DNA from: Sabellastarte sp. h YS-2021
Lineage: Eukaryota; Annelida; Polychaeta; Sabellida; Sabellidae
NCBI GenBank assembly: GCA_964017235.1
Contig: OZ024935.1
Span: forward strand, 88,751,052-88,815,051
Direction: 5' to 3'
DNA length: 64,000 bases
The position numbers and the translations under genes are program-made. Below the pieces are notes generated by a model, which searched no databases, was not told where the DNA came from, and saw only the letters and a list, made by a program, of their open reading frames with translations. Positions 1 to 64,000 of this stretch are shown in pieces. Every line of letters begins with the position of its first letter. The stretch's first letter is position 1.

Positions 1-212
1 GGTATAATCTGACTGGTACAAAAGCCCATACATAGGAGATCAGCAAGGGAGATGTAACAATGTGTAGATAATGTATTATGAAATATATATTACACATCAA
101 TTTCAAAATGTTAAAAATCAGTCTCCAATATGAAACACAAAGTGCTTAATATACTTATGCATCTTGGTATTTAATTTATTTTAACAAAAATGGTAATTAT
201 ATGCAGATAAAA

Positions 213-1030
213 GAAACAGTAGCAAAACTAGCACTTGTAAATAAAATAACTTTTTAAATACAATTAACAATGAAAAATAAACAACTAATTTTAAATAGAA
301 GCACTTCTGATATGCAATTCTCGAAAACAACTTTAACATTTTTATAATTTATGCATTTAGTAGGTTTTTTATTTCAGAAAAATATGTGAATGAAACAGTA
401 GCAAAACTAGCACTTGTAAATAAAATAACTTTTTAAATACAATTAACAATGAAAAATAAACTACTAATTTCAAATAAAAGCACTTCTGATATGCAATTCT
501 CGAAAACAACTTTAACATTTTTATAATTTATGCATTTAGCAGGTTATTTATTTCAGAAAAATATGTAAATGAAACAGTAGCAAAACTAGCAGTTGCAAAT
601 AAAATAACTTTTAAATACAATTAATGAAGAAAAATAAACAACTAATTTTAAATAAAAGCATTTCTGATATGCAATTATTGAAAATAACTAACATTTTTAT
701 TATTTATGCATTTAGCAGGTTATTTATTTCAGAAAAATATGTAAATGAAACAGTAGCAAAACTAGCAGTTGCAAATAAAATAACTTTTAAATACAATTAA
801 TGAAGAAAAATAAACAACTAATTTTAAATAAAAGCATTTCTGATATGCAATTATTGAAAATAACATTTTTATTATTTATGCATTTAGCAGGCTATTTATT
901 CAGAAAAATATGTAAATGAGACAGTAGCAAACTTAGCAGTTGCAAATAAAATAACTTCTTTTATACAATTAATGAAAAATAAATATAACTGATTTTAAAT
1001 AAAACAAATTCTGGTTTACAATTATCAAAA
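213..1030. repeat. Tandem repeat, about 171-179 bp x 4.7
   Basis: 'gaaacagtagcaaa' or a close variant starts each unit at 213, 392, 571, 747 and 918. The units are AT-rich and noncoding, and similarity falls off toward the last unit. Confidence 0.9.
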
Positions 1031-1204
1031 ACAAATGTAACAGTTTAAATAAAATTAAATATGAAAACACCAACTTTGAAGCCAGATCTCAATATCAGTA
1101 TTTGTTCAAGATTGGTCAAAGTGAACAACAGTCAAATTTGAGAGGGGGGACACAGGGTCAGCCTGGCCCGCCTAAAGGTCCATCCGGATCCCGAAAATGG
1201 GACT
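1031..1204. other. Short spacer, no feature
   Basis: Noncoding. It contains 'agggtcagcctggcccgcct', seen in other molluscan repeats; nothing further is supported. Confidence 0.4.
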
Positions 1205-1760
1205 TGCCCTAGTTGAAAAGTCTCAAAAATTGCACTAGTGGCCTACATCAATCCAGCAGGAGACCTCCCCTTAGGAGAGACACACTAAGGGGGTCCCAGC
1301 CACTAGTGTTTCCTACAGGAAGCGAAAAGTCTCAAGTATCAGTAACCTATGTCAATCCAGGAGAGCTCCCCTTGGGCGAGACAAACCAAGGGGGTTCAAT
1401 TTATTTATTTATTTATTTGGGGTTTTACGTCGCTTTCAACACTGTACAGGTCATATCACGACAGGTAGTTGGAAGGGCAGAGGAAACCAGTACATATAGT
1501 TCGCTAGGGTTCTGTACTGTAAACTGCCGACCAACGGCAAGCAACTACCAGCTTTCCCACTTACGGCCATGACGGGGATCGAACCCCGGCCGCAGAGGTG
1601 GGAGGCGAGAGTGTTACCACTCTGCCACCGTGGCCCCAAGGGGGTTCAAGTTACTGAAGGTAGGAAAATGTCCCATCTTAAAATCTCAACATAACACAGT
1701 GACCTGTATCAATCCCCAAAAATGGGAGAACTTTAATTTCACTTGCATTATTTCAAAAGT
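1205..1760. repeat. Tandem repeat of about 109 bp, split by a SINE
   Basis: Units containing 'gaaaagtctcaa', 'catcaatccag' and 'cttgggcgagacaaaccaag' start near 1,215 and 1,324. A weaker third starts near 1,678, after the 250 bp SINE plus its duplicated target site. Confidence 0.75.
1400..1635 (-). mobile_element. tRNA-headed SINE, copy 1
   Basis: On the minus strand the element starts with a tRNA-like head containing an A box (GTGGCAGAGTGG) and a B box (GGTTCGATCCC), runs through a body, and ends in 'gacgtaaaaccccaaataaa'. It is flanked by a perfect 14 bp target duplication, ccaagggggttcaa, at 1,386-1,399 and 1,636-1,649. It interrupts a tandem repeat of about 109 bp. The 'acgtcgc' tail motif is common in molluscan SINEs. 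Confidence 0.85.
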
Positions 1761-2280
1761 ATGACGCATTGTATTTTGGCGCAGTTACAGATTTTGAGTG
1801 TTGTAACAGAGACCGTAGTACCAAATATTTATATATTTATAGTACTGTTGGTGAAACCCATTGGTTTCCCCAAAATAGACACAGTAGAATATGACAACGA
1901 AAAATTATGTTATTCAACTGCTTCCATCTCAAGATCTTGGCATAAATTTTTGCAAAACTTAGGTCTGAGATGAAACGCATGGCAATTATAGTACATGAAG
2001 CATTTGAGACATTCAAATAATATTTTAAAAATATCTTCATAGGCCATTTGTTGCCAAAGTAATGCTAACTCTCTTTCACATGATTTAGTTATATTGTTTT
2101 ATTGCATTTACACAAAATCTTACCGTCTGGAACTGCTACTCTCACAATGTTACTTCCGACTTGGTCAACCCTAAAAAATATGTAGTGGCCCGAAGTGACA
2201 TGGATATTATTGTGCATGTGTATTTCCTCCCTCTCAATGGCTACCATTATGGATACACATTTGTGTTATAAAAACATTTC
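1761..2280. other. Unannotated stretch
   Basis: AT-rich with short ORFs on both strands only; no repeat or gene recognised. Confidence 0.4.
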
Positions 2281-2284
2281 ATTT

Positions 2285-3000
2285 CTGTGGATATATACCC
2301 CTAAGTGAAAGTTTGTTCTGGTCATTGTGTGCAGATCATTATAGCATAAATAATTTTATTGCACTGCAGTATCTGACCTAACAAAGAGGAACACTCAGAA
2401 ATGCAAGCATCTCTGCAATAGTTTTGACTTTCACAGGAACTGTCCTACATGTGAAAAAGTAAAGGGTGATGGCCCACGACCAATCAAGGGGCTACGCCAT
2501 TTGTGATAGTTTTACCGACCACGGTCGGTAAAACTAAGAGAACATAACCCTTGGCCTCATCTTTTTCATAGGAACATTGGAATTGCTTGGTGATCAAGAA
2601 ACCAAGTACAACATTGGGTTTCTCATGAAGAATTGGAATTTGTGGATATGTAACCCTTAAGTGAAAGTTTGGGGTGTGTCAGTATGTGTAGATCATTATA
2701 GCATAAATAATTTTATTGCAATTACAATATCTGACCTACCAAAGAAGAGGACTCAGAAATTCAAACATCTCTGCAATAATTATGACAAGCACAGGTACTG
2801 TCCTACATATGAAAATGTAAAGAGTCATGGCCCATGACCAGTCAAGAGGCTACCCCATTTGTGATCATTTTACTGACCAGTTGAATGGATGAAATAAGAG
2901 AACATAGGCCTTAATCTTGTATTTCTCATACAAACATCTGAATTAACTGGTGATCAAGAGACCAAATCCAACATCTAAGCTTCTCATGAAGAATTGCAAT
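2285..3000. repeat. Two tandem copies of a unit of about 357 bp
   Basis: 'aagtgaaagtttg', 'agatcattatagcataaataattttattgc' split across the line, and 'cattttactgacc' recur with about 357 bp offset (2,300 and 2,658). The first copy carries a perfect 13 bp inverted repeat at 2,508-2,535. Confidence 0.8.
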
Positions 3001-3156
3001 TCGTGGCCAGTAAATGTTTCAATGCAAGCTACCTGGCAAGGACCCAATCCATTGCAGGGAGATTTGCTAGCCTGGAATCCAATATAAAATATGTGGCTCA
3101 GTCTGCCCCACAGGTTCTACATAGGAACAAGTGCATTCACCAATGGTATGATGATG

Positions 3157-3184
3157 CCCCCCCCCCCCCCCCCCCCCCCCCCCC
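3157..3184. repeat. Poly-C run (28 bases)
   Basis: Uninterrupted C run. The Pro-rich ORFs over it are artefacts. Length may be unreliable. Confidence 0.9.
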
Positions 3185-3349
3185 ACTACCTCCCATTTGT
3201 TCAGTATCAAGAGAAAAGCTTGGGTATTTCCTCGAACTCAGCACTAAAAAGAGCTTGGATAAGTCGAAATATAAATCTCAGGCATGGAGATCACTCCTGC
3301 AATGAGTGCAAACCAAAGGCTTCCTGAGCCAAAGCCAGGGCTTGTTCAC

Positions 3350-6300
3350 CCCATATGAATGGACGTTTATCAAGACCTGATGACGAAAGAGCCAGTGAAA
3401 CGTCTCCAGTACTCCGGGAATCGACAATCACGTATAGAGATGTCTGAATTGGACAAGGAGTGGAAGAAGGCAAAAGAAATAAAAAGCTTACTTACCCCAG
3501 ACCCAATAATAACTAGAGAGTTGGATCTGTCTGATATCCCTTCCCAATACATGAAGGTATTTAGACTTTCACATTAAATTTTAGAGATCTGAGGGAGAGT
3601 GTACCAGTTTCCATAACCTTGATCATGGATCTGAATGCAATAGACAAAAAGAAAGAAGTCAGACCAAAGGGTCCATCAACCTTTCTCTCTCCAAACCTTT
3701 CTCTGAAACAAAATGGGAGCAAAAAGTCAAAAGTGCTAGATTTATTGAGGGTACATTTCTGGAATCACCTGCAGCCACATGTAAATGGTACTCGAAATGG
3801 TTCTCAGAAATTTCAAACATTTGCTCTTTCCCAAGCCAAAGTCAGCCCCATGGGATTAAGCACCATACATGTGTTCAAAGAGCTTTAATATCAAGCACAT
3901 CAGAACATATGCACTCTGAAAGAAGCCTTTAAGTCAGTGAATTCAGAGTACAACCTGACTATGGATCAGTGTGTGGATAGTATAAAAGGCAGTTGTCAAG
4001 ACAGCCAAACAAAATATAAAGGAAAGGGTTAATCCTTAATCCTTTATTTCCTGGAGTTGGACTATCCCTTTTTGGACATCAGCACCTTAGAGGATGTTTT
4101 CATCAATTTGATGCTTTATAAATGCTTCACACTACTACCACTTAATTAAAGGGCTATAAGGAACACTCGTGTCATAATCAACGATTATGTGGAGCTCCTG
4201 GATCAAAGGATCCAGGTTCAACAAAGTGCCCTAGCCTGCAAAGGCAAGAACATGTCCCATATGCTGCAGAGAGAGCTATATATCATGGGAAACTGGGACT
4301 TTGTGATGCAAGATGCAGAGCATAGATAGATGGCAGGATCAAAGGTGTTCCCCATTGTTGCTGTCCAAACTGTTTCAGTTGGTATAGGAAGGTGAAGAGT
4401 TCCTGCTTAAAAAGGGTGCATTCAACTCTCCACATCCATATTAGCATTTTCTTGGCAACCCTAAAGGTAGGGGCCACTTCATATCAAGATATCCTTACAG
4501 TAGCCAATCCTCCTCAAGCACGAAAAGCTCAAGTTGTAAGAGGTATCAGAGATCAATTTACAATCCATCGTAAGGGCAGAGGGCATGGTGCTCCCTCAAA
4601 ACAATCGCTGTCAATGTTTAAAGGAGATCAGGGTTGGGAGTCACCTAAAATTTTCCAGGAGAGGTTGGAGTGAAGAAAAGTGCTCAAGAAACTTGAAACA
4701 CTCTGATCATGTCAGGGTACAAAAGTCAAGAAAAAGATTGAGCATGAGATTCTTGTATCCAGACTTTCCTGAAAAAATGCAGCATAATGAAAAGTCACCT
4801 ATTTTTTCCTGAAGCCAGAAAAAAAATGCAGAGATTGGTAATAGATGTAAGCAGTCTAAACAAATCCTGAGGGTAAAAAAATTAAAAAAAGGAGATGTCA
4901 GATTCTATAAGAACATCACTGAACCAAGGGGAATGGATCTTGTAAATAGACTTATTAGCTGGCTACCTGCATGTCCCCATTCATCCCAGATAAAGAAAAT
5001 ACCCGAGATTTGTGAAAATGGATCAGTGATTTATCAGTTCACGTTAATACCCTTTGCCCACACAAATTTTTACAAAGATGGTCCAGGTTAAACTCCTGCC
5101 CCTTTCCAGAGTAATCAGAATTCACCATTAAATTCAAAGTTTGAGATGGACCATAAATCAAAAGAAGTCGGAACCAATTCCAACTCAAGCGCTCTCCTTT
5201 TGTGGGGCACAAGTACCACCTAGACTCACCTATTGTAAAACCTACAAGAGAGATGGCTAAAACTGTGAGCATTAATCCTCAGGATAAACCAGAGTGTCTT
5301 GATGCTTGATGTCTCAGGGGGTTGCTATCATCAACAAAAAAGGTGGTTCCAAAGGGGCACCTTTTAATGAGACCTTTTCAGTGGCACTTTAAAACAGACC
5401 TGAATGTTTCCTGTCATTGTACATGCTCCTTCCCTGGTTGGACACTATAATAATTCATTTGAACTAGTGGCAGAACCCACAAAATGTCCTGAAAAGTGCA
5501 AACCTTCATTCAAAGGAACAAAACCTTTGAATATTTAGAAATGCCTCAAACACAGGCTGGGGCACTCATTCAAAAAGCAGACAGGCTAAACATAAGCAAG
5601 GAGCTCAGAAATGAAAACAGTGTGCTTAGTCCAAGAACTGCTGTCCTAGAAGGACATCAAAAAGAGACATTCATCAAAGTGAGCCCTTTCTGAATGTTGG
5701 GCCAGAGAGAACTTATTGGACTTCTCTCAACTAAGCATGAATGAAGTATCAGACTTCTTTATTAATATGAGGATCTAAAACAGCTATGCTTCAACAACTG
5801 ATGGCTTTATGACTGTATTTAGACACCAAGGGCCTGGCTGGTCACCCTGTTGCACACAGTTTGCTACTGAACAGACTGTTAACCAGTTTCCATACAGATT
5901 GAACAAAAAGTGCCATACATCTGCCTACATGGAATCTTCCTGTTGTGTTTAATGAAGTTACAAAGAAGCCAATTGAACCCATTTGAAAGAGGCAGATCTC
6001 AAGCACAAGACTTTAAAAACAGTCTTCCTGCTAGTTCTAGCCTCAGACAAATGGCAAAGTGAAATCCATGCCTGGGTTGCAAGCAAAGGTTCAAACTAAG
6101 GACCGTCAGAAAAGGTTGCTTCATGTGAGTTCATAGCCAAGAAGCTGTTGGCTTGGGAGGAACAGACAGTGTAGCTCCAATGTTTGTTCCTGTACAAAAC
6201 ACTAGATTTGACACACGATTAAACATGACAGAACCTTACGCCCAGTAAGTTTGGGACTATCTGGCACCTACACGAGCCCCACCCTTCCTCCTTGCTGAAA

Positions 6301-6500
6301 TTACAGCTAACGGCAGAGGGTAAAATACCAACTTTGAAGGAGGAAGCACAACACTATGCAGGCTGTGTAAGGGGGGAAACACCCCACACAATCCACTCAG
6401 ATCACTCAACTCTTTACTTGTGTTGCCGAATTGAAAGTGGCATTGCAGGAATAGTATTATGTCCCAGACAGACAGTAAGACTAGTTTACTAGTTACAGTT
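3350..6500 (+). mobile_element. Decayed DIRS-like (tyrosine recombinase) retroelement
   Basis: No frame is intact, but pieces follow DIRS order. A weak RPFQWHFKTDLN near 5,370-5,410 resembles the DIRS polymerase/RNase H region ('RPLQW'). Near 5,700-5,760, ARENLLDFSQLSMNEVSDFF resembles the recombinase N-terminal domain. Near 5,985-6,090, EADLKHKTLKTVFLLVLASD followed by KWQSEIHAW resembles the conserved 'LKTVFLLALAS-xRxSEIHAL' of DIRS recombinases; the usual catalytic Arg position reads Lys/Trp here. ORFs at 3,359-3,577 and 3,619-3,888 may be gag remnants. Many stops and frameshifts show it is dead. Ends were not found. Confidence 0.6.
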
Positions 6501-7400
6501 AATTAAAATTTGATATTTATACGGTACATTAGCCATTAAAGCCTATTATTAATGCAAAGCTTTAGTTTTTTGCATCATATCTCTCAATTTAGGACACTAC
6601 TGTATGATCTTCAGTAAAGAACCTTTACGAAAAAATAATCAATTTTTACTGAACTGAAGGCGGGTATATAGTTTACACATAAAGACTGTATTTCCACAGT
6701 AAATATTTCCTTGGTACAACTGTCCTGGTATTTGGTGAGGTTACAAGCAAATACTACATAAAATGGGCAAATAAATGAGTTCACTGCAGCATTCATCTTT
6801 GTGATCTACTGATATTCACAACACTCGCTTCTTCCAATAGTATGATTTGCTATAATGTCTCCTAACAGCAATAAAGTGAGGTATTTTTTTCTAAACCCAT
6901 AATAATTTCAGTACATTTATACAATACAATACGCTCAAAAGGTGTAACATGAATTTTTTTTCTCATTTTTCAGCATAAGAACAAGCAAATTAACACAAAT
7001 AGTCCATGCAAGAAGTTTTAAACATTGCTTGAATGTAGTTCCAGTATTTCAACTTTATTTTTTTCGAGGTTGGTTAAGTTAATGCAAAGAAACACTAAAC
7101 TTTAAAACACTGAGAAAACCTTTCAGTTTAATTTACTTGAGGCACACATGTCACCATGGAGCCAACTTGCAGCATTTTACAAATTCAACATTAGGTAACT
7201 TTTTAATATACTGATGTATTCAGTGAATTACAAACAGAAATGTCAATATTACATACTGATGTACAAAATTATTCTTTCATACCTTTCTTAACAGTGTTTC
7301 TTTTTTTGACATACAAAACTACAACAGTACAGAAACACTTTCTGCTGCATAAAAATGCAAGTCAAGGTTGAACATTGCTACTTTTTACATATTTTTTTAA
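6501..7400. other. Unannotated stretch
   Basis: AT-rich, no ORF with coding character and no repeat recognised. Confidence 0.4.
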
Positions 7401-8880
7401 AATTTTTTTAGCATCCCAGTGCAAACGATGGAAAATATCAACTACACATTTTTCTGTATATTAAATGGATATCACAGAGGCACAGTACAGCCCTAGCTGG
7501 TAAAAAGGCTACTAAGCACAACAAACAAAGTAATGCAAAATACGAGTATATGATGCTCAATACCCAAATTATGTGGAATGAAAAGCTCTCTTCCCGTATA
7601 TTTGTTAAATACACTGCCTAGTAGATAATGTTACAGATCTTCACCCCTCCCCCCCCACCTTAATCCTAAAGGAATTTAGCATCCCGCAATGGATGTTTCT
7701 GTATGGGTGAAAATTCACATTGAAGTTGCTGCCGGATTGTGTAAACACAAAACCACTGGGGAGTCGCATGTGAACAATCATAATATAATGTGATATCAGT
7801 TTTCCCTCTTTCAAAATATAATTCCTTGTATTGGCTTGAAATACATTACTTTTTATTAGGGAAATCAGTTTTAATATCTCCTGTTTGATGCTCATTTCAG
7901 AGTTACCAACTAAAAATATTTATGAAATTAATGCGCATACATCATTACAAATAAAATAAACAAGAGCAAAGTTTCACAAATACATTGGGGCCACTGTGTA
8001 AGATTTAAATACATTGCATACAATATACATCATCCAGTTGATAATGAACATTTTTACTTGAACTCGACACTTTAAATTTATACGGAACAATATTATCCAC
8101 ATTGATTGACTTTAAGTACCAAGATTTACTGACTTCATAAACTCAAAATAAAGACTAGATCATATATAAGCCTATATACTATGGCAAATACTGTGACAAG
8201 GATCTATAAACAAGGCTTTTTGTGAAATTGTATGTGTTGCCCAGACAACAATCTTGCAACAGATGAAAACACAAAGACTACAGACACCAGCTGGAGGAAT
8301 CTATTTAACGAACACTGGGGGTGTGACTCGAGCAGAATGTGGGTTCTAGTTTGTTGTTTTTAGTGTGATATAACTGGACGTACCAGTATGACAAATAAGG
8401 TGATTGATTTAGACAAGTTCATCAAACATAGAATGTCAAATATTTGTGAAAATCGGGAAAATTTTGTAAAAACAAAATATCCAGTGGATAAATGTGGTTT
8501 GTATTGGGTTAGCCAGTGTTATTCATTTTTGAAAATCCAGTATTTTTCAGAATTTTACAAATACCGTGTATGCTAACAAAACAGGGTTATTTTCTAGTAC
8601 TCTGGTTACTCATACAATGTACCTTAAAATTGACTATTTATGTCGATGCAAAACACCATACAACTTGACACCCTGTACAAAATACAGTAAGGCAGTTGGC
8701 CGAATTCATCCCAAAGTATATATACGGGTCTAAGAATGCCAAACATCAACGGAATGTACTTAGAATTCCTAATACTTCGATGTTAAAACCTAAAAAGACA
8801 CATAGGTCAAGCATTTGGTCCATATATATTGTGTTAAAATATAGAGTAATATATAATGTTGACGATTAAACGGACAAACG
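7400..8880. repeat. Diverged dispersed repeat, copy 1
   Basis: 'catcccagtgcaaacgatgg' (7,412) and 'agcagaatgtgggttctagt' (8,331) have diverged counterparts at 10,019 and 10,284 in the same order, so 7.4-8.9 kb and 10.0-10.6 kb share an old repeat, the second copy being shorter. Confidence 0.55.
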
Positions 8881-9770
8881 AACCAAAAGAATTACACCAA
8901 TTTCGAAAGGAACCTAGCTATGATGGTGATCTATGTCCCTGTCAAGTATGAATTTGATTGGACAAACTGTTTTCGAGTTAGAGTGCAGAAACGAAAATGT
9001 GGACAAATAGATGGATGGACAGACAAACGGAAAAAAACGGACAAACGAACAGACGGAATATCACCAGTTTCGAAAGGAACTCAGCTATGACTGTGATCTA
9101 TCTCCATGTCAAGTTTGAATTTGATTGGACAAAACATTTTCCAGTTAGAGTCCGGAAACTAAAAATGTGGACGGACAGACGGACGTCAGACACATCAATA
9201 GGTGGGTTGGTTACACGCAACCCGCCTAAAAACAGACAAACGGATAGACAAACGGACAAACGGAGAGAATTACACCAATTTCGAAAGGAACCTAGCTATG
9301 CTGATCTATGTCCCTGTCAAGTTTGAATTCAATTGGACAAACCGTGTTCGAGTTAAGAGGCCGGAAATGAAAATGTGGACAGACGGATAGACAAACAGAC
9401 AAAAATCGGACAAACGGATAGACAAACGAACAGACGGAATTTCACCAATTTGAACAGAACCTAGTTATGATGGTGATCTATGTCCCTGTCAAGTATGAAT
9501 TCGATTGGACAAACTGTTTCAGTTACAGTCCGGAAACGAAAATTCTGACAGACAGATGGACAGACAAACGGACAAAAAACAGACGGAATTTCACCAATTT
9601 CGAAAGGAACCTAGCTATAATGTTGATCTATCTCCATGTCAAGTATGAATGCGATTAGACAAACCGTTTTTGAGTTAAGAGTCCGAAAACTAAAAATGTA
9701 GATGGACAGATGGACGTCGGACACATCAATCTAATAGGTGGGTTGGTTACATGCAACTTGCCTAAAAACA
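8880..9770. repeat. Irregular tandem repeat, 150-210 bp x 5
   Basis: 'tttcgaaaggaacctagcta' or variants occur at 8,901, 9,068, 9,279, 9,449 and 9,598, each followed by 'gtccctgtcaagt' and a variable run of ACGGACA/ACAGACGG short repeats. This explains the Thr/Arg/Asp-rich ORFs here. Confidence 0.85.
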
Positions 9771-9999
9771 GAACTGATTCACGAAATAACGCACAGAACT
9801 GAAGTAAAAGGTGGAATAGAACGAATGCACGGAATGAAAGGAACGCACAGGACGCACAATATGGACCTACTACCACCCCACAAATATTACAACAAAGTCA
9901 AAGATAGGGTTTTACATCCTGTTGAAGCATATAACAGATTTCACATGTGCGCATCAAAATTTTACAAAAACAACAAGACCAAAATAGGAGAGTCCTCCT

Positions 10000-10880
10000 G
10001 TGTAGTTTTCAGCATACAGCATCCCGGTGCACATGATGGGGAACATTATCAACCGAGCTGAGATGGTTGCCTAGTGACACCAGTGTACTGCAGCCTCCGA
10101 CTACCCAGTGGCATAAGGGGCAAGATTATATGTAAAGACAATTACTGTGAAGGGTTGGCAATCAATTTTTTTGTGATTTTTTTAAAATAAAATTTTGTGC
10201 GTAATCTGTTAGATAAAAACACAAAACCATAGATTCATTGAAGACACAAATATGTGAAATCTATCATGTACACAGGACCGGTGACTTGGAGTAGAATGTG
10301 AGTTCCGGGCAGTTAGTTTGTCTTAGTGGTAACAAACTGGAAGTGCCAGTACAGCAAATATGGCGACTGTTTTTAACAAAATACAGTGAGCTAATTTATT
10401 CTAAAATTAAATGTACGGTCTCAGCAAACACTAATCAACAGAATTTATTTAGGATTCCTAATATTTCAAAGTAAAAACATAACAAGGTTGGGATGTCAAG
10501 CATTTGTCCATATACTTTGCATAAAAAAGATTTACAAATTAGGTAACACTTTGTGTCAGTTTTGTACTTTTCTAGCATCTCAAGATCTTGTATTACTGTT
10601 TGAATTGTTTACATGCGGCAGGCGTACATGATATTATCTTGACTTCATATGCTGACACACCACAGGTGTCGATATTATTTTATAATATATTTCAAAATTA
10701 AAACTGGAAATCACAAAAACAAGATTCAACAAAGAACAGAGCAGAACGAAAGCACGGAACGAAAGGAACATACAGACGGAAAGGAATGCATAGTACGAAA
10801 GGAACGCAACATATGAACCTACTGTCACAGCACAGAATATTACAGGCATTATTTAAGAAGGAAGAGTTGGCGATTAGTAT
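10000..10880. repeat. Diverged dispersed repeat, copy 2
   Basis: Counterpart of 7.4-8.9 kb. It also holds 'cgaaaggaacgcaac' sequence at 10,740-10,870 that matches 9,800-9,890. Confidence 0.5.
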
Positions 10881-10969
10881 CAATGTTTCAGTTTTTTGTA
10901 TGCCTTTAAAATCAAATAATTTTTGATAATTTATATTACTTAATTTATATAATTGACATTACTTTATTT

Positions 10970-11360
10970 TTGTACCACCCAGAGAAAACTTGCACAAAAA
11001 GTGTAAATTATATAATGACATGGATGACTTCACTAGACCACCCACAGAGATGTTGTACAAAATGTACACAGAAAGATGGAGGACTTCAGTTCATCACCGC
11101 AAAATGAATTCGTACAAAATGTACACTGCAAGAGGGATAACTAATATGCTGCCAAATAACTGACTTGAACACAATGAAAAGTTACAACGGAGGACTCAGA
11201 TACACCACCAAATAAAAACTTGCACAAAATGTACATAGTAAGAGAGAGAGGACTTCACTACATCACCCAAAAAGAACTTGTAAAATGTAGAAACTCCTTA
11301 GTACACCCCTGGAAAAGAAGATGAGCGAAATGTATACCATTATGGAAATGATGACTACAA
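10970..11360. repeat. Degenerate minisatellite, about 60 bp
   Basis: 'caccca', 'acttgcacaaaatgtaca' and 'gaggacttcag' recur five or six times with imperfect spacing. Confidence 0.6.
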
Positions 11361-12163
11361 GGCCTGAAGGAACTTTGCAAGATCTCACTGAGATATTATA
11401 TTTCATGTGTGATATAAATTATTTGTTAATTCATTGATTTTAAATGATTAAATTATTTTATTTTTTTATTAAATTAAGTAAAAATGATTTTATATTAATT
11501 CTAGTTATGTATTTCTGGTATTGCTTTCCCCGAGTTATCTTGTTGTGGATTCATGGGGCAATCTTTAGTTTGATGTTGATACATAATGTCATTCCATACC
11601 AACACTTCAATGTATGTGTTCATTTCTTTCATGTATTTATATCTAATACATGTACATTAAATGGACTGCATTCAGGGCAGTGGTCTACAATGCAGAATTA
11701 GATTGCCTCGGTAACAGAAGAAAATCTTGAAATCTCAACTGAAACATCCATAAATATATATAACATGTGAATTAGGTTGCATTCGTAAGTAGAAGGATGA
11801 AAGTCTTAAAATATCAAGTGAAACATAAATTATGTATAACATGTAACACTGTTATTAGTCAAAATATTAAAGGACACCAGTGAACATTTGCTGGCCTGTC
11901 TTATGTCTGACTAAGGCCAGAAAAAAATTTGTTTAAGCTGTGGGGGGCAGTTAAACTTACCTGCAATGTCAGTTTGCGAATAGAAGAAAGGAGATGAAGT
12001 AGTCGGGAAGTGAGAAAAACATTGAAGAAAGAACAGAAAGACAAAGGTCTTCTGTAAGAATGTTCTCAAAGATTTCTCACTCCCATCAAATTCCACACAG
12101 GAAAAGCAGATGAAGTAAGGGTATGATTTCAAGACACACTTTTAAGTGTAATGGTTCAAACAG
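11361..12163. other. Unannotated AT-rich stretch
   Basis: No supported gene. The 85-codon ORF at 11,444 is low-complexity hydrophobic sequence from AT-rich DNA. The inverted copy of the minus-strand locus becomes recognisable at about 12,150. Confidence 0.4.
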
Positions 12164-12271
12164 AGTCCTCATAAAGTGGATGTCATTGAAGAGATCTTTG
12201 GTGAGGTTGTGAGCCTTGGCAAGGTTGAAGAGGGCGAGGTGGACCAGAGACCGTCGGACACTGGCATTGAG
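12164..12271 (+). pseudogene. Acidic-cassette exon copy in the inverted duplicate
   Basis: This 108 nt block is open in phase 0-0 between 'ggttcaaacag' and GTAAAT. It reads SPHKVDVIEEIFGEVVSLGK and ends EVDQRPSDTGIE, matching the ends of the minus-strand acidic exons at 30.6, 35.4 and 36.2 kb. The following sequence to about 12,760 matches the introns downstream of those exons. It could still be a working exon of a diverged paralogue, but the rest of this copy is broken. Confidence 0.5.
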
Positions 12272-12796
12272 GTAAATGCACCTCCGACCCATAACTTTAC
12301 ATTGTTACTTGAAACTCATGTTCTGCAGTAAATGAACTCATTAAAGCCCCAATAATTGGTATAATCCCATAAGTGTAATACTCTATTTTTAACAGTATCA
12401 ACCTGGTTCATTTCCCAGTGACTTGGATGACCAGTTAAAATGGAAAGTCACCTGTTATTGGGCCCTATCCCCAGTGGCAGGTTATAGAACCTTGGAGGGC
12501 AATGATAAATGGTCATCTCAAAGACAAGCTCTCTATTGTGTGTGATTGTCTCATTGTCATTGTAAGTGTTTATAGAGATGTTGCCTATCAGATGACATGT
12601 CACTCAGTAATAGAATTATATTGAAATAAAGGTTTTTTTTACCACACAGCCTTCCAACGACTGTTTTGAACTCTATTTTGAACATTTTCTTTTTTTTGTT
12701 ATATATCCTCAGGTGGGTGCATGCTCACTTGGCCTGCTGGATAATTTTCCAATGTTGGCAGGTAGCTATGGAAAAAGTAGCTGGAAAACATCTTTT

Positions 12797-12833
12797 AGCA
12801 AATGCGCGCGAGTGCTAGAGCAGATCTATGATG
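12797..12833 (+). pseudogene. 3' half of the 23.6 kb exon, copied
   Basis: This fragment reads SKCARVLEQIYD before GTGAGT and aligns with SKRARVPVQTYD of the minus-strand exon. The conserved intron start (encoding EFHSFYWLGENVPQL if read through) follows. The 5' half of the exon is missing here and appears downstream at 13,051, so the copy is rearranged. Confidence 0.55.
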
Positions 12834-13050
12834 GTGAGTTTCACTCATTCTATTGGCTTGGGGAAAATGTACCTCAATTATCAGGTGGATTTTTTTGCCG
12901 ATTAATAAATTAGCCTTATTGATATCACACATATTATTAACACAAAGATGAGAATAAGTTTCTCATGTCCAGTAATGCTTTAAGATGGAATGATAATCAT
13001 GAAAGCCATACCAGGTGTCTTAATTGCAGTCTTTCTATTGGGTTTTACAG

Positions 13051-13165
13051 AAGGCCCAGCTGCAACAGCTGATCCGCCTAGCCCTACTCCAGGTTCCTCT
13101 TTGTCAGGGGACTCCCCACCTAGAAGTCCTAGACAACGAGAAGCAGAAGCCATCTTGGAGGAAGG
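13051..13165 (+). pseudogene. 5' half of the 23.6 kb exon, copied
   Basis: After 'tctattgggttttacag' the block reads GPAATADPPSPTPGSS, then SPRQREAEAILEEG. It is then fused directly to intron sequence ('caattatcaggtgg'), losing the rest of the exon and its donor. Upstream bases 12,913-13,050 match the intron before the minus-strand exon (23,670-23,830). Confidence 0.6.
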
Positions 13166-13299
13166 CCAATTATCAGGTGGATTTTTTTGCCTGTTTTCAT
13201 GACTGGTAGTTGATCTAGAATCCAGTCCTCAGTTTATTTTCTTGATGAATTTATGACGGCATCTCATCTGGGGGTATAAGCCACTTCTAAAATTTAATA

Positions 13300-13884
13300 A
13301 AACGAGTTTGTAAAAAGATTTCTATATCATTTGATGTCAGTTTTGGTAATGATGTCAAAAACTAGAGACCAAATCCACGGTAACCAAAGAAGTTTTGTTT
13401 GAGCATATCGCCAAACAGTAACGGGAAGTTAAGTTTATCTAAACAATACAGAACTGTAGATACAAAATGCATTAAAAACTCTCCAAAAACTTTGCAAGAT
13501 ACAAGGTTCAGCATGTCTCTTGAAGCAGTGTCCCCATGGCCGGCAAGTTTGGCATGTAACAACAGGCGGTCACCTCTGTGTAGATTCAGTTCCCACAAAT
13601 AACAATGCTGAAAGCCTTTCCAAATACGACCCTTGCTGTTAAACCAGACTAAAACCCCAGCTTTTAAACTTTTTTAAACTTAAAGCCAATTTAGACCAAT
13701 ACAATTCTGATGAACTCAGAAAAGCCACCTTAATCCGAAGAAACAGGTGAGCAAAATTTAAAAATTGGACCAGAAAAGGCACTGTTACTGTGGAGCTATG
13801 TGATCAATACTGCCTAGGTCTCTGATCTGATAAAACATGGAAAATTCTTCAAAATTAAAATTGCTTTGTGTTAGTCCATGCATG
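13300..13884 (+). repeat. Inverted copy of the intron before the terminal exon
   Basis: 'aagttttgtttgagcatatc' through 'aattttaaaaattggaccag' matches the reverse complement of 19,570-20,120, immediately upstream of the terminal exon on each strand. Confidence 0.75.
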
Positions 13885-14030
13885 AGGGAAGCAGAAGAAG
13901 CCCAAAGAGAAGGAGCAGGAGGGGCATGGTGGCGGCAGAGAAGTGCCCCGTCATGGCCTGGGTGTCTCGCCTTGAAGAATATGTAGACGGCGAGTTTACC
14001 CGAGTCTGGGCTGCCATTGGCCGCCACTAA
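13885..14030 (+). pseudogene. Terminal exon copy 1 (inverted duplicate)
   Basis: The copy reads RSPKRRSRRGMVAAEKC, then SRLEEYVDGEFTRVWAAIGR and a TAA. The frame is intact, but the acceptor 'tttcag' of the 19.57 kb exon is replaced by 'gcatg', so normal splicing into it looks lost. Upstream 13,360-13,884 is an inverted match to the intron at 19,570-20,120. A 146 nt near-identical second copy lies 1,048 bp downstream. Confidence 0.6.
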
Positions 14031-14264
14031 CCCCTCGTCCAGGTGTGTGTCAACCCCCCCCCCCAACCTTGTAATAGCGGGCGAATGATTCAAGCGATGA
14101 CTGGACCGTATACTGAAAGAAGGTTTTATGCTGTAAATGTCAGTGTGTTTAGTTTTTATGTCGTCTCCTGTTCTCTGTGAGTGGTCACCATTCAACATGG
14201 AGTCTATTTGACTTGATTTGACTAGATCCAAAAGAGACGCATGTCTCAGTTTTGTGCAAGACAG

Positions 14265-14705
14265 CCAGGGGGAGAAGGGCATGGTGGCAGCAGAAGGATG
14301 CCCCTTCATGGATAATGTGACTCTCTCAGAAGACTATGTCCATGATTTTGTATTAAATGCTTATTATGCTCTGTTTTGCAGGGCAGTCATCAAGGGGGGT
14401 ATCCAGAAGAGGGAGAGGCATGGTGGCAGCAGAGGACTATCCATCCATGGCCAGAGTGACTCGTCTGGAGGACTATATACCTTTGTATTTGATGTGTGCT
14501 ACTTGCATGCTTTTTCAGAGCAAAGCAGTCCAAGTGAGACACCTGGGGGAAGAAGGAGGAACTCGCCTAGAGGACTATGTCCATGGATATGTTATAAATG
14601 TGTGCTACTTATGTTCTGTTTCTGAGGGAAGCTGTCAAAAGGAGGTACCCGGGAGAAGGAGAGGGATTGTGGCTGCAGAAGAGTGTCAATCGACAGCCTG
14701 GGTCA
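14265..14705 (+). repeat. Decayed terminal-exon cassettes in tandem
   Basis: Four related blocks follow each other. Each resembles RRGRGMVAAEECP plus RVTRLEDYV, followed by a short spacer ending in a 'tgttctgttt' or 'ctttttcag' acceptor-like tract. 'ggcatggtggcagcag' recurs at 14,278 and 14,418, a truncated unit lies near 14,560, and another starts near 14,660. Together they look like a small tandem array of last-exon copies with mini-introns, now partly out of frame. Confidence 0.45.
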
Positions 14706-14932
14706 TTTGACAGTTTGGAGGATTTTGTCACTCCAGTTAGAATGTTGCCCCTTTTCCCAAAATAACCATTTCATGTAAATGTGGAGGCATATGTCAAAAA
14801 GGAAACCAGTGATTTGTTGCATAAAAAACAGAGTTAGATAAAGCTGTCTGATAAATGCTGCCTAGGTCTCTGATCTGATAAAACATGGAAAATTCTTCAA
14901 AATTAAAATTGCTTTGTGTTAGTCCATGCATG

Positions 14933-15078
14933 AGGGAAGCAGAAGAAGCCCAAAGAGAAGGAGCAGGAGGGGCATGGTGGCGGCAGAGAAGTGCCCCGTC
15001 ATGGCCTGGGTGTCTCGCCTTGAAGAATATGTAGACGGCGAGTTTACCCGAGTCTGGGCTGCCATTGGCCGCCACTAA
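14933..15078 (+). pseudogene. Terminal exon copy 2 (inverted duplicate)
   Basis: This is almost base-for-base the same as copy 1, including about 80 bp of upstream intron from 14,848 on. It keeps the frame and stop (15,076-15,078) and the same damaged acceptor, so the duplication came after the acceptor change. Confidence 0.6.
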
Positions 15079-15253
15079 CCCCTCCTCCAAGTGTGTGTCA
15101 ACCCCAACCTTGTAATAGTGGGTGAACGATTAAGACACAAATCACCTGAAATGAGTGATGAAATTATAATTTATATGTCAATATTTTATAGTTTTTTCTT
15201 GTGTTCTTGATTTATATTTCATATATGAATAATATAGACTATGAACCAAGCGA

Positions 15254-15330
15254 TTACAAAATATCCAGCATGATTTGTCAGAGGATAAGTCACCCCCAAG
15301 TGATGCTGCCCAGAAGAAGACCCCAAAGTA
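15254..15330 (+). other. Possible short terminal exon, unknown
   Basis: After 'gaaccaag' an open stretch reads QNIQHDLSEDKSPPSDAAQK, then KTPK and a stop. Composition is protein-like, but no good pyrimidine tract or partner exon is visible. Confidence 0.2.
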
Positions 15331-15999
15331 ACAGTAGCAAGAATAAAAAAAACGCCGAAGTAATGGCACACTGATTAAAATGCTCTATGGACTGGGAGCA
15401 AGAAAGAAATGCTTTAATTGTACAAATAAGTAAATGTGACTACATAGGTAAAATCGATTGCAACAAGAAATAACAGGACTAGTTTGAGCAAAAATCACAG
15501 TTCAAACTGATTCAATGAAAGTTTTTCTTAACAAAATGTGAAATGCGCCACAGCCTGTTAGAATCAGTACTATAGTTATCTGACTAAAAGAGACCACATG
15601 AAATACAATTGAAATTTCATAAATGGCCAAAGAAGGACTATTTTTCACCACTAAAGCTCATGCGAGACACACAACATCCCACAATAGAACCCACGAATGA
15701 AGTAAAAGTGATTTTCAAAAAAAAAGTTGCATAATTAACCAAAATGCATGAAATATATGCATTATGAGACTTGTTATTAACTTACACCGTGCATTGTTCA
15801 TCATTTTCTTTTAAAAACACCACAAGTGATCACTGCTTGTTGGAAGCTCATGATATCACCCAATACGACTATTTTCAACTTTTTCTTGCTGGAGAGGCCA
15901 CAACCAATAACTGCATATTCATGGTGGCTCCAGGATACAAATAAAACAAATTGTAACTACTGTCTGTTAGTGTTGGACAGGTATGAACAATTTTACCTT

Positions 16000-16209
16000 T
16001 TACAAGATTACAAAAATGTCGGATTCAGAAAATTTTAATGTCATAAGATTCACAAGTTTTACTGAAGATTTCTTTTTAAGTTTCCTCTGATCAGAAGATG
16101 CCTGTACTTGAGGCATATGGTCATTTTCTGAGAGATTATCCTCGACATAGTCCTGTTTCAAATGGACACGCCTTAACTTCTGTTTCAGGCAAACTCTTGC
16201 AGACACCAT
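16000..16209 (-). other. 69-codon ORF, uncertain
   Basis: The reading frame begins MVSARVCLKQKLRRVHLKQ and has a Lys-rich middle (QRKLKKKSSVK). Composition is fairly protein-like, but there are no splice sites or neighbours to support it. It is recorded because 15.1-19.4 kb holds almost nothing else. Confidence 0.15.
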
Positions 16210-19200
16210 GGCTCTGATCCACTCAAATCATCCCATGCCACAATCTCAGTATAAAACTCAGCTTGTTGCTCCAGAAATCTGATCCGTGCAACAATGAGCA
16301 AAGTATGTTACTTCGTGTAAAGCAACAATACAACTGTCGTCACAGTGACATATCTGGTGAAGACAGCCACAGACAGAAGATACACAGACGTCGGTCATAC
16401 TGTCCTCTCTACAAACTGGTCTCTTGCATCAAAACTGTGAAGAAATGATCATTTCCATGCCTGCCCTTGTGGATGTTGAAAAGTGACTTTAGAAACAACA
16501 TTGTGGACCAATGTAACGGTCCTCAATCAACCAAAATAAATATGAAGTTTTTTTTTCAGTGTCACTTTCAACTGCGCTTCCAAGCAAGTGGAAAAACATG
16601 GCCCTTGTCAGAAACGGCAAAAGAGAAAGTAGAAGTGGACTGACCCACTTGCCAGATCTCTATCGTCTCTGTGGGACAGCTGGATATTGCAGAAACAGAT
16701 GCAAGGCATTCTAGCCAGCACGGTCTTCAGCTGATCAGAGAAGGACGACGACATTCTGTTGACAAAATTGACAGCAGCTAATGTACAAGAATTTTTCGGA
16801 TGTTTCAAACTCTTTCAGAGTCATGACCACAACTGTTTGCCATTAAGAAGTTCTGATGCGAGTTTTAAATTCTGTACCCAGAATTGGAGATGCCATCAAT
16901 CTGACATCAAATGACCGCATGCTTCAACATAATGTTCTGACCACAGGAAACTTCAACTATTGAAACCTCTTGTGAAATCCTACTACAATGAAAATCTGAA
17001 TCCAACACTTTGATACAAACTTGAAAACAATGAAATTGTTTATACCGATCCAGTATTCTGGACACGCCAGTCAACACCAATCTAATTCTATTTTGCATTC
17101 TGGTTCACCAATAGCTGTACAATCACAGGGTTTCCCCTAGAACAAGAAAGTTTTTGTAAATATTCTTACTGATTGATATCATTGCACTTCCAGAAAGCAG
17201 TAGGCACTTGTGCAGCTCGTAAAGTTTAACTTCCAAAACATGGCAATAAAATTACCACAATGCAATTTTTGTACAAAGTATGCAGACCATTTTACATGAC
17301 ATTGGAATTGCAATACATTTTATATGTGGTTTAAATATTCCCTTTTTATGGAGAAAATATAGTTCTCACTAATTAAATGAGTACTCGTAATTTTACTGAC
17401 ATAATCTAATTCCCAATATGAAATTAGTCATCTTAGTTTATAGCATCAGACGGGACTGATTTCACACACTGTGGCATCTTTCACATGACTTCTAAGCATA
17501 CCAAAAGGATCACTAAATGTAGCTGTGTATCTATGCTTCAATAAAATATTCATATCAGAAAGGTTTTCATACTTATATACTTAGGTACTACACGTTTGAT
17601 GTTCAAACCAGGACAAATATTCAGACCTGTGTCTTGCTGGAGAAGTAAAAATTAAGGTATCTTATTTACGAATATATCAAGTAACATGAAGACTGAAGAA
17701 ACTATATCCTTTAAACCTCTTTCAACATTCAAGCATTTTCCAATGCTTTCCAAGTATTTTCTGTGAACAATGTGAACTTGAAAACACACTTCATGACAGA
17801 TCAAAGATGCAAATAAAACATAGCTTGACCTTTGAAAATAGCTATAAATAGCACTTAACATTATTAAGCACACTCAATCTGATAGGAAATAACTTGACGT
17901 TGCCAATGAACTTAAAACTGACCTGTGCAACTAAGAATAGTTTTATTACATATAAAGACAGTGATTCACAAAATTGTGAAGGATCAAGGACTGGAGTTGA
18001 TTAATTGCCTGTACTGTGAAAGTAGGACCACATATCCCCATAATCTAAACCCAAACAAGAAGTCGAGAAAACACAGGAGTGTTTCCGCAGTAGGAGTAAA
18101 CATGTATGAAGAGTCACTGAAGGCTGCAAGCGAGCCCGAAAATGCACCTCGATTCCTCGTTTTGGAAGAACCGACTCAGACTTGGTTAATCGCTTGATTA
18201 TCGACCATAAAATAAACCATCATATTTTGACATATTGAACCTTATAAAATGGTGAAAAGGCACACAGCAGGAAATAATTTTGATAATTCAATGAATTTTG
18301 GTAAAAAGATGCATTTATAATGCAAACTACAGGAAATGTTTTAGAATTTTTATATTGCGAGCTTTGAGGTGTCTTCGAAATATGTTAGGTTAAAATGCTG
18401 TCTTATACAAACATTGTTACACAAAAAATTTAAGTTTGCAAATGCTAAAAATATAAAAAAAATTAAACGGAAACACCTTTTATCAGTAAAATATATAAAT
18501 ATATTAATATAGTTAATATATTTAAAGGAAAATCTCATTTTGTAGTAGATTTTACGTCGATGTTTAGTTGTTTTCGAAGACCCGAGTGACTTTTCTTGCC
18601 TCGAGTATTAAGTGGATTCATTTCGTTTCTGAGTAACAGAAGAATCGCTGCAGCACTACACTAAAGTATTCACTTTTTCAAAAAGAAAACAGCTTACTGT
18701 AGCGTTAAATATGGCACATCAGAGAACCTGCAGTTTCAATTTGATTGACAGAATTGTGAAGCACATCCAGTAAAAATGTAAAGTACCAGTTTCCTATAAC
18801 ACAATTATTATATGTCCCTGTATTATATTTTCTTAATATGCATTGAATGTACTTCCAAAACCTCAAAGTTTAATCACAAATAAACTGCAATTTAGTTTTG
18901 GTTATGTTTTATGTACACCCATAAGTAGGGTTTATAGTTGGGCTTATATCTGTTTCAGTGAATCCAGATTTTTCCGAATATTTAGGCACTTGCTTATTGA
19001 CCTAGAATCCAGATAACCTTTTGACCATTTTGTTAACTTGATGCATGGATTTCATACACCTGAATTTGGACTGGATGAATAAAAAAAAATTAAAAATTAA
19101 ATCAACTTCCAATGTATGAAAAAATTCAACACCTTCATACAATTTAAACTCAGATTTTCATCCTACAACTGTATTGTTACAAGGGAGAGTCTGCTCTACT

Positions 19201-19426
19201 TTCCATGTGTAACGGATAACGCAAAATTTAGAAAATACACTTCCTCGCGTCAACTATATGGTGCTTTACATCGACACAAATTACAAAATCATTGATGTAA
19301 CTATTTTATACACTTATATTGTGCTGGTTGACATTAACTCAAGTCACAAAGGATAAGTTCACAGACTTCGCCACAGTAATCGCTGGAATCATGGGGTGGG
19401 TTCAGACTGCCTGCCTGGAGGAGGGG

Positions 19427-19569
19427 TTAGCGGCGGCCAATGGCTGCCCAGACCCGGGTGAATTCGTCATCTACGTATCGCTCAAGGCGAGACACCCGGG
19501 CCATGGCGGGGCAGTTTTCCGCCGCCACCATGCCCCTCCTCCTCCTTTTTGGGCTTCTTGCTTGTCCCT
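19427..19569 (-). CDS. Terminal exon with stop codon
   Basis: This exon has 143 nt of coding sequence entered in phase 1 after 'ctgattttctgtttcag'. It reads GQARSPKRRRRGMVAAENC, then MARVSRLERYVDDEFTRVW and AAIGRR before TAA at 19,427-19,429. The RRRR cluster is a possible nuclear signal or basic cleavage site. The same C-terminus is kept in two plus-strand copies (stops at 14,030 and 15,078), with the frame intact in both, which supports it as coding. No convincing AATAAA was found just downstream. Confidence 0.6.
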
Positions 19570-22500
19570 CTGAAACAGAAAATCAGCAGCATGTTACTAA
19601 AGTAAAGTGATTTTGAAGAATTTTCCCTGTTTTATCAGATCAGAAATCTAGGCATCATTTATCACACAGCTCCACAGTAAGAGCGCCTTTTCTGGTCCAA
19701 TTTTTAAATTTTGGTCCCACGTTTCTTCAGAATAAGGTGGCTTTTCTGAGCTTATCTGAAATTCTATCGGTCTAAATTGGCTTTACATTTAAAAAGTTTA
19801 AAGTTGGGGTTTTAGTCCGGTTCAACAGCAAGGGTCATATCTGGATAGCTTCTCAGCATTGTTATTTGTGGGAGTTGAATCTAAACAGAGGTGACTGCCT
19901 GTTATTAGATGCCAAACTTGCTGACCATGGGAACACTGAGGACCTAAACAGCCTTTAAGAGGCATGCTGAACCTTGTATCTTGCACTTTTTTTTGGAGTT
20001 TTCAATGCATTATGTATCTACATATCTGTATCGTTTAGATAAACTTAACTTCCTGTTACTATTTGGGGATATGCTAAAACAAAACTTCTTTGGTTACCCT
20101 GGATTTGGCCTTTATTTTTAGACATTATTACCAAAACTGATATCAAATGATATAGAAATCTGTTTACACACTTATTTATTGATGACCATGCCGACACCAC
20201 ACAATTGATAGTATACCTTTTCGCTTTGGTTTTTTATAAAAATAATTTTTTTTGTTATTTCTGCATTTTTATGTTTGATAATTTATTTACATAGAAGACA
20301 CATGCTGTCCTTTGAAAGAACCATTAAGACCATAGCTTAGAGGTCTGCAGCATAATTGTTACACTTAATACATGATTCACTTAAAATTTCTTCCATGCTC
20401 TACACCATTTACCCAAAACTTTATCAAATTAATTGTTTATCTGAAAGAACTGCGAGGTATTTTAAAATTTCATCGGCGAACGTTTTGGTGGTATCTATAT
20501 TTCAAAACATTTAAGCTTAGAATGTTACTTGTTGAGTTTGTCTTGAAAATGTGTGTCACAAGCAATATCAATGTTAAAGCGATTCCGTCTTGGTCTCTAT
20601 GCTCATAACCAAATAGTACATACCAAACCTGAAAATTTACTCTAAAAAAACCAATGATTTGATAATTATATATAAATTCTGCTACTTCCTTCCAACAACT
20701 CTGAAATTCTATTGCACTCAACAACTATAATGATGAATGGGGAGGCAGAGAGTAGAGGCAGAGGCAGGGGCTCTTTTCAGCCATCTCTAGGCAATTGGCC
20801 AGCATCAGGAAATTTTGACCAAGATCCTGATGCATCATTTTCGGACAACGAAGATGATTGGGACTAACATGCCTTTAGCTCCTAGTGGAAACCCCCAAAG
20901 GGACACCACTCTTATTGGCCCTAAATTCTTTGTTTCAATGTCAATTTTGAAAACATTGGAATAACACAATTTGCAAAAAAAACTGAGAGAAATATTTTCA
21001 GCTTCTCTCTCCTGCAAATTTTTGAAACACAACTGTCCCTCTCGGGTTCCCTAGCTCCCCTGATGCCACTGGTCCGCTGGGCCGACCCAACTGGGTCTAA
21101 ATGTTGTTATTGTCCCTTTATTTTTTTTTCTAGTTTGTTTTCTTAAATGGCTGGTTGTGTTTGCTGTGTTTTGTTAAGTATATATAAACTCACTGTGTCA
21201 TCATCTTCATATGTTTTGGACTTGTGGTGTGAATTATATTTTATCATTTGGAGCAAAATTAGAGGTAATAGTATATTAAGTATTGTATATTCAAGAGTAT
21301 GTGTTAAGTATTTATCAAAATTGATCAAAATTTTCACATCATTCGAAATTCACATTTAATGCATTGTTTAGTTCGCACAGTTTTAAAATGTTAATTTGAG
21401 GTTTTATACTTTTCATTTGTCCTTTATCTAGGACGATCGACCTCATTTCCCTCAAATTTATGTTATCATATTGATGTGTCATACAAATATCTTAAAACTG
21501 GATAAAAACCATAAAAACAAACAAATTTAAAGCCCCAAGTAATCAGTCCCCTATTTATTTTAACTACTTAACAAAATTAAATCCCTCAAAATAATTTAGA
21601 ACAAAACGGTTTAACAAATAAAGTATCTCTATGCAAAGCAATATCTTAATTCGGTATCCCCGCACCCCTTTTTGGTATGTAATATCACATTTTTTTTAAC
21701 AATTCACGAGGTCGTGAATTCTGCGCCCCCTTGGTATGTAATATGATCACACTTTCCTAAGAAACGTGGCTGTCCTAAAAATAGATTCCACAATGGAGCT
21801 GTGTTACTCCTGCTAATCTCTGAGCAGGCAGAGCCTGCATGTTTGTCAAAAATCACTATTGGACAATCTTAGCAGCCAATCAAAGGAAAGGTGTTCCACA
21901 GAAGCTCAGAGCTCAGGAGCTGGGCACACTCACACTTTACTCTTGGCCTTCAGTCTATTCAGACGTCTAAATTCCAAATTCAGTGGAACTTGGGGGCAGA
22001 TATTGGACTTGTTGCTTTTGTTGTTAAGAACAGGGAATAAAGATAAATAACCCTAATATTCTGCCTTTTATTCTACCTAGTTACACCCTCTAGCCCTTCG
22101 GGGTAAAGCAATTCGCTTTGTTGACAATACACTCTGTAGTCTTCACACCATGTTAAATATGCCTTTGTACGGAGTATTCTATTACTGAATTTTAACGAAC
22201 TACAGCAGATGGTTATTTAGGCTTTTAAAACACACACTATACACTGACCTCCCTATCTGGTTATCAAAACTTGCAACATAATTTGCAATTATGCTTTATA
22301 TGGTCCTTATTTTCATCTTTTTGCAGGAATAATTTCTATAAAATGCACCGACTCCCCCTTGTTCAGTTTTCTTGTGTTTTTAATGGCACTTTCAAACCAT
22401 TACATATAGTGCATACTAGTTTATCAAGTTTCTGCACTCTGAACTGCCCAGCATCAGTAGGGTTAGATTTCAAAGAAGTGGCGTAAACTCCCAGATGAGA

Positions 22501-25500
22501 TGCCGTCATAAATTCATCAAGAAAATAAAATGAAGACTGGATTCTAGATTAACTACCAGTCATCAAAACAGGCAAAACAAGACCACTGCCGCAGTGTGTA
22601 TCTCCTGCCAAGCATTGCCGCTGCAAGTGGCAAAAATTGAAATTTTTCCCCTAGCCACAGGACACTCCTGTACTACCCTGCAGATCAAAAATTCGCTTGA
22701 AATCGCTCTATCTCTTACCGTTTGAGATATTTTCAATGTTTTATTTTCTGCTTAAATCCAAGATGGCCGCCAAAAGTGACTAAAATTGAAATTTTTCCCC
22801 TATGCATAGGATACCCTTGAACCACCCTGTGGGTCAAAAATTCACTCAAAATCGCTCTATCTCTTACGGTTTTCTAGATTTTGTGATTTTCAGAGATTAT
22901 CACTAAAAGTAGCAATAAAGTAGCCATTACTCACTAGTACATTGAGCAACAGGTGTGAAGCTTAAAAATGTCACAGTTCACTAAAAAGTAGATAAACAAC
23001 ATATTTGAGAGAAATTGTGTAGCTGCAATACTTTTGAAGCTATAAGCCATTTACTCATTATGGTTACCATTAAAAATTGACAAAGTAGCTATTACTCACT
23101 TAGCTATGGAGATACACTTCCAAACTACTGACCCTGTTGTAGCTGTGGAGAAAGTAAAGTACCTGAACAACATATTGGAACAAAATACTCTAAATGCAAT
23201 AATTTGAGAGTTATAAGTCATATAATTATTTTAGGTAAAAGTGCTATTACTCACTCAAAAGTAGGCCACAGTTCAACAAACCCCCAAAATATTGAAGAGC
23301 GTAAAAATTCATTAGGACAAGTAATTTACCAAAAATGTGTAACTGTAGTAGTTTCAGAGAAAACTGTGTCACACACTCACGCACGCACGGACGTACGCAC
23401 ACACATGGTGCAAATTATAATCTCCCGCCGGCGAGATAAAAATCCACCTGATAATTGTGGTACATTTTCCCCAAGCCAATAGAATGAGTGAAACTCACCA
23501 TCATATGTCTGCACGGGCACTCGTGCACGTTTGCTGGAAGAAGGAAGAATATATCCTTCCTCTAAGAGGGCCTCTGCCTCTCGTTTCCTAGGACTCCTAG
23601 GAGGCGAATTCCCTTCCAATGATGCGGCTGGAGGGGGGCTAGGTGGATCGGCCGTTGCAGCTGGGCCATCTGTAATAACAATAGAAAGCATTTAAATAAA
23701 GTCACCTGAGCCTTGGTATGGCTGTAATGATATCATTCCATCTTAAAGCATTACTGGACATCAGAAACCCATTCTCATCTTTGTGTTAATAATATGTACG
23801 CATGCGTGATGTCAATAAGGTTAATTTATTAATCATCCGATGGACTTTCTCGACCTATCCCCTCCCCCCTATCCCGCCCCTTTACATCATTATAAAGGCA
23901 ATTTTACAGAATATCTGTTTTCAGTGTATTAAAACCCATCCTAAAACTACAGAGGAAGCATAAGTTATAAATTGAACTTTAGATTCAGTGGTACGCCTAT
24001 TTTTACAACCCATTCTTGGTATTTTTTCTAATTTTCGATTTATTTTACTTATTCTTCATACAAAACTGTGGATACTGAAAATAAAACAACCATTAGAACA
24101 ATTCGTCATCTGACTGTCATTTTCAACTCATTAAAATCAAATATTTAACTAAAACAAGGGAAATGGACAGAATCTTCACAAATGTAATCAAGTATAATCC
24201 AATAACCGTTTGCAAAATACTCCCCTCACCCAACACCATGCTTTACCTTAGCTCAGTTCAGATTGGTTGACTTGTTCATTACTTTGACCGCAGGGGGAAA
24301 CCAAGGACTTTCTGTTATACCATTTTTGGTTTTTATGACTAGCCGGTGAATTTGTAAAATACTGTAAAAAATTCTCATCAGTGTAATTACTTATATCTCA
24401 CTGACTCCTAATCCTGTTTTGTATATTAACAGCCATCGACAAAAATTGTTACTGATGCCACCCAGCCTCAGTCATCCCCCATTCAGGATGTCTTCTGTAC
24501 AGATCAGTCAGGAACTTTTCCAGTTCAAAAGAGTGCATTTGATTTCTGAGGGGAGTTTTTTGTAACTGTCTAGTCTAGCTCAAGCTAAGGCTCAAGAGAT
24601 TAACTGTACTAACTGAATGTAATACGTTACCCTTGCACTAGCCTGCACCAATATTGTTCAACCAGTTTTTTTTTTTTTTTTTTGTAATATATCCTCACGG
24701 GGAATTTGACACGATTGGTATAATTATCAATATTTGGAGTAATGTTATAACCTAAAAATATACCCAGTCTTAAATATTTTAGCTGCATATTCAAAATATA
24801 AAGTAAAATTTATACGATGAATTTCCAAATTATCAAGTATCTCATCATCCAGCATTTTGTTGTACATACAGCCCACATGTCCATGTGACAGTTTTGGTAC
24901 TTTTTGAAAAATTCCAAACAGAAATGGTTAACAGATTAGTCCACAGTTAAGGCAACCTGCTACCCAGCTACAAGAATTATGGTAATCATTTTAGCCTTCA
25001 TTCAGACATGTATCATTGCTTTTCTGTGTTTGTAATTACAATCAAAACCAGTAACGTCTTTGACGCACTTCAAATCATGATCAATTGAGTAAATAAAACT
25101 TACAGAAAAACAACGAAGAAGGGTCATGCGAGGGACTCGCCCTCCACCACTCTCCCTCACCTTCCTAAAAAACAGAAGACAAATGACACTAAGACACAAA
25201 GACAGTAATAATGGCATTAAACTACAGGACATGGCCAAATGTGTAGAGATTGTTTTAAGTTTTAAACCAGTAACAATTCATCAGTATAGACACACAAACT
25301 ATAAAATTTTATTTTTAAGTGCAAGCCTCGAAAGAGCTGGCGCCTCTATAAGATCACTTTTTTTTTATCTCCGGACTTTTATCAGCTTTGGCTTAGCGTG
25401 ATGAGTATTTGTCTGTTCACTGAAGTTAAGCAGCAATGGGCTATGTTAGTACTTGGATGGGTGACCGTCTGAGTTCTACACCAGCTGTGGGATGTGTTTG

Positions 25501-28500
25501 AGTTGAAATTTCTTTGTGTAGCCAGACTTTCATAAATTCTACTGCACTACTCGTGTCTCTGATGGCTTTGCGCTCACACTAGGCGACCAAAACACCTTTT
25601 GGCCTTGTTTCTCTTTAAATATACAAATACAAGATTATATTTTTTTCCTAATTTGAAGTGTTTCTGACATAGATTTTTATTATTCTGCACTTTTTGAAAT
25701 TGTGTTCAGGGATATTTTTTGCAAGATGGTATTTAAATTTAATACATAACAATAGGAAGAGACCTCAAATCTCACAACAAACACTCGAGTAAAATGGCTA
25801 AAAAGGTTCCTATATTCTGAAATATTATTAATGAGTCTACAGATATATCCTTCTCATAATTTAATTACAATATTCTTTCACATTTGATGCATTTCAGCTA
25901 CTTTATAAGTTGTAAAACTTGTAACATGTGAAAATATAAAGCGGTCTATTTTATGGGTGATACTTGTGGAAGTAAACAAGTCAGATCTTTCCAAAACAAG
26001 GAATTCAGGGACATTTTTTGACTCGCAGCATTCATGTTTAACTCATGATTGTATTGTAGATTTACATTCTGCACAGTATCACCTTACTACAGGACTCAAG
26101 TGCCATTGGATATGACTGGCATTCCTCTGACTGAGAGACAAGAGTCTCAGGGATGACCATTTATTAATGTCCCTGAGTTCAGTTTTAACAAAGGATCAAG
26201 GTTTAAAACTTAAAAGACTTTCGGCTTAAACAAAGGCTAAAAATCAGTGGTCTTACAGATTTTACAAAGCAGATAATTCTAAGGCTTGACCTTGAATAAG
26301 GGGCCCCAAGGTAAAATCTGACCACATCAGATTACTAGCCCATGATTTCCTATAGGTTGGCTTCACATTCCAAGGCTCTAGGACCAATAATAAGGGAGAT
26401 ACAAGCACTTTTCATGACTGACAAAGAAATGCCTGTGGCGGCCATCTTGTTTTTCAAAATGAAGCCAAAAATATTCCCAGGCAAGACTTTGTAACATAGT
26501 CTCCCTTAATGTTTTTAGTGTCACCCACTAGGTCACAGTTGCAGAGACCAGCACTGTAGCATTAAATGCCTGCAAAACTATTCAACAGATTTTCCTCATG
26601 CGACCTATTTAACCACACAGGATGCCTTGTTTGATTCACTGGACACCCTGATGTGTTAGTTCTAGGTTCCGTTTGGATTTCTTCAAAACATAACACATCA
26701 CCAGTTATTGGATTGAAAGCCACAGCTGCAGATATGAGAAATGGCAGTGTTTGCCAAAGTGAAAAGCATCTGCGAATCTGTGTAAAAAAGGCAACACTTG
26801 CCACATGTGTGAGTCTTCTAGTGATCTGTACAGATGTTCACACTCGTTAACAAAATAAGAAAAAAAAAATTTTCGGCCTTTTTGTCTCAGTACAAACACC
26901 TCCAGTGCACCATGCATTGACATGTGTGACTTGCGTCACTTCAGAGTGATTTAGATTTATTTGTTGTTTTACGTCGCGTTCAACAGCCAGGGTCATATTG
27001 CGACGGGTAGTTTACAGGTGGAGGAAACCACCGGGCATTGGCAAGTAACTACCAACTTTCCAACATGAAGCGCCCGGCCAGAGATTCAAACCGGCGGCCT
27101 CAGAGGTTGGAGGCGAGAACTCTAACCGCTACACCACCGAGCCCCCTCATTTCAGAGTGAAAGTGAAACCAATCTTTCATACATGTTACACTGGTACACC
27201 TTGTGGGTGTGTTGCTTACTGTTTGTACAGGATTACGTCTTGTGCTAGAACTTAGTCTATAATAGTACTTACTAGTCGCCCTCTCCTGGTTCTTTTTTCA
27301 GGGGGTAGGGGGGACCCCACGGAAGGCCTCTTTCTTGGTGATTTGCTCTGTAAATAAGATGCAAGAAAATATCAAATAATGAAAGCATGGAAGGCATTTT
27401 ATGAGAGGTCTCAAGTGTGAAACAACAGACTAAGCCTCAACTTTGTACTGTTGGTTTTTTTTCAGCTGAGACTAATCTCATTGAGAAAAGTGTCCAGACT
27501 TTCCACACAGTCACAGCAACTAGTATTTGATTTATGGTCTGTGAGTGACCCTATACTTAATGTATTTTGGTAGTGTATGTTTTAAGAATTTACTGCCCCT
27601 TAGCAATATCATCCACTCCCCCTTTCCCTTCATGCCTATACATTTTAACATGCGAGAGCTTAAGAGATTTTTCATACATTTTTAAAAAGCCACTAGCTTG
27701 AAATGCTGCATATAAATCTTGGCTTATTAACCTAAAAGCTTTTAATTTAGTAGACTACAAAAACATGAAATACCTCCAACCGGACAGGTATGCCTACATA
27801 TTACTTGAAACCATAAACAAAAACATATCTCAGTTAAGATAAAGCAATCCTTTGGACTTTCTCAACATATTTGAGAAAGCAATACAACACTTGGGTGTCA
27901 GACCAAATCTGATAATACATTTGATTTTAGATATTTTACGAAACTGCCATCCAGTAAAAGATCAAATATGTCCTCAAACTTGAGACCAAAACAAGACAAA
28001 ATTTGGTCTTCGCAAGTTTACTGGAAACAACCACTTTAGTTTAGGTTACTCTGTAGTACTTAGTGGTTTTAAATTTTCTGGTGAATAGGGCAACCCTTTG
28101 GATTAAGTAAAACCTTAAACAAAAAAGTCTCAATTGACCTTTTTATTAATGTAAGTAAATTATTTCAGTAAGTCTTTCATTTCATTAAATGTTATACCAC
28201 CACTCAGCCTGGCTGACCTTGAAGGAGGGGCCCAAAGTCAAATGTGACCACATCATAAGATTCACAGCCCATGATTTCCCACAGGTTGGTTTCATAATGC
28301 AAACCTCTAGGACTAAGGGAGATATAAGCACTTTTCATGACTGAAAAAGAAACACCCGTGGCGGCCATCTCTCTTTTTCAAAATGAGGCCAAAAATATTT
28401 CCGGATGCTATCCGGTGGATACAAAGATTTTACAATTGGAAACATTTTGATTGATATTACCTCCTAATACCAGTCGGTAATAAAGCTAAGATCCCCCCTA

Positions 28501-31500
28501 AATTGCCAAATTGCTTCTATTGTATTTAAACACTGGAAGTGGTAAAACACTTACCATCTGTCTGGCTTCCTCTGGTGTCGCAGTCTAGAATACAAAAAAA
28601 AAAAACAAAAAAAAAAAACAATAAATAATTTCTCTAAAAATAACATTCATGATTATGATAATACAAGCAATCAGTGCCCGTGAAAGGGCTCTGTGTCAGC
28701 TGACTGTGTGTTTTATGTTTATGAGTAGAAGTTAGAGAAGTAAAGTTGTGCCCTGCAAATGGTATTCAAAAGTAAAGTACCAAGTTTACTATTAAGGTAT
28801 AAAAAAGTAGGTGGAAAACATATTCAAACAAAATACTGAAAATGCAATACTTTTGAGTTACAACTGATTTATTTAATAGTGAGAATCTCAAAGTAGTTTT
28901 GTTTATCTATGCAATGAGTTACAGGTCTGCAATTTTACTATGTTATAGCTGACCTAAAAGTAGGTGACAACATATTTAAACACAATTCTCTTAACATCAA
29001 AGTAGCTATTGCTCAGTGATGCAATGAGCTACAGGTCTGCAATTTTACTAATAGCTGATCTAAAACTAGATGAATAACATATTTAAATAAAATACCGTAA
29101 ATGCAATAGTTTTCAAATTACAACTGATTTACTCAACAGTTATAACCTCAAAGTAGCTATTGCTCAGCTATGCAATGGGCTGCAGGTTTGCAATGTTACT
29201 ATGTTATAGCTGACTCAAAAGTAGATGAATAACATTAAAACAAAATTCTGTAAAGCAATAGTTTTCAAGTTATGATTTTACTCATTATGGAAGTTAATGA
29301 AAAGTCAAAAACTAGCAATTACTCACTTAGCTATGGGGACAGATGCCCAAGTTATTCACCATGTTGTAGCTATGGATAACATATTTTAACAAAATGCTCC
29401 AAACGAAATACTTTCAAGTGATTTATTGCATGATTTCATGAATTTTAATGCATTAAAAATTATTTTTAAAATAGATAAAAAGTATGAAAGATCCAGGTCC
29501 TATACTAGCACCAGGGAATCTACCTGTGGCCTAGTACATATATGCAAGATAAGAGAGAAATTCCTTCAATAGTCGATGAGAAAATTTTCACACTTTAGAT
29601 GGGGATACCTCACTTCTAACGGCTCTGGGGAACAAGACCAACAGACCAAATCTGCATGTATTTATGATTTATCATCCTCGATAGATAAGGTGTCTTATAA
29701 AAGTAACAGCATGTCTCTGGGCCTTGTACTTTTGGAGGAGAAGATGTTCACGTGGACGCATTATGGTGATGTCATAATGCCAGTTGTGATGCAATACTGT
29801 CAGCTGGATGACAAGTCAGCTGATATAACAAGTGTTTTGGATTCTATTTAACAGCGATTTGAAAATCCCACGGCAATGTGACCAAATATTTCCATCCACA
29901 TCTGCATGAACCACTCAGGATACTATTGAAACAGTCATACCTGTAACAGAGAGCTACACTTTGAGATGACCATTTATCATTTGACCCAAGCTTCTCTAAC
30001 CTGCCACTTGGGATAGGACCTAACGACAGGGGACCACTATTATAACTTGTCATCCGAGTTACTATTATGTACCTGCCAACACTGGGAAATTTTTTGGCAG
30101 GCCGAGTTAGCATGCTCCCACCTGTCCACTGGGGACAGATAATAAAACGAAGAAAATGTTCAAAATAGAGTTCCAAATAGCCGTTGGAAGGCTGTGTGGT
30201 AAAAAAACCCTTTATTTTAATATACAATGTCATGTAATTCTATTACTGGGTTACATGTCACCTGATAGGCAACATCTCTATAAGCACTTAGAATGACACT
30301 GTGACAATCATACGCAATAGAGAGCTAGTCTTTGAGATGACCATTTATCATTGCCCTCCAAGGTTCTATAACCTGCCACTGGGGATAGGACCTAATGAAG
30401 TGTGACTGCCATTTTAACTGGCCATCCAAGTCACTGTGTACTTGCCATCACTGGGAGGTTGAACCAGGTTGATACTGTTAAAAATATAGTATTACACTTA
30501 TCAGATTAGATCAATTATTGCGGCTTTAATGAGTTCATTTACTTCAGAACACGAGTTTCAAGTAACAATGTAAAGTTATGGGCCAGAGCGGGGGGGCGGG
30601 GGTGCACTTACCTCAGTGCCAGTCTCCGACGGCCTCTCGTCCACCTCACTAAAGCCTTCTTCAACATCATCAAGGCTCACAAATCCCTCCTCACTGACTT
30701 CCTCTTGAGCACTTCCATCCTCCCGAACAATTTCATCCTCCTGATCACCTCTATCTTCCTGATCATCTCTCTCCACCTGTGATTTAGTGCAAGATTTCAT
30801 GAATTTTAATGCATTAAAAACTAGATTGGGCCAACTCGGCGCCAACATATCCCCAGACAGGTCATCACTCACGCAACATGTTTTCATTGGGTATTTTTGT
30901 CATGGGACCCTGCCTGTGTGATATAATTTTGTGGGAAAACATGAACATCAACCACTTATATAAGAACTTGAGTAATTCAATCTAAAATATTTTTATTTTG
31001 TAAACAAAATGGTATCCCCGGACGACTGATACCAACTTTGCCCACAAGGAAATTTGCTGCCCATAACAATCTGACAGGGTATGATGTTCACCCACAATCA
31101 ATCAATCAGTCAATCAATCAACCAATCAACCAACCAATCAATACTCCATTCAGAGAACTACTCGGGATATATAGTGTTTAAAAAGACAAACATTAACTGA
31201 ACTAATGTTGCACTGCATGAAGTATGCAAGTTGATTTCATTAGCATTTAATTCACTGTTGATAGATTTACATAGTACTGCAAAATGGAAACAATAAAAAT
31301 ATCAGAGGTGGCCAAAACCTTTGCAATGAAGAATGTATGTATATGAAAAAGGTTTCAAGAAAGTCCAACAGTCACTGAGAATATTATTACATTGTAACAT
31401 TACATACTTATAATTCAACAACATAATAAGAAGGTGACCTTTAATATGGTCGATACTGTACACTTATACTTAAAAAAAACATTACAAAGCTATTTATGTG

Positions 31501-34500
31501 GATATTAATTCATATCATTATTTTATGTAAAGTTCCTCCCCTGTAAAAATGTGGTGGGCAAAGTCCTTTGTGGGCAAATATCCTGTGGGCAAGAGTCCTT
31601 GTGGGAAAAGGTCCACACACAAGTTTATCTGTTTCTATCTTTTATTATATTAGTGGATAGATAGAATATTATAAAACATAATTATATGCAATTATTTATT
31701 TTTTTTTCTTCATAATTTGTCATGTATCCATCCAAACCTTTTACAAAATAAATTAAAGCTAGTTTCACAATTTCATTTATGATAATAAGAAACAGTAAAA
31801 TCTGACAATATCACTCATCTGAGTTCCTTGCAAAGAAAATGAAGTTTTAGTTTATATAGTGCTACATATGCCCTTTTTATGCCCTCATACTGCTTAAATA
31901 AAGGGGATGAGTGCTTTTTTCATATACATGTGTTGAGCAAAAAAAAATGGTATAAATCTGACTGATTTATGATCAACATCTAATTAAACATATAACACTA
32001 TTACTGAACATCTAACACTATTACAGGAGGTCTGCAACCCCACTGACCAGCCTGGTTCTTCGTTTCTGCATTTGATATAATCAATACCTTTGTTTATTTA
32101 GTGTCACTCAATAGTTGGAGGTAGCCATAGGGGGTGAGGGACTACATTAGCTAATATGACAAAGGGGTGGAGTGATACTGCATAAATGGTATGAGGTCTG
32201 GTATGTACAAAAGGGGGAATAAAATACTCAGAAATCATCAATGGTCCACAGGCTATCTCTTTTGTAAACTATTATTATTTTATTATTTTATAATGACCAA
32301 TAAAAAAAATCAAATACACAAATAAGGAATGTCAAACAGGAAAATTATGTCTCCAGAGTTAAATATGAATTATAACACCACAAGAACAGATTGATAATAA
32401 TTCAGAATTAAGAATTATAAATGTGTGATTATAAACTGAAATAGGTTCATAACTGCAGGAGTTGTGTCAAAATTAACTTAGGCAAGTTGAATAATACTGG
32501 GCTAGTTAAGGGTAAAAAATCTTCTATTTTTACTACATAAGGCTATAATTTCATTAATAACAATGTCCATTTTGCTAACTTTAATATGTATTGTCCAGTT
32601 TCATTTTTAAAAATTTAAAAACTCAGCAAGCAGAGGGATAAAAACACAAAAATAAGTTCTTAAAAGCCTAAGATAGACAGGAACTTTCTTTGAAAAATTC
32701 AAAGATTTCAGCTCTATGAGCCACATAGTTCGACAGTTACAGGGCTTCAAAGTGGCACAATGTCCATAAATTGGGTCTCTGTGGGTATTTTAGAATCGTT
32801 AAAATGACCTTAGTAATTAAACTACAAATCTGAAACCTTTTTGGGATGTAGATAACAAAAAATTATATATAATACAGTTTGAGACTTGTCACACTTAGCA
32901 TTTCCAAATTACCGGGCAAAATACAGAAAGAAATGTCAAAAAAGGTCACTTGGACGAGTGTCTATGGTCCTCATACACAGATTAAATGTCTACTAAAGGC
33001 CTTGATTTTTGGCACATGTAAAAAGAACATAATAATGTATTCCTATTTGAGATTTCAGCCCTATCAGTCACATAGTTTAAAAGTCCAAATACAGGGCCCC
33101 TGTGGGCCTTTTAGAGACCTCAATGTGACCTTCAAATTGAAGCCTCAGATTTTAAATCATTCACAATCTAATATTATATATAGAATGTATATCTAATACA
33201 GTTTAAAACTTCTCTGATTTACCATTCCAAGTTACAGGGCAAAATGTGTGAAAATGTTCCAAAAAGGGTCACTCGGGTGGGTGTTTTTGGTCCTCATACA
33301 CATGTTAAATGTCTACTTAAAGCCTTTATTTTTGGCATATGTAAATAGAACATAATAATATATTCCCAGATGAGATTTCAGCTCTATAAGTCACATAGTT
33401 TAACAGTCACATGACTTAAAAGTGGCAAAAAGGCCAAATATTGGGTCTCTGTGGGTCTTTTAGAGACCTCAATGTGACCTTCAAATTGAAGATTCAGACT
33501 TAAAATCTTATACAATCAAAGGTTACACATAGAATGTATATCTAATACAGTTTGGAACTTCTCAGACTTACCATTTCCAAGTTACAGGGCCAGATATGTG
33601 AGAAATGTCTTAAAAGGGTCACTTGGGTGGGTATTTATGGTCCTCATACACAGATTAAATGTCTATTAAAGGCCTAAATTTTGGGGCACATATCAGAAAA
33701 CATATCAATTTATTCCTAGGTGATATTTCACTTGGATGAGAGACATAACTTGAAAGCTACAGTGCTCAGAAGTGCCAAAAAGTCCATAAATTGGGTCTCA
33801 GTGGGCAACTTTGCGACCTTACTTCAACCTTATAGTTAAACCTACAGCCCTAAAAGTTTCCACAGACAAGGATTACATATCAAAGTTATACCTAGTGTAG
33901 TTTGAGACTCATCAGAATTGCCATTTCCAAATTATAGGGCAAAATATGTGAAAAATATAGCAAAACATCCCTAAGTGGGGGTCTTTATGGGCATCAAACA
34001 CAATTTTCTCCTCAACTTAAAGTTGTGATTTTCGGCACATGTTCTAAGAACATATTAATGTGTTCTCAGGTAACATTTCAGCCAGCTGAGTCTCATAGTG
34101 TGGAACCTAGAGGGCTCTAAGTGGCCAAAAGTGCAATTTCTGACCTTAAGGTGGCCATAAGTTCCTTATTATTGAGAGTTTAAGGTCACCTTAAAATAGG
34201 GATCTTCCTTTGGGCACCCTTAACATGTGTACCAAGTTTGGAAAAAAAATTCTAATCCGTTTTTGAGTTTTCGCGTACACAAGGAAATTTCTACGGCGGC
34301 GGCGCGACGGACCTGAATCCAATATATCCCCGACTTTCGTCTGGGGATATAATTATTTAATAAATAGATAAAAAGTATGAAAGATCCAGGTCCTATACTA
34401 GCACCAGGGAATCTACCTGTGGCCTAATACATATATGCAAGATAAGAGAGAAATTCCTTCAATAGTTGATGAGAAAATGTTCACACTTTGGATGGGGATA

Positions 34501-37500
34501 CCTCACTTCTAACGGCTCTGGGGAACAAGACCAACAGACCAAATCTGCATGTATTTACGATTTATCATCCTCGATAGATAAGGTGTCTTATAAAAGTAAC
34601 AGCATGTCTCTGGGCCTTGTACTTTTGGAGGAGAAGATGTTCGTGTGGACGCATTATGGTGATGCCATAATGCCAGTTGTGATGCAATACTGTCAGCTGG
34701 ATGACAAGTCAGCTGATATAACAAGTGTTTTGGATTCTATTTAACAGCGATTTGAAAATCCCAGGGCAATGTGACCAAATATTTCCATCCACATCTGCAT
34801 GAACCACTCAGGATACTATTGGAACAGTCATACCTGTAACAGAGAGCTACACTTTGAGATGACCATTTATCATTTGACCCAAGCTTCTCTAACCTGCCAC
34901 TTGGGATAGGACCTAACGACAGGGGACCACTATTATAACTTGTCATCCGAGTTACTATTATGTACCTGCCAACATTGGGAAATTTTTTGGCAGGCCAAGT
35001 GAGCATGCCCCCACCTGTCCACTGAAGATAGATAATAAAATGAAGAAAATGTTCAAAATAGAGTTCAAAATAGAGTTCCAAATAGTCATTGGAAGGCTGT
35101 GTGGTAAAAAACCTTTATTTCAACATAATTCTATTACTGGGTTACAGGTCACCTGATAGGCAACATCTCTATAAGCACTTAGAATGACACTAAGACAATC
35201 ATACGCAATAGAGAGCTGGTCTTTGAGATGACCATTGCCATCACTGGGAAATGAACCAGGTTGATACTGTTAAAAATAGAGCATTACACTTATCAGATAA
35301 GACCAATTAGTGGGGCTTTAATAAGTTCATTTACTTTAGAACATGAGTTTCAAGTAACAATGTAAAGTTATGTGTGCGAGGGGGGGGGGGGGTGCACTGA
35401 CCTCAATGTCAGTCTCTGAGGGCCTCTTGTCCACCTCCTGAGGGCCTCCATCATCATCCTCCTGAGGGCCTCCATCATCATCCTCCTGAGGGCCTCCATC
35501 ATCATCCTCCCGAGGGCCTCCATCATCATCCTCCCGAGGGCCTCCATCATCATCCTCCCGAGGGCCTCCATCATCATCATCCCGAGCGCCTCCGTCATCA
35601 TCCTCCCGAGCGCCTCCGTCATCATCCTCCCGAGCGCCTCCGTCATCATCCTCCCGAGCGCCTCCGTCATCCTCCCGAGCGCCTCCATCATCCTCCCGAG
35701 CGCCTCCATCATCCTCCCGAGCACCTCTCTCTTCCTGACCATGCCTCCTGGCCGACTCCCGTCTCCTCGCCGACTCCCTCCTCCTAACCGAATCCCTCCT
35801 CTCTCTTGCTACAGATATCTCCTCCTGTCCCTCCTCCACTCTCTGAAAAAGACAAATAGACTTAAGCAAAAATTAGTGGTGCAAACAGTATCCTGTACTT
35901 TTTTCTTAAAGAAAATCTGAGAAGAATGACACTAAGACAATCATACGCAATAGAGAGCTAGTCTTTGAGATGACCATTTATCATTGCCCTCCAAGGTTCT
36001 ATAACCTGCCACTGGGGATAGGACCCAATGAAGGGTGACTGTCATTTTAACTGGTCATCCAAGTCACTGTGTACTTGCCATCACTGGGAAATGAACCAGG
36101 TTGATACTGTTAAAAATAGAGCGTTACACTTATCAGATAAGACCAATTATTGGGGCTTTAATGAGTTCATTTACTTTAGAACATGAGTTTCAAGTAACAA
36201 TGTAAAGTTATGTGTGCGAGGGGGGGGGGGGGGGTGCACTGACCTCAATGTCAGTCTCTGATGGCCTCTTGTCAACCTCCTGAGGGCCTCCATCATCCTG
36301 AGGGCCTCCATCATCATCCTCCTGAGGGCCTCCATCATCATCCTCCTGAGGGCCTCCATCATCATCCTCCTGAGGGCCTCCATCATCCTCCTGAGGGCCT
36401 CCATCATCCTCCTGAGGGCCTCCATCATCCTCCCGAGTGCCTCCATCATCATCCCGAGCGCCTCCATCATCCTCCCGAGCGCCTCCATCATCCTCCCGAA
36501 CGCCTCCATCATCCTCCCGAGCGCCTCCATCATCCTCCCGAGCGCCTCCATCATCCTCCTGAGGGCCTCCATCATCCTCCCGAGCGCCTCCACCTCTCTC
36601 TTTCTGACCACGCCTCCTGGCCGACTCCCGCCTCCTGCCCGACTCCCGTCTCCTCGCCGACTCCCTCCTCCTAACCGAATCCCTCCTCTCTCTTGCTACA
36701 GATACCTCCTCCTGTCCCTCCTCCACTCTCTGAAAAAGACAAATAGACTTAAGCAAAAATTAGTGGTGCAAACAGTATCCTGCACTTTTTTCTTAGAGAA
36801 AATCTGAGAAGAATGTTTATGCATTTTAGGCATTTTACTGGTTAATACCTAATCAAAAACAACAAATGAGAGACCAAATAAAATGAGTTGATATAGACCT
36901 TGATGACTTGCAAGAACTTCCAATACTTTACAGTTTCCGACATATAGCCTGGATGAGATTTTAACATTCAAAGTCACTACGGCAAGGTCAAATGTCAAAT
37001 GGTATTGCACACCTACACCCCAACCAATGTTCCTACCGAGTCTCAACTTCCTAAACATTACAGTTTCTGCGATATAGCCAAGAAAAGATTTTAAATGTCA
37101 AGGTCACCATGGCGGGGTTAAAGGTCCACTCAAGGTCACACCATATCTTGGACATTTACACCCCCAACAAATGTCCCTACCAATTACTTAGTATCAACTT
37201 CCTACATCTTACACTTTCTGAGATACAGCCCAGACAAGATTTTCAAACTCATGGTCACTACCGCAAGTCAAAATTAGATCAAGGTCACGGTTTCCTAGAT
37301 ATAGCCCGGACAAGATTTTAAAGGTCAAGGTCACACCATGACATTGCATACCTACATACCCCAACCATGTTCCTACCAAAGTCTTAACTTCCTATGACGT
37401 ACAGTTTCTAAGATATAGCACAAACAGGATTTTAAAGGTCCATAACACTGAAGACCTAACCCCTGACCAAAGTCCCTTCCAAGCATCAACTTTCTACAAT

Positions 37501-40500
37501 TAACAGTTTCTGAGATATAGCCCAGACACAATTTTTAATGTCAACGTCACTACAGCAAAGGTCAGAGGTCAAATCAATGTTATACCATGACAATGCATAA
37601 CTAGAACAAGAGGAGAGTGCCCGTGAACGGGCACTGTGTCAGCCGACTGAGTGTTTTTGATATGTGAAGGTGATAATGAGAGGAAAGCATAATTATCAGG
37701 GAAAGTGCTGTGCAGATATACAGTAAATGGTAATTAAACAGCATATTCGAAAGAAATTCCGAAGGTGACAGAAAAGACAAAAATGTTGTTCCCTGCAAAT
37801 GGTATTATGAAGGAAAGTAACAAGGTAATTGTTTAAGTGTAAAAAGTAGGTTAAAACATATTTAAAGAAATACTGCAAATGCAATATCCTCGGTTGACCT
37901 TGCAGAAGAGGTCCAAGGTCAAATCCAACAACACAAAAACATTCCCAGCCCCTGATTTCCTATAGGATAGTTTACTATCCCAAACCTCTAGGACCAATAA
38001 TAAGAGAGTTATAGGGACTTTTAAGTTTAGCTATCCCTGTTTGACTTTGAAGGAGGGGTCCAAGGTCAATCTGACCACAACAATAGATTCCCAGCCAATG
38101 ATTTCCTATAGGTTGGTTTACCATCCCAAAGTTCTAGGACCATTAATAAGCACTTTTAAGTTTGGCTATCCTCATTTGACCTTGAAGGCAGGGTCCAAGG
38201 TCAAATCCGACCACACTAAAAGATTCCCAGCCCATGATTTTCTGTAGGTTGATTTCCATTCCAAACCTCTAGGACCAATAATAAGCAGGTTATAAGCACT
38301 TTTAAGTTTGGCTATCCTCATTTGACCTTTAAAGAGGGGTCAAAGGTCAAATCTGACCACACCAAAAGATTTGCAGCCCATGATTTCCTACAGGTTGGTT
38401 TACCATCCCAAACCTCTAGGACCAATAATAAGGGAGATATAAGCACTTTTCATAACTGACAAAGAAACACCTGTGGCGGCCATCTTTTTTTTCAAAATGA
38501 GGCCAAAATTATTCCCAGTCAAGATTTTATAATGAGGAACATGTCCTGCGAATTTGAGATCTCTACCTATAATACCCTTTGCTCTAGGGGGCCAACAAAA
38601 GTCCTTGTTTAAAGTCGAATAAACGTCCCTGGCGGCTATCTTGTTTTTCAAAATGAGGCCAAAAAGAAAAATTCCCAGGCAACATTTTATGGTTATTAAT
38701 ATATCCTGCAAACTTAAGAAGGCTAGCTATAATATTTTTTTCGTTAGAGCCGTAATGGTGAAATCTCTACACACTGCAGCTATCCAGTGGATACAATGAT
38801 TTACTCAACAGTGAAAACTGAAAGTAGCTATTGCTCTGCTATTCCATGACATAGAGGTCTGCAATTTCACTATGTTATAGCTGACCAAAAATTATGTGAA
38901 TAACATATTTAAACAAAATACTCTAAATGTAATAGTTTTCAAGTTACAACTGATTTACTCAACAGTGAGAACCTCAAAGTAGCTATTACTCAGCTATGCA
39001 ATGAGCTACATGTCTGAATCTTTACTATGTTATAGCTGCCCCAAAAGTAGGTGAACAACATATTTAAGCAAATTACTGTAAATTCAATAGTTTTTAAGTT
39101 ACAACTGATTTACTCAATAGTGAGAACCTGAAAATAGCTATTGCTCAGATATGCCATGAGCTATAGGTCTGTAATTTCACTATGTCATAGCTGACCCAAA
39201 AGTAGGTGAACAACATATTTTAACAAAATTCTCCAAATGCAATATTTTTCAAGTTACAGCTGATTTACTCAACAGTCACTACCTGAAAATAGCTATTGCT
39301 CAGTTGTGCCATGAGCTACACTTCTGTAATTTTACTATGTTATAGTTAACCCAAAAGTAGCTCAATAACATATTTACACAACTTTCTGTAAATACAACAG
39401 TTTTCCAATTACAACTGATTTACTCAACAGTGAGAACTTCAAAGTAGCTATTACTCAGCGGTACAATGAGCCACAGGTCTGCAATTTCACTATGTTATAG
39501 CTCACCAAAAATTATGTGAATAACATATTTAAACAAAATACTCTAAATGTAATAGTTTTCAAGTTACAACTGATTTACTCAATAGTGAGAACCTCAAAGT
39601 AGCTATTACTCAGCTATGCAATGAGCTACATGTCTGAATTTTTACTATGTTGTAGCTGACCCAAAAGTAGGTGAACAACATATTTAAGCAAATTACTGTA
39701 AATGCAATAGTTTTCAAGTTACAATTGATTTACTCAATACTGAGAACCTGAAAATAGCTATTGCTCAGCTATGCCATGAGCTACAGGTCTGTAATTTCAC
39801 TATGTTCTAGCTGACCCAAAAGTAACTGAATAACATATTTATACAAAATTCTCTAAATGCAATAGTTTTCAAGTTATAAGTCATTTACTCAACTGTGATA
39901 ACCTAAAAGCAGCTATTACTGAGCTATGCCATGAGCTACATGTCTGAAATTTTACTATGTTATAGCTGACCCAAAAGTAGCTGAATAACATATTTATACA
40001 AAATTCTTTAAATGCAATAGTTTTCAAGTTATAAGTGATTTACTCAACTGTGATAACCTAAAAGCAGCTATTACTCAGCTATGCCATGAGCTACATGTCT
40101 GTAATTTCACTATGTTATAGCTGACCCAAAAGTAACTGAATAACATATTTACACAAATTTCTGTAAATGCAATAGTTTTCCAATTACAACTGATTTACTC
40201 AACAGTGAGAACTTCAAAGTAGCTATTACTCAGCTATGCAATGAGCCACAGGTCTGCAATTTCACTATGTTATAGCTGACCCCAAAATAGGTGAATAACA
40301 TATTTATACAAAATTCTCTAAATGCAATAGTTTTCAAGTTATAAGTCATTTACTCAACTGTGATAACCTAAAAGTAGCTATTACTTAGCTATGCCATGAG
40401 CTACATGTCTGAAATTTTACTATGTTATAGCTGACCCAAAAGTAGCTGAATAACATACTTATACAAAATTCTCTAAATGCAATAGTTTTCAAGTTATAAG

Positions 40501-43500
40501 TCATTTACTCAACTGTGATAACCTAAAAGCAGCTATTACTCAGCTATGCCATGAGCTACATGTCTGAAATTTTACTATGTTATAGCTGACCCAAAAGTAG
40601 CTGAATAACATATTTATACAAAATTCTCTAAATGCAATAGTTTTCAAGTTATAAGTGATTTACTCAACTGTGATAACCTAAAAGCAGCTATTACTCAGCT
40701 ATGCCATCAGCTACATGTCTGTAATTTCACTATGTTATAGCTGACCCAAAAGTAACTGAATAACATATTTACACAAATTTCTGTAAATGCAACAGTTTTC
40801 CAATTACAACTGATTTACTCAACAGTGAGAACTTCAAAGTAGCTATTACTCAGTTATGCAATGAGCCACAGGTCTGCAATTTCACTATGTTATAGCTGAC
40901 CCCAAAATAGGTGAATAACATATTTATACAAAATTCTCTAAATGCAATAGTTTTCAAGTTATAAGTCATTTACTCAACTGTGATAACCTAAAAGCAGCTA
41001 TTACTCAGCTATGCCATGAGCTACATGTCTGAAATTTTACTATGTTATAGCTGACCCAAAAGTAGCTGAATAACATATTTATACAAAATTCTCTAAATGC
41101 AATAGTTTTCAAGTTATAAGTGATTTACTCAACTGTGATAACCTAAAAGCAGCTATTACTCAGCTATGCCATGAGCTACATGTCTGAAATTTTACTATGT
41201 TATAGCTGACCCAAAAGTAGCTGAATAACATTTATACAAAATTCTCTAAATGCAATAGTTTTCAAGTTATAAGTCATTTACTCAACTGTGATAACCTAAA
41301 AGCAGCTATTACTGAGCTATGCCATGAGCTACATGTCTGAAATTTTACTATGTTATAGCTGACCCAAAAGTAGCTGAATAACATATTTATACAAAATTCT
41401 TTAAATGCAATAGTTTTCAAGTTATAAGTGATTTACTCAACTGTGATAACCTAAAAGCAGCTATTACTCAGCTATGCCATGAGCTACATGTCTGTAATTT
41501 CACTATGTTATAGCTGACCCAAAAGTAACTGAATAACATATTTACACAAATTTCTGTAAATGCAATAGTTTTCCAATTACAACTGATTTACTCAACAGTG
41601 AGAACTTCAAAGTAGCTATTACTCAGCTATGCAATGAGCCACAGGTCTGCAATTTCACTATGTTATAGCTGACCCCAAAATAGGTGAATAACATATTTAT
41701 ACAAAATTCTCTAAATGCAATAGTTTTCAAGTTATAAGTCATTTACTCAACTGTGATAACCTAAAAGTAGCTATTACTTAGCTATGCCATGAGCTACATG
41801 TCTGAAATTTTACTATGTTATAGCTGACCCAAAAGTAGCTGAATAACATACTTATACAAAATTCTCTAAATGCAATAGTTTTCAAGTTATAAGTCATTTA
41901 CTCAACTGTGATAACCTAAAAGCAGCTATTACTCAGCTATGCCATGAGCTACATGTCTGAAATTTTACTATGTTATAGCTGACCCAAAAGTAGCTGAATA
42001 ACATATTTATACAAAATTCTCTAAATGCAATAGTTTTCAAGTTATAAGTGATTTACTCAACTGTGATAACCTAAAAGCAGCTATTACTCAGCTATGCCAT
42101 CAGCTACATGTCTGTAATTTCACTATGTTATAGCTGACCCAAAAGTAACTGAATAACATATTTACACAAATTTCTGTAAATGCAACAGTTTTCCAATTAC
42201 AACTGATTTACTCAACAGTGAGAACTTCAAAGTAGCTATTACTCAGTTATGCAATGAGCCACAGGTCTGCAATTTCACTATGTTATAGCTGACCCCAAAA
42301 TAGGTGAATAACATATTTATACAAAATTCTCTAAATGCAATAGTTTTCAAGTTATAAGTCATTTACTCAACTGTGATAACCTAAAAGTAGCTATTACTCA
42401 GCTATGCCATGAGCTACATGTCTGAAATTTTACTATGTTATAGCTGACCCAAAAGTAGCTGAATAACATATTTATACAAAATTCTCTAAATGCAATAGTT
42501 TTCAAGTTATAAGTGATTTACTCAACTGTGATAACCTAAAAGCAGCTATTACTCAGCTATGCCATGAGCTACATGTCTGAAATTTTACTATGTTATAGCT
42601 GACCCAAAAGTAGCTGAATAACATATTTATACAAAATTCTCTAAATGCAATAGTTTTCAAGTTATAAGTCATTTACTCAACTGTGATAACCTAAAAGCAG
42701 CTATTACTCAGCTATGCCATGAGCTACATGTCTGAAATTTTACTATGTTATAGCTGACCCGAAAATAGGTGAATAACATATTTATACAAAATTCTCTAAA
42801 TGCAATAGTTTTCAAGTTATAAGTCATTTACTCAACTGTGATAACCTAAAAGTAGCTATTACTCAGCTATGCCATGAGCTACATGTCTGAAATTTTACTA
42901 TGTTATAGCTGACCCAAAAGTAGCTGAATAACATATTTATACAAAGTTCTCTAAATGCAATAGTTTTCAAGTTATAAGTCATTTACTCAACTGTGATAAC
43001 CTAAAAGTAGCTATTACTCAGCTATGCCATGAGCTACATGTCTGAAATTTTACTATGTTATAGCTGACCCAAAAGTAGCTGAATAACATATTTATACAAA
43101 ATTCTCTAAATGCAATAGTTTTCAAGTTATAAGTCATTTACTCAACTGCGATAACCTAAAAGCAGCCATTACTCAGCTATGCCATGAGCTACATGTCTGA
43201 AATTTTACTATGTTATAGCTGACCCAAAAGTAGCTGAATAACATATTTATACAAAATTCTCTAAATGCAATAATTTTCAAGTTACAAGTGATTTTACTCA
43301 TGATGGAAGTTACTGAAAAGCCCAAAAGTAGCTATTACTCACTTAGCTATTGAGACAGACACCCAAGTTACTCACCAAGTTGTAGCTATGAAAAAAGTAG
43401 CTGAATAACATATTCAAACAAAATGCTCTAAATGCAATACTTTTCAAGTTATAAGTGATTTAGTGCAAGATTTCATGAATTTTAATGCATTAAAAATTAT

Positions 43501-46168
43501 TAAAAAAATTCATTAAAAAAAAAATAAGAGAGATCCAGGTCTCATACTCACACAAGAGAATCTACCTCTGGCCTAGTACATATATGCAAGATATGAGAGA
43601 AATCCCTGCAATAGTCACTGAAAAAATTGTGATCAAATGTTGAAATTTTCACACTTTTGGTGGGGGTACCCCCCTTGTAATGTCTCTAGCAAACAGACGA
43701 ACAGACAGATCTGCATGCCTTGAACAATTTTTCATCCTCGATAGATAAGGTATCTTTTAAAAAAACAGCATGTCACTAGGCCTTGTAGTTTTGGAGAAGA
43801 AGATGTTCACGCGGACGCGTACGCCCACGCCGCAGAGTGACGACATAATGTCAGCTGACTGACAAGTCAGCTGACATAAAAATGTTTTTGCTAACAAAAA
43901 CAAAGCGTCCAAAAAGGTCAGATGCTTCATAGTATAAAGTATAAAAAGGTTTTTGAAAAGGAAAACATGCAGCGCTGAGAGAAGCTAAAGTTAAGCAGAC
44001 ACTGTGGAAGTTTCAGCATTAACATGAAAGAAAAATGTAAGCTTTATTTTGTTTTCTGTGGTCATAAATTGTATAAAGCTAATTCAATAAATGCTATAGT
44101 TTGTAAGAAGAGTAGTTTTAAAGTAGATATAAGGCAAAACAAGAAAATTTGCTATTTTATGACCCCAGTTTGACCCGTAAGAAGGGGTCAGTGGGTAAAC
44201 CTGACTGGCTATATAGGCTCTCCATATATGGGGTAGTGTGACCACAAAACTGGGTTGAAAGCCCAAGAAGCAATAATGAGAGGGATGAAAGAACTTTTCC
44301 ATATCTCAACTTTGAAGCAACTTTACGTAGCAGCAGATGTAATCTTTGATGAGTCCCCAGAGAATTAGTCCCCTGGGTATATGGTGATAAGGGATAAAAT
44401 CAAGTTAATGTGTGTCTCCCCCAACACCCCTCTCTGCCTGTTGTAGTCTATGCATGAAGAAATGCTCATGCAAGGAGTAACATGTTATCTTTATCTATGC
44501 TCTGTTGAAAGTGTCAGTAATATGTAGATGTGTATAAATAAGGAACATAGTAAAGAGGGAATCCAGTAACGAATATGTTTGCATTGCTGAGTTATTAGTT
44601 TACTGCAGAAGAATGGAAGTCAGAAGGAATGATAATGAGCGGAAAATGGGTATTTACAAAGGCTCGATTTATAAATGCGTCATTCTCAAACTGCTGCACA
44701 GAAATAAGCTTGTAAGTGTTTGGAACCTTTTTTTTACAATAAAACAAGCATAATTTCATGCATATCATAACTGTAGATAAAATAGGAATGTATTTGGCCT
44801 GCTTTAATAGTATGTTTAAGTTGTGAGTGCAGTTACACCCTTTGCACTAAGATATGAAAATAACATTAAGATAATGACATCATTAATATTGAAAAAATAA
44901 AGTAGAAATTGCAATCTATGACCCCACTGTGACCAGCTGTTAAGACTCTCCATATATGGTTTCCCACTACCTCTTAAAACTTGTAAAGCTGTAAAACCAA
45001 TAATAAAGAAGATACGAGGCAAAAAGCAAAAAAATTGATATTTTATGACCCCAGTTTGACTCATAAGAGGGAGCCAGAGGGCTAATTTGACCAGCTACCT
45101 TAGACCCTCCACGAATTCCAACTACCTGTTAATGAGAAGCAAAATGCAAAGGACATACGAGGCAAAAAAACAAAACTATTTTATGACCCCAGTTTTGGTG
45201 GGTCAGGGGGTAAATCTGACCGGCTGTATAGACTCTTCACATCTGGTTTCCCAATACCTCTTAATATATTCTAAGCTCTAAAAGCAAGAATGAAGGAGAT
45301 ATAAGGCAAAAACACAAAATGGGCTATTTTATGCGTTGGCGAGAATTGCGTTTTATTTAAACGGCTAGAAGAAATAATTTTGTCTTTTGTCAGTTAGCGG
45401 GAGTTGCTGACGGCGCGATTTCATTGTTTTGAAAGTTGGGGTTCACGGTTTTGTGATTATGTTTGTGACTTTGCGGCTAGTGTGTTAGTTTGTTGGTTTG
45501 ATGCAGGGGAGTGTTTAAGCTGTGCGTTATGATTTAGTTGAATGTTTGCTTGTAACTAGCAGTTTGAGCTTTATAGTTGTGAACATAGATTTTATTCAAG
45601 TACTGATTGTGATAGATTACTATTTGTGCATTTTAGTTGTGATGGAAATATATTTAATTAATAATTGAATTAAATGTATTTAACTATTAACTGAATTAGT
45701 AGTTTTATAACCTCGGTTTTAAGTATTTGAGAAAATTATATCTAGTCGCCTTGATTTTTAATGAATTATAATTTTATTTTATTACATTGTGGTTACCTTA
45801 TATTTTTAAAAAATACTATTAGTCGTGATTATGTATTTATAGGTGTTTTTGCAAGGCGATCAGCGTAAGAAGTGTGAACAGGGTATGTGAATGGCTGCGT
45901 TGCGTCTTCAGAGATCATGGTGAACTGGAGGTATTGATCAATAAACCTAGTAGTTAAGATATCTACTTTGTTTGATTCACCCTAGTCAAGTCCGCCCATT
46001 TACTAACTGCTGACCAAATAGTGACTGTGCGGCAACGCCCATAAGGAGGGGTCAGGGGGTAAACATGACCGGCTATCTAGACTCTTAACATATATAAGGA
46101 AAAAGATATAAGGAAAAATGTCAAAATTGGCTATTTTACGACCCCAGTTTGACCCCTACAGGGGGGGT

Positions 46169-46212
<44 letters not shown>

Positions 46213-49200
46213 GAGGGGGGGGGGGGGGGGGGGGAATTTGACTTGCTTTCTAGACTCTCCACATATGGTTTCCTACTACCTCCCAATACATTTTATGGCT
46301 TTAAATGCAATACTTAAGAAGATAATAGGAGGGTTCACATGAATTTTAAGCTTTGTGGTTAGTAGGTGTGAGAAAATCGCTCATAAATCAGTTATTTTTC
46401 ATCGGATCGCTCCCAAAATCTAATCAGCTCGTGAACGTGTTTGATAGTATGAACATGTGTATATAATTACAAGCCTCTGCGGTCAGTAGATTTTGCTGAG
46501 CGCCGATGACGGGCGGGTGTACCCAAAAAAAACTATTTCTTGATCATGTGACCTTGATAAAGATGAAAGGTCAAATTTAAGCATGTGGCAACATTTTCCC
46601 ACACATAAGGTATATAACTGCCAAATATGGTTAAAAAGCTTCCAATAATAAGGGAAATATTCAAGGGAGACCATAATGCGGTGGGGGCGAGGAAACGGAC
46701 ACAAAAACAAATAAGCGCCCTTTTCAGGGACGCTTAACTACATTGATCAACCAATGTCCCTACCCAGTATCAAAATTCTACACCTTACAGTATCTGAGAT
46801 ACAGCCGAGACATAATTCTTGTACCTGCCACCCATCCAGACAAAATTGTTAAGGTCACCATGGGAAGGTCAAAGGTCAAATCTCGGTCACACCATGATGC
46901 TGCACATCTACACCCCATCCCTACCAAGTATGAACTCCCTACATGTTATGGTTTCTGAGACACAGCCTGGACAAACTTTTCCCCTCAGCCCCCCCAGAAT
47001 GCCCATCCTGACACCATGAGTGAAAACAATACCCACACAGCCACAGGCTGTGGTGTAAAAACTATTTTAACTGTATGAAGTAGTATCATATCATTGGAAA
47101 GGGGGTTGTGCTCCCCAGATGATGTGGTGATTAATTTTTATTAAGGAGGGCGACTATTATACTTTAAAAAATAGCATCAGAGATGCCCGTACCCCACAGC
47201 CTGGGGAAATAGTTTTCAACACCATGAGATATAGAAGTAGTGAAACAGTACACAGATTGGGATACTTTCAGAGCAGTGTCAGAATAATGTTTAAGTAGAG
47301 AAAATAACATCTACGAGAAAGAAACTGCATGTAAAGATTAAGTATTAAAACAAGACAATTTAGTAAACTAAAAATTTTGAAGCCTTAAGACTTCTCCCAT
47401 TTTGATATTCATTTGTATGATCGAATTATGGTTTGAATGTCTTGAATATTATCCATACATACAGATGTGGCAATATATGCTTTTGTGTGGAGTTGGGGCA
47501 AAACCTGTGGCTGATTTGATGCATTTGATCTGTTACAATGGGAATTTGCAAACGTAAAACGGTTAATAAATTCTAATATGACTTTAACAGTGCTTAATCT
47601 ACATCAAAAGATATCCAAAGGTGCAACAACCAAGATTCAAGATATGAGAGATATAAGAGATAAAATAGTATCAGATATCCCCATAGAGAGATAAAATAGC
47701 ATAAGATACTCAAGATCAAAGGTCAAATCCAGGTCACACCATGACGTTGCACACATAACCCCCGACCAATGCCAATACCACATATCAATTACCTACACCT
47801 TATGGTTTCCGAAATATAGGTCACTACGGCAAGGTTAAAGGTCAAATCAAGGTCACACCATGACGTTTTACATCTAAACACCCTAGCCAATGTCTCTACC
47901 AAGTATCAACTTCCTACACCTTACAGTTCCGAGATATACCCCGGACAAGATTTATAGGTCAAGGTCACTATGGCAAGGTCAAAGGTCAAATCAATATCAC
48001 ACCATGACGCCATGACCCCCTAAACAATGTCCCTACCAAGTACCAACTTCCTACACCATATGGTTTCCGAGATATAGCCCAGACAAGTTTTTATGGGTAA
48101 AGGTCAAAGGTCAAATCAAGGACACACCATGACATAGCACACCTACACCCCCTACCCAATGTCCCTACCAAGTATCAACTTCCTACACCCAATGGTTTCC
48201 GAGATATACCTCGGACAAGTTTTTATAGTTCAAGGTCACTACGGAAAGGTCAAATCAAGTTAACACCATGACCTTGCACACCTACACCCTCTAAACAATG
48301 TCTATCAAGTATCAACTTCCTACACCTTACGGTTTCCAAGATATAGCACGGACAAGATTTTCAAACTCAAGGTCACTACAGCAAGTTCAAAGGTTAAATC
48401 AGTGTCAGATTATGACGTTGCACACCTACATCCCCTAACCAATGTCCCTACCAAGTATCAACTTCCTACACCTAATGGTTTCCAAGATACAGGCCGGACC
48501 AACTTCCCGCCGCCCATCCGGACACCATGGGTGAAAACAATACCCCCCACAGCCCTTCAAAAGGAGTCTACATAAGGTGGTTTTGCATGCAGTACAGGGA
48601 TTTAAAGGGGTAGGATAAACAACAGGAGACACACAAATTAAACTAAATTTTAAAGGTAGAAAGTCTCTAAAGTAACCAGCTTAAAGATTTCAAAAGATAA
48701 AAGGCACTGAAGCAACAGCCAGACAATTTTACTGACAAGCATAACTTCCGGCACATTGCTTTTTCTGAAATATAGCCTGTAAAAGACTTAAAGTCAGGGT
48801 CATAACATCAAGGTCAAATCAAGGTCATTCCATGACATTCATGTACACCCTCAATTAATGTCTCTTCCAGGTGTTAACTGGTTACACATTACAGTTTCCA
48901 AAATGTAACTCAGGCAAGATATCAAGGTCACGCCCTGACCCTGCACACCAGCAATCTGCCAACTAATGTCCATGTGAGGTATCAACTTCCCAGTACTGAG
49001 TTAGTGTCCCAGGAAAAAATAGGTCAAGATTAAAGATCAAACTGTTGCAAAACTACACTGCAAAATCAATATCTTTGCCAAGTATCAACTACCTACACTG
49101 TACAGTTCAGGGCCAGACAAGGTAGACAGGGCAAGGTCAAACATAAAACCCAAGGTCAAATCATGATGTTGCACAACTACACCCCCAAACCAATGTTACT

Positions 49201-52200
49201 GGTACGTATCAACTTTCTTCTCCTTGCGGTTTCTAAGACATTGCCCAGATAAGGTCATCACCGCCATGTTAAAGATCAAATTAAAGCCACACCATGACAT
49301 CTTTTACTTGCATTTTACAAGTTCTAACTAAAGCTTCATAATGGAGATTTAGGTTGAAATTATACTTTGATATTGCAATTTATTTTAGGTGTGAATACAT
49401 TTGGGCAGATGACCATTACCAGTTGATAATCTTCACTAATTGACTAGTAGAGATAGCGGAGATGTCTTTTGTCACACAATTACATTCAGAGGAAGATAAG
49501 TTAACTCAAAACTTACCAAAGATACGTCAAAAACTTGCTGGAAAAACTCCATCATGGCACGTCCCTGTAAAATCACAATACAAGACATTCATCAATGACA
49601 GGACTCACACTCAAAGCCTGGCATTTCAAACTCTGATGAAGTAATAAAGAATGTGACAAGGAACAAACAGTAGGTTATTTAAAAAAAATGGACCAGACAC
49701 TAGTAGATGATTTACGAAGTAAACCTATCACAAATATATACCAGGATACATAAGTTGTTAAGATCAAACCTGTATTCTAGATACTTGCTTTTCATATAAA
49801 AAAAAATCAAATTATAACATACTAAATAATGTATTTTCCATACATTTCTACCCAGCCACCACCAGTTTTGTTTCAGTGGTGTTTCAACTAAAATACTGGA
49901 TCTAGGGCTGTATTCTCCAAGAAAACTTAAGACCTTTTTCTAACTTAGATTTCAACTATTTCTTACATTTCAAGTAAGAAATCATGAAACTGAATATTTG
50001 TTAACTTTTGTTTTGTGAATACAAAGTGCTAGAAAAACTAAGTAAAAAACCACCCCTTACTTAGATCTAAGGTGACCTTATCTAAGTATTGTTGTAGAAT
50101 ACAGTCCCTGGGCTAGTTCTTGTATATCAAATGCCCATGTCTCTCTGACTTGCCTGCTTTTTACACAGGGTTAATGTGACAGGCGATTGCCAGTGAAAAG
50201 CTTACAGCAAACACTCGTACACATTTACCGCATTAAAATTTTTATCGGCAATCAGTATTGATTTAGTATGTCAGTAATGAATATAGGTATATTGAAATGT
50301 GGCCAAATGCCCAAAAAATATGGTGGTAAACGTAAAATGTTTGAAAACATACTTCCAGAAAGCATAGATTTAAGTCAGTTGACTGCTACAAATATTTAAC
50401 CCTGCTGATATCGTACAAAGCATGACAAAGGTTTTGTGTCTTTTTTGTTGTAAAATAGATTTGAAGCTAAAACATGACTAGTGGTGAAACACTTACCAAC
50501 TCTTTCTTCAAGTCAAACTGCGAGATCAAAAACTGAAATGAGAGGAAAAACAAGAGTAGAGTGCCCGTGAACGGGCACTGTGTCAGCTGAGCGAGTGTTT
50601 TTGATTTGTGAAGGTGATAATGAGAGGAAAGCATAATTATCAGGGAAAGTGCTGTACAGAAGTACAGTAAATGGTAATTGGAACAGCATGTTCGAAAGAA
50701 ATTTCGAAGCTGACAGAAGGACAAAAAAGTTGTGCCCTGCAAATGGTATTATAAAGGAAAGTAACAAGGTAACTGTTTTAGTGTAAAAAGTAGGTTAAAC
50801 ATATTTAAAGAAATACTGCAAATGCAATATCCTCGTTCAACCTTGAAGAAGGGGTCCAAGGTCAAATCCAACCACACAAAAACATTCCCAGCCCATGAAT
50901 TCCTATAGGTTGGTTTACCATCCCAAACTTCTAGGACCATAATAAGCGAGTTATAAGCACTTTTAAGTTTGGCTATCCTCGTTTGACCTTGAAGGCAGGG
51001 TAAAAGGTCAAATCCGACCACACCAAAAGATTCTCAGCCCATGATTTTCTATAGGTTGGTTTACCACCCCAAACCTCTAGGACCAATAATAAGCGAGTTA
51101 TAGGCACTTTTAAGTTTCGCTATCCTTGTTTGACCTTGAAGGAGGGGTCCAAGGTCGAATCTGACCACACTAATAGAGTCCCAGCCAATGATTTCCTATA
51201 GGTTTGTTTACCATCCCAAACTTCTAGGACCATAATTAGCGAGTTATAAGCACTTTTAAGTTTGGCTATCCTCGTTTGACCTTGAAGGCAGGGTCCAAGG
51301 TCAAATCAAACCACATCAACAGATTCCCAGCCCATGATTCCAAAATGTCTGTTTACCATCCCAAACCTCTAGGATCAATAATGAGCAAGTTATAAACACT
51401 TTTAAGTTTGGCTATCCTTGTTTGACCTTGAAGGAGGGATCAAAGGTCAAATCTGACCACACCAGAAGATTCCCAGCCCATGATTTCCTACAGGTTGGTT
51501 TACCATCCCAAACCTCTAGGACCAATAATAAGGGAGATATAAGCACTTTTCCTGACTGACAAAGAAATGCCCTTTGCGGCCATCTTGTTTTTCAAAATGA
51601 GGCCAAAAACATTCCCAGTCAAGATTTTATAATGAGGAACATATCCTACGAATTTAAGATCTCTATCCATAATATCCTTTGCTCTAGAGGGCCAACAAAA
51701 GTCCTTGTTTAAAGTCGAATAAACGTCCCTGGCAGCCATCTTGTTTTTCAAAATGAGGCCAAAAATATTCCCAGGCAACATTTTATGGTTATTCATATAT
51801 TCTGCAAACTTGAGAAGGCTAGCTATAACATTTTTTTCGTTAAAGCAGTAATGGTGAAATCTCTCTACACACTGCAGCTATCCAGTAGATACAATGATTT
51901 ACAATGATAACTGACTTACTCAACAGTGATAACCTCAAAGTAGCTATTACTCAGCTATGCAATGAGCTACATGTCTGAATTTTTACTATGTTATAGCTGA
52001 CCCAAAAGTAGGTGAACAACATATTTAAGCAAAACACTGTAAATGCAACATTTTCAAGTTACAACTGATTTACTCAATAGTGAGAATCTGAAAATAGCTA
52101 TTGCTCAGTTGTGCCATGAGCTACAGGTCTGTAACTTCACTATGTTATAGCTGACCCCAAAGTAGATGAATAACATATTTACACAAATTTCTGTAAATGC

Positions 52201-55200
52201 AATAGTTTTCCAATTACAACTGATTTACTCAATAGTGAGAACTTCAAAGTAGCTATCCAATGAGCCACTGGTCTTGAACTTCACTAAGTTATAGCTGACC
52301 CCAAAATAGGTGAATAACACATGAAACAAAATACTCAAAATGCAATAATTTTCAAGTTATAAGTGATTTACTCAACAGTGATAAGCTCAAAGTAGCTATT
52401 ACTCAGCTATGCAATGAGCTACAGGTCTGAAATTTTACTATGTTATAGCTGACCCAAAAGTAGGTGAACAACATATTTATACAAAATTCTCCAAATGCAA
52501 TAGTTTTCAAGTTACAACTGATTTACTCAATAGTGAGAACCTGAAAATAGCTATTGCTCAGCTATGCCATGAGCTATAGGTCTGTAATTTCACTATGTCA
52601 TAGCTGACCCAAAAGTAGGTGAACAACATATTTTAACAAAATACTCCAAATGCAATATTTTTCAAGTTACAACTGATTTACTCAACAGTCAGTACCTGAA
52701 AATAGCTACTGCTCAGTTGTGCCATGAGCTACAGGTCTGTAACTTCACTATGTTATAGCTGACGCAAAAGTAGCTGAATAACGTATTTACACAAATTTCT
52801 GTAAATGCAATAGTTTTCCAATTACAACTGATTTACTCAACAGTGAGAACTTCAAAGTATCTATTACTCAGCTATCCAATGAGCCACTGGTCTGGAACTT
52901 CACTAAGTTATAGCTGCCCCCAAAATAGGTGATTAACACATGAAACAAAATACTCAAAATGCAATAATTTTCAAGTTATAAGTGATTTACTCAACAGTGA
53001 TAACCTCAAAGTAGCTATTACTCAGCTATGCAATGAGCTACAGGTCTGAAATTTTACTATGTTATAGCTGACCCAAAAGTAGGTGAACAACATATTTATA
53101 CAAAATTCGCCAAATGCAATAGTTTTCAAGTTACAACTGATTTACTCAATAGTTAGAACCTGAAAATAGCTATTACTTAGCTATGCAATGAGCTACATGT
53201 CTGAATTTTTACTATGTTATAGCTGACCTAAAAGTAGGTGAACAACATATTTAAGCAAAACACTGTAAATGCAATAGTTTTCAAGTTACAACTGATTTAC
53301 TCAATAGTGATAATCTGAAAATAGCTATTGCTCAGTTGTGCCATGAGCTACAGGTCTGTAACTTCACTATGTTATAGCTGACCCAAAAGTAGCTGAATAA
53401 CATATTTACACAAATTTCTGTAAATGCAATAGTTTTCCAATTACAACTGATTTACTCAATAGTGAGAACTTCAAAGTAGCTATTACTCAGCTATGCAATG
53501 AGCCACAGGTCTGGAACTTCACTAAGTTATAGCTGACCCCAAAATAGGTGAATAACATATTGAAACTAAATACTCTAAATGCAATACTTTTCAAGTTATA
53601 AGTGATTTACTCAACAGTGATAACCTAAAAGTAGCTATTACTCAGCTATGCCATAAGCTACAGGTCTGAAATTTTACTATGTTATAGCTGACCCAAAAGT
53701 AGGTGAATAACATATTTATACAAAATTCTCTAAATGCAATAGTTTTCAAGTTACAAGTGAGTTTACTCATGATGGAAGTTACTGAAAAGCCCAAAAGTAG
53801 CTATTACTCAGTTAGCTATTGAGACAGACACCCAAGTTACTCACCATGTTGTAGCTATGGAAAAAGTAGCTGAACAACATATTTTAACAAAATGCTCTAA
53901 ATGCAACACTTTTCAAGTTATAAGTGATTTAGTGCATGATTTCATGAATTTTAATGCATTAAAAAAATTTATTAAAAAAAAAATAAGACAGATCCAGGTC
54001 TCATACTCACACAAGAAATCTACCTCTGGCCTAGTACATATATGCAAGATATGAGAGAAATCCTTCAAATAGTCACTGAGAAAATTGTGATAAAGTGTTT
54101 CAATTTTCACACTTTTGGTGGGGGTACCTCCCTTGTAATGTCTCTAGCAAACAGACGAACAGACAGATTTGCATGCCTTGAACAATTTTTCATCCTCGAT
54201 AGATAAGGTATCTTTTAAAAAAAACAGCATGTCTCTAGGCCTTGTAGTTTTGGAGAAGAAGTTGTTCACGCGGACGCGTACGCAGATGCGTACGCGGACG
54301 CCGCAGAGTGATGACATAATGTCAGCTGACTGACAAGTCAGCTGACATAAAAAACGATGTATAAGCCAAATGGTAAAATTTAAATCCTGGTGTTTAGTGC
54401 TGATCTCAAGGTCAATATCAGTCTGCTATTTTGTTTTTCAGGTGATAAAATATACATCACCTTAGAACTAAAGTTACTCTTAATTTCTGATGTTTTTCTT
54501 ATAAAAATAACAGCCGTCGGAAAGTTTTACAATTTCAGATTTAAAACATGTTAAAATGGATCATCTAAGCTGAAATTTAACATCATTTTAAAGTGAAACT
54601 CATGAAAACAAAGAACAGTTTTGTCCAAGACATTGCTCCAGAAGCCCTAAAATCTACAAGATTATGGGATAAAAATTTGTTATTTCCAATACTTTAAATT
54701 CTACCACCCCCCCCCCCCCCCCCCAACTATATGTGCAGTCAATTGAGATGCTGGTTGCAAAGTGTCGTAATGGTTTTCAACTGAATGGTCTTAATAACAA
54801 GCTACCAGTGAAATAAATCTCTGCCCTAATTGAAGTTGGCTTAATAATTGATCCATCAATATTGAAATCACAATGTATGAGGCAAAAATTACCACTCAAA
54901 ATCTTTCATTTCCGCAGAAAAAAGCTACAGAAATTTTGCGACAGAAAAGCTAGATTTGACACATTTATCAATTACATGCAACATTATTTAACCCTGGATC
55001 AAGCTGGCTTCAATTCATTTGCAATGCATTCAAAACCGAATACCAGCACATTGTCATCACTAACCTAAACCTAAACTAGTTCTATTAATGAGCCATCTCT
55101 TACCATTCTTTCATGCTAGTTGAAAACTCACCTTTATAAGCACTTTGCTTGGTTTGTCTAATCCAGGTTTCTTCAAACTCTCCCATCGTAACTTGGTACA

Positions 55201-58200
55201 TAAAACCTCATCGATCAAATCAGTCAGTTCTGAAGAATAAAAACCAATGTATAACACATATGTGCAACATATTGCACTTACCGATACACTTAAAACAATT
55301 ATTCAAATTTCCAGGCACATCAACACTTATTGTATACAACAATAACAAGACTTTAAGCACAAGAGACATTTTCGCCCTCCCAACAATTTTCTGTTTTCCA
55401 TCAATGCTACCAGCATCTACTTGATCAAATTTCAATTATGTTAAAATTTTCATAAAAGACTAATACCATGCAAATTCCTGTCACACATCAGTGTGATACC
55501 TAGGTCACTGTGTTCCATACTGTAAACACAAGCCACATATATGAATATTTACCTCCTTTGGGACTGATTTCTGGTGAAACGACTTTCATGTTTTGTTTTC
55601 AAGTGCAAGCCTCAATAGAGCTCACGCTTTTAGATCACTTTTTTATGTCTACCGATTTAATGAAATTTACCCATGCATTCTGAATTACACTCTCCAATAG
55701 CCAAAAGGACACGTCCTTTTGCCCATGCATATGTCCTTTTGTCTCTGGACTTTGATGACATTGACAACATGCCAATAGCTAAAAGGGCACATGTCCTTTT
55801 GGCTTTTGCCCATGCATACGTCCTTTTGTCTCCAAACTTTAATGGCATTGACAACACCTGTGCATTCTGAATTTCCCTCTCTTGCTCTCCAATTGCTAAA
55901 AGTCCTTTTGCCTTTTTCCCAGACATATGTCCTTGTATCGGACTTTTGGAAATTGTGGCACAGAGTGATAACCATTTGCCTGCCCACTAAAGTTAAGTGG
56001 CAATGGGCTCTGTTAGTACTTGGATGGGTGACCGTCTGAGTTCAGGACCAGCTGTGGAATGTAACTTTGAATTTCTTTCTGTTACAAGACTTTCGTAAAT
56101 TCTAGTGTGCTACTCATGTCTCTGATGGCTTTGTGCTTGCGCTAGGGGACCAAAACACTGACCTCGTTTTTTTGTTGCATCTGGTCCACTAAGCCAGGAT
56201 TTTGATTCAGGTAGGATGTGTTTACGACAGAATATAGATGGCATTTTGACGATGCGATATTTTTTTCAACAGGTCAGAAATCCTCTCACAAGCTCTCGCA
56301 TGCTAAAGTGAAATATACACTAAATGAGGGGAGAATTTAGGTGGCGTTGGGGTTTTAGTTTACAGGACACCACAATTCCAAACATGCACTTCCAAAACAG
56401 GCGGTTTCTTTGAAGAGTTGTTTGGACGGCCTGGGGAAATAGTTTTCAACACCATAAAATATAGAAGTAGTGAAACAGTACAAAGATTGATTTTCTGAAT
56501 TAATTTTCAATCTTCCAAATTTGTATTTCCTGACTGTCATACAATGCCTCTTCTGTTTTGTGAACATTCTATTATGATAAAAATAGCATCAGAGATGCCT
56601 GTACCTCACAGCTGCGGGAAATAGTTTTCAACACCATGAGATGTAGAAGTAGTGAAACAGTACAAAGATTCGGATAATTTCAGAGCATTGTCAGTTGTAT
56701 AAAGGTGCAAAAATGTTTACGTAGAGAAAATAACATCCAAGAGAAAGAAATGTATGTAAAGACAAAGTATTAACAAGACAAGTCAATAGCAAGATGACCA
56801 CATTAATCAGAAAACTAAAATTATGAAACTGTAGAATTTATTAACTGGAGAATAACTGTCAAATGGAATAGCAAAATTATGTAAAAGTACATTATAATAA
56901 TCAGTTGCAGCAATCCATATGTTTTTGCTCATAGGGGAAAACATGTCTCAAATATGGCAGGTGAACACACTTCGATTCAGCCACAGTTACAGGTCACACC
57001 ATCATTAACACCATAACCAATGTATTTGTATTGGGTTTTTATACTCTACACAATATCTCCATATACTACATGATGCAAATACAGCCCAAGCTCTCAAGTT
57101 ACTTGCATTCCCCTTGCTGACAGAAGCTCAAAGATGACCATTTATTAATTTTCTTGAGGTTCTTTAGCCTGCTACTGGGTAAAGAACCCAATGAACAGAG
57201 GACAGCCATTTTTAAGTGGTCATCCAACCCACTAAGTATCTATCTGTACCTGGGTTGGTGGCTAGGCCACAGATGCAGAAATCATGTCTCTACCATGTCC
57301 CCTAAGTGTCAAACTTTTATACTAAAGTCTTACAGAATCCAACAATTAGCCCAGACAAGATTTTATAACTCATGGTCATGTTGCACACCTACACCCCCTA
57401 AAGCAATGTCCCTACAAAGTATCAACTTACTATACTTTATGGTTTCAGATATATAGCCAGGACAAGATTTTTCATGGTCACTCTAGGAAGGTCACAGGTC
57501 AAATCAAGGTCACACCATGACATGGCATATTACAACCCCAACCAATGTCTCTACCAAATATCAACTTCCCACACCTTATTGTTTTCGAAATATTGTCTGG
57601 ACAAGATTTTATAGGTCAAGGTCACCAAGGCAAGGTCAAAGGTTAAATCAAGGTCACACCATCAGACTTTACACCTAACAGCCCTAACCAATGTACCTAC
57701 CAAGTATCAACTTCCTACACCTTACACTTTCCAGGATATACCCCGGACAAGATTTTATAGATCGGGGTCACAATGACAAGGTCAAAGGTGAAATGAAGGT
57801 CAGAGACCATGATGTTGCACACCTACAACCCCCAGCCCATGTTCCTACCAAATATCAACTTCCTACACCTTAATTTTAGCCGACAATGCCTGGACAAGAT
57901 TTTTGAATGCAAGGTCAGTATAGCAAGGTCAAAGGTCAAATCAAGGTCACACCACAATGTTACACACCTACACTGCCTAACCAATGCCCCTTCAAGTAAG
58001 GGTATGTCCTACACCTTACAGTTCTGAGATACAGCCCAGACAAACTTTTCCTGACACCCGCCCACCCATCCAGACACCATGGGTGAAAACATTAAGGGCT
58101 GTCAGGGTAAAAACCAGAGGCAATATTGCTTTTGTGTTTGCATAAAGAATCCTGAAACACATCACTTTAAGTAATCTGCAATAAATGTTTTAAAAATTTA

Positions 58201-60041
58201 ATATGTAAAGGGTAATATCCAATATTTTGGACTAAATAATTTTGTATGTAAGTGATGTTAAAGTGCTTTGTCATAAAGCAAATATTATCAAGCTAAGTGC
58301 CATTACTTTGTAACAAAATGTATTTTTTCATGAATTTCTAGTCAGTAGTCCCAAATACAGTAGAACCACTATTGACCACATTGGGAAAACTGCAGATTTG
58401 GTCAAATAAACAGCCTTAAAACATTAAGAGGCATGTCAGTACAAAAACTAGGAAAAATACAACAGGGGAAGTGACAGAGGTCATAAAAGAGGACAATAGG
58501 CGGAAGGTTAAAGGTCAAAGTTCAGTTTTAAACATCTCGGACCACAGCCAGGAGAATGGACAAAAGAAAATCTAAAAGTCTGTCACAATGTCAGTAATGT
58601 TTCTGAATATTTTCCTGTTCCATGCCAGACTGAATATATCTTGTCTGTAAAATGTCAACATTTTGAAACATTGTACTGACCAGCCACTGCTCCTCCTTCC
58701 GCTCCTCTTCCTCCTCCTTCCGCTCCTCTGCCTCTTGCATCTCTCCCCAAACCTCTCGTTCCTCCACCGGCTCCTCTGCCTCCTCCTCCTTCCGCTCCTC
58801 TGCCTCTCACATCTCTCCTCAAACCTCTCGTCTCTCTACTCAAACCTATTTAAATGCAATTTAATTGTTAATGAGAAAACATTCTTAAAAGTTTCACTAC
58901 TTCTATAGCATTAGAAAGCTTCTCATATGAATTCCTAGCTAGTATTCTCAATAAAGTAGAAGCATTATTGACCACATTGTGAAAATTACATCTTTGGTCA
59001 AATAAACAGCCGTAAAATATAGAGGCAATTTAGTATAAAATCAAGGGAAAAATACAACAGGGAAAGTGAAATTGAGGCCATAATAGTGGACCATAGGAAA
59101 GATAAAGGTGAAAGTCTGGTTTTTAACATCCCGGTCAACAGCCAGGAGGATGGATAAAAAGTCTACTAAAGAGTATTCTCACAATGTCAGTAATTCTTTG
59201 TGGACATTCTCCTTTTCAATGACAGTATATCTTGTCTATAAAATATCTTGAAACATTCACTGTACTTACCAGCCACTCCACCACGCACCCCACCAACTGC
59301 TCCTCTACCTCTAGCTCCTCTCACATCTCTCCCCAAACCTCTAGTCCCTCCTCCCGCTCCTCTGCCTGCTCCTCCTTCCGCACCTCTGCCTCCTCCTTCC
59401 GCTCCTCTGCCTCTCACATCTCTCCTCAAACCTCTCGTCTCTCTACTCAAACCTATTTAAATGCAATTTAACTGTTAATAAGAAAAAATGTTCTTAAAAA
59501 TTTCACTACTTCTATAGCATTAGAAAGCTTCTCTTATGAATTCCTAGCTAATATTCTAAATACAGACTGAAGCATTATTGACCACATTGTGAAAACTACA
59601 TCTGTGGTCAGATAAACAGCCATGAAACATAAAGAGGCATTTTAGTTTTAAAATGAGGGAAAAATACAACAGGGAAAGTGAAAGTGAGGCTATAAAAGTG
59701 GACAATGGGAGGAAGGATAAAGGTCAAAGTCTGGTTTTTAACATCCTGGTCAACAGCCAGGAGCATGGATAAAAAGTCTACTAAAGAGTGTTCTCACAAT
59801 GTCAGTAATTTTTCCTGGGCAGTCTCCTGTTCCAGACAGAGCATATCTTTTCTGTAAAATGTCAACATTTTGAAACATTCATTGCACTTACCAGCCACTC
59901 CTCTGCCTCCTCCTTCTGCTCCTCTGCCTCTCACATCTCTCCTCAAACCTCTCGTTCCTCCTACCACTCCTCTGTCTCCTCCACCTTCCGCTCCTCTGTC
60001 TCTCACATCTCTCCTCAAACCTCTCGTCTCCCTACTCACAC
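19427..60041 (-). CDS. Predicted multi-exon gene, unknown family (span of all exons)
   Basis: This entry spans a gene assembled from 14 minus-strand blocks listed separately below. Lengths in order are 150, 183, 165, 98, 36, 48, 486, 441, 165, 30, 75, 61, 171 and 143 nt. Phases run 1-1, 1-1, 1-1, 1-0, seven symmetric 0-0 exons, 0-1, 1-1, then 1-stop, so every junction keeps one open frame. Donors are GTAAGT, GTGAGT or GTCAGT, and most acceptors have a good pyrimidine tract. Seven adjacent symmetric phase-0 exons plus exact closure on a stop are hard to get by chance. The product is mostly low complexity: RG-rich, then acidic, then Ser/Pro/Lys/Arg-rich. I do not recognise a family and infer no function. 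Lys/Arg clusters could be nuclear-localisation signals, or basic processing sites if the signal-peptide start at 55,369 is used. Introns are full of mobile elements. The start and some exons may lie outside the window. Confidence 0.6.
20730..20867 (+). CDS. Small ORF with RG motif and acidic tail
   Basis: The 45-codon ORF starts MMNGEAESRGRGRGSFQPS and ends FSDNEDDWD before TAA. The frame is open upstream to 20,676. A short RG box followed by a tail ending in Asp-Trp-Asp looks like a real protein C-terminus and could be the last exon or fragment of a gene or retrocopy. No clear acceptor is present, and the family is not recognised. Confidence 0.35.
   Translation: MMNGEAESRGRGRGSFQPSLGNWPASGNFDQDPDASFSDNEDDWD
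20868..21735. other. Unannotated stretch
   Basis: No gene seen. A 9-10 bp inverted repeat 'aattcacgaggtcgtgaatt' lies at 21,702-21,721, and 'ggtatgtaatat' occurs twice (21,674 and 21,732). Confidence 0.4.
21736..22086 (+). mobile_element. Possible solo LTR
   Basis: The block starts TGTAATATGATCACAC and ends CTAGTTACA, resembling TGTAA...TTACA termini of Ty3-type LTRs. It holds a CCAAT box (agccaatcaaagg), a short GC hairpin (ctgagcaggcagagcctgc) and AATAAA near 22,036. No clear target duplication was found. Confidence 0.35.
22584..23437 (+). mobile_element. Hairpin-ended element 'G'
   Basis: The 5' end is the hairpin CACTG-ccg-CAGTG (22,584-22,596). Inside are two units of about 151 bp ('gaaatttttcccct' at 22,638 and 22,789), diverged 155-bp-type monomers, and a GC-rich ACGCACGG run. 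The 3' end is the hairpin ATCTC..GCCGGC..GAGAT (23,420-23,437). The plus-strand copy of the locus at 13,165-13,215 lacks it exactly, giving an empty site. Confidence 0.7.
23499..23669 (-). CDS. Pro/Ser-rich exon, 171 nt, phase 1-1
   Basis: This exon encodes GPAATADPPSPPPAAS, then SPRKREAEALLEEGY and SSSKRARVPVQTYD. The acceptor follows 'tttctattgttattacag' and the donor is GTGAGT, which falls inside a longer conserved open stretch (the ORF reads on through GEFHSFYWLGENVPQL). Both halves of this exon recur, split and in swapped order, in the plus-strand copy at 12.8-13.2 kb. Read-through of the GTGAGT would add about 20 conserved codons, so an extended form cannot be ruled out. Confidence 0.6.
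23700..24432. other. Intron sequence, no feature
   Basis: 23,700-23,830 is shared with 12,913-13,050 in the inverted copy. The rest shows nothing recognisable. Confidence 0.5.
24433..24549 (+). CDS. Candidate plus-strand terminal exon
   Basis: After 'ctcctaatcctgttttgtatattaacag' there are 38 codons and a TGA. The block reads PSTKIVTDATQPQSSPIQDV, then a CTDQSG-containing tail and KSAFDF. The acceptor is good and composition is protein-like. It would belong to another gene on the opposite strand inside an intron of the minus-strand gene, but no upstream partner exon was found. Family not recognised. Confidence 0.35.
   Translation, partial: PSTKIVTDATQPQSSPIQDVFCTDQSGTFPVQKSAFDF
25104..25164 (-). 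CDS. Internal exon, 61 nt, phase 0 to 1
   Basis: This exon encodes EGEGEWWRASPSHDPSSLFF plus one base. The acceptor is 'cttctgttttttag' and the donor is GTAAGT. It shifts the gene from phase 0 to phase 1, which is what the next exon at 23.67 kb needs. A phase-2 reading of the same block is also open, so the frame is decided only by its neighbours. Confidence 0.5.
25317..25625 (+). mobile_element. 5S-rRNA-derived SINE, copy 1
   Basis: 25,411-25,492 matches the inner part of 5S rRNA, including 'tgaagttaagcagc' and 'gttagtacttggatgggtga' (A box, intermediate element, C box), so it keeps a type 1 pol III promoter. The 3' part continues into 'tctctgatggctttg' and 'accaaaacacctttt', which also follows the 56 kb copy, so the unit is a SINE and not a 5S gene. 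It starts 'aagtgcaagcctc' as the other copy does. Confidence 0.75.
25630..26270. other. Unannotated intron sequence
   Basis: AT-rich, no supported gene. 'gggatgaccatttattaatg' near 26,151 is a fragment of a repeat also seen at 57,133, 29,965 and 34,858. Confidence 0.4.
26270..26520. repeat. Fragment of 147-bp repeat family 'A'
   Basis: 'agcccatgatttcctatagg', 'gctctaggaccaataataag' and 'gtggcggccatcttgttttt' match units at 28.2-28.45, 37.9-38.7 and 50.8-51.8 kb. Confidence 0.75.
26950..27146 (-). mobile_element. tRNA-headed SINE, copy 2
   Basis: Same family as the copy at 1.4 kb: minus-strand A box (GTGGTGTAGCGG), B box (GGTTTGAATC) and 'gcgacgtaaaacaacaaata' tail. Target duplications are tcacttcagagtga (26,936-26,949) and tcatttcagagtga (27,147-27,160), differing by one base. 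It lies in an intron of the minus-strand gene. Confidence 0.85.
27273..27347 (-). CDS. Basic Ser/Pro exon, 75 nt, phase 0-0
   Basis: This exon encodes SKSPRKRPSVGSPLPP followed by EKRTRRGRL. The acceptor follows 'gcatcttatttacag' and the donor is GTAAGT. The PRKRP and KRTRRGR clusters look like nuclear-localisation signals, or processing sites if the protein is secreted. In the phase-1 frame the block has a stop, so phase 0 is required, as the neighbours predict. Confidence 0.55.
28190..28450. repeat. Fragment of 147-bp repeat family 'A'
   Basis: One and a half units matching the array at 50.8-51.8 kb, ending near 'ctatccggtggatacaaaga' as in the larger elements. Confidence 0.7.
28555..28584 (-). 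CDS. Micro-exon, 30 nt, phase 0-0
   Basis: This exon encodes TATPEEARQM. The acceptor 'gtattctag' follows two long T runs (plus-strand A runs at 28,597-28,620), a very strong pyrimidine tract, and the donor is GTAAGT. Phase 0 on both sides fits its neighbours at 30.6 and 27.3 kb. It is too short for homology by itself. Confidence 0.55.
28673..29826 (+). mobile_element. Hairpin element 'B', short copy
   Basis: Starts with an imperfect hairpin (agtgcccgtgaaagggctct), carries about four diverged 155 bp monomers (28.8-29.4 kb) and the family tail (29.46-29.83 kb, 'aaagatccaggtcctatact'), and ends 'tgtcagctggatgacaagtc'. It lies about 90 bp upstream (minus sense) of the 30 nt exon. Confidence 0.7.
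29840..30611. repeat. Intron portion of the acidic cassette unit
   Basis: Near-identical in part to 34,745-35,400 and partly to 35,930-36,240, and inverted-similar to 12,272-12,760. It includes 'gatgaccatttatcatt', 'taacctgccact' and 'aggtcacctgataggcaac'-type blocks. Confidence 0.8.
30612..30776 (-). CDS. Acidic cassette exon C (non-repeated member)
   Basis: This 165 nt exon is phase 0-0. It encodes VERDDQEDRGDQEDEIVRED and continues through an E/D-rich segment to EVDERPSETGTE. It shares that ending and its downstream intron with exons A and B but lacks the GxxEDDG array. The donor is GTAAGT. The acceptor 'gcactaaatcacag' lies in sequence that matches the tail of the hairpin element family seen at 43.45 and 53.93 kb, so this splice site seems to be built on inserted DNA. 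Confidence 0.6.
30847..34350. mobile_element. TIR element 'F' with internal tandem array
   Basis: Perfect 12 bp terminal inverted repeats ATATCCCCAGAC (30,847-30,858) and GTCTGGGGATAT (34,339-34,350). Inside, 32.7-34.15 kb holds about four units of 320-350 bp ('gggtctctgtggg' near 32,777, 33,441 and, diverged, 33,796). A GC-rich 'acggcggcggcgcgacggac' precedes the right end. It has no coding capacity and lies within a family-B tail (left piece 30,780-30,820, right piece from 34,360). Confidence 0.7.
31096..31142. repeat. (CAAT)n microsatellite
   Basis: Interrupted ATCA/ACCA tetranucleotide run inside element F. Confidence 0.85.
34355..34745. repeat. Family-B element tail, orphan copy
   Basis: Almost identical to 29,470-29,850 ('aaaaagtatgaaagatccag' onward), so it duplicated together with the acidic exon unit. 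ORFs here are repeats of the same noncoding tail. Confidence 0.8.
35402..35842 (-). CDS. Acidic repeat cassette exon B
   Basis: This 441 nt exon is phase 0-0 with the same acceptor and donor as exon A. It starts RVEEGQEEISVARERRDS, has the Arg/Glu block, about 12 units of G-A-R-E-D-D-(D)-G changing to G-P-R and then G-P-Q units toward the C-terminal end, and ends EVDKRPSETDIE. The ordered change from AR to PR to PQ units fits growth by local slippage. Flanking introns are nearly identical to those of exon A. Confidence 0.6.
36244..36729 (-). CDS. Acidic repeat cassette exon A
   Basis: This is a 486 nt exon, phase 0-0, with acceptor 'tttgtctttttcag' and donor GTCAGT. It opens RVEEGQEEVSVARERRDS, passes through an Arg/Glu-rich block (RRRESARRRES-like), then carries about 15 units of G-(A/P/V/T)-(R/Q)-(E/D)-D-D-(D)-G, and ends EVDKRPSETDIE. 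Repeat units are mostly 21 or 24 nt, so length changes keep the frame. It is a near-identical duplicate of the exon at 35.4-35.8 kb with more repeat units. The repeat is also open in other frames and on the other strand, which is an artefact of its period. Confidence 0.6.
36870..37580. repeat. Repeat family 'E', about 140 bp units
   Basis: Units built on 'aaggtcaaaggtcaaatc', 'accatgac', 'caacttcctac' and 'gagatatagcccggacaag', about five diverged copies. Confidence 0.8.
37616..43876 (+). mobile_element. Hairpin element 'B', large copy (6.3 kb)
   Basis: The 5' hairpin is AGTGCCCGT-ga-ACGGGCACT (37,616-37,635). It is followed by 147-bp family-A units (37.9-38.7 kb), about 30 monomers of about 155 bp (38.8-43.45 kb), a tail (43.45-43.85 kb) with GC-rich 'cgcggacgcgtacgc', and the 3' hairpin TGTCAGCTGACT-gaca-AGTCAGCTGACA (43,849-43,876). 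It is noncoding. Structure fits non-autonomous pearl/HINE-like elements of bivalves by design; sequence identity to them is not tested. Confidence 0.75.
38800..43450. repeat. 155-bp satellite-like array with higher-order structure
   Basis: The monomer contains 'atgcaatagttttcaagtta', 'agctattactcagctatgcc' and 'actatgttatagctgaccc'. A distinct monomer type (acacaaatttctgtaaatgc) recurs at 40,151, 40,771, 41,544 and 42,164, spacing 620, 773 and 620 bp (4, 5 and 4 monomers). Private variants repeat with an exact 1,393 bp shift. Confidence 0.9.
45334..46039. mobile_element. Insertion of about 0.7 kb in element C, possible LTR
   Basis: The array is broken between 'gggctattttatg' and 'cccataagg' by unrelated sequence that starts tgcgttggcg and ends cggcaacgc, an inverted match of about 8 bp. 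AATAAA occurs near 45,940. Could be a solo LTR or a DNA element; family unknown. Confidence 0.35.
46158..46234. repeat. Long interrupted poly-G run
   Basis: About 70 G in 77 bases, in place of the 'gggggtc' of the 158-bp units. Likely slippage in the genome or an assembly artefact. Confidence 0.85.
46740..47045. repeat. Family 'E' repeat units
   Basis: Two units with 'gtccctacc', 'ggtcaaaggtcaaatctcgg' and 'cacagcc' end, directly after element C. Confidence 0.75.
47150..47370. repeat. Dispersed repeat, copy 1
   Basis: 'aatagcatcagagatgcc' to 'agaaagaaactgcatgtaaag' matches 56,575-56,765, and part of it recurs at 56,430-56,490. Confidence 0.75.
47700..49300. repeat. Family 'E' arrays, two blocks
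   Basis: 47.70-48.60 kb has units with 'tatcaacttcctacacc' at 47,905, 48,174, 48,308 and 48,456 (135-150 bp apart). 48.70-49.30 kb is an older, more diverged block. The first ends 'accatgggtgaaaacaatac', as at 58,078 and 47,015. Confidence 0.85.
49517..49564 (-). CDS. Micro-exon, 48 nt, phase 0-0
   Basis: This exon encodes GRAMMEFFQQVFDVSL. The acceptor is 'gtgattttacag' and the donor is GTAAGT. It continues the ordinary-composition segment of the two preceding exons and ends it. The next in-frame exon found is the acidic cassette at 36.7 kb, across an intron of about 12.8 kb filled with repeats. Confidence 0.6.
49920..50120. repeat. Dispersed repeat, copy 1
   Basis: 'cttttgttttgtgaatacaa' to 'cttacttagatctaaggt' and 'ttgtagaatac' matches 62,840-63,010. 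Confidence 0.8.
50497..50532 (-). CDS. Micro-exon, 36 nt, phase 0-0
   Basis: This exon encodes FLISQFDLKKEL. The acceptor is 'cctctcatttcag' and the donor is GTAAGT. Joined to the previous exon it gives KVLIK-FLISQFDLKKEL, a plausible amphipathic helix. A hairpin-ended repeat element begins only 28 bp upstream of this acceptor (5' hairpin at 50,560-50,579). Confidence 0.6.
50560..54347 (+). mobile_element. Hairpin element 'B', 3.8 kb copy
   Basis: Perfect 5' hairpin (50,560-50,579), four or five family-A units of about 147 bp (50.83-51.85 kb), about 13 monomers of 155 bp (51.9-53.9 kb), tail, and 3' hairpin (54,320-54,347). Same order as the 6.3 kb copy; the length difference is mostly monomer number. 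It starts 28 bp from the 36 nt exon. Confidence 0.75.
54348..55131. other. Intron sequence, no feature
   Basis: A poly-C run of about 22 bases lies at 54,703-54,724. Nothing else recognised. Confidence 0.4.
55132..55229 (-). CDS. Internal exon, 98 nt, phase 1 to 0
   Basis: Only one of the three frames is open, and it gives a helical-looking segment with LTDLIDEVLCTKLRWESLKK and a DKPSKVLIK end. The acceptor follows 'ggtttttattcttcag' and the donor is GTGAGT, both strong. It joins in frame to the 36 nt exon at 50.5 kb. It has ordinary amino-acid composition, unlike the low-complexity cassettes, so it is the best query for a homology search. Family not recognised. Confidence 0.65.
55282..55369 (-). 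CDS. Alternative first exon with signal-peptide-like start
   Basis: ATG at 55,369 is in good context (A at -3). It opens 29 codons that begin MSLVLKVLLLLYTIS, a basic residue followed by a Leu-rich core like a signal peptide, then a Cys-x-x-Cys (NNCFKCI). The frame ends in phase 1 at a GTAAGT donor (55,281 downward). The next exon at 55,229 accepts phase 1, so the two join in frame. Total coding length from this start to the stop is 1,842 nt, exactly 614 codons. The oddity is the intron, only 52 nt, which is very short for a mollusc. This start competes with the RG cassette exons, which enter the same exon in the same phase. It could be chance. Confidence 0.35.
55602..56170 (+). mobile_element. 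5S-rRNA-derived SINE, copy 2, with internal repeats
   Basis: The copy has the same start ('aagtgcaagcctc'), 5S core (about 55,966-56,060) and tail as the 25.3 kb copy. Between the start and the 5S core lie about three diverged repeats of roughly 110 bp containing 'catgcattctgaatt', 'aaaaggacacgtcctttt' and 'catatgtccttttgtctc'. These are absent from copy 1, so they were inserted or amplified. Confidence 0.7.
56430..56770. repeat. Dispersed repeat, copies 2 and 3
   Basis: 'gaaatagttttcaacacca' followed by 'tagaagtagtgaaacagtac' occurs at 56,436 and 56,618, matching 47,207. Confidence 0.75.
56950..58110. repeat. Family 'E' array
   Basis: Five or six units of about 136-150 bp with 'tatcaacttcc' at 57,569, 57,705 and 57,854. 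Interrupted at 57,120-57,260 by a fragment of the 'gatgaccatttatta' repeat. Confidence 0.8.
58681..58845 (-). CDS. RG-rich cassette exon 3 of 3
   Basis: This 165 nt exon is phase 1-1 with a GTCAGT donor. It contains RG and GGG runs, with RGLGRDARGRGAEGG in the middle, and ends in a short Ala-Val-Ala segment when joined to the next exon at 55.2 kb, which accepts phase 1. RG/RGG-rich segments often bind RNA or are arginine-methylated in other proteins. That is family knowledge and not shown here. Confidence 0.45.
59270..59452 (-). CDS. RG-rich cassette exon 2 of 3
   Basis: This 183 nt exon is phase 1-1 with a GTAAGT donor and the same 'atttaaatag' acceptor as its neighbours. It encodes SRETRGLRRDVRGRGAEGGG-type sequence with an internal second copy of the GTRGLGRDV motif. 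It sits in the middle 0.6 kb repeat unit. The three copies differ in length by whole codons only (150, 183, 165 nt), which suggests the reading frame has been kept. Confidence 0.45.
59892..60041 (-). CDS. RG-rich cassette exon 1 of 3
   Basis: This is a 150 nt symmetric exon, phase 1 in and phase 1 out. It encodes an Arg/Gly/Glu-rich stretch with motifs such as SRETRGLRRDVR and RGAEGGG. The donor is GTAAGT (59,891 downward). The acceptor follows 'atttaaatag' and has a poor pyrimidine tract, which is the weakest part of the call. It is the most upstream member of three tandem copies. Exons further upstream are probably outside the window. An alternative reading is a coding-looking repeat rather than an exon. 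Confidence 0.45.
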
Positions 60042-60484
60042 CTATTTAAATGCATTTTAATTTTGCTTTTATAAAGAAAATGTTCTTAAAAGTTTCACTA
60101 CTTCCATAACATTGGAAAGCTTTCCTTATGAATACCTAGCTTTTAATTCCAAATATGTAAACTACCATTGACCACATTGGAAATACTACACATTTGGTCA
60201 GATAATACTGGTAATTATTACTTAATACTAAGGTTATGTAATTGTACAGTAATGTCATTTTAAATTACACCTGCGAGATATTCTTTTGTTAAAAGGGTCA
60301 AATATCTTTCAATACTGGGCAGTTTTCCACTGTGATTTTGGCCATATATAGAAGCTTTTTTACACATTTGCAAAGAAACACCTACATTTAGGTCAACTAA
60401 AATGATCACAAAAACCAAAAATACATAACAAATATCAGAACAAAAAGTAAAGATGTTAAAACACATCTTTAAAACTAGATGAAT

Positions 60485-62203
60485 GCTTTTGCTAACAAAA
60501 GCGAAGCGTTTAAAATGCCTTGTGGTCTTAATAAGCATGCTGTAAAGCTAAGAATGCATAAAGCTGCACCGTACTGTTACATAAACCAACCCCCTTAGTG
60601 ATATCATGACGGGGAAAATCCTACAAAGGTCTTCTTTAATTAACATAAACAAGCGTTGTAGACATAGACAAGCTGGAGAAAGTGGATGTAACTTTAGTAA
60701 ATTTTGTGTAAATGCTACAAAGCATTCAGTAACGAGTATTGATAACTTCATATATAATCATGTGTGCAAGTATGTATTGCTATTTAGATTGTCCACAGGG
60801 TTTTGCAATAGGTTTTAATACATTGTGAAAGTGTAAAAGCAACAATAAAGGCAAAAAGCCATTTCATGACCCCAGTTTGACCTATACAAGGGGGTCAGGA
60901 GGTAAAACTAACCGGCTATTTAGACTGTCCAGATATGGTTTCCCAATACCTCTTAATACATTCCGAAGCTATAAAAGTAACAAGGAAAGAGATATCAGGT
61001 AAAAACTCCAAAACAGCTATTTTTTACCCCAGTTTGACCCATGGGGGGGGGGGGGGGGGGGGTCAGGCGGTAAAACTGACAGGCTACTTAAGACTCTCCA
61101 CATATGCTTTCCCAATACCTCTTAATACATTCTCAATCTATAAAAGCAACATTAAAGGAGATATAAGGCAAAAACTCGAAATCAGCTATTTTACGACCCC
61201 AGTTTGACCCATGAGGGGGGGTCAGGGGTAAGACTGACCGGCTATTTAGACTCTCCACATATGCTTTCCCAATACCTCTTAATACATTCTGAAGCTATAA
61301 AAGCAACAATAAAGGAGATATAAGGCAAAAACTCAAAATCAGCTATTTTATGACCCCAGTTTGACCCATAAGGGGGGGTCGGAGGGTAAAACTGACCGCC
61401 TATTTAGACTCTCCACATATGCTTTCCCAATACCTCTTAATACATTCTGAAGCTATAAAAGCAACAATAAAGGAGATATAAGGCAAAAACTCAAAATCAG
61501 CTATTTTATGACCCCAGTTTGACCCATAAGGGGAGGTTGGGGGGTAAAACTGACCGGCTATTTAGACTCTCCACATATGCTTTCCCAATACCTCTTAATA
61601 CATTCTGAAGCTATAAAAGCAACAATAAAGGAGATATAAGGCAAAAACTCAAAATCAGCTATTTTATGACCCCAGTTTGACCCATAAGGGGGGGTCGGGG
61701 GGTAAAACTGACCGGCTATTTAGACTCTCCACATATGGTTTCCTATTACCTCCCAATACATTTTATGGCTCTAAATGCAATACTTAAGAAGATAATAGGG
61801 GGGTTGACCTAAATTTAAGGCTCTCAGATTGGAAGGTGTGAGAAAATCACCCATAAATGTGACATTTTTCAAAGGATTGCTCCCAAAATCTAATCAGCTC
61901 GCGTTTTCGATAGTATGAACACGTGTGTCAAATTATAAGGCTGTAATAAGTAGTTTTTCCTGAACTGCGATGACGGGGGAGGTGTACTTAAAAAAATTGT
62001 TTTTGATCATGTGACCTTGATAAAGGTCAAAGGTCAAATTTAAGCATGCAGAAAAATTTTCCCACGCCTAAGGTATATAACTGCCAAATATGGTTTGAAA
62101 CCTTCTAATAATAAGGGAGATATTCAAGGGAGATGATAATGCGGCGGCGGCGGTGGCGAGGAAACTGAGGTGAAAACAAAGAAGCGCCCTTTCAGGGACG
62201 CTT
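60485..62203 (+). mobile_element. Hairpin element 'C', copy 2
   Basis: The 5' hairpin is GCTTTTG-ctaa-CAAAAGC (60,485-60,502). Then come six 158-bp units (starts near 61,186, 61,343, 61,501, 61,659), a tail with 'gcggcggcggcggtggcg', and the 3' hairpin AAGCGCCCT..AGGGACGCTT (62,182-62,202). The last four units are nearly identical. Confidence 0.75.
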
Positions 62204-62234
62204 AATTACAAATTAAGGAATGGGTGTAATTTAA

Positions 62235-62333
62235 ATAGGTTAATAGCCTTGTAAGTGTCAAATATTAGGCAATATTAGATTGTTGAAATCCATTATTTTC
62301 TAATATTGGACACTTAAGAGGCTATTTACCTAT
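62235..62333. repeat. Imperfect 33-bp foldback
   Basis: 'ataggttaatagccttgtaa' and the following 'gtgtcaaatatta' are answered by 'taatattggacactt' and 'aagaggctatttacctat' on the other arm, with a loop of about 33 nt. Confidence 0.65.
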
Positions 62334-62839
62334 ATTTATAGGACAATGTGCTGCAGAAATGGACTTCATCAATGATTATTGATGATATCCATTAGTGGCC
62401 AAGGCTTTTATTATTAGCTGAAATTTTATCTAACTGGACATTGCATTAGTCAAAGACAGACATATAAAATGTTGCAACAACATAAATAGAGGCTAATAAA
62501 AACATGTCCTTATAAAATAAAGTGCCATTTTTTGTAATAAGCAGTTAACCTACTAACACATTCCACATATCAAAGATATTGTTACACCGCTTTTTTTCAG
62601 TTTAGTTTGTCAAAATCTATGCAGTAATAAGTGAGATATTGCAAGTTGAAAATTTCACCTGAGAACACAGAATTTGTAGATAAATACTTTGTGACATCAC
62701 AGCCCAGTCAGTACTCATCACTGGACCAGGAACCAGCTAGTAAAAACATAGTAATTACTGTGTTTTCAAAGACTTTATTCTTAACTGATAATCTAATAAT
62801 GCACGCTCAGCTGGATGTTTTCTACAACAATATGTAGAT

Positions 62840-63015
62840 CATTTCTAACTTAGATTTCTGGTATTTCTTAGCTTTCGAGTGAAAATTATGAAACTGAACA
62901 TTCCTAACTTTTGTTTTGCGAATACAAAGTGTAAGAAAAACTTAAGTGAGAAACTTTCCCTTACTTAGATCTAAGGTCACCTTAGTATTGTCGTAGAATA
63001 TGACCCCTGATCTAA
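62840..63015. repeat. Dispersed repeat, copy 2
   Basis: Matches 49,920-50,120. Confidence 0.8.
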
Positions 63016-63177
63016 GACTATCACCTCACATTCACTAAGACTTTACTAGTTATGTCTTAACAGTAATTTAATTCCAAGTATCTTGTAAGTAATGAGAAAT
63101 CACACCAGTAATCCCATAGGACAAAAAAAATTAAAATAAAACCATAAGAAGACCAAAAGAGAAACAAACAAGCAATC

Positions 63178-63947
63178 AGTGCCCATGAATGGGCTCTGTG
63201 TCAGCTGACTGTTTTGAGTTTTAGAGTAGAAATGACAAAAAGAAAAGGACACAAGTTGTGCCCTGGAAATGATATTCAGAAGGAAAGTTACAAGGTAACT
63301 GTTAAGGTGTAAAAAGTAGGTTAAAACATCTTCAAAGAAAATACTGCAAACACAATAGTTTTCAAGTTACAACTGATTTACTCAACAGTGAGAATCCCAA
63401 AGTAGCTAATTTGCTCAGCTATGCAATCAGTTAAAGGTCTTTAATTTTGATATGGTATAGCTCACGCAAAAGTATGTGAATAATATTTAAACAAATACTG
63501 TACATGAAATAGTTTTCAAGTTACAAATAATTTACTCAACAGTGAGAACCTCATTGTGGCTATTACTCAGCTATGCAAGGAGCTACAGGTCTGCAATTAC
63601 TTTTTTATAGCTGAACCAAAAGTAGGTTAATAACTTATTTAAACAAAATACTGTAAATGAAATAGTTTTCAATTTAAAACTGATTAACTGAACAGTGAAA
63701 ATCTAGAAGTAGCTATTGCTCAGCAATGCCATGAACTACAGGTCTACAATTGCACTGTTAGAGCTGACCCATAAGTACGTGACAAACATATTTAAACAGA
63801 ATACTCTAAATGCAATAGTTTTCCAGTTACATCTGATTTACTCAACAGTGAAAAAACCTGAAAGTAGCTATTGCTCAGCTATGCCATGACATACAGGTCT
63901 CCAAATTCACTATGTAAAAGCTGACCCAAAAGAATGTGAACAATATA
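63178..63947 (+). mobile_element. Hairpin element 'B', copy at the window end
   Basis: Starts with an imperfect hairpin (agtgcccatgaatgggctct) and then has about four diverged 155-bp monomers. It is interrupted by the element below. Confidence 0.65.
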
Positions 63948-64000
63948 CAGTAGAACCTCGATTATCCGGCCTTCTATTATCCGAATCTTTGGATTAACCG
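63948..64000 (+). mobile_element. Left end of a pogo/Tigger-like transposon (cut by edge)
   Basis: A terminal sequence CAGTAGAACCTCGATTATCC follows TA, and 'ttatccg' recurs just inside. This is the style of pogo/Tigger (Tc1-mariner) inverted repeats, which duplicate TA. The rest is outside the window. Confidence 0.6.

What the first reader, a model, noticed from the sequence alone, without database searches (positions are those of the whole stretch)
19427..60041. A 14-exon minus-strand gene hidden between repeats
Fourteen blocks with matching splice sites agree in phase at all 13 junctions and close on a stop. Coding pieces include segments of ordinary composition (55.2, 50.5, 49.5 kb) and low-complexity cassettes. 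The protein is not one I recognise and may be lineage-specific.
Basis: partly seen in the sequence, partly recalled or inferred. Interest (0 to 1): 0.8.

Follow-up and report, generated by a model that had tools for sequence, protein, structure and literature searches.

The report
Clam gene built from duplicated exons
The window holds most of what looks like a real clam gene, matching no family searched, for a disordered and probably nuclear protein assembled from repeatedly duplicated exons; copies of its end modules are scattered and tandemly arrayed elsewhere in the same genome.

Summary
The finding is right in substance, but its main argument is weak and its limits are wrong. Phase agreement alone means little: shuffled sequence gives in-phase chains of about 34 blocks with loose splice sites. 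With stricter sites the minus strand stands out: longest chain 11 exons, against a mean of 3.4 (max 7) in 50 shuffles. I recovered 13 of 14 blocks; the exon joining 27.3 kb to 23.6 kb is unresolved. Coding constraint is shown for three exons (55.2, 23.5, 19.5 kb) against genomic copies, in the predicted frame and in neither other sense frame. The gene starts outside the window, about 26 kb upstream of its first block: a start-codon exon and two more Arg-Gly cassettes lie there on the same strand. A collinear, partly decayed copy lies 83 Mb away on the same contig. The 23.5-kb exon type forms a tandem array on C5 with the same splice phases. Pfam, NCBIfam and PDB searches with exon peptides gave no accepted match. 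Best reading: a new family of mostly disordered, probably nuclear proteins growing by duplication of phase-symmetric cassette exons. Expression and function are untested; one transcript is likely, not proven.

The parts
59892..60041 (-). Arg-Gly cassette exon (phase 2/1); third of five cassettes, two more lie upstream outside the window
   Evidence: Shares acceptor block GCATTTAAATAG|G with four other cassettes: 5 copies on the minus strand, 0 on the plus strand in 264 kb; donor 6.8, acceptor only 0.3
59270..59452 (-). Arg-Gly cassette exon (phase 2/1)
   Evidence: same acceptor block; 3' flanking intron 87.5% identical to that of the 59.9 kb cassette
58681..58845 (-). Arg-Gly cassette exon (phase 2/1)
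   Evidence: same acceptor block; weak sites, acceptor 1.3, donor gtcagt 2.6
55132..55229 (-). Exon 'e' (phase 2/0), ordinary composition, LTDLIDEVLCTKLRWESLKKPGLDKPSKVLIK
   Evidence: Acceptor 4.8, donor 8.1. The copy at C11:5343928-5344025 (found by DNA search) has equal length and phases; pS 0.79, pN 0.21, p=2e-6 in the predicted frame; the other two sense frames carry stops and show ratios of 1.1-1.2
50497..50532 (-). 12-residue exon (0/0), FLISQFDLKKEL
   Evidence: Splice sites and phase only (4.9, 5.2). No convincing copy found in the paralogous stretch
49517..49564 (-). 16-residue exon (0/0), GRAMMEFFQQVFDVSL
   Evidence: Splice sites and phase only (5.0, 5.2). No convincing copy found
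36244..36729 (-). Arg-rich then acidic repeat cassette exon (0/0)
   Evidence: Acceptor 4.8, donor 3.6; 84% identical to the 35.4 kb cassette; openness not informative
35402..35842 (-). Second copy of the acidic repeat cassette exon (0/0)
30612..30776 (-). Third, diverged acidic cassette exon (0/0), tail EVDERPSETGTE
   Evidence: Shares the tail with the other two; donor 7.8, acceptor 2.0. Only itself matched in the genome by protein
28555..28584 (-). 10-residue exon (0/0), TATPEEARQM
   Evidence: Acceptor 6.9, donor 6.7. In the C11:5.34 Mb copy the acceptor and TATPEAARQ are kept and the donor is lost
27273..27347 (-). 25-residue basic exon (0/0), SKSPRKRPSVGSPLPPEKRTRRGRL
   Evidence: Acceptor 5.5, donor 3.7. 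Both splice sites are kept in the C11:5.32 Mb copy, whose coding part is broken
23499..23669 (-). Exon 'q' (2/1), SPPRSPRKREAEALLEEGYILPSSSKRARVPVQTYDG
   Evidence: 35 matches in the own genome at E<=10, 13 at E<=0.001, itself included; pS 0.51, pN 0.17, p=2e-4 against the local inverted copy, not in the other two sense frames
19427..19569 (-). Terminal exon 't' with stop, GQARSPKRRRRGMVAAENCPAMARVSRLERYVDDEFTRVWAAIGRR*
   Evidence: 20 matches at E<=10, 13 at E<=0.001, itself included; pS 0.36, pN 0.07, p=2e-4 against the local inverted copies; stop read
12207..12318 (+). Inverted local copy: tail of the acidic cassette exon
   Evidence: blastn 74-77%
12791..13165 (+). Inverted local copy of exon q, in two pieces (12791-12893 and 13012-13165) out of order
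   Evidence: blastn 89% and 79%
13895..15089 (+). Inverted local copies of the terminal exon (13895-14043, 14943-15089; fragment 14412-14470)
   Evidence: blastn 86%, 86%, 76%

Best explanation
The locus is a real protein-coding gene of about 67 kb on the minus strand. Its coding part starts near window position 86,479 (outside the window) and ends at the stop at 19.4 kb, with 16 coding exons found and at least one more required. The protein has an N-terminal Arg-Gly-rich arm made of one start exon plus five duplicated cassette exons, a short stretch of ordinary composition, probably helical (the 55.2, 50.5 and 49.5 kb exons), an Arg-rich and acidic repeat section made of three duplicated cassette exons, and a basic C-terminal end with three S-P-[KR]-[KR] motifs, KR-rich likely nuclear signals and a final short helix (helices and signals judged by eye). 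It belongs to a multicopy family in this genome whose members grow by duplicating cassette exons of symmetric phase (2/1 or 0/0), which can be added or lost without breaking the frame. Most likely way of working (inferred): a largely disordered nuclear protein in which the Arg-Gly arm contacts RNA, the S-P-[KR]-[KR] and KR modules contact DNA or import factors, and the opposite-charge repeats give multivalent association. Shown: exon structure by splice signal, coding constraint in three exons, upstream exons, family copies and arrays. Inferred: one transcript, nuclear location, nucleic-acid binding.
For: Strict splice-site enrichment and chain length against shuffles. Coding constraint in exons e, q and t, with the other two sense frames as controls. 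C5 array: 34 differences in 1,320 codon positions against 83 in 1,200 flanking positions over 10 pairs of 5 copies; 14 synonymous, 20 non-synonymous. Upstream cassettes with the same acceptor block, and a start-codon exon MSSRDTRDRGETVRGRVGARGRDA ending in the right phase. 14 exons join into 821 codons without a stop, and the last two join and end on a stop. Collinear copy at C11:5.298-5.344 Mb. Exon q copies with the same phases 2/1 at C18:69 kb, C6 and C19:129 kb and in 5 of 5 copies read from a C5 array of 8.
Against: The join between 27.3 and 23.5 kb is unresolved. The Arg-Gly cassettes have weak acceptors (0.3-1.3), and of 14 exons scored only 9 have a donor above 5. The start exon's donor scores 2.7. 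Exons of 12 and 16 residues rest on splice signals only. The only collinear relative found is decayed, with frameshifts, stops and lost donors. A q copy at C18:3.865 Mb ends in another phase (2/0), and the C7 copy scanned (L026, one of five) gave no 2/1 q exon. Exon e was found at only two places, both on C11, while q and t occur at many, so the parts may not always travel together. No expression data. Function is inferred from composition and short motifs that are recalled, not tested.
Confidence: 0.62

Rival explanations
1. Two neighbouring genes rather than one: an Arg-Gly / acidic-repeat gene (86-27 kb) and a separate q-t gene (23.7-19.4 kb).
For: The only phase break lies exactly between 27.3 and 23.5 kb, with no good exon to bridge it. 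q and t occur at many places where e was not found.
Against: The same order and strand of the e, acidic, 28.5, 27.3, q and t exons is kept in the copy at C11:5.30-5.34 Mb. The inverted local copy also carries the acidic tail next to q and t. A start-like Arg-Gly exon was seen on the plus strand near q at C18, but in opposite orientation to that q, so it does not decide.
Confidence: 0.2
2. The window copy is itself a recently decayed member of the family: its exons were constrained in the past but no intact message is made now.
For: The collinear copy on the same contig and the local inverted copy are broken. One exon of the window model is missing. Cassette acceptors are weak, and 5 of 14 donors score below 5.
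Against: All 16 exons found are open in the required frame.
Confidence: 0.13
3. The exons belong to a multi-exon transposable element rather than a host gene.
For: Multiple copies, inverted and tandem, several near contig ends, among many repeats.
Against: The matches found are few (13 each at E<=0.001 for q and t, though the tool calls its counts lower bounds). Introns and their order are kept in the collinear copy. Pfam found no transposase or polymerase match in the exon peptides scanned. Terminal repeats and target-site duplications were not examined.
Confidence: 0.08
4. Artefact: a chance chain of open frames between repeats.
For: Loose chaining gives chains with as many exons in shuffled sequence; repeat blocks are open in several frames; the first scan with other cut-offs showed no strand contrast.
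Against: Strict-site enrichment, frame-specific constraint in three exons, conserved splice edges in copies.
Confidence: 0.03
5. The 55.2/50.5/49.5 kb stretch is a remnant of alpha-tubulin acetyltransferase (ATAT1/MEC-17).
For: Pfam PF05301 at E=0.015-0.029, profile 130-161 of 173. Local alignment to the clam's own ATAT1 exons scores 38, reached by 6 of 2000 shuffles.
Against: Far below the curated cut-off (about 15 against 27 bits). The paralogous exon shows no similarity: score 16, reached by 1766 of 2000 shuffles. The true gene lies at C11:55.78 Mb, with profile 126-173 in one uninterrupted exon, whereas here that stretch is cut by two introns. The own-genome family search did not find the window (3 matches, all at 55.78 Mb).
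Confidence: 0.05

Closest known systems
RGG/RG-box (GAR) proteins (recalled class)
   Same: Long Arg-Gly-rich arm, 56 RG and 24 RGG in the model; by composition it could work as a disordered RNA-contacting arm
   Different: No recognised RNA-binding or helicase domain in the peptides scanned; the arm is spread over six separate exons
SPKK-motif chromatin proteins such as sperm H2B variants (PMC9903204; start of abstract seen in a search listing only)
   Same: Three S-P-[KR]-[KR] motifs in the basic C-terminal part
   Different: No histone or linker-histone match; overall slightly acidic, 166 K+R against 193 D+E in the joined model
Genes that grow by tandem duplication of symmetric-phase exons (recalled class)
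   Same: Two kinds of cassette with symmetric phase duplicated side by side in the window gene; q-type exons in an array of eight on C5
   Different: Different cassette kinds are amplified in different copies; no known domain recognised
Alpha-tubulin acetyltransferase ATAT1 (PF05301)
   Same: A short DKPS..FL..L resemblance
   Different: Fails score, paralogue and intron tests

Membership tests
Alpha-tubulin acetyltransferase (PF05301) | Profile score above the curated cut-off | tested here: not met
   14.6-15.5 bits against 27
Alpha-tubulin acetyltransferase (PF05301) | Acetyl-CoA binding core of the GNAT domain present | tested here: not met
   Own-genome profile search finds the family only at C11:55.78 Mb, not in the window
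RGG/RG-box proteins | Clustered RG/RGG repeats | tested here: met
   56 RG, 24 RGG in the joined model; six Arg-Gly exons over 86-58 kb
RGG/RG-box proteins | RNA binding or Arg methylation | not testable with these tools
   needs experiment
SPKK-motif chromatin proteins | Repeated S-P-[KR]-[KR] motifs | tested here: inconclusive
   three motifs only
SPKK-motif chromatin proteins | Histone fold or linker-histone domain | tested here: not met
   no Pfam match in the exon peptides scanned, terminal exon included
Protein-coding gene | Frame-specific excess of synonymous change | tested here: met
   3 of 13 window exons tested: e, q, t; not tested for the other ten
Protein-coding gene | Spliced transcript | not testable with these tools
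   no transcript data among the tools

The most novel reading that the evidence does not exclude
A clam family of nuclear proteins, which I have not found described, in which three chemically different kinds of phase-symmetric cassette exon (Arg-Gly, acidic/Arg repeat, S-P-K-K/KR module) are amplified independently in different members, some as tandem exon arrays and several close to contig ends. Protein length, charge and valence would then evolve, and perhaps be spliced, by exon count alone, as might be expected of a chromatin or germ-line conflict system.
Probability: 0.4. Interest if true: 0.7.

Novelty: new variant of a known kind. Interest (0 to 1): 0.5.

Why it matters
If transcripts confirm it, this is a protein family that domain-based annotation does not see (no accepted Pfam, NCBIfam or PDB match for the exon peptides searched), embedded in intron-rich, repeat-rich DNA where gene finders often fail. 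Its cassette architecture gives a direct way to watch a disordered protein grow and shrink by whole exons. The contrast between the open window copy and its decayed collinear twin gives a pair for asking when and why such a protein is lost.

Tried and rejected
Phase agreement as evidence: rejected, since shuffles give as many exons with loose sites. First splice scan: its cut-offs lay near the maximum score and it gave 2 candidates on the minus and 3 on the plus strand; I rescaled weights and cut-offs and used those from then on. ATAT1 origin of the 55-49 kb stretch: followed because of a Pfam E-value of 0.019, then rejected on the paralogue, the intron positions and the own-genome search. Missing 0/1 exon: the block 25104-25164 looked possible, but the conserved paralogue segment starts just beyond it (25081 onward), so no support. 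Relatives of exon q among viral contigs: 522 pattern matches, none confirmed. PDB search with the q-t peptide: two weak rows at E 0.28 and 0.36 (RAP domain-containing proteins), taken as chance. Prior descriptions: one paper search on bivalve subtelomeric gene families (the first 8 of 999 papers seen, as a listing only) showed nothing about this family; no other search for it was made, so I do not claim it is absent from print. Species: the assembly has 1,785,957,881 bases; a hard clam genome paper whose text holds '1.79 Gb' is in the listing (PMC7831173, listing only), which suggests but does not establish Mercenaria mercenaria. Structure prediction was not run, because the spliced protein is not contiguous in the DNA and single exons are short. 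Rows left out of counts: identical copies were counted once and matches above E 1e-4 dropped, leaving 10 distinct q rows from 14 loci and 12 distinct t rows from 12 loci; pairs sharing fewer than 25 codons were left out (44 of 45 q pairs and 51 of 66 t pairs kept). Those copies were found by protein search, which biases the ratio downwards, so (copies located by DNA similarity) is the one I rely on.

Full report
WHERE. The window is G000:C11:88751052-88815051 of a 1.79-Gb eukaryotic assembly held in 647 contigs. I also read 120 kb upstream and 80 kb downstream of the window. Positions above 64000 below are in window numbering, i.e. beyond its right end.

IS THE CHAIN REAL? I scored acceptors and donors with generic metazoan weights (recalled, in my own script). 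A first run with cut-offs near the maximum score showed nothing: 2 candidates on the minus and 3 on the plus strand. After rescaling the picture changed. With loose sites, in-phase chains have as many exons in shuffles as in the real sequence (38 against 34.4 +- 4.2 in 20 shuffles), although the longest chain by length is longer (4,231 nt against 2,482 +- 392, max 3,259). With stricter sites the minus strand of 19.4-60.0 kb has 13 non-overlapping open exons (score sum >=7) against 5.3 +- 2.0 (max 12) in 100 shuffles and 2 on the plus strand. At >=9 the counts are 7 against 1.5 +- 1.3 (max 7) and 0. The longest chain has 11 exons by number (3.4, max 7, in 50 shuffles) and 1,989 nt by length (270, max 609); these were maximised separately. 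Part of the length comes from the two acidic repeat exons, whose openness is cheap. Of six 40-kb tiles of the 264 kb, both strands, the highest count at >=7 was 11, in a tile overlapping this locus. The best tile not overlapping it gave 10, in a stretch with transposon-like reading frames.

THE EXONS. From 60,041 down to 27,273 eleven join through ten junctions without a stop. 23499-23669 and 19427-19569 join in phase and reach the stop. Between 27.3 and 23.5 kb an exon with phase 0 at its start and 1 at its end is needed. Twelve weak candidates were listed; I accept none of them.

THE GENE STARTS OUTSIDE THE WINDOW. The Arg-Gly cassettes share the acceptor block GCATTTAAATAG|G. It occurs five times on the minus strand of 264 kb, never on the plus strand, and in none of 10 dinucleotide resamplings. 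Two of the five are at 83993-84283 and 76641-76862, encode TSRETRGGAVVTRGG... type repeats, have donor gtgagtac and the same phase 2/1. At 86407-86479 a start codon opens MSSRDTRDRGETVRGRVGARGRDA, ending with one carried base as the cassettes require, and its donor flank resembles theirs by eye. Its donor scores only 2.7. A similar beginning, MRDTRLRGGTRGVAAARGG, can be read in a copy on C18. The fourteen exons from the start to 27,273 translate to 821 residues without a stop.

CODING CONSTRAINT. The 55.2-kb exon has a copy at C11:5343928-5344025 found through DNA similarity, of equal length and phase. In the predicted frame 16.5 of 20.8 synonymous and 15.5 of 75.2 non-synonymous sites differ (p=2e-6). 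The other two sense frames show ratios of 1.2 and 1.1 with stops. One antisense frame mirrors the result, as expected when third positions line up. Exon q against the local inverted copy: 17.5/34.0 and 16.5/95.0 (p=2e-4). Terminal exon against two local copies that are nearly identical to each other, so not independent: 11.0/30.5 and 7.0/98.5 (p=2e-4). The other sense frames show no such excess. Copies found by protein search agree (pooled pN/pS 0.47 over 44 pairs for q, 0.44 over 51 pairs for t), but that way of finding them favours low ratios. The other ten window exons and the upstream ones were not tested this way.

FAMILY. All counts are lower bounds by the tool's own statement and include the window's own exon. 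Exon q: 35 matches at E<=10, 13 at E<=0.001, stops in 3 of 35. Terminal exon: 20 matches, 13 at E<=0.001, stops in 5 of 20. Exon e: itself and one copy. Acidic exon 30.6: itself only. Clusters lie on C5, C6, C7, C11, C15, C18 and C19 for q, and on C6, C11, C14, C18, C19 and, weakly, C20 for t. Those at C14 (57-80 kb), C18 (56-69 kb) and C19 (74-129 kb) are within 0.13 Mb of a contig start, C15 (223-402 kb) within 0.41 Mb, and C6 (142.93-142.99 of 143.65 Mb) within 0.72 Mb of an end. Others are not terminal: C5 126.5-126.7 of 155.0 Mb, C7 117.6 of 120.8 Mb, C11, C18 3.87 Mb and C19 54.3 Mb. On C5 eight q-type exons follow each other on one strand over 8.3 kb, none with a stop. In the five I read, each begins after ...cttttatag and ends at gtgagt with phase 2/1, VTPPPADRARQSPFRSPRKWENELLGGEVLPEGAKRKRTSAATY type, and the exons differ less than their flanks (34 of 1,320 against 83 of 1,200). 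Not every copy fits: the q copy at C18:3.865 Mb ends in phase 0. On C7 five nearly identical q exons are about 4 kb apart; their acceptor region appears to have shifted phase (my reading of the sequences; the one scanned gave no 2/1 exon).

COLLINEAR COPY. C11:5.298-5.344 Mb matches the window in order, introns included, in blocks of about 61-91% identity, some of them repeats. It is decayed: the Arg-rich exon has frameshifts and stops and lost its donor, the 28.5-kb exon lost its donor, the 27.3-kb exon keeps both splice sites but is broken inside, q is interrupted, and one of its two terminal exons has a stop. Within the window an inverted partial copy lies at 12.2-15.1 kb.

WHAT IT MIGHT DO. 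The joined model (926 positions, the missing exon left out) is 20% Gly, 16% Arg, 11% Asp, 10% Ala and 10% Glu and carries three S-P-[KR]-[KR] motifs near the C-terminus. Its exon peptides gave no accepted domain and no convincing PDB match. From this I infer a disordered nuclear protein with an RNA-contacting Arg-Gly arm and a DNA- or import-contacting basic end. That step rests on recalled properties of such motifs and is not shown. The weak PF05301 hint was tested and not upheld.

VERDICT. The interpretation as an unrecognised gene is supported. My confidence that a genuine coding gene or very recent gene lies here is about 0.9, that the parts form one transcript about 0.7, and that the proposed working is right about 0.3. 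The single figure given for the best explanation is a blend.

Noticed in passing
28999-29272, 38797-43300, 51909-53790, 63312-63947: Four arrays whose units (about 155 bp, GATTTACTCAAC...GTAGCTATTACTCAGC) look like one family, the largest with 29 copies, sitting in the introns of the proposed gene.
   Followed up: no
37885-38450 and 50828-51550; 47830-48489 and 57378-57986: Two further tandem-repeat families (about 146 bp, and about 137/146 bp), each present twice inside introns.
   Followed up: no
46161-46234: A 74-base run that is almost all G on the plus strand.
   Followed up: no
25311-25611: A 300-bp dispersed repeat in an intron: 38 long matches at 85-92% were among the scored candidates genome-wide, a lower bound.
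   Followed up: no
30001-30128, 34894-35021, 12614-12913: A repeated block (WTGGGMLTWPAKKFPNVG...SLGPIPSG in one frame) follows the acidic cassette exons, and a related one occurs beside the inverted q copy.
   Followed up: partly
about 182736-183998 in window numbering (upstream flank, minus strand): A 421-codon open frame with ankyrin-like repeats (by eye), perhaps the next gene upstream.
   Followed up: no
L050 (C5:126534900-126540000): Between the q-type exons of the C5 array lies another recurring short open block, VPLEQKKRRHQKCASQKDLEER type, listed four times with a possible donor.
   Followed up: no
C14:56875, C18:56465, C19:73755, C6:142993366: Four fragments of the terminal exon, each with one TAG and nearly the same score, suggesting duplicated blocks near several contig ends.
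   Followed up: no
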